This document shows positions 1 through 41,474 of a DNA stretch of 41,474 bases, in pieces. The notes under the pieces were generated by a model. It was not told where the DNA came from. It searched no databases and saw only the letters and a program-made list of their open reading frames with translations. The stretch is from NCBI GenBank assembly GCA_937870685.1, contig CALMZX010000131.1:1-41474 (forward strand), given 5' to 3'. Origin of the DNA: an uncultured Alphaproteobacteria bacterium. Lineage in GTDB: Bacteria; Pseudomonadota; Alphaproteobacteria; Rhizobiales; Aestuariivirgaceae. How positions within the stretch are numbered: the first letter of the stretch is position 1; each line of letters starts with the position of its first letter. The position numbers and the translations under genes are program-made.

Positions 1-1069
1 CCTTCGACGCGAGCGCGGACGAGCGCGACACGCGCGGATTCATCTCGATGACGACGAGACGGCCATCGGCCGGATTGACGGCGAACTGAACGTTCGAGCC
101 GCCGGTTTCCACGCCGATTTCGCGCAGCACCGCGATCGAGGCGTCGCGCATGATCTGATATTCTTTGTCGGTCAGCGTGAGCGCGGGCGCGACTGTGATC
201 GAGTCACCCGTGTGCACGCCCATCGGGTCGACGTTCTCGATCGAGCAGATGATGATGCAGTTGTCCGCCTTGTCGCGGACCACTTCCATTTCGTATTCTT
301 TCCAGCCCAGCACCGACTCTTCGATCAGCACTTCCGAGGTGGGCGAGGCATCAAGCCCCTTCTCCACGATGTCGAGGAATTCCTCGCGGTTGTAGGCGAT
401 GCCGCCGCCCGTGCCACCCAGTGTGAAGGACGGGCGGATGATGCAGGGAAGCCCGATCGCGAGCATGGCCTCGAAGGCTTCAACCAGCGCCCGGTCACGA
501 TACTTCTTCTGGCGGTCGGCTTCACCTGCGGCCCATTCCTTGGCGAAGGCGTCCGCATCGGTCGCTTCGGCCTTCAGGCGGGCGTGCAGTTCCTTGTCGG
601 CATCCTTGAGGGCCGAGGCATTGGCCAGCATGGAGCGAGGGCTTTCCAGCCCGATCTTGCTCATGGCATCACGGAACAGCTCGCGATCCTCTGCCTTGTC
701 GATGGCTTCGGCCTTGGCGCCGATCAGTTCCACATTGAACTTGTCGAGAATGCCCATCTTGTTGAGCGACAGTGCCGTGTTCAGCGCCGTCTGCCCGCCC
801 ATGGTGGGGAGGATGGCGTCAGGCCGTTCCTTCTCGATGATCTTGGCCACCACCTCCGGCGTGATCGGCTCCACGTAGGTGGCGTCCGCCAGTTCCGGGT
901 CGGTCATGATCGTCGCCGGATTGGAATTGACGAGGATGACGCGGTAGCCCTCCTCTTTCAGTGCCTTGCAGGCTTGCGTTCCGGAATAGTCGAATTCGCA
1001 AGCCTGGCCGATAATGATCGGCCCAGCCCCGATGATGAGGATGGACTTGAGGTCTGTTCTTTTTGGCAT
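1..1069 (-). CDS. carB: Carbamoyl-phosphate synthase large subunit, N-terminal part (runs off the window)
   Basis: This is the first ~356 residues of CarB, which makes carbamoyl phosphate from ammonia (delivered by CarA), bicarbonate and two ATP for arginine and pyrimidine synthesis in the cytoplasm. The protein starts [18 protein letters not shown], the classic CarB N-terminus. The first ATP-grasp domain follows, with a glycine-rich loop ([10 protein letters not shown]) and the metal-site strand [13 protein letters not shown] right at the window edge. Compared with E. coli CarB there is an extra charged stretch of about 30 residues after [13 protein letters not shown]; rhizobial CarB proteins carry a similar insertion. 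No strong Shine-Dalgarno precedes the ATG; instead the leader holds an imperfect inverted repeat (GGAACCC / GGGTTTCC, about 1075-1096). The C-terminal two thirds lie outside the window. The family call is near certain. Confidence 0.96.
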
Positions 1070-1161
1070 GTGGGGAACCCGAATTTGGGTTTCCCTAGCG
1101 GATGCCCCCCACGATTCCAAGCAGCATTTCCCGGACTGGAAAAACCCGCTAATTCCATCGG

Positions 1162-1932
1162 ATGCCCGATTGGAACCCCGCGCAGTACCTGACCTTCGCC
1201 GAGGAACGCGCGCGGCCTGCGCTGGACCTGATCGCCCGCCTCCCCAACCGCCATCCCCGGCTCATCCACGACGTCGGCTGCGGGCCGGGCAATTCCACGA
1301 TACTTTTGTCGGCGGCCTTTCCCGATGCCCTGCTGACCGGCGTTGATTCCTCCCACGCCATGATCGCCAAGGCCAAGGCGGCCGTGCCCCGTGCCAGGTT
1401 CATTGTGGGGGATGCGGGGCGCTGGCAGCCCAATCCGGAGGCTGATCTTGTCTTCTCCAATGCCGCCTTCCAGTGGGTGCCTGAGCATGCCCGCCATCTC
1501 GCCCGAATTCTGGAAGCGCTGAAACCCGGCGCCATGCTGGCGGTGCAGATGCCGGACACCCTGAACGAGCCAAGCCATGTCCACATGGCAAAGACGGCGT
1601 CGCGCCTGGCCTATGCGGCAAAACTTGCGGGGGCGGTGAAGGCGCGGTCACCGCTACTGTCGGCACAGGGCTATCACCAGATCCTGCGGCCCCTGTGCAG
1701 CGGCCTGGAAATCTGGCGCACCGCCTATCATCACCAGTTGAGCGGCCATCAGGGCATCATCGACATGCTCTCGTCCACCGGTCTCAGGCCATACCTCGAC
1801 CCGCTGGCACCAGCCGAACGGGAGGCCTACCTCTCGGATTACCGCAAGGCCATTGCCCCGCACTATCCCCTGATGGATGACGGCACGCTTCTCTACCCGT
1901 TTCCGCGGCTCTTCATCCTTGCGGTGAAGTGA
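1162..1932 (+). CDS. tam: Trans-aconitate 2-methyltransferase
   Basis: This is a 256-residue class I SAM-dependent methyltransferase. It begins [20 protein letters not shown], the N-terminal signature of Tam, and the SAM-binding motif [11 protein letters not shown] follows at about residues 36-46. Motif II ([12 protein letters not shown]) and the [12 protein letters not shown] segment are also typical of Tam. Tam methylates trans-aconitate, a damaged side product of aconitase that inhibits the TCA cycle, and acts in the cytoplasm. Its length matches the family (about 250-260). It is divergent from carB across a 92-bp gap and its stop abuts the stop of the convergent MlaC-like gene. The Shine-Dalgarno is weak. 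The family call is strong; the trans-aconitate substrate is inferred from family membership. Confidence 0.87.
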
Positions 1933-2469
1933 TCACTTCCGCAGATAGGCAAACAGCGCGTTGATGTCGCCGTGATTGCGGTTGAGCACGCCCACGAAAG
2001 TGGAGCGCATCTGTCCCGCCAGCCAGATCGAGGCGGCGTTCACGTCCTGCACCCGGTAGCCGCCCTTGCCGCCAGCCACGCGGAAGATCAGCTTCTTGCC
2101 ACCCGACATGCTGGCATTGACGGTGTTGCCGGAACAGCTCACCACTTTCAGGCCGGATCCCGAAAACTTGGACGCATGCCTGGAAAGGAAGCGCCCCATA
2201 TAGCCTTTGGCCAGCGAAACATATTCCCCCTCCCTGCCTTTGGGCAGGGATTTGCGGTGCTGGCCCAGCGCGAACAGCGCGATGGATCGCAGATCAGCAT
2301 AGCGACCCGCCGCACTGGTGAAGGCCTGCGGAGAACCTGCGCGGGCCGCCGTCATGAAGGCATTGCCAGCGCTCAAGACGAAGGCCTCTGCATCGCACTT
2401 GCCCGCCGCCGCGGGCAGCGTCATGGCAAACAGGGCTCCGGCCAAGGTGAGGCTGCGCAAGAACGTCAT
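1933..2469 (-). CDS. MlaC/Ttg2D-family periplasmic lipid-binding protein (orphan)
   Basis: This 178-residue protein has a clear Sec signal peptide (MTFLRSLTLAGALFAMTLPAAA, cut about residue 22). The rest looks like MlaC/Ttg2D: an N-terminal helical segment, LRSIALFALGQHRKSL, then GYRVQDVNAASIWLAGQMRSTF and RNHGDINALFAYLR at the C-terminus, which is the MlaC pattern of 'V.DV...G.WLA...R..F..V..R..GD...LI..LR'. MlaC carries phospholipids between the outer membrane and the MlaFEDB importer. No mlaFEDB or mlaA gene lies nearby, so this is an orphan copy whose ligand is not known. The start at 2469 was chosen over the longer frame because the signal peptide begins there and AGGGGA precedes it at suitable spacing. 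It is divergent from the GST gene. Confidence 0.78.
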   Translation of the reverse strand: MTFLRSLTLAGALFAMTLPAAAGKCDAEAFVLSAGNAFMTAARAGSPQAFTSAAGRYADLRSIALFALGQHRKSLPKGREGEYVSLAKGYMGRFLSRHASKFSGSGLKVVSCSGNTVNASMSGGKKLIFRVAGGKGGYRVQDVNAASIWLAGQMRSTFVGVLNRNHGDINALFAYLRK

Positions 2470-2591
2470 GAATGGGGTCCCCTGTGAGTCGGATGAAGCA
2501 CGCTCGGTGGCATATTGTGGACTGCACCTGAAAAGTGCAAGGCGCTTGCCGTGCGCTGCACACGCCCTAAGCTCAAGGCAAAGGAATCGCC

Positions 2592-3221
2592 ATGACATTC
2601 AGCCTCTATGCCCGGCCCGGTGCCGGTTCTGCCGCCGTTGAAGCCCTGCTCGCCGTTCTGGATGTCCCGCATGACGTGATCGATGTCCCCAAGGAAGCGG
2701 ACGGGTCGGCACCGGCATGGTACTGCGCCATCAATCCGCGCGCCGAAGTGCCAAGCCTGCGTCTGCCGGATGGCGGCATCATGACGGAAAGTGCGGCCAT
2801 GATGATCCACCTCGCTGACAGCCATCCCTCGGCGGGGATGGCCCCGGGCCTCACGGCACCGGCGCGCGCGCAATACCTGCGCTGGCTGGTCTATCTCGCT
2901 GCCACAGCCTATGCCACCGACCTGCGGCTTTACTATCCCGACCGCTATTCGACAAACCCCGTCCATGCGCCTGCCATCAAGGCCAAGGCCTCGGCGGACC
3001 TTGCCCGCGACTTCGACATCCTGGACCAGGAAATGGGGACCGGGCCGTTCCTGCTGGGCGACAGGATGAGCGCGGCGGACATCTACGCCGCGATGCTGTT
3101 CTCCTGGTCAGACGATGTGGCAGGGCTCTTTGCCAGACATCCAAAACTGAAGCGGCTGTACGAGGCCGTGGCAAGTCACGCCAAGGTCAAGCCGGTCTGG
3201 CAGCGGAACGGGATGGGGTGA
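2592..3221 (+). CDS. Glutathione S-transferase family protein
   Basis: This is a 209-residue cytosolic GST-fold protein. The N-terminal thioredoxin-like domain begins MTFSLYARPGAGS and includes the cis-proline and glutathione-binding segment 'EVPSLRLPDGGIMTESAAMM', where V-P precedes the strand and E-S/A binds the gamma-glutamyl group. The all-helical C-terminal domain contains FLLGDRMSAADIYAAMLF, the usual N-capping-box region of GSTs. GSTs conjugate or transfer glutathione or reduce disulfides; the actual substrate cannot be read from sequence. A good Shine-Dalgarno (AAAGGAA, 5 nt spacing) supports the start. It stands alone on its strand, and the next gene is convergent with a 6-bp gap. 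Confidence 0.85.
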   Translation: MTFSLYARPGAGSAAVEALLAVLDVPHDVIDVPKEADGSAPAWYCAINPRAEVPSLRLPDGGIMTESAAMMIHLADSHPSAGMAPGLTAPARAQYLRWLVYLAATAYATDLRLYYPDRYSTNPVHAPAIKAKASADLARDFDILDQEMGTGPFLLGDRMSAADIYAAMLFSWSDDVAGLFARHPKLKRLYEAVASHAKVKPVWQRNGMG

Positions 3222-3227
3222 AACAGT

Positions 3228-3545
3228 TCACTCCACGCTCGCCTGTTCATCTTCCGTCGGCGTGTAGCACTTGATGCGGGTGAAGGCTTCGCAGCTTTCG
3301 CCTTCGCAGCGGCGGTTTCCGTCGATGATGATGGCAGAGGCGACTGGCTGGCGGGAAAACAGGATGGATTCCGAATAGCCCGCCATCTTGCAGAAGTGAT
3401 CGGCTGCTGCCTTTCCGCAGACACCGTCAGACAGACACGCGGATACAGCGGCTCCATCCGTGGGCAGCGTGTAGCTGCGCGTCGATGCCTGCGGAACAGC
3501 AGGCAATGCGGCGATGAGAATGGCAATCAGGATCAGGCGGCGCAT
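3228..3545 (-). CDS. Small exported cysteine-containing protein, unknown function
   Basis: This 105-residue protein is not recognised. It begins MRRLILIAILIAALPAVPQA, a clear signal peptide with likely cleavage after about residue 20. The mature part of about 85 residues has six cysteines (ACLSDGVCG, HFCKMAG, RRCEGESCEAF, IKCYTP), consistent with three disulfide bonds in the periplasm. The start at 3545 was chosen because the signal peptide begins there and a GGAG Shine-Dalgarno sits 7 nt upstream; the longer open frame to 3737 has none of these. It lies downstream of the 48-residue secreted ORF on the same strand, separated by a hairpin and repeat region. Confidence 0.68.
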   Translation of the reverse strand: MRRLILIAILIAALPAVPQASTRSYTLPTDGAAVSACLSDGVCGKAAADHFCKMAGYSESILFSRQPVASAIIIDGNRRCEGESCEAFTRIKCYTPTEDEQASVE

Positions 3546-3571
3546 GGCGGTGCTCCAGAAATGAAAAGTAC

Positions 3572-3622
3572 AGCGGGGCGGGCCAACCCAGAGGGGGCGT
3601 GAAGGGCCAACCCGGCCCCGCT
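3572..3622. repeat. Inverted repeat with internal 10-bp direct repeats; possible terminator
   Basis: AGCGGGGC (3572-3579) pairs with GCCCCGCT (3615-3622), and within it GGGCCAACCC occurs twice (3580-3589 and 3604-3613). Read on the minus strand, the right arm is followed by TGTACTTTTCATTT, so the structure could end transcription of the small gene at 3658-3804 or attenuate the next gene. The loop is long (35 nt), which is unusual for an intrinsic terminator. Confidence 0.4.
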
Positions 3623-3657
3623 GCATTTCGCCCCCATCGAGAGGCGAAACCGGATAC

Positions 3658-3804
3658 TCATGACTTGCTGATGACAGTGATGTTGGTGGCGACGCTGGCC
3701 GTCGCCATGCCCTTGGCCGGAAGGCTGTTTCCGGCAAAGGCGCCCGCCGACAGGAACGCGACGGCGAGCGTGGCGGTCATGATCAGGTGGCGGGGGCGGG
3801 TCAT
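3658..3804 (-). CDS. Putative 48-residue secreted peptide
   Basis: This short ORF encodes MTRPRHLIMTATLAVAFLSA followed by GAFAGNSLPAKGMATASVATNITVISKS. The N-terminus is a good Sec signal peptide (positive charge, hydrophobic core, likely cleavage after GAFA). That would leave a mature peptide of about 24 residues, rich in Ala, Ser and Thr. GGAGA lies 6 nt before the ATG, a well-placed Shine-Dalgarno. It is followed on the same strand by another small exported protein. I do not recognise the sequence. The signal peptide plus ribosome site argue that it is real, but 48 codons is short enough that chance remains possible. Confidence 0.45.
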   Translation of the reverse strand: MTRPRHLIMTATLAVAFLSAGAFAGNSLPAKGMATASVATNITVISKS

Positions 3805-3962
3805 TGTCTGTCTCCAGGGTCATCAGCGTTGAACTTGACACCTGTATGAACGCCCGCGCCGGAACCCGCCCTGAATGGCCCGTTCATCCGGCGTTTAGAA
3901 AACCTGCAACCGGAGGGCGAAAAACCATCCACAGGAAAGCCGTGTGAAGGCCTTGCGCCCCC

Positions 3963-3990
3963 TTGCGAGGCTCCCCAATTGAGCTATGCT
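3963..3990 (+). promoter_or_regulatory. Candidate promoter for trxB-lsrB
   Basis: TTGCGA (3963-3968) and TATGCT (3985-3990) are separated by 16 bp, a near-consensus sigma-70-type arrangement about 60 bp before the trxB start. The region 3805-4050 contains nothing else that I can identify as a gene. Confidence 0.35.
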
Positions 3991-4050
3991 AATTTTTCAT
4001 ACCTGACGCAATTTCTATCAATTGCCCATTCCTTGCCTTGGAGAAGACCC

Positions 4051-5016
4051 ATGTCCTCCCGACACGTGCCCGTTTTGGTTTTGGGGTCCGGTCCAGCCGG
4101 ATACACCGCCGCGATCTATGCCGCGCGCGCCATGCTGAAACCACTCGTGGTGCAAGGCATCCAGCCCGGCGGCCAGCTCACCATCACAACGGATGTGGAA
4201 AACTACCCCGGCTTCGCCAAGGCCGTGCAAGGCCCGTGGCTGATGGAGGAAATGAAGGCGCAGGCCGAGCATGTCGGCACGGAAATTGTTTCTGACACCA
4301 TCGTCGAGGTGAAACTCTCCGCCCGGCCGATCTGGCTGAAGGGCGACTCCGGCCAGGAATACACCTGCGATGCGCTGATCATCGCCACCGGCGCGCAGGC
4401 CAAGTGGCTGGGGCTTCCCAGCGAGAACAGGTTCCAGGGTTTCGGAGTGTCCGCCTGCGCCACCTGCGACGGCTTCTTCTACCGCAACAGGAAAGTGATC
4501 GTGGTGGGCGGCGGCAATTCCGCCGTCGAGGAAGCACTCTTCCTCACCAACTTCGCCAGCGAAGTCACGGTCGTGCACCGCCGCAATGAATTCAAGGCCG
4601 AGCGCATCCTGCAGGAACGCCTGTTCAACCATCCCAAGATCAAGGTGAAATGGGATACGGCACTTGATGAAGTGCTGGGCACGGATGAACCGAGGGGCGT
4701 CACCTCGGTGCGCCTGAAGAACGTCAAGACGGGTGCCACCGACGTGCAGGAAGTGGACGGCGTCTTCATCGCCATCGGCCACAAGCCCGCAACAGACCTG
4801 TTCGTGGGCCAGCTGCCCTTCAAGAACGGTGGCTATCTCATTACCAAGCCGTGGTCCACGCAGACCGACATTCCCGGTGTCTTCGCGGCGGGCGACGTGA
4901 CGGATGATGTTTATCGCCAGGCCGTGACGGCGGCGGGCATGGGTTGCATGGCGGCGCTGGAGGCTGAACGCTGGCTCCACACGCAGGCCGCCGGCCACAA
5001 GCAGGCAGCGGAGTAA
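4051..5016 (+). CDS. trxB: Thioredoxin-disulfide reductase
   Basis: This is a 321-residue low-molecular-weight thioredoxin reductase, the FAD/NADPH enzyme that keeps thioredoxin reduced in the cytoplasm. It contains the FAD-binding GSGPAGYTAAIYAAR (residues 12-26) and QPGGQLTITTDVENYPGF, the redox-active CATC (Cys136, Cys139) within SACATCDGFF, the NADPH-binding GGGNSAVEEA, and the C-terminal GVFAAGDVTDDVYRQ. All catalytic elements are present and length matches the family. The start at 4051 was chosen over the in-frame ATG at 3979 because GGAGA sits 6 nt upstream and the N-terminus then aligns with the family. Its stop is 3 nt before the lsrB start, so the two are co-transcribed. Confidence 0.96.
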   Translation: MSSRHVPVLVLGSGPAGYTAAIYAARAMLKPLVVQGIQPGGQLTITTDVENYPGFAKAVQGPWLMEEMKAQAEHVGTEIVSDTIVEVKLSARPIWLKGDSGQEYTCDALIIATGAQAKWLGLPSENRFQGFGVSACATCDGFFYRNRKVIVVGGGNSAVEEALFLTNFASEVTVVHRRNEFKAERILQERLFNHPKIKVKWDTALDEVLGTDEPRGVTSVRLKNVKTGATDVQEVDGVFIAIGHKPATDLFVGQLPFKNGGYLITKPWSTQTDIPGVFAAGDVTDDVYRQAVTAAGMGCMAALEAERWLHTQAAGHKQAAE

Positions 5017-5019
5017 GAC

Positions 5020-5907
5020 ATGGACTGGGACAAGCTTCGCATCTTCCACGCCGTTGCCGACGCAGGCAGCTTCACCCACGCGGGCCACGAGTTGAATCTC
5101 TCGCAATCCGCCGTCAGCCGCCAGATCAGCGCGCTGGAAGAAGACCTCAACGTGCCGCTCTTCCACCGCCATGCCCGCGGTCTCATCCTCACTGAACAGG
5201 GCGAAGTGCTTTACCGCACGGCGCATGACGTGTTCACCAAACTCGCCGCCGCCAAGACCCGTCTGATGGACTCGAAGGAGAAGCCTTCCGGCGAATTGCG
5301 CATCACCACCACAGTGGGCCTGGGTTCCATCTGGCTCACGCCGCGCATCAAGGAGTTCATGGAGCTTTATCCGGACATCCAGGTGCAGCTGCTGCTGGAA
5401 GACCAGGAACTGGACCTCTCCATGCGGGAAGCTGACGTGGCCATCCGCCTGCGCCGCCCCACCCAGCCGGACCTGATCCAGCGCAAGCTCTTCACCGTGC
5501 ACCATCACGTCTATGCTTCGGTGGACTACATCAAGAAGCACGGCATCCCCAAGGCGGCGGAAGACCTCGACAAGCACAAGATCCTGATCTTCGGAACCTC
5601 GGCCACCTACCTCAACAATCTCACCATGTTGCAGACGGCGGGCCGTTCCGAAGGCGATCCGCGCCCCGTCGCGCTCCGCGTCAACTCCGCCTATGGCCTG
5701 CGCCGCGCCGCGCAGTCAGGTGCCGGCATCGCCATCCTCGCCGACTACCTGGTGGCCCCCGACATGAACCTGGTGCAGATCGACCTGCCGATCGACACCC
5801 CCGAATACGACACCTACTTCGTCTATCCGGAAGAACTGAAGGAAACGAAGCGCGTCACCGCATTCCGGGACTTCCTCGTGTCCAAAGCGAAAGAGTGGAG
5901 TTTCTGA
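5020..5907 (+). CDS. lsrB: LysR-family regulator, LsrB/VtlR type
   Basis: This is a 295-residue LysR-type regulator with an N-terminal winged helix-turn-helix (residues 1-60; SFTHAGHELNLSQSAVSRQI) and a periplasmic-binding-like effector domain. The location directly after trxB, and motifs such as NLSQSAVSRQISALEEDLNVPLF, point to the LsrB (Sinorhizobium/Agrobacterium) or VtlR (Brucella) group. These control lipopolysaccharide, oxidative stress and small RNAs. The translated protein contains no cysteine at all, although the S. meliloti protein is reported to sense redox state through cysteines. GGAG lies 6 nt before the ATG, inside the end of trxB. It ends only 3 bp before the convergent META-domain gene, so there is no room for an adjacent sRNA locus downstream. 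Confidence 0.82.
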   Translation: MDWDKLRIFHAVADAGSFTHAGHELNLSQSAVSRQISALEEDLNVPLFHRHARGLILTEQGEVLYRTAHDVFTKLAAAKTRLMDSKEKPSGELRITTTVGLGSIWLTPRIKEFMELYPDIQVQLLLEDQELDLSMREADVAIRLRRPTQPDLIQRKLFTVHHHVYASVDYIKKHGIPKAAEDLDKHKILIFGTSATYLNNLTMLQTAGRSEGDPRPVALRVNSAYGLRRAAQSGAGIAILADYLVAPDMNLVQIDLPIDTPEYDTYFVYPEELKETKRVTAFRDFLVSKAKEWSF

Positions 5908-5910
5908 GGT

Positions 5911-6297
5911 TCAGTCAAAATCCCGGCGCTGCAGGGTAAGCAGCGCCGTGCCGTTCCCGTCCTTCAGCACCAGCTTCAAATGGCTGATGTCGGCTTCGCG
6001 GGTGGCGGTGAGTGCGGCACTGACCCTTTGTTCGGTTTTCATCTGCGGTTCCGGGCAGGCCATGCGCGTTGATGCCAGCGGACCGAATGTGAGCGTGTAG
6101 TCGTTCTGGCTGTAGGTGCCGGTAAAGCGGTTGCAGCCCAGCCGCCCCCAGACCTTGTTGCCGGGCTCGAACTTGACCATCACGCCATCGCCCTGCCCCT
6201 CGCCCCACTCCGAGCCAGCAAGCGCCATCACGCCATCGGCTTGCGCCGGTCCGCACGTGACAAGAACCAGAATGGCCGAGAACAGCAGTCGCGACAT
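5911..6297 (-). CDS. META-domain (HslJ-like) exported protein
   Basis: This 128-residue protein has a signal peptide (MSRLLFSAILVLVTCGPAQA, likely Sec type; the Cys at 15 is not in a clear lipobox). A META/DUF306 domain follows. Its signature is visible: GCNRFTGTYSQ, then LTFGPLASTRMACPEP, then two terminal strands (LKLVLKDGNGTALLTLQRR). The paired Cys in GCN and MAC is typical of the family. META-domain proteins such as E. coli HslJ are linked to novobiocin or heat stress, but no biochemical role is known. AGGAAA lies 7 nt upstream of the ATG at 6297. It is convergent with lsrB. Confidence 0.8.
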   Translation of the reverse strand: MSRLLFSAILVLVTCGPAQADGVMALAGSEWGEGQGDGVMVKFEPGNKVWGRLGCNRFTGTYSQNDYTLTFGPLASTRMACPEPQMKTEQRVSAALTATREADISHLKLVLKDGNGTALLTLQRRDFD

Positions 6298-6407
6298 GAG
6301 TGTTTCCTTTCACCAGCGGTGCCGCAGATTGCCTGCGTGCCGGGCAAACTGCAAGCTGGTCTACTGGCTTCTGGACACGCCACTTCCCGATCCGGCAGAC
6401 TGCGGCC

Positions 6408-7316
6408 ATGACCATCAATATCCGGCGCATTCCTGCACCCAACACGCTCATCATCTTCGAGTCGAGTGCGCGCCACCTGAGCTTCACCAGGGCGGCGGCC
6501 GAACTGGCCATGACTCCCGCTGCCGTCAGCAAACAGGTCCAACAGCTGGAGGCGCGCCTGCACGTCAGGCTGTTCATCAGGGGCGCGCGGTCACTGACCC
6601 TGACACCACGCGGCGCGCAGCTCTATGCCGCCGTGTTCTCGGCGCTCGGACAGGTTGCCGATGCCGTGGCCCAGGTGCGCCTGCCGGACAGCGACATCGT
6701 CAGTGTGTCGGCGACCAGTGCCTTCGCAAATTGCTGGCTGCTGCCACGGCTCGGCACTTTGGCAGCACTTCATCCCGATGTGACCCTGCGCGTTATCACC
6801 AGCGAACTGAACCAGGGGCCGCTGCCGCAAGGTGCTGACCTGTCGGTGCGCTATTGCACAAGCCAGGCGGCCCCCGGTGCGAGCCTGCTCTTTTCTGTCG
6901 CAGTGGCTCCGCTCTGCAGCCCGTCCTTCAGCACACGCCATGGCATCCGCGCACTCGACGATCTGGAACGGGTGCCACTGCTCGAACTCACAACCGACCA
7001 TTGGCAGAGTCTGGACTGGGATTCGTGGTTGAGCCAGGCCGGTGGCAACGGTTTGCGGACACGCATTGGCCACTATGCGAATGACTACGTCATGTTGCAA
7101 CAGGCTGCTGAACGCGGCGTGGGTGTGTTTCTGGGCTGGGACCGCCTGGCCAGCGATGCCATTGCTGCCGGACGTCTGGTGGCGCCTTTGCGGGAAAGGG
7201 TGAAATCACCACCCGGTTGGGGTTACCATCTCATGGCGGGAGACCCTGACACAGCGAATCCCGCCGTGCGCAAGGTGCAGGTGTGGCTGGAAGCAGAGGC
7301 GGCTTCCGGCGGGTGA
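6408..7316 (+). CDS. LysR-family transcriptional regulator, GcvA-like
   Basis: This is a 302-residue LysR regulator. The helix-turn-helix lies at about residues 20-45 (LSFTRAAAELAMTPAAVSKQ), followed by the linker helix and an effector domain. The subgroup resembles GcvA/AmpR-like regulators (PNTLIIFESSARHLSFTRAA; GVFLGWDRLASDAIAAGRLV). The start at 6408 gives the normal N-terminus; the open frame to 6300 adds residues unlike any LysR head. There is no strong Shine-Dalgarno, so the exact start is less sure. It is divergent from the META gene and converges on the 7319-8239 dehydrogenase with a 2-bp gap. The target genes are not evident. Confidence 0.85.
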   Translation: MTINIRRIPAPNTLIIFESSARHLSFTRAAAELAMTPAAVSKQVQQLEARLHVRLFIRGARSLTLTPRGAQLYAAVFSALGQVADAVAQVRLPDSDIVSVSATSAFANCWLLPRLGTLAALHPDVTLRVITSELNQGPLPQGADLSVRYCTSQAAPGASLLFSVAVAPLCSPSFSTRHGIRALDDLERVPLLELTTDHWQSLDWDSWLSQAGGNGLRTRIGHYANDYVMLQQAAERGVGVFLGWDRLASDAIAAGRLVAPLRERVKSPPGWGYHLMAGDPDTANPAVRKVQVWLEAEAASGG

Positions 7317-7318
7317 CC

Positions 7319-8239
7319 TCATTGCTCCCAGGGCGGCACCCAATCGCCTGCGAGCCGCATCGACAGCCCCGCATCATCCTCGATCCGCTTTGCCACATGA
7401 AGCTCGGCAGCCTGTTTGCCGTAGCGCTGCGCTGCCAGGTCAAATGCACCATGGGCTGCAACCGTCATGGGCAAGTCGGCCTTCACGTTCCTGTTCAACT
7501 CCGCGATGAGCGCGAGATCCTTGAGGCAGAGATCGAGACTGAATGACGGGTCATAGTGACCGGCAAAGATGGACGGGGCATCATGGCGGACGACAAAGCT
7601 GTCTCCGACACTGTTCTTGATTGCATGCCACAATGTGCCAAGTTGGACACCATTGCCCATGCCAGTGGCGAAGGCCTCGCCGAGCGCCGCCGCCATGATG
7701 AACCACAACTGGTTCGTCACCAGTTTCGTGACATTGCCCGTGCCCGGTCCGCCGCAGGGAATCACCATGCCGAGGTGCTGCAATATGGGGGTGACCCGCG
7801 CCACTGCTTCCGGCGCCCCGCCAACGAACAGGGTGAGCCTTCCGTTGCGCGCCCCGTCGACAGCCCCGGTCACAGGCGAGTCGACAACGGATACGCCTGC
7901 GGGGGCCTGGTCGGCCAGTTCCGCAACAAGCTCCTTGCGGTTTGTGGTCAAATCCACCCACACGCTTCCTGCCGTGAGCGCGGACAAGGCACCATCGGCA
8001 CCGGACATGACACTTTGCACATGGTCCGGACGCGGCAATGATGTGAGGAAGATATCGGCCTGCGCGGCACAAGCGCGGGCCGAACCGGAGGGCGTGGCCC
8101 CGTCCTGCACCACCTTGGCAAGGGCAGACGCGTTGAGATCGAAGGCAGTCACGGGATAGCCCGCTGCCAGAAGACGCAGGCACATGGGGCCTCCCATGTT
8201 TCCCAAACCGACAAATCCGATGCGTGGCAAGGCCGTCAT
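7319..8239 (-). CDS. NAD(P)-dependent beta-hydroxyacid dehydrogenase (3-hydroxyisobutyrate dehydrogenase family)
   Basis: This 306-residue protein has the family layout. A Rossmann N-terminal domain starts IGFVGLGNMGGPMCLRL (glycine motif residues 11-16). Next comes the substrate loop DSPVTGAVDGARNGRLTLFVGG (from residue 120; family DAPVSGG) and the catalytic lysine K172 in GTGNVTKLVTNQLW. The helical C-terminal half contains the conserved FSLDLCLKDLALI. Members oxidise 3-hydroxyisobutyrate, tartronate semialdehyde, 2-hydroxymethylglutarate or similar beta-hydroxyacids; the Ser/Val/Thr changes in the loop prevent a firm choice. The start at 8239 has an AGGAGAG Shine-Dalgarno. It is divergent from malyl-CoA lyase, and a role in the same C1/C2 acid metabolism is possible but only inferred. 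Confidence 0.85.
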   Translation of the reverse strand: MTALPRIGFVGLGNMGGPMCLRLLAAGYPVTAFDLNASALAKVVQDGATPSGSARACAAQADIFLTSLPRPDHVQSVMSGADGALSALTAGSVWVDLTTNRKELVAELADQAPAGVSVVDSPVTGAVDGARNGRLTLFVGGAPEAVARVTPILQHLGMVIPCGGPGTGNVTKLVTNQLWFIMAAALGEAFATGMGNGVQLGTLWHAIKNSVGDSFVVRHDAPSIFAGHYDPSFSLDLCLKDLALIAELNRNVKADLPMTVAAHGAFDLAAQRYGKQAAELHVAKRIEDDAGLSMRLAGDWVPPWEQ

Positions 8240-8352
8240 GGGTCTCTCCTGTTTCTGCGCAGAAAAGCGATGGAACAAGCCTCTCATGGCCACAAACCAC
8301 TTTTTGGAACGGCAGCCTGTCCTTCCGGTTGAAGCACCCAACCTTCCGCCTA

Positions 8353-8368
8353 TTTCGCACCTGCGAAA
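8353..8368. promoter_or_regulatory. Perfect inverted repeat upstream of mcl, possible operator
   Basis: TTTCGC (8353-8358) and GCGAAA (8363-8368) flank a 4-bp centre, ending 21 bp before the mcl start in the 150-bp gap between two divergent genes. It could be a regulator-binding site or a small 5'UTR hairpin. No clear -35/-10 pair was recognised beside it. Confidence 0.3.
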
Positions 8369-8389
8369 AGGTGGTAGTGTCCCGCCATC

Positions 8390-9367
8390 ATGTCATTCAA
8401 GACCATCACCCTCGCCCCCAACCGCCTGAACCGCAGCGAACTTGCCGTTCCGGGCTCCAATGCCAAGCTGTTCGAGAAGGCCGCCAAGTCTGCCGCCGAC
8501 GTGATCTTCCTCGATCTCGAAGACGCCGTTGCGCCCGATGACAAGCCGCAGGCCCGCAAGAACATCATCCAGGCCATCGGCGATGTGGACTGGGGCAACA
8601 AGGCGCTGGCCGTGCGCATCAACGGACTCGACACGCATTTCATGTACCGCGATGTGGTGGATGTGCTGGAGCAATGTTCAGACCGCCTCGACCTCATCAT
8701 GATCCCGAAGGTCGGCACGGCAGCCGATGTCTATGCCGTTGACATGCTGGTCACGCAGATCGAGGCGGCCATGGGCCGCACGAAGCGCATCGGCTTCGAA
8801 CTCATCATCGAGACGGCACTCGGCATGCAGAACATCCACGAGATCGCTGCCGCAAGCACCCGCAATGAAAGCCTGCACTTCGGCGTCGCCGACTACGCCG
8901 CCTCGACGCGGGCCCGCACCACCTCGATCGGTGGCGCCAATCCCGACTATGCCGTGCTCACCGACGCCAACGAACAGGGCACGCGCGACACACACTGGGG
9001 CGACATGTGGCACTATGCCATTTCCCGCATGGTGGTTGCCGCCCGCGCCAATGGCCTGCGCGCCGTTGATGGTCCCTTTGGCAACTTCTCGGATGCCGAT
9101 GGCTACCGCTCCGCTGCCCGCCGCGCCGCCGTTCTCGGCTGCGAAGGCAAATGGGCCATCCACCCCTCGCAGGTGGCACTCGGCAACGAGGTGTTCTCAC
9201 CGTCTGAAAAAGACGTGGCCCAGGCCCGCCGCATCATCGCCGCCATGAAGCAGGCCGAGGCGGAGGGAAAAGGCGCCGTCTCGCTGGATGGCCGCCTCAT
9301 CGATTACGCCTCCATCCGCCAGGCGGAAGTGCTGGTGAAAAAGGCCGAGGAGATCGCGGCGCAGTAG
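8390..9367 (+). CDS. mcl: L-malyl-CoA / beta-methylmalyl-CoA lyase
   Basis: This 325-residue HpcH/HpaI-superfamily (citrate lyase beta-like) enzyme strongly resembles Methylobacterium MclA and Rhodobacter Mcl1. It has RSELAVPGSN (substrate phosphate/CoA binding), the metal-site FLDLEDAVAPDD, VRINGLDTHFMYRDVVDV, FELIIETALGM (metal Glu), FGVADYAASTRART and GKWAIHPSQ. The enzyme cleaves malyl-CoA to acetyl-CoA and glyoxylate in the serine cycle. In the ethylmalonyl-CoA pathway it cleaves methylmalyl-CoA to propionyl-CoA and glyoxylate. No mtkAB or other serine-cycle genes are adjacent. A weak Shine-Dalgarno (AGGTGG) lies about 15 nt upstream. It is followed by a probable sRNA gene. Confidence 0.92.
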   Translation: MSFKTITLAPNRLNRSELAVPGSNAKLFEKAAKSAADVIFLDLEDAVAPDDKPQARKNIIQAIGDVDWGNKALAVRINGLDTHFMYRDVVDVLEQCSDRLDLIMIPKVGTAADVYAVDMLVTQIEAAMGRTKRIGFELIIETALGMQNIHEIAAASTRNESLHFGVADYAASTRARTTSIGGANPDYAVLTDANEQGTRDTHWGDMWHYAISRMVVAARANGLRAVDGPFGNFSDADGYRSAARRAAVLGCEGKWAIHPSQVALGNEVFSPSEKDVAQARRIIAAMKQAEAEGKGAVSLDGRLIDYASIRQAEVLVKKAEEIAAQ

Positions 9368-9411
9368 CCTCACATGCACGCCGCTCATGGCTGGCTTGCC
9401 TTGGCGCGGTC

Positions 9412-9440
9412 TTGCCGGAGTGAATGCAAATGCCGATAGT
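9412..9440 (+). promoter_or_regulatory. Candidate promoter of the sRNA downstream of mcl
   Basis: TTGCCG (9412-9417) and GATAGT (9435-9440) are separated by exactly 17 bp in the intergenic region after mcl. This predicts a transcript start near 9447, leading into a run of hairpins and an intrinsic terminator. Confidence 0.35.
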
Positions 9441-9446
9441 CCCGTT

Positions 9447-9570
9447 TGTCCGGCGTCGCACACCTCCCCAGTGGCCACGTCCGATCCCCTGCGTATCGGG
9501 GCTCCCGCCGGTCGGGAGACAACTCTGATCCCCTGGATCACAGGCCAGCGCGTGCTGGCCTTTCTCTTTT
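9447..9570 (+). ncRNA. Candidate small RNA, about 120 nt
   Basis: Four hairpins follow one another without any ORF. CCGAT/ATCGG lies at 9481-9499 (an alternative CCCC/GGGG pairing exists). CTCCCG/CGGGAG lies at 9502-9518, TGATC/GATCA at 9526-9540, and the 8-bp terminator stem at 9542-9561 is followed by a T-rich tract. A palindrome GTGGCCAC (9471-9478) and an upstream C-rich stretch CCTCCCC (about 9464-9470), resembling an anti-Shine-Dalgarno seed, precede them. A 17-bp-spaced promoter lies just upstream. The layout fits a trans-acting small RNA. I cannot match it to a named family; it could also be a structured 3'UTR of mcl. Confidence 0.4.
9542..9570 (+). terminator. Intrinsic terminator
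   Basis: AGGCCAGC (9542-9549), loop GCGT, GCTGGCCT (9554-9561) form a perfect 8-bp stem with a tetraloop, followed by TTCTCTTTT. It ends the mcl and/or sRNA transcript and separates it from the convergent msrP. Confidence 0.85.
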
Positions 9571-9574
9571 GCGT

Positions 9575-10534
9575 TCACATGAAAAGGGCTTCGCCCTTGA
9601 TGTCCTTGTAGAGGTGCGCCACCCACTCGCCGTAGCCATTGTAGAGCTGCGTCGGGAAGCGCTCTTCGCTGCCCAACATGCGTTCTTCATCCTGGCTCCA
9701 GCGCGGGTGCGCCACCTCCGGATTGACGTTGGCCCAGAAGCCGTACTCGCCGGGGCCGATCTGCTCCCAGAAACTCACCGGGCGATCCTTGGTGAAGCTC
9801 ACCCGCACCACCGACTTGATGGATTTGAACCCATACTTCCACGGGCAGTGCAGGCGGATGGGCGCACCCATCTGCTTGGGCAGCGGCTTGCCATAGGCAC
9901 CCGTCACCATGAAGGCGAGGTCGTTCATCGCTTCTTCCATGGTGAGGCCTTCCACATAGGGCCATGGAAAATCACCAAACAGGCTGGCTTTCTGTCCCGG
10001 CGCCATGTTGGGCTTGTGGAACGTCTCGAAACGCACGTACCGAGCCTCACCTGTCGGCTTTGCCAGCGACACAAGCTGTGACAACGGAAAACCCGTCCAC
10101 GGAACCACCATGGCCCAGGCCTCCACACAGCGGTGCCGCACCACCCGCATCTCCAGCGCCACCTTTTTCATGAGGTCATCAAAGTCGATGGTGAAGGGCT
10201 TCTCCACCTCGCCATCAATCGCCATGGCCCATGGCACGGTTTCGAGACGTTGCGCCAGGGACGCGATGCGCTTGGAGGCGCCAAACTCGTAGAAATTGTT
10301 GAAGGTGGTGTTGTCTTCCTCGGCCGTGATGGCACGTCCGGCATCACGGAAGGCGGGGTTCACAGCAGCCGGATAATAGGCAAGGCGCGGATCTGGCTTG
10401 GCCTCTTCCGCGCCAGCCTTGCCCGCCGCCATGATGGCGGCAGCAGCCAGAAACCCACGCCGGTTGAGGAATATGTCTTCCGGTGTCACCAGCCGTTCAG
10501 GCAGGTTCCAAGGCTTGCGATGGATGATGCGCAT
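9575..10534 (-). CDS. msrP: Protein-methionine-sulfoxide reductase catalytic subunit MsrP (YedY)
   Basis: This is a 319-residue molybdopterin enzyme that reduces methionine sulfoxide in periplasmic proteins. The N-terminus has a twin-arginine signal (NRRGFLAAAAI, Arg25-Arg26), as expected for export with cofactor in place. The oxidoreductase molybdopterin domain shows the molybdenum ligand Cys136 in HRCVEAW, the PWTGFPLSQLV segment, and GAPIRLHCPWKYGFKSIK. Length fits MsrP. The usual partner msrQ, a haem membrane protein that supplies electrons, is not next to it; upstream on the same strand is only the c-di-GMP gene. An inverted repeat TTTGAC/GTCAAA (10567-10591) lies 33-57 nt upstream and may be a regulatory site. 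Confidence 0.93.
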   Translation of the reverse strand: MRIIHRKPWNLPERLVTPEDIFLNRRGFLAAAAIMAAGKAGAEEAKPDPRLAYYPAAVNPAFRDAGRAITAEEDNTTFNNFYEFGASKRIASLAQRLETVPWAMAIDGEVEKPFTIDFDDLMKKVALEMRVVRHRCVEAWAMVVPWTGFPLSQLVSLAKPTGEARYVRFETFHKPNMAPGQKASLFGDFPWPYVEGLTMEEAMNDLAFMVTGAYGKPLPKQMGAPIRLHCPWKYGFKSIKSVVRVSFTKDRPVSFWEQIGPGEYGFWANVNPEVAHPRWSQDEERMLGSEERFPTQLYNGYGEWVAHLYKDIKGEALFM

Positions 10535-10638
10535 GGGGCTGCTCCTTCCGCACCCGGGCTAGACCCTTTGACCTACGCAGGCCAAGTCAAACCCGATCAC
10601 GTTCCCGCGAACCACCGCGACACGCCGTGTGCGGGCGC

Positions 10639-12798
10639 TCAGGCGCGTTTCCGATCCGCCTCACGCTCGCGCCGCTTCGCCAGAAGCGACGTGATCTCGG
10701 CGGCTGGCATTGGCTTGTGGAAGTAATAGCCCTGCAACTCCGTGCAGCCCGCAAGCTTCAGGATCGAAACCTCGTCCTGGTTCTCGACACCTTCCGCCGT
10801 CACATCAGCGGAAAGGCCGCGCGCCACCAGCAACGTGCCCTGCACGATTGCCAGTTCCGCCGGGTTCGACAGCACTTTGCTGATGATCGACTTGTCGATC
10901 TTGATGCGGTCGAAATGGAAGGTGCGGAGATAGCCGATGGACGAAAAACCCGTGCCAAAGTCATCCAGCGCTACCTTGATGCCGTGACGCTGCAGTTCCT
11001 TGAACACCAGCTTGGCCCGGTCGGCGTCTCGGATGAGTGACGTCTCGGTGATCTCGAACTCCATGCGGCGTGGCGCGATGCGGTGCGATTCGATGATGGC
11101 CAGCGCGCGTTCGACAAAGCGTGGATTGTTCAGTTGCACGGCGGAAATGTTGACGGCAATGCGCAGATCCGGCCAGTCGCGCGCGGCGGCGCATGCCTTG
11201 TCGAGCATGACCTCGCCAAGATCATCGATCAGGCCCGCCGTTTCGGCCACGGTGATGAAACGGTCCGGCGTCACGTTGCGCGGCGAGGACTTGGGCCAGC
11301 GCGCCAGAACCTCGACGCCGGAGACGCGCATGTCACGCGCCGACACCACCGGCTGGAATGCGATCTCCATCGTGCGGTTGCGGATGAAATTGCGCAGCTC
11401 CGCGGCAATGGCCTGGGACTCGGCCCGTTCGGCATCGAAGGTGGCGTCGTATACGCAGCTGCGGTTTTTCCCTTCGGCCTTGGCCTTGTACATGGCGATG
11501 TCGGCGCGGCGGAGAATTTCCAGTTCATCGGCATCATTGGCATCAGACGCCGCAATGCCGATGCTGGCGCCGACATAGGCGATGCGGCCATCGATATCGA
11601 AGGGCTTGGCAAGAAGCTGCAGCAGCATGCGGGAGAACGCCTCAGCCTCGGCCTGCGCCTTCTCACCCTTGAACAAGACCACAAACTCGTCTCCGCCAAT
11701 GCGGCTGGCCAGCGGTGCCCGCGCCGCAAGCCGCATGATCCCGGCACCAACGGCGCGCAGAAGGCGGTCACCCACCTGGTGCCCAAAGCTGTCGTTGACC
11801 TCCTTGAAGCCATCAAGGTCCGCATAGGCGATGATGTGGGGGATATGGCCATTTGCACGCAGCTGCTTCAGGCTGTCCACCAGCGCGGCGCGGTTCGGCA
11901 TTTCCGTCAGCGGATCATGCAAGGCCTGATGCATGGCCTTTTCCTCGTTGCCGACGAGGTTCTGCACCAGCCGCCAGCAGACAAAACCGATACCGGTCAT
12001 CACGAGGATCAGGAAACCGACCGTCAGTCCTGCCCTCTTGCGGGCCTCAAATGTCGTTTGTGCCCCCAGCTTCCCATCCGACCAGACCACTCCAAAGGCT
12101 GCTGATCCATCGATGCCATTGACTGTGAGGCCGCCATCCTTGGCCATGGCAGGTTCAACGGCATGCAGGTCATTCACCAGATTGCGCGCCGTGTTGCCAG
12201 CCAGCACGTGGCTGTTGAGCAGCCTGACGAAAGCGAGATAGCGCAAGGGTTGGGACACGGCACTGACACCAGCAGGAGCACGTGTTACTGGCGCTGCGGC
12301 GACAACAGCCGGGCCATCAGGCGTGTTGACGAAACTGGAAACAGGTGCCGCAACATCCGTGTCTGGCAGCTTGCCCTGCAGCGCCCCGAACGCGCCGCCA
12401 AAATAGGTTTCGAGGTTCAGGGCCTCACCCGGCGCCTGCCCCGCCGCCGCCATGGCAATGGGCCTGCCCCGCTCAAACACCGCCACGCGGTCATAGCTGT
12501 GGCCCAGCGAGTTCACGCTGCCCCAGGTGGAACGCATCCATGTTTCATTGATGGCGGGATAGACATTGCGAGAGGCGTCGTCCCACTGGGCATTCTGCTG
12601 CACCAGCCGTACAACATCGCTTTCCGCACCCTTGAGCAGGCGCACGATGAGTTCCCGGTTGCGCTGGTTTTCGGCCCGGTCTGCATGGCCCGCCACCTGG
12701 TTGAGCAGATCGGTCGTCAGCGAAATTACGCCTGATGAAGCCAGAAGAAGCGGCAGGGCAATCGCGATGATATACCGCCAACCGATGTAGTTGCGCAT
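10639..12798 (-). CDS. Membrane-bound GGDEF-EAL protein with CHASE4-like sensor domain
   Basis: This is a 719-residue c-di-GMP signalling protein. A first transmembrane helix (about 8-30) is followed by a periplasmic region of ~225 residues with the CHASE4-like QQNAQWDDASRNVY (68-80), a second helix (about 257-282), then GGDEF and EAL domains in the cytoplasm. The GGDEF motif is intact (GGDEF, 368-372). The RxxD inhibitory site is absent (APLA at that place), so product inhibition is probably lost. The EAL domain reads EVLAR (496-500) and keeps NISAVQ, FEITETSL, DDFGTGFSS, KIDKS and EGVEN, so phosphodiesterase activity is likely. The start at 12798 puts the first helix at the N-terminus; a longer frame to 12921 adds a non-typical head. 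A hairpin covers its ribosome site. Confidence 0.9.
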   Translation of the reverse strand: MRNYIGWRYIIAIALPLLLASSGVISLTTDLLNQVAGHADRAENQRNRELIVRLLKGAESDVVRLVQQNAQWDDASRNVYPAINETWMRSTWGSVNSLGHSYDRVAVFERGRPIAMAAAGQAPGEALNLETYFGGAFGALQGKLPDTDVAAPVSSFVNTPDGPAVVAAAPVTRAPAGVSAVSQPLRYLAFVRLLNSHVLAGNTARNLVNDLHAVEPAMAKDGGLTVNGIDGSAAFGVVWSDGKLGAQTTFEARKRAGLTVGFLILVMTGIGFVCWRLVQNLVGNEEKAMHQALHDPLTEMPNRAALVDSLKQLRANGHIPHIIAYADLDGFKEVNDSFGHQVGDRLLRAVGAGIMRLAARAPLASRIGGDEFVVLFKGEKAQAEAEAFSRMLLQLLAKPFDIDGRIAYVGASIGIAASDANDADELEILRRADIAMYKAKAEGKNRSCVYDATFDAERAESQAIAAELRNFIRNRTMEIAFQPVVSARDMRVSGVEVLARWPKSSPRNVTPDRFITVAETAGLIDDLGEVMLDKACAAARDWPDLRIAVNISAVQLNNPRFVERALAIIESHRIAPRRMEFEITETSLIRDADRAKLVFKELQRHGIKVALDDFGTGFSSIGYLRTFHFDRIKIDKSIISKVLSNPAELAIVQGTLLVARGLSADVTAEGVENQDEVSILKLAGCTELQGYYFHKPMPAAEITSLLAKRREREADRKRA

Positions 12799-12804
12799 GG
12801 AAGT

Positions 12805-12832
12805 CCCCAAATCTTGTCCGCAATCTTTGGGG
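12805..12832 (-). promoter_or_regulatory. Inverted repeat covering the ribosome site of the GGDEF-EAL gene
   Basis: CCCCAAA (12805-12811) and TTTGGGG (12826-12832) are perfect 7-bp arms around a 14-nt loop, 7 nt upstream of the ATG. In the mRNA the 3' arm reads TTTGGGG, which is the only purine-rich Shine-Dalgarno-like sequence there, so folding would hide it. This suggests translational control by structure. It is a sequence observation only. Confidence 0.35.
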
Positions 12833-12958
12833 AATTTCCATAAGCAAGGTCTTAACCACAGTGTCGGCGGATGGCCGGGACCCGTGTTTTGCGGCCGCAA
12901 CTTTGCATTAGGGTAAATCACTGGTTAATCTCCTGCCGCGAGGCGGGAGGAAAAGACC

Positions 12959-14338
12959 ATGGTACAGGCAAGGCTTGCAGAGATTCACCTGCCGGAGATC
13001 GGTGACGCAACGACGGAACCGGCCCTGCCGCGCCGCGTCTTTGACGGGCGCATCAACCGCTTGCGCCAGCGCATGGCGGAGGCAGGCTTCGATGCCGTCG
13101 TCATCTACGGCGACCGTGAACACGTCGCCAACATTGCCTGGGCCACGGGCTATGACCCGCGCTTCGAGGAAGCCCTGCTCGTCGTCACGCAAGACCGCAA
13201 GCCCGTCCTGTTTGCCGGCAATGAAGGCTATCCCTATGCCGAGTGCGCGCAGGGTGATTTCGACCGGACACTCTGGCAGCCGCTCAGCCTCATGGGCCAG
13301 CCACGCAACAGGATGCGGGCGCTGCGCGACGAGTTGCACGACGCGGCCCTGCGCAAGGGCATGAAGATCGGCCTCGCCGGATGGAAGGGATTTGAAACAG
13401 AGGACGGCGAGTTCGATTCCGCATGGTTCGAAGCGCCGCACTATCTCGTGACGGCGCTGCAGGAGTTCGGCGAAGTCAGCAACGCGGCTCTCCTGTTCAT
13501 GCACCCCGAAACCGGCCTGCGCGCCATCAACGAGGTGGAACAGCTGGCCTGTTTCGAGGCAGCGGCAACGCGCACCTCCAACGGCCTCGCCCGCATCATC
13601 CACGCCGCCCGCCCCGGCATGACCGAATATGACGCCGTGCGCGCCATGGCGCTGGACGGTTTCCCGCAGTCTGTCCACATCAACATGTGCGCCGGTCCCC
13701 GTGCCAAATACGGCCTGCCCAGCCCTTCATTCAGGAAGATTGAACAGGGAGACCCGATTGTTGCAGGCTTCGGCCTCATGGGCGCCCTCAACTGCCGGGC
13801 TGGCTTCATGGTGGAAAGCGCGGCACAACTGCCCGGCACAATCGGCGACTACGTGGAAAAGCTGGTCGAACCCTACTTCAGCGCAGCGGCAAGCTGGTAC
13901 GACACGGTTGGCATCGGTGTTGCCGGGGGTGCCGTTTACGAAGCCGTGATGTCCCGGCTTGCGGACCCGTTTTTCAGCATCGGCCTCAACCCCGGTCATC
14001 TCATTCATCTGGATGAATGGGTCCATTCGCTCATGAAGAAGGGCAGCACACAGAATCTGGTCTCCGGCATGGCCCTGCAGTGCGACATCATTCCGGCCAC
14101 CGGCACCGACTATTTCATGAGCAACATCGAGGACGGCATCGCCCTCGCCGACGGCGATCTCCGCGCCGCATTCGCGCAGGCCTATCCGGAAGCATGGGCA
14201 CGCATCACCGCGCGGCGCGACTTCATGGCGCGCGAACTCGGCATCGAACTGAAACCGGAAATCCTGCCCTTCAGCAACATTTCAGGCTGGCTGCCACCCT
14301 TCTGGATGTCACCCCGCCTCGCCATGACGCGCAAATGA
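12959..14338 (+). CDS. M24-fold (creatinase/Xaa-Pro aminopeptidase-like) protein lacking the usual metal ligands
   Basis: This 459-residue protein has a creatinase-type N-terminal domain (RINRLRQRMAEAGFDAVVIYGDREHVANIAWATGYDPRFEEA) and a pita-bread C-terminal domain (from about residue 185). In metal-dependent M24 peptidases five ligands (Asp, Asp, His, Glu, Glu) hold two metals. Here the first Asp position reads VAGFG and the second reads CRAGF, so both Asp are gone. GHLIHLDEW keeps a His, the first Glu position reads CDIIP (Asp), and only the last Glu (NIEDG) is kept. It may therefore be a metal-free enzyme like creatinase, or a binding protein. GGGAGG lies 9 nt before the ATG. It is followed by a terminator and converges on the EF-G-like gene. 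Confidence 0.82.
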   Translation: MVQARLAEIHLPEIGDATTEPALPRRVFDGRINRLRQRMAEAGFDAVVIYGDREHVANIAWATGYDPRFEEALLVVTQDRKPVLFAGNEGYPYAECAQGDFDRTLWQPLSLMGQPRNRMRALRDELHDAALRKGMKIGLAGWKGFETEDGEFDSAWFEAPHYLVTALQEFGEVSNAALLFMHPETGLRAINEVEQLACFEAAATRTSNGLARIIHAARPGMTEYDAVRAMALDGFPQSVHINMCAGPRAKYGLPSPSFRKIEQGDPIVAGFGLMGALNCRAGFMVESAAQLPGTIGDYVEKLVEPYFSAAASWYDTVGIGVAGGAVYEAVMSRLADPFFSIGLNPGHLIHLDEWVHSLMKKGSTQNLVSGMALQCDIIPATGTDYFMSNIEDGIALADGDLRAAFAQAYPEAWARITARRDFMARELGIELKPEILPFSNISGWLPPFWMSPRLAMTRK

Positions 14339-14340
14339 AA

Positions 14341-14364
14341 AGGCAGGGCACCAAGGCCCTGCCT
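14341..14364. terminator. Bidirectional intrinsic terminator
   Basis: AGGCAGGGC (14341-14349) and GCCCTGCCT (14356-14364) form a perfect 9-bp stem with a 6-nt loop between two convergent genes. On the minus strand it is followed by TTTTCATTT, so it is a good terminator for the EF-G-like gene. On the plus strand the tail is weaker (CCTGTTGTG). Confidence 0.8.
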
Positions 14365-14383
14365 CCTGTTGTGTCGGCGCTCG

Positions 14384-16432
14384 TCAGGCGGCTTTGGCCG
14401 CAGCCACGACTTGCTCCGCCGCACGGCCCGTGAGTTCGGCCATGTGATCGAACTTCGCGGTGAACGTGCCCACACCCGCCGTGGCCGAACGCAACTCGAT
14501 GATCAGCGAGGCGATCTCCGCTTCCGGCATCATCGCCTTCACCGTGTCCCAGCCGTTCCAGCCCTCGCGGCCATCAAAGCCGAGCAACTGCCCGCGATGA
14601 CCCGTCACGATCTGGTTGACGCGCGGTGTTGCTTCGTTCGGGCAGTGAATGTCCACCGCCAGAACCGGTTCCAGCAGCACCGGCGAACACTGCGGCATGC
14701 CTTCGGTCATGGCGATGCGCGCTGCCGTCTTGAAGGCCATTTCGGAGGAGTCGACATCATGATACGAGCCTTCCGACAGGTTGACCGTGAAATCCACCAC
14801 CGGGAAGCCCAGCGGTCCATGGCCCATCCACTCGCGGATGCCCGCTTCCACGGCGGGGATATACTGCTTCGGCACCACGCCGCCTGTCACCGTATCGGTG
14901 AAGGCGAAACCTTCGCCACGCGCCAGCGGCTTGATCTCGACCACCACGTCACCATACTGGCCATGCCCGCCGGACTGCTTCTTGTGGCGGCCACGGATCT
15001 GCACGGACTTGCGGATCGTCTCCTTGTAGGCGATGCGGCGCGGCTTCGACTGTGCATGCACACCGAACTTGCTTGCCAGCTTTTCGATGGCCACACGCAG
15101 ATGCATCTCGCCCTGTCCCCACAGCACCATTTCACTGGTGTCGTGGTCATGGGTAAGCGCCAGCGACGGGTCTTCCTCCACGAGACGGTGAACGGCACCC
15201 GTGAGTTTCACTTCGTCCTTGCGGTCCGCAACCGAGATTGCAAAACCATAGACACCCGGCGCCGCCTCATGCGTATCGAGCTGCGCGATGGCACCTTTGG
15301 CCGTGCCCAAGGTTTCGCCCGTGCCAATGCCTTCCAGCCGTCCCAGCGCCACGGTCTGGCCGGCAGCGGCCTTGGGCAGTTTCACCTGCGCCGTGCCGTT
15401 GAAGCTGAAGACACCGGCAACGCGCGCCTCCTGCCCCTTGCCGCCATGCAACACGGCACCATCGGCCAATTCACCGGAAAGCACCCGCGCCAGTGACAGC
15501 TTGCCACCCTGTGCCGTGTAAAACGTCTTGAGCACCTGGGCCGTCGCGCCATTGCCGGGCTTGACGCCCAGACGGTCCGCCACGGCGGAAACCCCGCGCA
15601 CGTCATGGCGGAGCGACTTGAGCAGACGGCCGATGCCGTTGCCATGTTCGGCGGAACCGAACAGCACCGGCGTCACATGGCCTTCCGCCACATCGCGCGA
15701 GAGATCGGCAAAGACGCGGTCCTTCGGCGGCTCCATGTCGGCGAGCAATTGTTCCATCAACTCGTCGTCGTGGTCAGCGAGGCTTTCCAGCAGGGCAAAG
15801 CGCTCCTGCTTTTCCATGGCCGCGAGGTCTTCGGTCATTTCGACAACCTGGCTCTCCGCCAGTTCGCGGTACACATAGGCGCGCTCCAGCGCCAGATCGA
15901 CGTAGCCCGTGACCACATTGTTCTTCCAGATCGGCAACTGCCGCAGCACCAGCGGCTTCGTCGAGGCGGGCTGCATCCATGCCAGCACATCGCGGGGCGA
16001 GGCTTCGGCACGGTCGATCTTGTTGAGGAAGATGATGCGCGGCAGGCCGATGGCATCAAGCTGCCGCAGGATCAGTTGCAGGGCCGGTGCCTTCTTGGCG
16101 TCGGCATCACAGACCACGATGGCTGCATCACAGGCCGGAAGCACGGCGCGCGCATCCTCCGCGAACTCGATCGAACCGGGGCAGTCGGCGAAAATGAACT
16201 GGTCATCCATGTAGCTGGCGCCCGCCACGTTCAGTTCAACCCCCATGGCATGGGCGCGGGCTTCGGCGCTGGCATCACCCGCCAGCGAATGGTCGGCGGC
16301 CTTGCCTTGGCGCGTCGTGGCACCGGTGCGGTAGAGCATGGCCTCCAGAAGGGTCGTCTTGCCGCTCTGATAGGGCCCCACGATGGCGATCAGTCGCGGG
16401 CCCTGTTCTCGTCTGCCGGTGATGTTTTCCAT
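14384..16432 (-). CDS. Elongation factor G-like GTPase (EF-G paralogue)
   Basis: This 682-residue protein has all EF-G domains: a GTPase domain (about 1-265), domain II, then III-V with the HGQYGDVVVEIKPL region and LRSATAGVGTFTAKFDHMAELTG at the C-terminus. The P-loop is GPYQSGKT (19-26) rather than AHIDAGKT. G3 is DCPGS (83-87), so the catalytic His after DxPG is replaced by Ser. G4 is NKID (137-140). These changes mark a divergent paralogue, not the housekeeping translocase FusA, which should lie elsewhere with rpsL/rpsG/tuf. Such EF-G-like proteins have roles in recycling or special translation, or roles unknown. A GGGAGG Shine-Dalgarno (8-nt spacing) supports the start. Confidence 0.88.
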   Translation of the reverse strand: MENITGRREQGPRLIAIVGPYQSGKTTLLEAMLYRTGATTRQGKAADHSLAGDASAEARAHAMGVELNVAGASYMDDQFIFADCPGSIEFAEDARAVLPACDAAIVVCDADAKKAPALQLILRQLDAIGLPRIIFLNKIDRAEASPRDVLAWMQPASTKPLVLRQLPIWKNNVVTGYVDLALERAYVYRELAESQVVEMTEDLAAMEKQERFALLESLADHDDELMEQLLADMEPPKDRVFADLSRDVAEGHVTPVLFGSAEHGNGIGRLLKSLRHDVRGVSAVADRLGVKPGNGATAQVLKTFYTAQGGKLSLARVLSGELADGAVLHGGKGQEARVAGVFSFNGTAQVKLPKAAAGQTVALGRLEGIGTGETLGTAKGAIAQLDTHEAAPGVYGFAISVADRKDEVKLTGAVHRLVEEDPSLALTHDHDTSEMVLWGQGEMHLRVAIEKLASKFGVHAQSKPRRIAYKETIRKSVQIRGRHKKQSGGHGQYGDVVVEIKPLARGEGFAFTDTVTGGVVPKQYIPAVEAGIREWMGHGPLGFPVVDFTVNLSEGSYHDVDSSEMAFKTAARIAMTEGMPQCSPVLLEPVLAVDIHCPNEATPRVNQIVTGHRGQLLGFDGREGWNGWDTVKAMMPEAEIASLIIELRSATAGVGTFTAKFDHMAELTGRAAEQVVAAAKAA

Positions 16433-16568
16433 GGCTCATGCCTCCCATTCTGGTGTTGCAGCAGAGGGGCCGGAAGCGGCACGAAGTGGAAGTCATCGCC
16501 GCTGGCGGCTTCCCACGGAAACGAGATTGACTCCAATCATGACGATGCGCAACACTCAAACGGCAAAA

Positions 16569-16592
16569 GCCTGCGCGACAGATCGCGCAGGC
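16569..16592 (-). terminator. Intrinsic terminator of the MuiA-family gene
   Basis: GCCTGCGCGA (16569-16578) and TCGCGCAGGC (16583-16592) form a perfect 10-bp stem with a 4-nt loop, 35 bp after the stop at 16627. In minus-strand reading it is followed by TTTTGCCGTTT. The remaining intergenic bases up to the EF-G-like gene (16433-16568) show nothing further. Confidence 0.8.
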
Positions 16593-16626
16593 CCGCCATT
16601 TCACATCAGAACCGTGCGTGCGGTGC

Positions 16627-18336
16627 CTATTCCGCCTGCCCGATCCGCATGTCCTGCGGCCAGGCGATGCGGTAGCCTGTCTTGATGACGTTCTCGGCTG
16701 CAGGCTCCAGGTCAAATGACCACGACAACACGCCACGGCGCTTCTTGTAGTCTTTCTCCGTCGGCGCGGTCATGCCCGGCAGCGTTTCCACCTCGATCTT
16801 CTCCGAGGCGGAGAAGGGCATGCGGTCCAGCACATGCACCGCCATCTTGCCCTTGTGCAGGTTCTTGATGGTGATGTCCCAGGCGTGTTCTTCCACGTTG
16901 GAAGAGGTAAGCAGTCCTTCCTCGCCCACCGACTTCTTCACTTCCTTGCGCTCGACCTTCACCAGGTCATCGACGCCGAAGCCCAGCGTGGCGTCTTCGC
17001 CCGCATTCAGAAGCGGCACATAGCCCTGCCCCACGAACACGCCATCGCGATAGAGATTGGCAGCCCCAGGCAGCATCGCCGCCTCACCCTTCACCGTGAA
17101 CGACGCCGTGAGATAGGCATTGGCATCAAGGCGCGGCACGGTTTCAACCACCAGCTTGGCGTCATGCTCGTCGCTGGAAATGCGCACCTTCTTCGCCTGC
17201 CCGGTAGTGTCCACCGAAACACGGCCGGGGATCACGAAATTGGCCTGGAAGCCCGCCAGTTCAATCACCGCCTGCCGCTGTTCCACGCTCTTGGCGGGCT
17301 TGTCCTTCTTTTCGGCAAGCGCTTCCTCATCCTTGCGGCCCGCATTTCCCTGCGCCGTGCCCAGTTCCATCGCATCCATGACGGGGGCCTCGGCAACGGG
17401 TGCGGCCGGGGCGATTTCCGAGCGCAGCCGCTTGTCATACTCGATCTGTGCCATCACCTCCTCCTCGTCGAGATCGGGTGCGGCGGTGGAGCCGGTGGGG
17501 CGCGTGGTGGACAGCGTCAGCGCCACATTGTCCCAGTTCTCCGAGGTGTACTGCGTCACCTCAGCCCGGCGGACCATCTGCAGCTTGGCAGTGCCTGCGT
17601 CAGACGTGCTGAGGCGTGCGTCGTAGTAGGGAGACCAGCCCGCTTCCATCAGGCGGTAACTCACCCGCAGCGTGCCCTTCATCTCCGCCCCGGCCGCGAC
17701 ATTGATGATGGTTTCCGTGCGGTAGGCATTGGTGGGCGACAGGGCGTTGAGCTTCGCCGACAGGTCATTCACCTGCTCGTCAATGCCGCGCTGGCGCAGC
17801 TGCGCGTCCTGGATCGACTTGGCAAGCCCGGCAAGCCGCGTGCCCATCAGGTCCAGCAGACCTGCAAGCTGGGTGACGTCGATGCCCTTCACCGTCTGGT
17901 CGGCGGATTGCGGCACGATCTGCTTGTCGGTGAGGCCGATCAGGAAGCTGCGCTGCTGGTTGGCGTCGGAAATCGCCTGGTCCAGCGCCGTGCGCTCGTC
18001 ATAGAGGGCGGCAATCTGCTTTTCGAGCGCCTTGCGCTCGGCATCGCGCGCTGCCTGATCAATGTACTGGCTCTTGGTATCGACCGAGGCAATTTCCAGC
18101 GGGGACGAACCTTCGCCCTCCACGCGGATGGATCGTGGATCAACGGAAGACGGAAGGTCGGCGAGGATGATGCGGTGCTCACCGGCAGGCACGCTGACGT
18201 CGGTGACCCGTGTCACATCCGCCCCTTGCGGATAGACCGTGACGTGGTCAATGCGCGAGGTGGCGTTGAAATCCGCCGCGAGGGCAGGAACGAGACAGGT
18301 GGTGGCGAGGAAGATTCCGGACAGGGCCAGACGCAT
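16627..18336 (-). CDS. MuiA-family (DUF4139) exported protein
   Basis: This 569-residue protein begins with a signal peptide (MRLALSGIFLATTCLVPALA, cut near 20). A DUF4140-type N-terminal strand region comes next (IDHVTVYPQGADVTRVTDVSVPAGEHRIILADLP). A coiled-coil segment (about 100-185; KALEKQIAALYDERTALDQA) follows, then the DUF4139 domain (LRVSYRLMEAGWSPYYDARL, then ENWDNVALTLSTTRPT) and the terminal VLSWSFDLEPAAENVIKTGYRIAWPQD. This is the layout of 'mucoidy inhibitor A' proteins. The family's molecular role is not established. The charged linker (LAEKKDKPAKSVEQRQ, about 360-380) is low in complexity. AGGAGA sits 5 nt before the ATG at 18336. It is divergent from the 492-residue exported protein. 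Confidence 0.85.
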   Translation of the reverse strand: MRLALSGIFLATTCLVPALAADFNATSRIDHVTVYPQGADVTRVTDVSVPAGEHRIILADLPSSVDPRSIRVEGEGSSPLEIASVDTKSQYIDQAARDAERKALEKQIAALYDERTALDQAISDANQQRSFLIGLTDKQIVPQSADQTVKGIDVTQLAGLLDLMGTRLAGLAKSIQDAQLRQRGIDEQVNDLSAKLNALSPTNAYRTETIINVAAGAEMKGTLRVSYRLMEAGWSPYYDARLSTSDAGTAKLQMVRRAEVTQYTSENWDNVALTLSTTRPTGSTAAPDLDEEEVMAQIEYDKRLRSEIAPAAPVAEAPVMDAMELGTAQGNAGRKDEEALAEKKDKPAKSVEQRQAVIELAGFQANFVIPGRVSVDTTGQAKKVRISSDEHDAKLVVETVPRLDANAYLTASFTVKGEAAMLPGAANLYRDGVFVGQGYVPLLNAGEDATLGFGVDDLVKVERKEVKKSVGEEGLLTSSNVEEHAWDITIKNLHKGKMAVHVLDRMPFSASEKIEVETLPGMTAPTEKDYKKRRGVLSWSFDLEPAAENVIKTGYRIAWPQDMRIGQAE

Positions 18337-18526
18337 GGGGTTCTCCTGAAAAGCGCATCTGGGATCATAGTCACAAACGCCCGAAATGGCGGAACAATGG
18401 CAGGGACGTGTCTGGCCTGCGATTTCAGCGGCAGCGTAAATGGACAAATTTTACGCATTTCGGCGGTTGACGCATGGGCGAGGAATTGGTCTCTTGTGGG
18501 CTTGGGGCAAATCAGAAAGTCAGACC

Positions 18527-20005
18527 ATGCATATACGCCGCCTTCTCGCCGCTTCCCTGTTGCTCGCCACGGCGAGCGCCCACGCCCTTGCCGCCGCCAC
18601 ACCGGAAGAGGCAGCCCGCATCACCGCCAGCCTGCAAACCTATCTCGGCAGCGAGCCCGGCGTCGTCGCCGTGGCACCGCAGGGCGATGACTACATTGTG
18701 ACACTCAATCCCGCCCCCTACATCGCCAAGTTCAACCAGCCGGGCGTGAAGGTGACACTCGATCCCGTCGTGCTCACCATCCGCCCCAAGGGCAACGGCC
18801 AGTGGGATGTGTCCCAGAAGGGCCCCTATGCCTTCGGCTGGTCGGCGGAAGGTATTTCAACAGTCGATGGCAAGATTGCCGAACAGGACTGGACGGGCGT
18901 GTTTGACGAAGCCACCGCGGCATTCCTGACCAGCACCTACACCATCAAGAATTTCACCATCAACCAGACCATGATCGATCCGTCGACCAAGGCCAAGACC
19001 GACACGGCCAGCGTCTACGAAAGCTGGACCGGCACCTCGACGGCAACACCGCGCCCTGATGGCTCAGTCGATGCCACGGGCACCATGAACCTGGCGGGCA
19101 TCATCTCCGCCGCCAAGACAGATGCGGCACCCGGCGCGCCGCCGCTCAACTATTCCATCAACAACGCCAAGACGGACTACGCCAGCACCATCAAAGGCTT
19201 CCGCTCCAAGGCCATTCTCGATCTGGTGGCCTGGTTCGTGGCGCATCCCTCCAAGGAGCTGATCGTCAAGGACCAGCAACAGCTGAAGGACAAGGTGCTG
19301 GCGGCGCTGCCCCTGTGGGAATCGCTCGATACCAACGCCACCATGGCGGACACCACCGTGGCCACCGCCATCGGCTCCTTTGCCCTGCCCAGCGCCAATT
19401 TCAGCGTCGGCATGAATGGCGTCAGCAAGGATGGCAAATTGCGCGAGGCCTTCGGCGTCACCGGCCTCACCATGCCGCCCGGCATCGCGCCGCCATGGAC
19501 CGATGGTCTCATTCCCCACACCTTCAAATTTGACATGACGGCGCAGGGTGTTGACCTCGAAGCACCGGTGCGCCTGTTCGTAGCCCAGGCCGACCTCGCC
19601 AAGGACCCGCCCATCCCCGCAGGGTCGGAGCCCGCCTATCTCGCTGCCTTCGCGCCAAAGAACAGCATCAACCTCTCACTGGCAGACGGCGAGATTGCCG
19701 CTGCCGGATACAGCCTCACCTATGAAGGCGCCTTCACGGTGAATTTCGCGGGCCTGCCCACGGGCACGGCCACGATCCGCATGAAGGGCCTGGATGAAGT
19801 GCTGGCCAAGGTGCAGGCCGCTGCCACCACCGATCCCAATGCCCAGCAGGCCATGGGCGGTCTTGTCGCCTTCAAGGGCTTCGGCAAGGCGGAAGCCGAT
19901 GGCGGCATGGTCTGGGCAGTGGACATGACGCAGCCGGGGAAAGTGCTGGTCAACGGCATCGACGTCTCGGCCCTCGCCGGAATGGCCCCGCCACCGCAGC
20001 AATAG
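18527..20005 (+). CDS. Exported protein of unknown function, 492 residues
   Basis: I do not recognise this protein with confidence. It begins MHIRRLLAASLLLATASAHA (Sec signal peptide, cleavage near residue 22-25). The mature protein has alternating strands and many Thr/Ser/Asn residues (such as YTIKNFTINQTMID and ESWTGTSTATPRPDGS). A short helical part (KELIVKDQQQLKDKVLAALPLWESL) and a C-terminal repeat-like region (GLPTGTATIRMKGLDEVLAKVQA) follow. There are no cysteines, no transmembrane helix after the signal, and no catalytic motif. It may be a DUF2125-like periplasmic beta protein, but that is a guess. The start at 18527 was chosen for the signal peptide; the frame is open back to 18440. 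It is divergent from the MuiA-family gene and ends in a terminator. Confidence 0.75.
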   Translation: MHIRRLLAASLLLATASAHALAAATPEEAARITASLQTYLGSEPGVVAVAPQGDDYIVTLNPAPYIAKFNQPGVKVTLDPVVLTIRPKGNGQWDVSQKGPYAFGWSAEGISTVDGKIAEQDWTGVFDEATAAFLTSTYTIKNFTINQTMIDPSTKAKTDTASVYESWTGTSTATPRPDGSVDATGTMNLAGIISAAKTDAAPGAPPLNYSINNAKTDYASTIKGFRSKAILDLVAWFVAHPSKELIVKDQQQLKDKVLAALPLWESLDTNATMADTTVATAIGSFALPSANFSVGMNGVSKDGKLREAFGVTGLTMPPGIAPPWTDGLIPHTFKFDMTAQGVDLEAPVRLFVAQADLAKDPPIPAGSEPAYLAAFAPKNSINLSLADGEIAAAGYSLTYEGAFTVNFAGLPTGTATIRMKGLDEVLAKVQAAATTDPNAQQAMGGLVAFKGFGKAEADGGMVWAVDMTQPGKVLVNGIDVSALAGMAPPPQQ

Positions 20006-20027
20006 CAATCCGATCAGCGCAAACGAA

Positions 20028-20060
20028 AATGCCCGGCTTCGCTGCCGGGCATTCTGTTTT
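20028..20060. terminator. Bidirectional intrinsic terminator
   Basis: AATGCCCGGC (20028-20037) and GCCGGGCATT (20044-20053) form a 10-bp stem with a 6-nt loop, followed by CTGTTTT on the plus strand. In minus-strand reading it is followed by TTTTCGTTT, so it serves both the upstream plus gene and serA. Confidence 0.88.
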
Positions 20061-20077
20061 GGCGGTGGACACGCTGC

Positions 20078-21667
20078 TCAGAAGGTCAGCAGCTTAACCT
20101 GCCTGACCAGCGGCAGCTTCAACACCTGGTCCATCACCTCTTTTGGCACGGGCGCATCAACCTCCACGAGGCCGATGGCCTGGCCACCCGGTTCGAGCCG
20201 GCCGAAGTGGAAGCTGGCGATGTTGATGCCGGCATTGCCCATCAGTGTGCCGATGCCGCCGATGAAGCCGGGGCGGTCCTGGTTGGTGACATAGAGCATG
20301 TGGCGGCCGAAATCGGATTCAAGGTCAATGCCTTTGATCTGGATGATGTGCGGCTTGCCATCCGAGAACACGGTGCCCGCCACCGAGCGCTCCATGTCGG
20401 CGGTCTTCACCGTGAGGCGAATGTAGGTGCCATAGGCACCGCGCTGGGTCTGCTTCACCTCATCGACCTTGATGCCGCGTTCCTTCGCGGCAATGGGGGC
20501 GGAGACCATGTTCACCTGCCCAAGCTGGGCCTGCAACACGCCCGCCAGCGCCGCAGAAGTGAGAGCGCGAGTGTTCATGTCACCGACCTCGCCAGCGTAT
20601 TCGATGACCACGCCGGTCATCGCAGCGTCGGTGAGCTGGCCTGCGAAAGAACCCAGCTTGTTGGCGAGTTCCACGAAGGGCCGCAGGCGCGGTGCCTCAT
20701 CGGCGGAAATCGACGGCATGTTGAGGGCATTGGTGACAGCACCCGAAATCAGGAAGTCGGCCATCTGTTCGGCCACCTGCAGGGCGACATTCTCCTGCGC
20801 CTCGTTGGTGGAGGCGCCGAGATGCGGTGTCGCCACCACATTCTCCATGCCGAAGAACGGATGCGATGTGGCGGGTTCGACTTCGAACACGTCCAATGCC
20901 GCGCCTGCAACTTGCTTGCTCTTCAGGGCCTCCAGCAGGGCCTCCTCATTCACCAGTCCGCCGCGCGCACAGTTGATGATGCGCACACCCTTCCGGCATT
21001 TCGCCAGCGACTCGGCATTGACGATGTTGCGCGTCTTTTCGGTGAGCGGCGTGTGCAGCGTGATGAAGTCCGAACGCTTGAAAATGTCATCCAGTTCCAC
21101 CTTCTCGACGCCGAGGCTGAGGGCGCGTTCCGCCGAGAGGAAGGGATCGAAAGCGATGACCTTCATCTTGAGGCCGATAGCGCGGTCGGCAACGATCGAG
21201 CCGATGTTGCCGCAGCCGATCACGCCCAGCGTCTTGTTGTAGAGTTCCACGCCCATGAAGCGGTTCTTCTCCCACTTGCCCGCGTGGGTGGAGGCATTGG
21301 CTTCCGGAATTTGCCTGGCCAGCGCCATCATCATCGAGAGCGCGTGTTCGGCCGTGGTGATGGCATTGCCGAAGGGCGTGTTCATGACCACGATGCCACG
21401 CTGGCTGGCGGCGGGAATGTCCACATTGTCCACGCCGATGCCGGCACGGCCAATGACCTTGAGGCGCGTCGCGGCGGCGATGATCTTCGGCGTCACCTTG
21501 GTGGCAGAGCGGATGGCGAGGCCATCATAGTTGGGAATGGCTTCGAGAAGCGCATCCTTGTCCTTGCCAAGGTCAGGCTTGTAGTCAACTTCTATGCCAC
21601 GATCCTTGAAAATCTTGACAGCGGCTTCGGAGAGTTTGTCGGAAACGAGTACGCGTGGGCTGGGCAT
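20078..21667 (-). CDS. serA: D-3-phosphoglycerate dehydrogenase
   Basis: This is a 529-residue, long-form PGDH: a catalytic/NAD domain, an intervening (ASB) domain and a C-terminal ACT domain. It oxidises 3-phosphoglycerate to 3-phosphohydroxypyruvate, the first step of serine synthesis. The NAD motif is GVIGCGNIGSIVADRA, the substrate/catalytic Arg and Glu lie in NCARGGLVNEEALL, and the catalytic His in ATPHLGAST. The ACT domain (about 455-529) holds NQDRPGFIGGIGTLMGNAGI, the usual serine-feedback region. It follows serC after a 51-nt gap in the same operon. Its own Shine-Dalgarno is weak, suggesting coupled expression. Confidence 0.96.
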   Translation of the reverse strand: MPSPRVLVSDKLSEAAVKIFKDRGIEVDYKPDLGKDKDALLEAIPNYDGLAIRSATKVTPKIIAAATRLKVIGRAGIGVDNVDIPAASQRGIVVMNTPFGNAITTAEHALSMMMALARQIPEANASTHAGKWEKNRFMGVELYNKTLGVIGCGNIGSIVADRAIGLKMKVIAFDPFLSAERALSLGVEKVELDDIFKRSDFITLHTPLTEKTRNIVNAESLAKCRKGVRIINCARGGLVNEEALLEALKSKQVAGAALDVFEVEPATSHPFFGMENVVATPHLGASTNEAQENVALQVAEQMADFLISGAVTNALNMPSISADEAPRLRPFVELANKLGSFAGQLTDAAMTGVVIEYAGEVGDMNTRALTSAALAGVLQAQLGQVNMVSAPIAAKERGIKVDEVKQTQRGAYGTYIRLTVKTADMERSVAGTVFSDGKPHIIQIKGIDLESDFGRHMLYVTNQDRPGFIGGIGTLMGNAGINIASFHFGRLEPGGQAIGLVEVDAPVPKEVMDQVLKLPLVRQVKLLTF

Positions 21668-21718
21668 GGGCGAGAAACTCTTTGAGATGTTGTTCCCTTT
21701 GCGGGAAGGAATAAGCGG

Positions 21719-22843
21719 TTATGCGCTTGCCTGCGCGTAGGCCCAATCGAGCCACGGCAGCAGCTTTTCGAGATCGGCGGTTTCCACCGTGGCGCCGCAC
21801 CAGATGCGCAATCCGGGGGGCGCGTCACGGTAGCCGCCGATGTCATAGGCGGCCTTCTCGGCCTCCAGCAGCTTGACCATCTTCTTGGGCACATCCTCTG
21901 CACCATCCAGCGTGAAGCACACGGACGTGTTGGAGCGTGTTGCGGGCACCTTGGCGAGGTGATGGGCGAAATTGTGTGACTTGATCCAGCGATCAATGAC
22001 GGCGGCATTTGCATCAGCCCGCGCGCGAAGGCCCTTGAGGCCGCCAATGGACTGCGCCCATTCCAGCGCCACCACATAGTCATCCACGCACAGCATGGAC
22101 GGCGTGTTGATGGTTTCACCTTCAAAGATTCCGGCGATGAGCTTGCCGCCCGATGTCATGCGGAAGATCTTTGGCATGGGCCAGGGTGGCGTGTAGCTTT
22201 CGAGGCGGGCCACGGCGCGCGGGCTGAGGATGATGACGCCATGGGCGCCTTCGCCGCCCAGCACCTTCTGCCAGGAGAAGGTGACGACATCGAGCTTGGC
22301 GAAATCCATTTCCTGCGCGAAGGCGGCGGAGGTGGCGTCGCAGATGGTCAGGCCTTCGCGCTCCGCCGGAATCCAGCTGGCATCGACAACGCGGACACCG
22401 GAGGTGGTGCCATTCCAGGTGAAGACGACGTCACGGGAGAAATCGACCTTCGCCAGATCGGGCAATTCGCCATAGGGGGCGATCATCTTGCGGACGTCCG
22501 GCAGCTTCAGTTGCTTCACAACATCCGAGACCCAGCCTTCGCCGAAGCTTTCCCAGGCGAGCATGTCCACGCCGCGTTGGCCCAGCAGCGACCACAGCGC
22601 CATTTCGACAGCGCCGGTATCTGAGGCCGGAACAATGCCGATCCTGTAATCGGAGGGAACCTCAAGAACTTCGCGCGTCAGGTCAATGGCGCGCTTCAGG
22701 CGCTTCTTGCCTTCGCCGGACCGGTGCGAGCGGCCAGTCAATGCATTCTTGAGTTTGTCGGGGGTCCAGCCTGGGATCTTCGCGCAGGGGCCGGAAGAAA
22801 ATTGTGCGTTTGCCGGGCGCACGGCCGGTTTTGTATCTGTCAT
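21719..22843 (-). CDS. serC: Phosphoserine aminotransferase
   Basis: This 374-residue PLP enzyme converts 3-phosphohydroxypyruvate and glutamate to phosphoserine and 2-oxoglutarate. It may also act in pyridoxal phosphate synthesis. It is the long alphaproteobacterial type ([18 protein letters not shown] at the N-terminus; [17 protein letters not shown]). The PLP lysine lies in [16 protein letters not shown], with the [12 protein letters not shown] Asp for the pyridine nitrogen upstream of it. It is first in the serC-serA operon. Its ribosome site (AAGGATGGAG) lies inside a hairpin of a conserved-looking leader, so it is probably regulated at the level of leader RNA. Confidence 0.95.
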
Positions 22844-22920
22844 GTTGCTCCATCCTTACAGATGGACCGGCCCCCGTTGGGGAGGGCTAGCCCGCAACCG
22901 CCATAGCCGGAAGCCATGTC
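22844..22920 (-). ncRNA. Structured serC leader (serC RNA motif candidate)
   Basis: The 5'UTR of serC is compact and self-complementary. Closest to the start, TCCATC/GATGGA (plus positions 22849-22866) forms a 6-bp hairpin with loop TGTAAG, and its 3' arm is part of the Shine-Dalgarno. Further up, CCGGC and GCCGG can pair around a GC-rich core containing GGGCTAGCCC and CCCC-AAC-GGGG. A 'serC RNA motif' placed directly before serC in alphaproteobacteria has been described, and this leader has the right place and form. What it senses is not known. The match is by recollection, not by a covariance search. Confidence 0.6.
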
Positions 22921-22999
22921 GCTGCGCAAGTGCGAATTGTCGCAATCGGCATTTTTTCCGTCTTGGCAGGGGCGCACCGCCAGTTCTACACTTCCCCGC

Positions 23000-23788
23000 A
23001 TGGACAACACGGAAAAAGGCGAACTCTACCACGACAGGCTGATCGGGATGCTGGAACGCCTCTGGGGTGATGGCTGGCTCTCGCCGGGCGGGCCTGACGA
23101 AGTGCGCCGCCTGCTTGCGGGCATGGACCTCAACGGCAAGACCATCCTCGACATCGGCTGTGGTGCCGGCGGCATTGACGTGCTGCTGGCGCAGGAATTT
23201 GGCGCAGGCTACGTCTGCGGCATCGATGTGGAGGACACCGTCTGCGCCGCGGCCCGCGCCCGGGCGGCCAAGGCCGGCGTTGCAGAGCACATCGGCATCG
23301 TGAAGGTCGTGCCCGGCCCCCTGCCCTATGCGCCCGGCATGTTCGACATCGTCTTCAGCAAGGATTCGATCGTCCACATCCCGGACAAGCACAGCCTGAT
23401 GCGTGACGTCTTCCGCGTGCTCAAACCCGGCGGCTGGTTTGTCGCCTCGGATTGGCTGATCGGCCATGATCATGAACCCAGCCCGCAGATGAAGGACTAC
23501 ATCGCCTCGGAGGGACTCGACTTCGGCATGGCCTCGCCCGCGCGCTACCGCGATGCCATGACACAAGCAGGCTTCACCAGCATCAGCATCGACAGCCGCA
23601 ACGCCTGGTACCGTGAACGCGCGCGCGAGGAACTGGCAGCCCTGACCGGACCGCTCTATGCCGAAGCGGTCGCCAGCCTCGGCAAGGACTATGTCGATCA
23701 CAACGCCGCGATCTGGCGCAACATGATTCCGGTGCTGGATTCAGGCGAGCATTGCCCCACGCACCTGCGCGGCTTCAAGCCTTCGTGA
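23000..23788 (+). CDS. SAM-dependent methyltransferase, phosphoethanolamine N-methyltransferase-like
   Basis: This 262-residue class I methyltransferase resembles single-domain phosphoethanolamine methyltransferases such as Plasmodium PMT. After Y10 comes LWGDGWLSPGG (compare FGENYISSGG), motif I ILDIGCGAGG (49-58), and FSKDSIVHIPDK with D122 and H126. These match the PMT catalytic Tyr-His pair and the Asp four residues before the His. Such enzymes methylate phosphoethanolamine to phosphocholine; the substrate here is inferred. The start at 23000 puts the key Tyr where PMTs have it; the upstream ATG at 22916 would overlap the serC leader. No strong Shine-Dalgarno was seen. It converges on the BetI-like gene with a 14-bp overlap. 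Confidence 0.72.
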   Translation: MDNTEKGELYHDRLIGMLERLWGDGWLSPGGPDEVRRLLAGMDLNGKTILDIGCGAGGIDVLLAQEFGAGYVCGIDVEDTVCAAARARAAKAGVAEHIGIVKVVPGPLPYAPGMFDIVFSKDSIVHIPDKHSLMRDVFRVLKPGGWFVASDWLIGHDHEPSPQMKDYIASEGLDFGMASPARYRDAMTQAGFTSISIDSRNAWYRERAREELAALTGPLYAEAVASLGKDYVDHNAAIWRNMIPVLDSGEHCPTHLRGFKPS

Positions 23789-24455
23789 GCGGACCCTCTG
23801 GCGAGAAGTGCCGGGGAAAGAAGACGGCGGCCAGCGCAAACAGGGTCTTCAATGCCTCTTCGCGCGTGTAGGGCGCATTCATCGAGAGCATGTCGTTCCA
23901 CAATCCTTCGCTGGTGAAGCGCAGCACGCGCGCCGTGCGCACGGCATCAAGACCATAGCCGCCCTCGGCAATGATCTCAGCGCTCAGCCCTTCCAGCATC
24001 TCGATGTAGGCCGTGTCGTTGGCGCTGTACTCCTGCTGGTAGAGCGGACGGCTTTGCACTTCGCCCCAATAGGAACACCAGCAGGCCAGCCGCTCGGGCG
24101 TGCAGATGTCCGGATTGAAATCCGCCGCCAGCATGGCCGCCAGCCTGTCGGCGGCATGAGGCCCCGCGCCGTTCAGGGCCGCCGTCCAGTTCTCGCGATA
24201 CTCATCCGCCATGAACAGCAACGTTGCGGTGAGCAGCTTTTCCTTCGACTCGAAATGGAAATTCACAAGCCCGTGCGACACGCCCGCTTCCGCCGCCACA
24301 TCCGAGAGCGTGGTCTGGGCAAAGCCCTTGCGGGCAAGCACGCGCATGGTCGCCGCAATCAATTGCTGGCGCCGCGCATCCCGGCTGATCTTGCGCTGGA
24401 GCGGAATGACCTTCGCTGACTTGATGGGTGCCTGCATCTGCCCTGCCGGTATCAT
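23775..24455 (-). CDS. TetR-family regulator, BetI-like
   Basis: This 226-residue TetR-type repressor has a typical N-terminal helix-turn-helix (RRQQLIAATMRVLARKGFAQ, then TTLSDVAAEAGVSHGLVNFHF, about residues 28-70). The C-terminal domain resembles BetI (DICTPERLACWCSYWGEVQSRPLYQQEYSAND, compare the BetI 'AWLAFWASSM..P'). BetI represses choline-to-betaine genes and releases DNA on binding choline. Here the gene is divergent from the large N-methyl-compound operon, so it most likely represses that operon and responds to its substrate. GGAG lies 6 nt before the ATG at 24455. The ligand is unknown. Confidence 0.85.
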   Translation of the reverse strand: MIPAGQMQAPIKSAKVIPLQRKISRDARRQQLIAATMRVLARKGFAQTTLSDVAAEAGVSHGLVNFHFESKEKLLTATLLFMADEYRENWTAALNGAGPHAADRLAAMLAADFNPDICTPERLACWCSYWGEVQSRPLYQQEYSANDTAYIEMLEGLSAEIIAEGGYGLDAVRTARVLRFTSEGLWNDMLSMNAPYTREEALKTLFALAAVFFPRHFSPEGPLTKA

Positions 24456-24468
24456 TACTCACTCCGAA

Positions 24469-24530
24469 ATTATCACAAACTGATTGAAACACAACGGTCT
24501 TTTTCAGTTGATTGACAGTTCAGTCAGAAT
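24469..24530. promoter_or_regulatory. Divergent control region: -10 for the repressor and BetI-like operator candidates
   Basis: On the minus strand GATAAT (24469-24474) is a good -10 for the repressor gene. TGATTGA occurs twice (24481-24487 and 24509-24515). The second copy continues into TGAC-N6-GTCA (24514-24527) and ATTGACAGTTCA, like the ATTGA..TTCAAT dyads bound by BetI proteins. TTGACA (24512-24517) would be a perfect plus-strand -35, but no matching -10 is visible. The rest of the 166-bp gap shows no further gene. Confidence 0.42.
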
Positions 24531-24621
24531 TGTGCCAGCCTTGAGGCAGGCTCCGGACGGACCCCGCCCCACAGCAGGCCGCCCGGTTAAACCAAGAAAG
24601 CCCAAGGAAGCTTCGTACATC

Positions 24622-25968
24622 ATGACCCTGCGCAACACCCGCAACCTCGCCAAGTCCAACGCCCATTTCAAGAAGGCACTCACCCGCCTGCCTCTGGGTG
24701 TTGCTTCCACCTTCCGCTACTGGGGCGAGGACCGGACGATCTATGTGAAGCGCGGCAAGGGTGGCCGCACCTGGGACATGGATGACAACTGCTACGTCGA
24801 TTACCGCCTCGGTTATGGCCCGGCGATCCTCGGCTATGCCGACGACCGCGTTGATGAAGCGGCCCGCAAAGGCATGGAGGTGGGCGGCGTCTTCGCGCTC
24901 TCCACCGAGCGCGAATACATCGTCGCTGAGCGCATGGCCAAGATGGTGCCATCCGTCGAACTGGTGCGCTACTCGAACAGCGGCACCGAGGCGGTGATGG
25001 CAGCACTCCGCCTTGCCCGCGCCTACACGGGCCGCGACAGCTACATCCTCATCGAGGGCGCCTATCACGGCCTCTTTGATGCGGCCATGTGGATGGCCAA
25101 CATGGATGAATGGGACCCGAAGAGCGGCATCGAGCCGGTGAAGGTGCCCTACTCCCGCGGCATTCCGCAGGCGACGCGCGAACTCGTCCACCTCACCCCC
25201 ATGAACAATGCCCAGCGGCTGGAGGACGTGTTCAGGAAGCACGGTGACAGCATCGCCGCCATGCTGATCGAACCGATGATGGGCAACTGCTGCGCCATCT
25301 CGGCCACCACCGAATATGTGCAACTCGCCCGCCGCCTCTGCGACCAGTATGGCGTGCTGCTGATCATCGACGAGGTGAAGACCGGCTTCCGCGTGGCCAA
25401 GGGCGGCATCCAGTCGCTGCACAACGTCAAGCCCGACATCTGCACCTTCGCCAAAGCCATGGCCAACGGCTACCCGATCGCGGCCATCGGCGGGCGCGAG
25501 GATGTGATGCGCACCTTCCGCCCCGGCGGTGCCGCCCATGGCGGAACCTACACCGCGCACTCCGTCTCCATGGCCGCCGCCGAACGCTGCCTGCAGATCC
25601 TCGACGAAACGCCGGCCCTCGCCTCGCTTGCCGCCGCTGGCGAAAAACTGAAAGCGGGGATGAAGCAGGTGCTCGACCGGCGCGGCATCGTGCATTCCTT
25701 CTCCGGCCATTCCTCCATGTTCGGCCTGTTCTTCGCGCCGCAGCCGCCGGACAACTATCGCGCATGGAAGAAATCCGACTACAGCTTCTACGACAAGCTT
25801 GCGCGCCACATGCAGGACAACAACATCATCGTGGAACCGGATTCCCGCGAGCCGCTGTTCATGTGCGAGGCCCACGACCAGTCGTGCATCGATGACACGC
25901 TGCGGGCCTTCGAAACCTCGGTTGACCTGACACTGGAGCAGGTGGAAGCGGAGAAGCGCGCCTCATGA
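24622..25968 (+). CDS. Class III (glutamate-1-semialdehyde mutase-like) aminotransferase
   Basis: This 448-residue PLP enzyme opens the catabolic operon. The N-terminus has the GSA-mutase-like TRLPLGVASTFRYWGEDRTI. The PLP phosphate region is SNSGTEAVMAALRLARAYTG (118-137), the pyridine Asp lies in IIDEVKTGFR (D250), and K278 in TFAKAMANGYP forms the Schiff base. It is not HemL itself: the context is catabolic. Family members move terminal or alpha amino groups to pyruvate or 2-oxoglutarate, or shift amino groups internally. Here it probably deaminates a demethylated intermediate. The start at 24622 was chosen from the family N-terminus; an open frame back to 24484 crosses the control region. 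It overlaps the next gene by 4 nt (ATGA). Confidence 0.87.
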   Translation: MTLRNTRNLAKSNAHFKKALTRLPLGVASTFRYWGEDRTIYVKRGKGGRTWDMDDNCYVDYRLGYGPAILGYADDRVDEAARKGMEVGGVFALSTEREYIVAERMAKMVPSVELVRYSNSGTEAVMAALRLARAYTGRDSYILIEGAYHGLFDAAMWMANMDEWDPKSGIEPVKVPYSRGIPQATRELVHLTPMNNAQRLEDVFRKHGDSIAAMLIEPMMGNCCAISATTEYVQLARRLCDQYGVLLIIDEVKTGFRVAKGGIQSLHNVKPDICTFAKAMANGYPIAAIGGREDVMRTFRPGGAAHGGTYTAHSVSMAAAERCLQILDETPALASLAAAGEKLKAGMKQVLDRRGIVHSFSGHSSMFGLFFAPQPPDNYRAWKKSDYSFYDKLARHMQDNNIIVEPDSREPLFMCEAHDQSCIDDTLRAFETSVDLTLEQVEAEKRAS

Positions 25969-27581
25969 GCCGCTACGACGCCATCGTCGCGGGCGGAGGC
26001 CACAACGGCCTCGTCACCGCCTGCTACCTCGCCAGGGCGGGGCTGAAGACGCTGGTCGTCGAGAAGAATGACTGGGTGGGCGGAGCGGCCGTGTCGCGCT
26101 CGCTCCATCCCGGTTTCACCTATTCCAACTGTTCCTATGTCTCGTCGCTGCTGCGCCCCGAAATCATGCGCGAGCTGGAACTGCCGAAGCATGGCCTGCA
26201 GATCCTGCCCTATGAAGGTGGCGCAGTGTTCATGAAGGGCGGCGGCTATCTCGCCATGTACCGCGACCATGAGGCGAACCGCCGGGAGTTTGCCCGCTTT
26301 TCGCCGCGTGACGCCGAAAGCTACGACCGATACTCGCGCGACGTGCTGCGCCACTGCCGTTTCATCCGGCCGCTGCTGCTGCGCACGCCGCCTGATCCCA
26401 CGTCCTTCCGCCCGCGTGACCTTTCGGAGCTAGCCTTCCTCGGGCGCAAGCTCTTCGCCATGCCGGAGAAGGACATCTACGCCATGATCCGCTTCTGGAC
26501 CATGAGCATCTCGGACTTCCTCGACGAATACTTCGAAACGCCCGTCATCAAGGCCTACCTCGCGGTCTCTGCAATCATCGGCACGGCGCTCGGCCCCATG
26601 TCGCCAGGCTCGGCCTATGTGCTGTTGCATCACTACATGGGTGACGTTGACGGCAACATCGGTGCCTGGGGCTTTGCGCGCGGCGGCATGGGCTCGATCA
26701 CCCAGGCGCTGATGGCCTCCTTCAAGGCAGCGGGCGGCGAGGTACGCACCGGCTCGGGCATCGAGAAAATCCTCGTGCGCAATGGCCGCACCACTGGCGT
26801 GGCACTTGCCAATGGCGATGAATTCACCGCGCCCCTCGTCATCTCCAACATGGATGTGAAGCGCACCTTCCTGAAACATGTGGAGGAACGCGACCTGCCG
26901 CCCGCATTCGTGAAGAGCGTCAAACGCTTCAAGATCAGGGGCTCATCCGGCAAGGTCAACATCGCGCTGGATGCGTTGCCGCGCTTTCCCGCGCTGCCGG
27001 ATGATTCGCCCTGCATCCGCGGTGACATGCATTTCACCGATTCCATCGAGCGCCTTGAACTGGCCTATGACGACTGGAAGGCGGGGCACTTCTCGCGCGA
27101 TCCCTTCCTCGACATGATGATCCCCACGACAACCGATCCCACCATGACGCCGCCGGGCAAGCACTTCATGAGCTGCTTCGTGCAGTATGCCCCGCCCAAG
27201 ATCGAAGGCCGCGACTGGACCGACGCCGACCGCGATGCCTTCGGCCAGACGGTGCTCAACCAGATCGAAGAATATTCGCCGGGTTTCAAAAAGCTGGTGC
27301 TGCATGCCGAAGTGCGCACGCCGCGCGAGCTGGAAGCGGAAGTGGGCCTCACCGAAGGCAACATCTTCCAGGGTGAACTGACATTCGACCAGTTGCTCTT
27401 CAACCGCCCGGTGCCGGGCTACGCGCAGTACCGCTCACCCATCGAAGGCCTGTGGATGTGTGGGTCTTCCACTCACCCCGGCGGTGGCGTGATGGGAGCA
27501 CCCGGCCGCAATGCCGCTGCCGAAATCCTCCGTTCCCTGAAGAAACCTGCTGCCATGGGAGAGGCCTATGCCGTCCTGTGA
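25965..27581 (+). CDS. FAD-dependent oxidoreductase, PYROXD2/CrtI-like (first copy)
   Basis: This 538-residue flavoprotein has the FAD-binding motif VAGGGHNGLVTACYLARAG (8-26) with EK at the end of the second strand, then VGGAAVSRSLHPGF. The C-terminal FAD-binding segment is GLWMCGSSTHPGGGVMGAPG. These match the PYROXD2/phytoene-desaturase-like amine-oxidase superfamily. Such enzymes oxidise C-N or C-C bonds with FAD; none in this bacterial branch has a substrate I can name. It contains no signal peptide and is cytoplasmic. It overlaps the aminotransferase by 4 nt and the second copy by 14 nt, suggesting translational coupling and perhaps a heteromeric complex with the latter. Confidence 0.87.
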   Translation: MSRYDAIVAGGGHNGLVTACYLARAGLKTLVVEKNDWVGGAAVSRSLHPGFTYSNCSYVSSLLRPEIMRELELPKHGLQILPYEGGAVFMKGGGYLAMYRDHEANRREFARFSPRDAESYDRYSRDVLRHCRFIRPLLLRTPPDPTSFRPRDLSELAFLGRKLFAMPEKDIYAMIRFWTMSISDFLDEYFETPVIKAYLAVSAIIGTALGPMSPGSAYVLLHHYMGDVDGNIGAWGFARGGMGSITQALMASFKAAGGEVRTGSGIEKILVRNGRTTGVALANGDEFTAPLVISNMDVKRTFLKHVEERDLPPAFVKSVKRFKIRGSSGKVNIALDALPRFPALPDDSPCIRGDMHFTDSIERLELAYDDWKAGHFSRDPFLDMMIPTTTDPTMTPPGKHFMSCFVQYAPPKIEGRDWTDADRDAFGQTVLNQIEEYSPGFKKLVLHAEVRTPRELEAEVGLTEGNIFQGELTFDQLLFNRPVPGYAQYRSPIEGLWMCGSSTHPGGGVMGAPGRNAAAEILRSLKKPAAMGEAYAVL

Positions 27582-29091
27582 TGCAATCGTCATTGGTGGC
27601 GGCATCAACGGCCTTGCGGCTGCGGGCCGTCTCGCGCTTTCCGGCGCCAAGGTCACGCTGCTGGAAACTGCACCGGAACTGGGCGGCATGGCGACGCTCG
27701 CCCATCTGTGCATGGGACTTGACCCGCGTCTGGAGAAATCCCTTGCTCTTGCCGATCACGGACTGGTTTGGGCCGAACGCAATGTCAGCAGCACGGCACT
27801 TTCGCCGGATGGCAATCATATCGTTCTGAAGGGGGCCTTCGCCGAAACTGTCGAAGGGTCGCTTTCAGCGGAAGACCGCCGCGCATGGACATCCTTGCGC
27901 GACACGCTGTTGCGCAATGCCGCTCTGCTCGCCCCCTTCAAGGCGATGCCACCGCCACGCCTCGCCCGCGACCATGGCACGCCGCTGTTGGATTTGCTGC
28001 GCAACGGCCTCGCGCTACGCCGCATGGGCCGCGACAACCTGCGAGAATTCCTGCGCCTCATGCTGATCAACGTGGCGGATGTTCTGGATGATGAACTCGC
28101 AGATGACAGGCTGAAGGGCCTGATCGCCTTCGATACGGTGCTCGGCCACCATGCAGGACCGCGTTCGCCCAACTCACTGCTCGGACTCTATCACCGCATC
28201 TCGTCCGAAGTGAACGGCCAACAAGGCGCGATTGCCTTGCCCCGCGGCGGCGTGGCTGCCGTCATTGCGGCGCTCGCAGGCGCCGTCCGCGCCAGAGGCG
28301 TCACCATCCAGACAGGCGCACGGGTCAAGGCCATCACGGCAGAGGATGACCGTGTGCAGTCCGTCACGCTGGAATCGGGTGAAATCTTCACCACATCCCT
28401 TGTTGTCTCGGCCCTGCACCCAGCCACAACACTCTTGTCACTGGTGGGAGCGCCCGTGCTGGACACTGGCGTGGTGCGCAACGTCAGAAACATCAAGAGC
28501 CGTGGCAGCACGGCGAAACTCACGCTCACGCTGCAAGGCAAGCCGGACTTCCACGGCGCCGACCTGCGCTCGCGCCTCGTCATCGCCCCTTCGGTGCGCG
28601 CCGTCGAAGAGGCTTTCAACGCTGTGAAATATGGTGCCTTCTCCGAAGCCCCGGTGATGGAACTCCTGCTGCCCCAAGCCTTCTCGACGGAACCGGACCT
28701 CGGCCGCCACACCTTGTCGGCACTGGTGCAGTTCGCACCCCATGATCTCCGCATGGGCTGGGTCAAGGGCAAGCCAGCCTTCCTCAAGGCCATAATGAAG
28801 CAACTGGAACACTTTGCACCCGGCATCGGAAAGCAGGTGATTGCCGCCGACCTTCTGACGCCCCACGACATCGCACAGCACTTTGGTGCACCCGGCGGGC
28901 AATGGCATCACGCGGAGCTTTCTGTCGAGCAGATGCTGTTCCTGCGTCCGGGCGTTGGCCTTGCGCAATATGCCACTCCGGTGCGCGGCCTTTACCTCGC
29001 CAGTGCCGCCATGCACCCCGGTGGCGGCGTGAACGGCAGCGCCGGCTGGAACGCGGCAGGCCATGCCCTTGCCAAAGGCGGTGCTGCATGA
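27568..29091 (+). CDS. FAD-dependent oxidoreductase, PYROXD2/CrtI-like (second copy)
   Basis: This 507-residue paralogue of the preceding protein has the FAD motif VIGGGINGLAAAGRLALSG, followed by ETAPELGGMATLAHL, and a C-terminal GLYLASAAMHPGGGVNGSAG. It is about 30 residues shorter and clearly diverged, so it is an old duplication rather than a recent repeat. The pair keeps gene order and overlaps by 14 nt, with a GGGAGAGG Shine-Dalgarno 3 nt before the ATG. Two linked, diverged flavoproteins suggest either subunits of one oxidase or sequential steps. The substrate is unknown. Its end overlaps the next gene by 4 nt. Confidence 0.86.
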   Translation: MPSCDAIVIGGGINGLAAAGRLALSGAKVTLLETAPELGGMATLAHLCMGLDPRLEKSLALADHGLVWAERNVSSTALSPDGNHIVLKGAFAETVEGSLSAEDRRAWTSLRDTLLRNAALLAPFKAMPPPRLARDHGTPLLDLLRNGLALRRMGRDNLREFLRLMLINVADVLDDELADDRLKGLIAFDTVLGHHAGPRSPNSLLGLYHRISSEVNGQQGAIALPRGGVAAVIAALAGAVRARGVTIQTGARVKAITAEDDRVQSVTLESGEIFTTSLVVSALHPATTLLSLVGAPVLDTGVVRNVRNIKSRGSTAKLTLTLQGKPDFHGADLRSRLVIAPSVRAVEEAFNAVKYGAFSEAPVMELLLPQAFSTEPDLGRHTLSALVQFAPHDLRMGWVKGKPAFLKAIMKQLEHFAPGIGKQVIAADLLTPHDIAQHFGAPGGQWHHAELSVEQMLFLRPGVGLAQYATPVRGLYLASAAMHPGGGVNGSAGWNAAGHALAKGGAA

Positions 29092-30290
29092 AGAACGCCC
29101 AACTCCACTTCCGCCAGCCACTGCAGACAACGCCTTTCCACGCCCACACCTCCGCCGCCAACAAGCTCAACGCCTGGGCGCCCTGGGCCGGATACACAAC
29201 AGCTTTGAACTTCGGCGACGAGACCATGGAATACACGGCGCTGCGCAACCAGGCCGGACTCTACGACCTGTCGCCCATGGTGAAGTACGAGATCAGCGGA
29301 CCTGATGCGGTGCGCTATCTCAGCCGTCTGACCTTGCGTGATGTGGCAAAGCTCGCGCCCGGCCATGTACACTACACCGCGTGGTGCGACGACGAGGGCA
29401 AGCTCATCGACGACGGCACGCTTTTTCATCTGCCGGATGGCCGCTTCCGCCTGTGCTGCCAGGAACGTCATCTGCCGTGGCTGATGGACAGCGCCATCGG
29501 TTTTGATGTCCGTGTGCGCGATGAAAGCGAAGCCGTCGCCGCGCTCTCGCTGCAAGGTCCGTGCGCCTATGCCGTGCTGGCGCGGGCCGGCTTTGCCGAT
29601 GCCAAATCCCTGAAACCGTTCCAGCTGGCGGAATATCGCCTTGGCAAGTCCGGCAAGGTCATGATCTCCCGCACTGGTTTCACCGCCGATCTGGGTTACG
29701 AACTCTGGACTTCACCCGACAAGGCGCTGGAATTGTGGGACGTGCTGATGGAGAAGGGCGCGCTGCATGGCCTGCGCCCCATCGGAACCACGGCCCTCAA
29801 CATGGCCCGCATCGAGGCGGGTTTCATGATCGCCAACATGGATTTCGTCAGCGCCACAACGGCCCTGCGCCCCGACCGCACACGCTCGCCCTTCGACATG
29901 GCCCTCGACTGGATGATCGATTTCAACAAGGGCCCCTTCAATGGCCGTGCCGCCCTGAAGCGCGAGAGGGAGGCCGCCAGCACGCAATGGGCCTTCGTCG
30001 GCCTCGACATCGACGGCAACGTGGAAGCCGAGCATGCGCTCGTTTACGACAACAAGAAGCATGAAGTGGGCCACATCACAGCCGCCTTGTGGTCGCCCAC
30101 CACAAAGCGCAACATCGCGCTTGCCATGCTGCGCAGGCCTTACCACGCGGAAAAATCCGGCAATCTCTGGGTGGAGATCTACGCGCTGCGTGAGCTTGAA
30201 TATCACAAGCTCATGGTGAAGGCGGCGGTGGTGCCGCGCCAGTTCTTCAATCCCGCGCGCCGCCGTGCGACGCCGCCAGGCATGATGTGA
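29088..30290 (+). CDS. GcvT-like aminomethyltransferase (folate-dependent)
   Basis: This 400-residue GcvT-fold protein is likely to take a methyl or methylene group from an amine onto tetrahydrofolate. The GcvT pattern is visible: ALRNQAGLYDLSPMVKYEISGPDAVRYLSRL (about 50-80), then WCDDEGKLIDDGTLFHLPD, where the DD corresponds to the folate/catalytic Asp region. SLQGPCAYAVLARAGF, RTGFTADLGYELW and GTTALNMARIEAGFM follow. Relatives include the glycine cleavage T-protein, sarcosine/dimethylglycine dehydrogenase C-terminal domains and the DMSP demethylase DmdA; no flavin domain is fused here. It begins 4 nt inside the previous gene (ATGA). The start at 29088 gives a normal T-protein N-terminus. 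Confidence 0.87.
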   Translation: MKNAQLHFRQPLQTTPFHAHTSAANKLNAWAPWAGYTTALNFGDETMEYTALRNQAGLYDLSPMVKYEISGPDAVRYLSRLTLRDVAKLAPGHVHYTAWCDDEGKLIDDGTLFHLPDGRFRLCCQERHLPWLMDSAIGFDVRVRDESEAVAALSLQGPCAYAVLARAGFADAKSLKPFQLAEYRLGKSGKVMISRTGFTADLGYELWTSPDKALELWDVLMEKGALHGLRPIGTTALNMARIEAGFMIANMDFVSATTALRPDRTRSPFDMALDWMIDFNKGPFNGRAALKREREAASTQWAFVGLDIDGNVEAEHALVYDNKKHEVGHITAALWSPTTKRNIALAMLRRPYHAEKSGNLWVEIYALRELEYHKLMVKAAVVPRQFFNPARRRATPPGMM

Positions 30291-30304
30291 CAGGGAGGCT
30301 ACGG

Positions 30305-31477
30305 ATGAATCACCGCTCGTCTTTCCATCCCGCTTCGCCGATTCTGGATTTCTGCCCGCCATCCCTTCCCGCCCGCTGGTACACGGACCCTCTACACCAT
30401 GCCCGCGAACTTGCCGCCATCCAGGCGCAAAGCTGGATTTACGTGGGCCGCGTGAATGACTTGCCCCCCCTCACCTTGCGCAAGCTGGAGATCGCGGGAC
30501 AGCAACTTTTTCTCGTCAAGGACGACACCGGCAGCATCCGCTGCTTTCACAACAGCTGCCGCCACCGTGGCTCCGAACTGTGCCAACAGCATGAGCAGCG
30601 ACTGAAGGCAAAACTCATCACCTGCCCCTATCACGAATGGAGCTACGATCTCTCGGGCCGCCTCGTGCGCGTGCCGCATGTGCCGGAGACGCCGGGTTTC
30701 GACAGGCAGGCGAACGGGCTGTTCAGCGCGCATGTGACACTGTGGAACGGCTTCATCTTCGTATGCCTCGCCGCTGATCCGCCTGACTTCGCCACAGCAC
30801 CCGATCTCGGTGTGAACGCCCTCGACAACTGGCCGATGGCCGATCTCGTCACCGGGCACCGCATGACCAGCCTGCTCCAGTGCAACTGGAAGGTCTTCTG
30901 GGAAAACTACAATGAATGCCTGCACTGCCCCGGCATTCATCCCGGCCTGTGCGAGATGGTGCCGGTCTATGGCAAGGGCGTGATGAGTTCCGCAGAGATG
31001 CCGGGCTGGTCGCCGGAAGATGCCGTGGCCTCGCCGCTCAGGGATGGCGCCCGCACATGGACCGTGAACGGCAAGGCCTGCGGCGCAGAGTTCCCCAACC
31101 TCACCGAGGCGCAGCGTACGGCGGCCTATACGTTCGTGACGCTGATGCCCACCATGTACATCGTGGCGCATGTGGACTACGTGCGCGCCGTCACCATCCG
31201 CCCCGTCTCGCCCGGGGAGACGGAACTCACGGCGGAATGGCTGTTCGCGCCCGAGACACTGGCACAGCCGGACTTCGATCTTGCCAATGTGGTGGACTTT
31301 GCCGCCACCGTGATCCGCGAGGACGGTGCCGCGAGCGAGATGAACCAGCGGGGCCTGCGCAATGCGCGCTTCGAACACGGCACGCTGATGCCGCAGGAGT
31401 TCGACGTCTTCAATTTCCAGCAATGGGTCCGGCGCAAGCTGGGTGAACCCCTGGTGACGAAGGGAGTGAAGCCATGA
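30305..31477 (+). CDS. Rieske non-haem iron oxygenase, glycine-betaine-monooxygenase-like (first)
   Basis: This 390-residue oxygenase alpha subunit has a Rieske [2Fe-2S] site with Cys85-x-His87 and Cys107-x2-His110 (CRHRG, CPYH). Its mononuclear iron site is ENYNECLHCPGIHP with His207 and His212. The bridging residue before the first His is Glu204, not the usual Asp. This Glu, and the ENYNECLHCP pattern, are typical of oxygenases acting on quaternary amines (GbcA, CntA, stachydrine demethylase). Those remove an N-methyl as formaldehyde or cleave C-N bonds. EDGAASEMNQRGL near the C-terminus supplies the third ligand Asp. A GGGAGG Shine-Dalgarno is present. No reductase gene is adjacent. Confidence 0.88.
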   Translation: MNHRSSFHPASPILDFCPPSLPARWYTDPLHHARELAAIQAQSWIYVGRVNDLPPLTLRKLEIAGQQLFLVKDDTGSIRCFHNSCRHRGSELCQQHEQRLKAKLITCPYHEWSYDLSGRLVRVPHVPETPGFDRQANGLFSAHVTLWNGFIFVCLAADPPDFATAPDLGVNALDNWPMADLVTGHRMTSLLQCNWKVFWENYNECLHCPGIHPGLCEMVPVYGKGVMSSAEMPGWSPEDAVASPLRDGARTWTVNGKACGAEFPNLTEAQRTAAYTFVTLMPTMYIVAHVDYVRAVTIRPVSPGETELTAEWLFAPETLAQPDFDLANVVDFAATVIREDGAASEMNQRGLRNARFEHGTLMPQEFDVFNFQQWVRRKLGEPLVTKGVKP

Positions 31478-32664
31478 ACATCCACGTCAACGACTGGGAC
31501 CGCCGCGGCCTTCCTGCCTGGACCTATCACTCGCAGGCGCTGCTCGATCTGGAAATCAAGGAGATCCTGCTGCGCCAATGGCAGATCGTGGGTCATGTCA
31601 GTGATGTGCCGAAGGCGGGCGACTATCTTTCCTTCGACCTCGGGCCGGAGCGCGCCTTTGTGCTGCGCCAGCAGGACGGCAGCTTCCGCGCCTTCCACAA
31701 TCTCTGCCGACATCGCGGCTCACGCATCGTCACCGGCGATCAGGGCCACTGCAAGAATGCTCTTGTCTGCCCCTTCCATGGCTGGGTCTACAATTTTGAT
31801 GGCACGCTGCGCGGTGCTGCCCGGCCCGACAGTTTTGCCGATCTCGACCGGCACAAGTTCGGCCTGAAACCGGTGGAACTTGAGGTGTGGATGGGGTTCA
31901 TCTTCATCCGCTTCAGGGAAGGTCCGCAAGGCTCCGTCTCGGAACAGCTTGCGCCTTACGCCGCCGAGATTGGCGCGCACCTGCCGGAGACATTGGTGCC
32001 CGCGGGCAAACCCTGGGTGGGCGAATTGCCAGTGAACTGGAAGTCGGTGCGTGACGTTGACAACGAAGGCTACCACGTGGCCATGGCGCATCCCGCCCTG
32101 CAGGACCTCTATGGCAACACCTATGAGGACATCGACTACGGCCCGCACATGCGGGTTTCCAAGGGCACCTACCGCGAAGGTGCAGGCCGCCTGTGGAGCG
32201 TGCGCCACTATGTAAAGCAGTCCACCGGGCATTCCAACTTGCCGCGAGAAAGGCGGAGGCTCTGGGCCTACTACGGGGTGTTTCCCAACGCCGTGTTCAT
32301 CACCACGCCCGAGGCCATCCAGTTTTACCAGGAACTGCCGGTGGACGTGAACCGCTCCATCGTGCGCGGCATGATCTATCGTTACCCCAAGGAAAGCAGG
32401 CAGCAGCGCCTCGCCCGCTACCTGTCCTACCGTATTGACCGCGCCACCTATGCCGAAGATACTCAACTCGCCATCTGGTCCAATGAATCCATGAAGTCTT
32501 CGGCTTTCGACAACTTCCATCTCTCGGATCACGAGCGCTTCCTGCGCGCCCATCACGACGACCTCCGCAAACTCCTGCCCGTGCTCACCCTCGACACGCC
32601 GCCCGCGCCCGAACGCATGGCGGAGGTGAACGCGGCACTCGGCGCAGGAAAGACCGGAACCTGA
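31474..32664 (+). CDS. Rieske non-haem iron oxygenase (second)
   Basis: This 396-residue paralogous oxygenase starts 4 nt inside the first one. Its Rieske site is Cys78-x-His80 and Cys99-x2-His102 (CRHRG, CPFHGW). The mononuclear site is DVDNEGYHVAMAHP with bridging Glu198 and ligands His201 and His206. The expected third ligand Asp near the C-terminus is not obvious: the corresponding helix reads WSNESMKSSAF, so Glu may take its place. Low similarity to the first copy suggests different substrates, for instance successive demethylations, or a mixed alpha-subunit trimer. The electron donor must come from elsewhere, as no ferredoxin reductase lies in the window. Confidence 0.87.
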   Translation: MNIHVNDWDRRGLPAWTYHSQALLDLEIKEILLRQWQIVGHVSDVPKAGDYLSFDLGPERAFVLRQQDGSFRAFHNLCRHRGSRIVTGDQGHCKNALVCPFHGWVYNFDGTLRGAARPDSFADLDRHKFGLKPVELEVWMGFIFIRFREGPQGSVSEQLAPYAAEIGAHLPETLVPAGKPWVGELPVNWKSVRDVDNEGYHVAMAHPALQDLYGNTYEDIDYGPHMRVSKGTYREGAGRLWSVRHYVKQSTGHSNLPRERRRLWAYYGVFPNAVFITTPEAIQFYQELPVDVNRSIVRGMIYRYPKESRQQRLARYLSYRIDRATYAEDTQLAIWSNESMKSSAFDNFHLSDHERFLRAHHDDLRKLLPVLTLDTPPAPERMAEVNAALGAGKTGT

Positions 32665-32708
32665 AAGACGGAACCAAAGCCGCAGCACAACAACGGAAAG
32701 GGAGAGAC

Positions 32709-33815
32709 ATGAAACTCAATCGCCGCAAGGCCCTGACACTGGCAGGCAGCAGTGCCCTCGTCGCCATGCCCTTCGTCCATCGCGCCCGCGCACAGGACAA
32801 GACCCTCAACGTCTACAACTGGGCCGACTACATCGGCGAGACGACCATCGAGGACTTTCAGAAGGCCACAGGCATCGCCGTCACCTACGACACCTACAGT
32901 TCCACCGATGAAATGCAGGCCAAGATGCTCGCGGGCAGCACTGGTTACGACGTGGTGGACATGGCGGGCATCAGCCTGCCGCGCTTCGTGACAGCGGGCA
33001 TCTACCAGAAGATCGACAAATCCAAGCTGCCCAACTGGAAAAACCTTGATCCCGCCATCCTCAAGATTCTCGAAGGCTTCGATCCCGGCAACCAATACGC
33101 CATGCCTTACATGTGGGGCTCGGTGGGCTTCACCTACAATGTCGACATGGTGAAGGAGCGCCTGCCGTCAGCCGATCTTGAATCCCTCGACACCGTGATG
33201 AAACACGAGAACGCCCAGAAGCTCGCGGACTGCGGCATCTCGTGGCTCGATGAACCCACCGACACCATCATGATCCTGCTCGACTACCTCGGCAAGCCGC
33301 GCGACACCTACGCCGCCGCCGATCTCGAAGCGGTGGTCGAGGCCTTCAAGGCGATCCGCCCGACGGTGCGCACCTTCGACAGCACCAACTACCTGAACGC
33401 CCTGCCCAACCAGGAACTCTGCGCCGTCAACAACTGGTCCGGCGACTACTCCACCGCAAAGGCCCGCGCCGAAGAGGCAGGCGTGAAGATCAATCTTGCC
33501 TATGCGGTGCCGAAGACGGGCGCACCCGCCTGGTTCGATCTCTTCTGCATTCCCGCCGATGCGAAAAATGTGGAAAACGCCCACACTTTCATCAACTACA
33601 TGATGGAGGCGGAGGTGATCGCCAAATGCACCAACTTCACCAACTACGCCAACGCCAACCTTGCCTCGAAGGCCTTCGTTGATCCCGCTGTCATTGCAAA
33701 TCCCGCCGTCTATCCCACCGACGACGTGATGAAACGGCTCTGGACTCCGAAACCGCTGACCGAGGAACAGGACCGCGCCCTCACCGAGACCTTCAACAAG
33801 ATGAAGTCCGGCTGA
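32709..33815 (+). CDS. ABC transporter substrate-binding protein, PotF/PotD-like
   Basis: This 368-residue periplasmic binding protein begins MKLNRRKALTLAGSSALVAM, a twin-arginine-like signal with cleavage after ARAQ (about 29). It resembles E. coli PotF over its length: VYNWADYIGETTI (NWSDY in PotF), LAGSTGYDVV, LPNWKNLDP, YAMPYMWGSVGFTYN, NNWSGDYSTAK and YANANLAS. Putrescine-contact residues Trp37, Asp39, Trp244, Asp247, Asp278 and Tyr314 of PotF appear kept, but Ser38 is Ala and the Ser85 and Glu185 places differ. The ligand is thus probably an elongated or methylated cationic amine rather than plain putrescine. Its Shine-Dalgarno is GGGAGAG. It starts the four-gene importer block. Confidence 0.9.
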   Translation: MKLNRRKALTLAGSSALVAMPFVHRARAQDKTLNVYNWADYIGETTIEDFQKATGIAVTYDTYSSTDEMQAKMLAGSTGYDVVDMAGISLPRFVTAGIYQKIDKSKLPNWKNLDPAILKILEGFDPGNQYAMPYMWGSVGFTYNVDMVKERLPSADLESLDTVMKHENAQKLADCGISWLDEPTDTIMILLDYLGKPRDTYAAADLEAVVEAFKAIRPTVRTFDSTNYLNALPNQELCAVNNWSGDYSTAKARAEEAGVKINLAYAVPKTGAPAWFDLFCIPADAKNVENAHTFINYMMEAEVIAKCTNFTNYANANLASKAFVDPAVIANPAVYPTDDVMKRLWTPKPLTEEQDRALTETFNKMKSG

Positions 33816-33840
33816 TGCGAAGTCAAAGCGGGGGCAGAGC

Positions 33841-34968
33841 ATGACGGCAAGCAATCCTGCAACCCCGCAACCGGACTTCATCCGCATTGAAGGCGTCACC
33901 AAGAGCTTCGGCACCTTCAAGGCGGTGAACAATGTCTCGCTCAACATCAGCAAGGGCGAGCTTTTCGCCCTGCTCGGCGGTTCCGGCTGCGGCAAGACAA
34001 CCCTGCTGCGCATGCTCGCCGGTTTTGAAGCGCCGACCGAAGGACGCATCTTCATTGACGGGCAGGACATGGCGGGTGTTCCCGCCTATGACCGGCCCGT
34101 CAACATGATGTTCCAGTCCTACGCCCTCTTTCCGCACATGACCGTGGCAAAGAACGTGGGTTACGGCCTCAAGCACGAGAACATGACGCAAGGCCAGCGC
34201 GACGACCGCGTGAAGGAAATGCTCGGCCTCGTGCAGATGGCTCACCTCGCTTACCGCAGGCCGCACCAGCTTTCGGGTGGCCAGCGCCAGCGCGTGGCAC
34301 TGGCACGCTCCCTCGCCAAACTGCCGAAATTGCTGCTGCTCGATGAACCGCTCGGCGCGCTGGACAAGAAGCTGCGCGAGCACACCCAGTTCGAGTTCGC
34401 CAACATCCAGTACAAGCTCGGCATCACCTTCGTGGTGGTGACGCATGACCAGGAAGAGGCGATGACGCTGGCCTCGCGCATCGCCGTGATGGACCAGGGC
34501 GTGATCCGCCAGATCGGCTCGCCGTCCGACATCTACGAACATCCCAACAGCCGCTTCGTCGCCGACTTCATCGGCTCCATCAACATGGTGGATGGGGAGG
34601 TGGCACGGGTGGAGGCAAACGGCGTGGAGGTACTGTGCCCCACGCTGGGTGAGCCCGTCTTCGTGGCGCCTGCAAACAGTCACCGGCAGGGCGACAAGGT
34701 CTCCCTCGCCTTCCGCCCCGAGAAAGTTGCGATCTCCCGCCGGAAACCCGCTGCGGCAATAAACGTGCTGAAGGGCAAGGTGCTGGACTTCGGCTATTTC
34801 GGCAAGGACTCGCTCTTCCGCATCAAGTTGGCCACGGGGCGCGTGCTCTCCGTCAACGCCGTCAACACGGCGCGCATGTCGGCGGAGCAGGCGGTGGCGA
34901 CGTGGGAGGAAGACGTCTATCTCAGCATCGCGCCGGAAGCCGCCATGCTGTTCGGGGCGGACTCATGA
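33841..34968 (+). CDS. ABC transporter ATP-binding protein, PotA/PotG-like
   Basis: This 375-residue ATPase has Walker A GGSGCGKTT (46-54), Q-loop MMFQSYALFPHM, signature LSGGQRQRVALARSL, Walker B LLLLDEPLGALD, and switch His in VTHDQEEAM. A C-terminal TOBE-type domain (about 290-375; RPEKVAI, then FGYFGKDSLFRIK) fits the polyamine/spermidine-putrescine subfamily. It powers uptake through the two permeases that follow. A G-rich Shine-Dalgarno lies 26 nt downstream of the binding-protein stop. It overlaps the first permease by 4 nt. Confidence 0.94.
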   Translation: MTASNPATPQPDFIRIEGVTKSFGTFKAVNNVSLNISKGELFALLGGSGCGKTTLLRMLAGFEAPTEGRIFIDGQDMAGVPAYDRPVNMMFQSYALFPHMTVAKNVGYGLKHENMTQGQRDDRVKEMLGLVQMAHLAYRRPHQLSGGQRQRVALARSLAKLPKLLLLDEPLGALDKKLREHTQFEFANIQYKLGITFVVVTHDQEEAMTLASRIAVMDQGVIRQIGSPSDIYEHPNSRFVADFIGSINMVDGEVARVEANGVEVLCPTLGEPVFVAPANSHRQGDKVSLAFRPEKVAISRRKPAAAINVLKGKVLDFGYFGKDSLFRIKLATGRVLSVNAVNTARMSAEQAVATWEEDVYLSIAPEAAMLFGADS

Positions 34969-35879
34969 GAAGCGCCACCCGCGATTGGTTCAACCGGCGC
35001 GGCTGGCGCGATGTGATCATCGCCTCGCCCTATCTCTGGCTTGTGGCCTTCTTTCTCGTGCCCTTCATCATTGTGATTGTGATGAGCTTTGCCAAGACGG
35101 CAACGCAGTCACCACCCTTCGCCTTCCTGCCGGACTGGCCCTTCATCCGTTTCGAAACTTACCAGCGCCTTTTCACCAGTAGCCTCTACATCCGCGCAGG
35201 CGCCATCTCGGTCTACAACGCTGCCGTCGCGACGGTGCTGTGCCTGCTGATCGGCTATCCCATGGCGCTGGCCATCACACGCGCCGGCAAGTCTTTGCAG
35301 CGCCTCTTGCTCATGCTGGTGATCCTGCCCTTCTGGACCTCCTTCCTGCTGCGCGTCTATGCTTGGATCGGCCTCATGGGCAAGAACAGCTGGTTCAACA
35401 AGGCGCTGACCTCGGCCTACAACGTGTTTGTTCCCACGAGCTGGGAACTGCCGGGCATACAGATGATGAACACCAACTTCGCCGTGGTGCTGGTGATGGT
35501 CTATTCCTACCTGCCATTCATGGTGCTGCCGCTCTATGCCAACTTGGAAAAGCTTGATACCACGCTGAATGAAGCGGCCATGGACCTTGGCTCGCGCCGC
35601 TGGGAAGTGTTCCGCGACATCACCCTGCCGCTCTCCATTCCCGGCATCATCGCAGGCGGCCTGCTGGTGTTCATTCCCGCCATGGGTGAACTGATCATCC
35701 CCAGTCTTGTGGGCAACGCCGGCGACCCGATGATCGGCCGCGTCATCCAGCAGGAGTTCGGCCAGAACCGCGACTGGCCCATGGCCTCCGCCGTTGCCGT
35801 GGCCCTGCTGCTCATGCTCGTTGTGCCGCTGATGCTCTACAACCACTTCGAGGCAAAAGCGCAGAAGGGAGCCGCGTGA
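34965..35879 (+). CDS. ABC transporter permease, PotB/PotH-like
   Basis: This 304-residue integral membrane protein has about six predicted helices: ASPYLWLVAFFLVPFIIVIV, AAVATVLCLLIGYPMALAI, LLLMLVILPFWTSFLLRVY and later segments. The cytoplasmic EAA loop reads EAAMDLGSRRWEVFRDITLPLSIPG, which docks the ATPase. The PFWTSFLLRVYAW sequence is typical of PotB/PotH. It starts in an ATGA overlap with the ATPase gene and is followed immediately by the second permease. Confidence 0.93.
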   Translation: MRSATRDWFNRRGWRDVIIASPYLWLVAFFLVPFIIVIVMSFAKTATQSPPFAFLPDWPFIRFETYQRLFTSSLYIRAGAISVYNAAVATVLCLLIGYPMALAITRAGKSLQRLLLMLVILPFWTSFLLRVYAWIGLMGKNSWFNKALTSAYNVFVPTSWELPGIQMMNTNFAVVLVMVYSYLPFMVLPLYANLEKLDTTLNEAAMDLGSRRWEVFRDITLPLSIPGIIAGGLLVFIPAMGELIIPSLVGNAGDPMIGRVIQQEFGQNRDWPMASAVAVALLLMLVVPLMLYNHFEAKAQKGAA

Positions 35880-36719
35880 ATGAAACAGCGCTCCACCTTC
35901 CTCTTCAGCATGATGACCTTCGGCCTTGCCTTTCTCTACGTGCCCATCTTCTCCATGGTCTTCTTTTCCTTCAACAAGTCACGGCTTGCCACTGTCTGGG
36001 GCGGCTTCTCCACGCAGTGGTACGGCAAGCTCTTCAGCAACAGCCAGGTGATTGACGCGGCCATCCTCTCGCTCAAGATCGCGGTCCTGAGCGCCACCTT
36101 CGCCACCATTCTCGGCACCATGGCCGGACTGGCACTGGCCCGCTTCCGCCGCTTCCGGGGCCGTGCCCTGCTCTCCGGACTGGTGACGGCGCCGCTCATC
36201 ATGCCGGAAGTGATCACCGGCATTTCCTCGCTGCTGCTCTTCATCATGATGGCGGAGTGGATCGGCTGGCCGGGCCAGCGCGGTTTCACCACCATCACCA
36301 TCGCCCACATCACCTTCTCCATGACCTATGTCACGGTGATTGTGCAGTCCCGCCTCTCGGCCATGGACATGTCGATTGAGGAAGCGGCGATGGATCTGGG
36401 TTCGCGGCCATGGCAGGTGCTGCGCGACGTGACGCTGCCCATCATCTCGCCTGCCATTCTCTCAGGCTGGCTTCTGGCCTTCACCATTTCTCTGGACGAC
36501 GTCGTCATCACCAGCTTCACCACCGGGCCCGGCTACAACACGCTGCCCATGCTCATCTGGAGCAAGGTCAAGTTGGGTGTGACACCGGACATCAATGCGC
36601 TGGCCACGGTCATTGTCGCCGTCGTTGCCATCGGTGTCGCCATTTCCGCCGTCGTCCTGACGCGCGCCGACCGCAGGCGCGAACGCGACATCCAGATGGC
36701 CATAGCCGCGAACAAGTGA
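35880..36719 (+). CDS. ABC transporter permease, PotC/PotI-like
   Basis: This 279-residue second permease has about six helices. Its N-terminus (FGLAFLYVPIFSMVFFSFNKS) is typical of PotC/PotI. It has the coupling loop EAAMDLGSRPWQVLRDVTLPIISP and the SLDDVVITSFTTGPGYNTLP segment conserved in polyamine permeases. It starts directly at the stop of the first permease, so the two should be made in equal amounts. Confidence 0.93.
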   Translation: MKQRSTFLFSMMTFGLAFLYVPIFSMVFFSFNKSRLATVWGGFSTQWYGKLFSNSQVIDAAILSLKIAVLSATFATILGTMAGLALARFRRFRGRALLSGLVTAPLIMPEVITGISSLLLFIMMAEWIGWPGQRGFTTITIAHITFSMTYVTVIVQSRLSAMDMSIEEAAMDLGSRPWQVLRDVTLPIISPAILSGWLLAFTISLDDVVITSFTTGPGYNTLPMLIWSKVKLGVTPDINALATVIVAVVAIGVAISAVVLTRADRRRERDIQMAIAANK

Positions 36720-36725
36720 ACAGCC

Positions 36726-36971
36726 ATGGCATGGACCGCGGAAGATGACATTCAACTGGCCTTTCTCCGGCTGTCCCCTGGCGAAAAGGATGGTGGCCGC
36801 GCCCGCTATGCGGCGGCCATGCACTTCAACCGCAATCACCGTCTTTCCCACGCCGCCCTCGAAATTTTCCGCATCCTGGCCAAGGAGGATGGCGCAGACC
36901 CCCGCGACCTTCTGGCCGCACGCGGCCTTGCCCATGAATTCGACAGCCTGACGAACGGACACCGATCATGA
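36726..36971 (+). CDS. Small operon protein, 81 residues, unknown function
   Basis: This short ORF sits between the importer and the TMADH-like gene, 6 nt after the permease stop and overlapping the next start by 4 nt (ATGA). This argues that it is translated. The protein (MAWTAEDDIQLAFLRLSPGE...) is predicted soluble and mostly helical: residues about 30-72 hold HRLSHAALEIFRILAKEDGA and DPRDLLAARGLAHEFDSL. It has no cysteine, signal peptide or recognised motif. It could be a small subunit or assembly factor for one of the operon enzymes. I cannot assign a family. Confidence 0.6.
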   Translation: MAWTAEDDIQLAFLRLSPGEKDGGRARYAAAMHFNRNHRLSHAALEIFRILAKEDGADPRDLLAARGLAHEFDSLTNGHRS

Positions 36972-38986
36972 CCGCAGATTCCCGCTTTGCCCCGCTCTTT
37001 GAACCTGTTCGCATTGGCTCGGTGACGGCGCCGAACCGCTTCTACCAGGTGCCGCACTGCACCGGCATGGGCTACACCTATCCGCAGACACTGGCGGCGA
37101 TGCGCGAGGTGAAGGCCGAAGGCGGCTGGGGCGTGGTCAACACCGAGTATTGCTCCATTCATCCGTCCTCGGACGATCTGCCAGCTCCCTTCTGCTCGCT
37201 CTGGGACGAGGGCGATGTGCGCAACATGGCGGCCATGACAGCAGGTGTGCACAGGCACGGCGCACTTGCCGGTGTGGAGCTGTGGCATGGTGGCCAGCGC
37301 GCCGCCAATCACCAGACCCGGCTTCCTGGCCTTGCCCCCACCTCGATGCCGGTGAGCGGCGCGCCGTGGCAAAGCCAGAAGATGGATGCGAGCGACATCC
37401 GGGCCTATCGCCAGTGGCATGCCGCCGCCGTGCGCCGCGCCCTGCAGGCCGGCTTCGACATCATCTATGTCTATGGGGCACACACCTATCTGCTGGCGCA
37501 ATATCTCGATCCGCGCGTCAACCAGCGCGACGACGACTACGGCGGCATGATCGACAACCGTTCGCGGCTCTACCGCGAAGTGATTGCCGAGACGCGCGAC
37601 ATCCTGAAGGACAAAGCGGCACTCGCAACCCGCGTGGAAGTGGTGGACGAGGATGAAACAGGAAAGGCACAACGGACCGAACTGCTCGCCAGCATCGCCC
37701 CGCATGTGGACCTGTTTGATGTGACAATCCCGGATTATTCCAAGGAAATGGGGGCGTCGCGCTTCTTCAAGGAAGGTTCCCTCGAAGCCGATATCGCCCA
37801 TGTGAAGCAGGTCACGGGCAAGCTGGTGGTTTCGGTCGGGCGTTTCACCAGCCCCGAGACCATGCTGTCGCAGGTGAAGCGAGGGATCATTGATCTCGTG
37901 GGGGCGGCGCGTCCTTCGATTGCCGATCCCTTCCTGCCCACGAAGATCCGCGAGGGCCGCTACGATGACATCCGTGAATGCATCGGTTGCAATCTCTGCT
38001 ACGCCAACGACATGATCGGCGTGCCGCTCCGCTGCACCCAAAATCCCAGCATGGGCGAGGAATGGCGGCGCGGCTGGCACCCCGAGCGCCTGCGCATCGC
38101 CACCCGCAAGGAACAGACGCTGGTGGTGGGCGCGGGGCCAGCCGGCCTTGACGCGGCGCTGACGCTGGCACGCCGTGGCGTACCGGTGATGCTGGCGGAA
38201 GCCGCGCGCGATCTGGGTGGCCGCGTCACTGCCGAGTCCCGCCTGCCCGGCCTCAGTGAATGGGCCCGCGTGCGCGACTGGCGCGTGCACCAGATCAGCA
38301 AGCAGCAGAACATCAGCGTGTTCCGCGAAAGCCCGATGACCGTGGAAGACATCCACGCCAGCGAAGCGAAGCATGTGGTGCTGGCAACAGGTGCCACCTG
38401 GCGGCGCAACGGTCTCGGCAAGTCCTCGCCCGTGCCCATAGCCAGCTTTGAAGATGCCCGCACCTTCACGCCCGATGATATCATGGCGGGCAAGCGTCCT
38501 GCGGGCCCGGTCGTGATCTTTGACGATGACCATTACTACATGGCGGCGGTGATCGCGCTGCTGCTGGCAAGCGAAGGCTTTCCCGTGACCTATGTCACCG
38601 CCGAAGGAACGGCTGCGGCGTGGTCCAGCCATACCTCTGAGCAAATCCGCACCCACAGCGCCCTGATCGCGGCAGGCGTCACCATCATTGTGAACAAATG
38701 GGTTTCGGGTTTGCAGCCGGGAGAGGCGGAGTTGACGTGCGTCTATTCCGGCCAGACTCGGCGGATCGCATGTGGCGGATTCGTGCCTGTGACGTCACGC
38801 GCCCCCAATGATGCGCTCTGGAATGTGCTGAAGGATGCGGGCGATCTGACGGTGCATCGCATCGGAGACTGCAAAGCCCCCGGCATCATCGCGCAGGCTG
38901 TTTATGACGGGCACCGCTTCGCGCAGGAGTTTGACCTCGATGAAGCGGCAGCGACGGCACGCCGCGAACGTGTGGTGGCGGGATGA
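36968..38986 (+). CDS. Trimethylamine dehydrogenase-like iron-sulfur flavoprotein
   Basis: This 672-residue protein has the architecture of Methylophilus trimethylamine dehydrogenase (TMADH): an Old-Yellow-Enzyme barrel (1-345), a 4Fe-4S site and two nucleotide-binding domains (from about 382, VVGAGPAGLDAALTLARRG). Cys31 in YQVPHC corresponds to the Cys that binds FMN covalently, and Tyr61 to Tyr60. YVYGAH supplies Tyr169 and His172, and C338-x2-C341-x2-C344-x11-C356 binds the cluster. The TMA-binding Trp264 and Trp355 and the catalytic-triad Asp267 of TMADH are not visible; the 251-267 segment is about three residues shorter. So it probably oxidises another secondary or tertiary amine. TMADH gives electrons to ETF; no etf genes are nearby. 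Confidence 0.9.
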   Translation: MTADSRFAPLFEPVRIGSVTAPNRFYQVPHCTGMGYTYPQTLAAMREVKAEGGWGVVNTEYCSIHPSSDDLPAPFCSLWDEGDVRNMAAMTAGVHRHGALAGVELWHGGQRAANHQTRLPGLAPTSMPVSGAPWQSQKMDASDIRAYRQWHAAAVRRALQAGFDIIYVYGAHTYLLAQYLDPRVNQRDDDYGGMIDNRSRLYREVIAETRDILKDKAALATRVEVVDEDETGKAQRTELLASIAPHVDLFDVTIPDYSKEMGASRFFKEGSLEADIAHVKQVTGKLVVSVGRFTSPETMLSQVKRGIIDLVGAARPSIADPFLPTKIREGRYDDIRECIGCNLCYANDMIGVPLRCTQNPSMGEEWRRGWHPERLRIATRKEQTLVVGAGPAGLDAALTLARRGVPVMLAEAARDLGGRVTAESRLPGLSEWARVRDWRVHQISKQQNISVFRESPMTVEDIHASEAKHVVLATGATWRRNGLGKSSPVPIASFEDARTFTPDDIMAGKRPAGPVVIFDDDHYYMAAVIALLLASEGFPVTYVTAEGTAAAWSSHTSEQIRTHSALIAAGVTIIVNKWVSGLQPGEAELTCVYSGQTRRIACGGFVPVTSRAPNDALWNVLKDAGDLTVHRIGDCKAPGIIAQAVYDGHRFAQEFDLDEAAATARRERVVAG

Positions 38987-39606
38987 ACGCGGAGGCTGCC
39001 ATCACGCAACTGCTGCGGGAGATCGAAACCTATCTCGCGGCCTTCGATCATGCAGGCGTGCGCGCGGTGCGTGATGGTCTGGCGCGCTGGGGCAATGGTC
39101 CGCACAAGACGCTGAGGCCGCGCACGCTTCCCGCTTGCGGACACCTGCCAGTGGCACTTGCAGCCATGGGAAAGCATTCGCTGGCGCAGGCCATAGAGGC
39201 TGCCCTGCCCCATCTCCGCTGGATCACCTATGATGCCTACCCGCGCGACGAAATCGGGGCAGCCTTTGCCGACGGCCATGCCTTTGCATCGCTGGTGGGT
39301 GAAGGGGCATTCCGTGATGCCGATGATTTCGATCTCGGCCTGTTCGTGATTGGCCCCGACATCCTCTACCGTGATCATCATCACGCGGCCCCGGAACTCT
39401 ATGCGCCGCTGACCGGGCCGCACGGCTGGCGCTTCCTGCCTGACAAGACATTTCACACCAAACCTGCCGATGAGCCCGTCTGGAACGAGCCCTGGGCACC
39501 GCACGCCACCCTGACCGGCGCAACGCCCTTCCTTTGCATCTTCGGCTGGACCCGCGACGTGAGCAGTCCGGCCAAAGTGATCTTTACCGACGAGGAAAAA
39601 TCATGA
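38983..39606 (+). CDS. DMSP-lyase-family cupin (DddQ/DddL-like)
   Basis: This 207-residue protein has an N-terminal helical part and a C-terminal cupin. Residues Y129, H134, E138, Y140 and H174 have the same order and almost the same spacing as the metal ligands and tyrosines of DddQ (Y120, H125, E129, Y131, H163). YRDHHHAAPELYAPLTGPHGW is the first cupin motif. DMSP lyases split dimethylsulfoniopropionate to acrylate and dimethyl sulfide; other family members act on unknown substrates. In this operon of amine demethylation genes it may perform a beta-elimination on a related onium or amine compound. It starts and ends in ATGA overlaps. The family call is good; the reaction is inferred. Confidence 0.75.
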   Translation: MNAEAAITQLLREIETYLAAFDHAGVRAVRDGLARWGNGPHKTLRPRTLPACGHLPVALAAMGKHSLAQAIEAALPHLRWITYDAYPRDEIGAAFADGHAFASLVGEGAFRDADDFDLGLFVIGPDILYRDHHHAAPELYAPLTGPHGWRFLPDKTFHTKPADEPVWNEPWAPHATLTGATPFLCIFGWTRDVSSPAKVIFTDEEKS

Positions 39607-41231
39607 CGGCCGACACGATCATCATCAACGGTACGGTGCTCACCATGGAACGTTTGGCCACCCCGGCCGGGGCGCTGGCCATCCGCGACGGGCGCATCCT
39701 CGCCGTGGGAAGCAACTCGGAGGTTCGCGCGCTTGCCAGTTCACGCACCCGCATCATCGACGCCAAAGGCCGCGTGGTGTTGCCCGGGTTTCAGGACACA
39801 CACATCCACCTTCAGGATTCCGGCTATCACTACGGTTTCAATGCCGTGCTTGATGAATGCCGCAGCATCGCGGAATTGCAGGAAGCACTTGCCACCTTTG
39901 CCCATGCATCAAAGTCGGCGTGGGTGCGCGGCGTGGGCTGGTACACCGGGATTTTCACCGACGCCAATCTGACCCGCGACGTGCTGGACAAGGTGGTGCC
40001 GGACCGGCCCTGTTTCATCCTCGCCTCCGATGGCCACAACGCCTGCCTGAACAGCAAGGCCTGTGATCTTCTGGGAATCCGCAAAGGTGTTGATGACCCA
40101 CCCAACGGCCACTTCGTGCGCGATGGCAAAGGTGTGCCCACCGGCATGCTGCACGAGGATGCCATCGACTGGGTGACCCAGCGCATGCCGACCGTCACTG
40201 ACGATGAATACGCCGGTGGCGTGCGTTTCGCGCAAGGTCTGTGCAACCGCCACGGCATCACCGGTGTGCTGGATGCCTCGGTCAATGAACGCCATGCCCG
40301 CGTTTACCAGCGCCTCGCGGATCAGGATGCGCTGACAGTCCATGTGGCCGCGACTGCGAAGGTGGAACCGCACGAGAAAACCGAGGATGCGCTGGAGCGG
40401 GTGAAATCCCTGCGCGCCAGTTGCCGGGGCGATGTCTTCAAAATCCACTCAGCCAAGTTCTTCCTTGATGGGGTGCTGGAGAACCGCACCGGTGTGATGC
40501 TGGAACCCTATTCCGACAGCATCGGTGGCAACGCCCCCCTGATGTTCGGCCACAACCAGGTGAAGGACCTGTTCACCGCCTTCGATGCAGCGCGTTTCCA
40601 GATCCACGTCCACGTGATCGGCGATGGCGCGTTGCGGTCGGCACTCGACGGTCTGCAGGCGGCGCGCGAAGTGAACGGAGCATGGCCCAGCCTGCACCAA
40701 CTGGCCCATGTGCAGTGCCTGGATCCGGCAGACCTGCCGCGCTTCCGAGAGTTGGGTGCCATGGCCAACCTCCAGTCACTTTGGGCGCGGCATGAGCCCT
40801 CGGTCACTGATGTCGCCCTGCCCATGGTGGGAGAGGAACGGGGTAAGTGGATGTATGCCTTCCGCAGCCTGATCGACGCAGGCGCACCCTTCTGCCTGTC
40901 CAGCGACTGGGGCGTTTCCACGCTCAATCCCTTCCCCATCATGGAAACGGCCGTCACACGCCAGCCGCCGCGCAGGAACGGTGACCATCCGGTCTTCCTG
41001 CCTGAACAGCGCATGGACATCGCTGAATGCCTGCGTGGCTACACCGTCAATGCCGCGGCAGCTGCCTGGCGCAGCGAGACCACGGGCACGCTTTCACCCG
41101 GCAAATCCGCCGACGTGATCATCCTCGACCGGGACATCCGCAATTGCAGCGTCTACGATATCGGCGACACGGAGGTGCTGCTCACCCTGTTCCGGGGCAA
41201 GGCCGTCCATATGGTTGGCGACTACGCCTGA
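39603..41231 (+). CDS. YtcJ/NfdA-like metal-dependent amidohydrolase
   Basis: This 542-residue amidohydrolase-superfamily (family 3) enzyme has an N-terminal strand domain (TIIINGTVLTMERL) and the metal-binding HTHIHLQDSG at about residues 80. The DGVLENRTGVMLEPYSD region, HVHVIGDGAL, LAHVQCLDPADLPRFRELG and SSDWGVSTLNPFP carry the remaining His/Asp ligands. GKSADVIILDRDI closes the protein. Relatives include N-substituted formamide deformylase (NfdA) and YtcJ, which hydrolyse N-formyl or amide bonds. As the last gene of the operon it may remove a formyl, formimino or acyl group left by oxidation of an N-methyl. It overlaps the cupin by 4 nt. No terminator was seen before the tRNA gene. Confidence 0.88.
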   Translation: MTADTIIINGTVLTMERLATPAGALAIRDGRILAVGSNSEVRALASSRTRIIDAKGRVVLPGFQDTHIHLQDSGYHYGFNAVLDECRSIAELQEALATFAHASKSAWVRGVGWYTGIFTDANLTRDVLDKVVPDRPCFILASDGHNACLNSKACDLLGIRKGVDDPPNGHFVRDGKGVPTGMLHEDAIDWVTQRMPTVTDDEYAGGVRFAQGLCNRHGITGVLDASVNERHARVYQRLADQDALTVHVAATAKVEPHEKTEDALERVKSLRASCRGDVFKIHSAKFFLDGVLENRTGVMLEPYSDSIGGNAPLMFGHNQVKDLFTAFDAARFQIHVHVIGDGALRSALDGLQAAREVNGAWPSLHQLAHVQCLDPADLPRFRELGAMANLQSLWARHEPSVTDVALPMVGEERGKWMYAFRSLIDAGAPFCLSSDWGVSTLNPFPIMETAVTRQPPRRNGDHPVFLPEQRMDIAECLRGYTVNAAAAAWRSETTGTLSPGKSADVIILDRDIRNCSVYDIGDTEVLLTLFRGKAVHMVGDYA

Positions 41232-41251
41232 TGGTGCGAGGAGGTTGAAAC

Positions 41252-41326
41252 TGGCTGGGGCGGGAGGGATCGAACCTCCGCATGGCGGAATCAAAATCCG
41301 CTGCCTTACCGCTTGGCGACGCCCCA
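41252..41326 (-). tRNA. tRNA-Gln (anticodon UUG)
   Basis: The minus strand folds into a cloverleaf: acceptor TGGGGCG/CGCCCCA with discriminator G and an encoded CCA (41252-41254). The anticodon stem GCGGA/TCCGC has loop TTTTGAT (anticodon TTG), and the T-arm is GGAGG-TTCGATC-CCTCC. It is convergent with the catabolic operon, 20 bp past its stop. Confidence 0.95.
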
Positions 41327-41338
41327 ATTTCAGGTGCG

Positions 41339-41367
41339 GCTATAGCCTGTGATTCCTGTTGCTGCAA
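41339..41367 (-). promoter_or_regulatory. Promoter of tRNA-Gln
   Basis: In minus-strand reading, -35 TTGCAG (plus 41362-41367) and -10 TATAGC (plus 41339-41344) have 17-bp spacing, 12 bp before the tRNA 5' end. This is close to the sigma-70 consensus. Confidence 0.65.
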
Positions 41368-41371
41368 TCAC

Positions 41372-41400
41372 TTGCCATTGACGCCGGGCTATGGCTATAA
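41372..41400 (+). promoter_or_regulatory. Promoter of tRNA-Pro
   Basis: TTGCCA (41372-41377) and CTATAA (41395-41400; or TATAAG one base on) have 17-18 bp spacing, about 20 bp before the tRNA-Pro 5' end. The two tRNA promoters lie back to back in a 94-bp gap. Confidence 0.6.
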
Positions 41401-41420
41401 GCCCGCCGAACCAGAGACGT

Positions 41421-41474
41421 CGGAGTGTAGCGCAGTCTGGTAGCGCACCTGCTTCGGGAGCAGGGGGTCGGAGG
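41421..41474 (+). tRNA. tRNA-Pro (anticodon CGG), 5' part
   Basis: The sequence begins CGGAGTGTAGCGCAG, the usual tRNA-Pro start, with the D-arm GCGCAGTCTGGTAGCGC. The anticodon stem CCTGC/GCAGG has loop TTCGGGA, giving anticodon CGG. The window ends in the variable/T-arm region, so the gene is cut off. Confidence 0.92.

Follow-up and report, generated by a model that had tools for sequence, protein, structure and literature searches.

A BetI-like repressor and a modular fourteen-gene operon that may serve the degradation of a methylated amine in an uncultured alphaproteobacterium

Introduction

The described systems closest to the genes considered here are of several kinds. The group V Rieske systems are represented by Stc2, CntAB and GbcAB, of the stachydrine, carnitine and glycine betaine pathways respectively. 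Others are TMAO demethylase, dimethylglycine oxidase and dehydrogenase, histamine and trimethylamine dehydrogenases, the cupin DMSP lyases DddK, DddQ, DddL and DddW, and the putrescine importer PotFGHI. According to PMC10952381, certain Rieske enzymes of the quaternary-ammonium type are marked by a CxxC adjoining the iron site. The pocket of histamine dehydrogenase consists of Gln65, Trp267 and Asp358 in the N. simplex numbering, and enzymes of this type also oxidise agmatine, putrescine, spermidine and other amines, according to PMC10180351.

How does a locus that brings together relatives of all these systems compare with them? Such a locus lies in our window, the whole stretch of 41,474 nucleotides that was analysed, which comes from an uncultured alphaproteobacterium of the Aestuariivirgaceae. 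We propose, at a probability of about 0.42, that it is a single catabolic operon controlled by a BetI-like repressor, which would degrade a methylated cation that bears amines, likeliest a methylated polyamine or diamine. What the sequences show is gene content and order, co-occurrence, catalytic residues kept among relatives and a recurring palindrome; the steps, the substrate and the activities we infer from protein families and conserved residues. An earlier note on this DNA had suggested a route of import, demethylation and deamination. What stands of that claim is the regulated unit, the demethylation chemistry and the importer, whereas an obligate set of fourteen genes and the TMADH label do not.

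Results

The open-frame listing gives fourteen frames, all on the plus strand, at 24622-41231 (Table 1). At the junctions, neighboring genes overlap by four bases eight times and by 14 bases once (PX1/PX2), and elsewhere they are 44, 25, 0 and 6 bases apart, which bears out the tight packing, with a largest gap of 44, that had been described. The gene families named earlier were likewise confirmed by family scans, with the refinements given below. Because the gene order recurs across many genomes, it exceeds chance.

Table 1. Features of the operon and its upstream region
Feature	Position	Strand	Description
TetR	23775-24455	-	divergent BetI-like repressor, TetR_N + TetR_C_6
Predicted operator TTGATTGACAGTTCAGTCAG	24508-24527	.	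13/14 vs TTGANTGANNNNTCANTCAA
AT	24622-25968	+	class-III aminotransferase; nearest GntE and GSAM models, below their cut-offs
PX1	25965-27581	+	FAD flavoprotein, amine-oxidase/CrtI/CrtO-like (PYROXD2-type in the earlier note)
PX2	27568-29091	+	second flavoprotein, same kind as PX1
GCV	29088-30290	+	free-standing GcvT-fold protein; nearest C-terminal half of TMAO demethylase
RO1	30287-31477	+	GTG start; Rieske oxygenase, bridging Glu + CxxC; best solved match 3vca
RO2	31474-32664	+	Rieske oxygenase, bridging Glu, without CxxC; profile nearest carnitine monooxygenase 6y8j
SBP	32709-33815	+	PotF-like solute-binding protein
ATPc	33841-34968	+	ABC transporter ATPase, PotG-type by context
TM1	34965-35879	+	ABC permease 1, PotH-type by context
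TM2	35880-36719	+	ABC permease 2, PotI-type by context
S81	36726-36971	+	81-residue protein; N-terminal domain of cupin in most cupin-bearing relatives
OYE	36968-38986	+	histamine/trimethylamine dehydrogenase-like flavoprotein
CUP	38983-39606	+	DMSP-lyase-like cupin, PF16867
AMH	39603-41231	+	Amidohydro_3 hydrolase

The divergent TetR protein scores 91.3 bits against the NCBIfam BetI equivalog; since this is under the cut-off of 201.3, the repressor is BetI-like, as had been said of it, and not BetI. A palindrome scoring at least 10/14 is the best site in 52 of 52 related spacers, the figure for shuffles being 7%, and it precedes whichever gene stands first in the cluster, a point in favor of the proposed single operon. 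The predicted operator is the window's sole site scoring at least 11/14. Its 19-base core has one exact match and one match with three mismatches in the window's genome, and the reversed pattern, run as a control, has 0; the second site (C130) lies within an open frame and was taken as chance. The conserved order and the conserved palindrome together back the view of a single regulated catabolic unit.

A search with RO2 as query retained 80 loci. The window's order, RO2 followed by a PotFGHI-type importer (type I), is found in 39 of them, and 36 carry some of the genes of an alternative kit (type II). Type II, which occurs on plasmids and in other genomes and whose existence we count for our proposal, consists of RO2, a different ABC importer, a different aminotransferase, PX1, PX2 and GCV; its aminotransferase reaches 692 bits with the PRK07036 model (cut-off 618), which we count against the polyamine reading. 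Among the 39 type I loci, some of which end at contig ends, the cupin is present in 26, AT in 17, PX1, PX2 and GCV in 15, the amidohydrolase in 12 and the TMADH/HADH-like gene OYE in three, one of these (L091) having it on the opposite strand. The set of fourteen is therefore modular, not fixed or obligate: order and co-occurrence do recur in the 80 RO2 loci, as the idea of a co-conserved set would have it, but the full complement is not required. Because most relatives are without some of the genes, a single chain involving all fourteen is not proven.

One might think, given such modularity, that the operon houses at least two functions, a Rieske/importer/S81 unit and an AT-PX1-PX2-GCV/OYE/cupin/amidohydrolase unit, acting on different but related amines. 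RO1, RO2, importer, S81 and cupin do stand alone in 7/39 type I loci, and elsewhere AT-PX1-PX2-GCV occurs with an importer and without a close RO2. The same kind of palindrome, however, lies ahead of either unit when it comes first, and parts of both units are found together in two layouts, type I and type II; we consider the division unlikely. In favor of one operon for a methylated polyamine we also count a locus of the window's own genus (L029), where AT-PX1-PX2-GCV is accompanied by another ABC set, a cupin and AMH; the 20 kb covered there hold no Rieske gene. Two other loci, L146 and L149, were considered as Rieske-free clusters and rejected, as each has a TetR-Rieske frame that resembles RO2 at about 35%. 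Two apparent gene fusions were also rejected: the supposed AT-PX1 frame of L150 contains no AT match, and the supposed PX2-GCV frame of L152 holds just the first part of PX2.

Both Rieske oxygenases have the bridging Glu, Glu210 of RO1 in 36/36 and Glu198 of RO2 in 97/97 distinct relatives, but the CxxC is present in 36/36 relatives of RO1 and in 0/97 of RO2. The best solved match of RO1, 3vca, we take to be Stc2, the stachydrine demethylase. The GbcA equivalog model gave 164.5 and 131.7 bits (cut-off 670) among the best 25 matches per protein. The likeness to the group V systems consists of the bridging Glu and the tested His and Asp ligands in RO1 and RO2, and of the CxxC in RO1; the operon differs in its tandem pair, in an RO2 without CxxC, in the putative small partner S81 and in having no reductase gene. 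None of the operon genes encodes a dedicated reductase that combines flavin and plant-type ferredoxin domains, an absence that we count against the proposed pathway. A narrow search of the 80 loci for the plant-type ferredoxin motif returned 23 frames, shadow frames as judged by eye, and none in the window. The window's genome, which is 92% complete, has one PF00175 protein, Fpr-like by eye. In one type II locus (L129) a MocE-type ferredoxin and an FAD oxidoreductase are encoded nearby.

GCV retains Asp108, Asp109, Arg195 and Glu243 in 34/34 distinct relatives, the paired Asp being presumably the folate-site Asp. Its nearest model is TMAO demethylase, which favors demethylation of an amine; the score of 258 bits against a cut-off of 1100 comes from a protein that spans only the second half of the model. 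The DMSP demethylase DmdA equivalog gave 120.7 bits (cut-off 410). With TMAO demethylase and dimethylglycine oxidase and dehydrogenase the locus shares the GcvT fold, the Asp pair and neighboring flavoproteins of the amine-oxidase type, whereas GCV is free-standing and the window's flavoproteins, PX1 and PX2, are CrtI/CrtO-like in the NCBIfam scan. The Glu and CxxC of RO1 (36/36) and the paired Asp of GCV (34/34) back the N-demethylation chemistry that had been assigned by family.

Is this, then, an established catabolic route, for glycine betaine, stachydrine, carnitine, choline, TMAO or DMSP, to which further genes have been added? Individual enzymes do resemble members of those pathways. 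Against this, all ten operon proteins scanned, and TetR, missed the curated cut-offs in their best 25 matches per protein, and searches of an open-access library gave no matching description; those on homarine, stachydrine, N-methylputrescine and methylated polyamines found no matching gene set. We regard this explanation as very improbable.

Among solved structures, OYE is closest to histamine dehydrogenases (3k30, E 3e-189; 6de6, 4e-175), with TMADH (1djn) at 9e-152, so that the TMADH-like label was right as to the TMADH/HADH family and is better replaced by HADH-like. The likeness extends over the full length and includes Cys31, the site of 6-S-cysteinyl FMN, and the cluster residues Cys338 and Cys341, which are kept in 6/6 relatives, as are Tyr169, His172 and Asp348, the last in the place of HADH Asp358; this Asp and the closeness to histamine dehydrogenases we count for a methylated polyamine. 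Tyr61 and Tyr257 stand where HADH has Gln65 and Trp267, and we take Tyr61 to correspond to TMADH Tyr60. OYE thus differs from both dehydrogenases in a mixed pocket (Tyr61 TMADH-like, with Tyr257; Asp348 HADH-like), and its gene is optional. Counted against the polyamine reading are the scarcity of OYE among type I loci, the retention of Tyr61 in just 3/6 relatives and the OYE of a Shinella cluster, which belongs to a different branch (27%). So is the resemblance of AT to the GntE and GSAM models; its Lys278 is kept in 23/23 distinct relatives. For AMH, Amidohydro_3 was the only match in the family scan, and the NfdA-type deamidation suggested earlier is conjectural.

The best solved matches of SBP are polyamine and putrescine binders, which argues for a polyamine-like substrate; the PotF equivalog gave 354.5 bits (cut-off 636). 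Trp38, Asp40, Asp224, Trp243, Asp246, Trp275 and Tyr313 are kept in 43/43 and Asp277 in 42/43 distinct relatives, and the pocket predicted from them is acidic and aromatic, which backs the claim of an importer for a cationic amine. The SBP family and the ABC gene set are shared with PotFGHI, but in SBP Trp275 takes the place of the Phe of chain 3ttm, and Asp224 that of the His of chains 3ttm and 7oyv. Other cations could also be ligands of PotF-like proteins, which we count against a polyamine.

Might the substrate instead be a carboxylate, either the methylated betaine of an amino acid or a compound like carnitine (gamma-butyrobetaine, trimethyllysine, homarine and so on), the remaining logic being unchanged? 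This is possible, if doubtful. RO1 and RO2 are nearest to the carboxylate-betaine enzymes 3vca and carnitine monooxygenase, and the substrate of cupin DMSP lyases is a carboxylated onium compound, as stated in PMC12582016. Furthermore, two relatives of the AT-PX1-PX2-GCV kind without a close RO2 (L147 and L150, having AT or PX1-PX2-GCV) carry an acyl-CoA-dehydrogenase-like gene, and L147, but not L150, is credited with an acyl-CoA-ligase-like gene; these would fit a carboxylated substrate better than a polyamine. On the other side, the window's operon is without CoA genes, and the importer pocket, in which a number of acidic residues are conserved, aligns with polyamine binders.

The window's S81 has zero matches in Pfam, NCBIfam and PDB, and its family has weak scattered matches only; the family is without a Pfam or NCBIfam model. 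Since the window's S81 has no cysteine, the idea that it is a ferredoxin was rejected. Of the relatives with a cupin, most carry S81 fused to it as the N-terminal domain. In the genomes searched S81 was seen only where RO2 is present; RO2 without S81, which we count against our proposal, occurs in 6/14 and 7/8 genomes of two sets. One idea is that OYE was inserted between the S81 and cupin of an older fusion. In the cupin tree the window falls among unfused cupins and four state changes are needed, with two of the nine "unfused" rows doubtful, L121 being actually fused and L032 a contig end.

CUP matches PF16867 above cut-off. Its metal site, HxHxxxExY plus a second His, is intact and is shared with the cupin DMSP lyases; His134, Glu138, Tyr140 and His174 are kept in 36/36 and His132 in 35/36 distinct relatives. 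Does CUP then act as a genuine DMSP lyase, in an operon that chiefly serves sulfonium turnover? That match and that site would agree with it, but CUP is distant from the solved DMSP lyases (best E 2e-10, by profile) and has no NCBIfam match, and its partner genes belong to amine-enzyme and polyamine-importer families. We consider sulfonium turnover exceedingly unlikely. The frequent fusion to S81 and the amine-operon context also set this cupin apart from the cupin DMSP lyases. Possibly the cupin cuts C-N bonds. DddK, a cupin DMSP lyase, adds amines to acrylate, according to PMC12582016; this is the reverse of the cut proposed for CUP and counts, like the intact metal site, for degradation of a methylated polyamine.

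Discussion

What steps might the degradation of a methylated polyamine take? The PotFGHI-type importer would bring in the methylated cation. A quaternary or fully alkylated nitrogen would be oxidised by RO1, and by RO2 with S81 as its partner, after which PX1 and PX2 could oxidise the leftover N-methyls of tertiary and secondary amines, and GCV would hand the N-methyl carbon to tetrahydrofolate. AT, OYE or both would remove the terminal amine, leaving an aldehyde that would be oxidised by enzymes encoded elsewhere; that none of the fourteen genes encodes an aldehyde dehydrogenase is counted against the proposal. From an N-substituted beta-alanine the cupin would release acrylate and an amine by beta-elimination, and AMH might cleave an amide-type side product by hydrolysis.

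A bolder version holds that methylated polyamines are degraded here by a new aerobic pathway. In it a cupin of the DMSP-lyase fold would be a C-N lyase, giving acrylate and an amine from the N-substituted beta-alanine that a 3-aminopropyl arm leaves behind, while S81 would be a small subunit of a new kind, shared by the cupin and a reductase-less Rieske pair. That all of this should hold together is rather improbable.

If the proposed degradation is real, an alphaproteobacterial kit degrades a nitrogen compound with methyl groups along a route that our searches did not find named, and S81, from a family without a model, gains a function. A direct test would follow of whether DMSP-lyase-like cupins cleave C-N bonds in nature. 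It would also raise a further question: from what source do Rieske enzymes of the RO1/RO2 type receive their electrons? The kit has been recorded in Aestuariivirga, Defluviimonas, Tabrizicola, Shinella, Ensifer, Mesorhizobium and Rhizobium, and versions of it are present in other bacteria of soil and water.

Gene content of the operon

The fourteen-gene set that the earlier note had claimed is present as described, both in the window sequence and by family scans. TetR is divergent from the operon, and past it the minus strand encodes an aminotransferase-V protein and a phosphoglycerate dehydrogenase, whose genes we read as serC and serA; a tRNA-Gln lies downstream of AMH.

Features of the operon, with coordinates of sites and stretches discussed in the text
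Feature	Position (strand)	Assignment	Basis
AT		class-III aminotransferase	family scan
PX1, PX2		two CrtI/amine-oxidase-like flavoproteins	family scan
GCV		GcvT-fold protein	family scan
RO1, RO2		Rieske oxygenases	family scan
SBP + ABC subunits		PotF-like binding protein	family scan
S81 (81 residues)		no match	family scans
OYE		OYE-type flavoprotein	family scan
CUP		DMSP_lyase cupin	family scan
AMH		Amidohydro_3 protein	family scan
Palindrome TTGATTGACAGTTCAGTCAG	24508-24527	spacer upstream of AT	
Fused frames	L149:4728-6509 (+); L146:12832-15081 (-)	TetR-Rieske	
Second cupin of the window's genome	C63:14640-15119 (L173:7506-8141)	DMSP_lyase-like	
Neighbours of a type II cluster	L129:117-3491	MocE-type ferredoxin, FAD oxidoreductase, inositol dehydrogenase	

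Distribution of the gene set

Do the fourteen genes travel together? An RO2 scan of genome contigs gave at least 595 matching stretches, 558 of them encoding a relative. The best 80 loci were kept, a sample that is RO2-centred by design, whose close relatives are non-independent, and of which at least six (L046, L048, L069, L071, L077 and L089) come from genomes already surveyed. Among these 80, 39 loci are type I, with the PotF-like importer, 36 are type II, a second version of the kit, and five are unassigned. By neighbourhood the set is modular: every type I locus has the order RO2-SBP-ATPc-TM1-TM2, one of them with S81 lying between the first two, but PX1, PX2 and GCV are present at only 15 each, AMH at 12, and OYE at three, once on the opposite strand (L091). 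The other type I counts are S81 34, RO1 32, TetR 27, cupin 26 and AT 17. A Fuscovulum plasmid carries a type I set without OYE. At L050, L051 and L052, from Sphingomonadales, RO2 and the importer are the sole matches in the fetched stretch, RO1 and S81 being absent.

The type II loci have a different ABC set (36 of 36), a different aminotransferase (35) and a different binding protein (29), along with TetR (27), PX1 (23), PX2 (16), GCV (2) and S81 (2), counts for which the 10 kb flank stops within the cluster at many loci. The whole type II set (RO2, ABC set, aminotransferase, TetR, PX1, PX2, GCV and S81) is found on Shinella and Rhizobium plasmids; a Parasedimentitalea plasmid has the type II set and genome G605 a compact one, each lacking an S81 match.

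Within the genus, a cupin search of 61 genomes, the window's own and 60 relatives, matched 32, and 16 genomes other than the window's each have a match at 48-73% identity that covers most of the cupin. Seventeen stretches, several of them short contigs, were taken from those sixteen. TetR-divergent clusters of RO1-RO2-importer-cupin stand by themselves at L033-L036 and L038, and are joined by AT at L037 and by AT-PX1-PX2-GCV at L031; the cluster at L030 has AT, OYE and AMH. A near-complete set is split between two contigs (L044 and L045), and L029 has AT-PX1-PX2-GCV, a different ABC set, the cupin and AMH, while a Rieske gene is missing from the 20 kb examined. The second cupin of the window's genome is 37% like the operon cupin; second copies (34-41%) occur in many genus relatives, and G029 (L032) has two cupins in tandem.

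A shared palindrome

The palindrome pattern was derived from the window and afterwards tested on related spacers. A divergent TetR spacer of the scanned kind is present at 52 of the best 80 RO2 loci, and the best site scores at least 10 of 14 in all 52, versus 7% of 2600 base shuffles; in the whole window, this site is alone in scoring 11 or more. The first gene after the palindrome varies by locus, and may be AT, RO1, RO2 or PX1. Type II palindromes are weaker, 10-12 in most, and a chance score of 10 is likelier there because many spacers are about 1 kb. The BetI1 site of Ruegeria pomeroyi, ATTGACG-CGTCAAT (PMC12442346), is a related palindrome; the BetI2 boxes described there do not match the consensus.

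The two fused frames, in two genomes, each join a BetI-type TetR (TetR_N and TetR_C_6) to a Rieske oxygenase (Rieske and Ring_hydroxyl_A), and each shares a contig with a PX1 cluster. Such a repressor-oxygenase fusion would be unusual.

S81 and its possible partners

Neither a family model nor a solved relative of S81 was found in Pfam, NCBIfam or the PDB. At the level of the order, 14 of 199 genomes have RO2 (E up to 1e-90), including all eight, from three genera, that have S81; PX1 (at least 65% identity) is also in 14, eight of them with RO2. Among 385 genomes of the class, RO2 is in eight and S81 solely in the window's own, though S81 absences are soft, as the protein is short and only a portion of first-look candidates was scored. 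S81 is a separate protein in the window, and in type II it is free-standing and closes PX1-PX2-GCV. At 24 of the 26 cupin-bearing type I loci (L121 included) S81 and the cupin share a single open frame, S81 forming the N-terminal domain; at the remaining two (L046 and L048) OYE separates S81 and cupin, just as it does in the window. S81 occurs with no cupin match at eight type I loci, and five lack an S81 match. We infer that S81 serves both RO2 and the cupin as a partner domain.

Conserved residues and electron supply

Residues were counted over distinct relatives, the window itself excluded. Seven SBP positions (Trp38, Asp40, Asp224, Trp243, Asp246, Trp275 and Tyr313) are invariant across the 43 distinct type I proteins, Asp277 differs in one, and Asp185 is Asp in 40 and a gap in three; by PotF, we take the conserved positions to line the pocket. 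The Rieske Cys/His, the tested ligands and the bridging Glu are kept in RO1 (36/36) and RO2 (97/97). A CxxC, described in PMC10952381 as unique to some group V Rieske enzymes, is in 36/36 RO1 and 0/97 RO2. OYE keeps the covalent-FMN Cys in 6/6 relatives, Tyr61 in 3/6 and Tyr257 in 5/6, and its Asp348 (6/6) is at the place of histamine dehydrogenase Asp358, as numbered in PMC10180351. The cupin keeps H134, E138, Y140 and H174 in 36/36 and H132 in 35/36, which matches the DddK site described in PMC12582016. That paper reports that DddK adds amines to acrylate; the C-N cleavage proposed for the operon cupin would run in the opposite direction.

What supplies the Rieske enzymes with electrons? No Rieske reductase gene is among the operon genes. 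A narrow motif search for plant-type ferredoxins in the best 80 RO2 loci gave 23 frames, all of them shadow frames by eye; the window had none. A single PF00175 protein, of 324 residues and by eye an Fpr-like reductase, is encoded by the window's genome (92% complete). On a Rhizobium sp. SL42 plasmid (L129), a MocE-type ferredoxin, an FAD oxidoreductase and an inositol dehydrogenase adjoin a type II cluster and offer a possible electron donor there. From these points together, the donor for the operon enzymes may be a general ferredoxin.

Proposed pathway

Our results support the operon as one import-and-demethylate catabolic unit. The SBP pocket, the histamine dehydrogenase-like OYE and the class-III aminotransferase point to a di- or polycationic substrate, and RO1, PX1/PX2 and GCV to a quaternary or tertiary N-methyl on it. 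Whether the substrate also has a carboxylate is the main doubt; an acyl-CoA-dehydrogenase-like gene in two relatives and a CoA-ligase-like gene in one point that way. The boldest part is the cupin step, as a putative C-N lyase. No description of the gene set came up among the papers listed by searches of an open-access library.

The window's 3.3 Mb genome has thirteen GCV_T (PF01571) matches, counting the operon's own and one fragment, and nine of them sit in frames of 820-1060 residues, suggesting many folate-linked demethylases.
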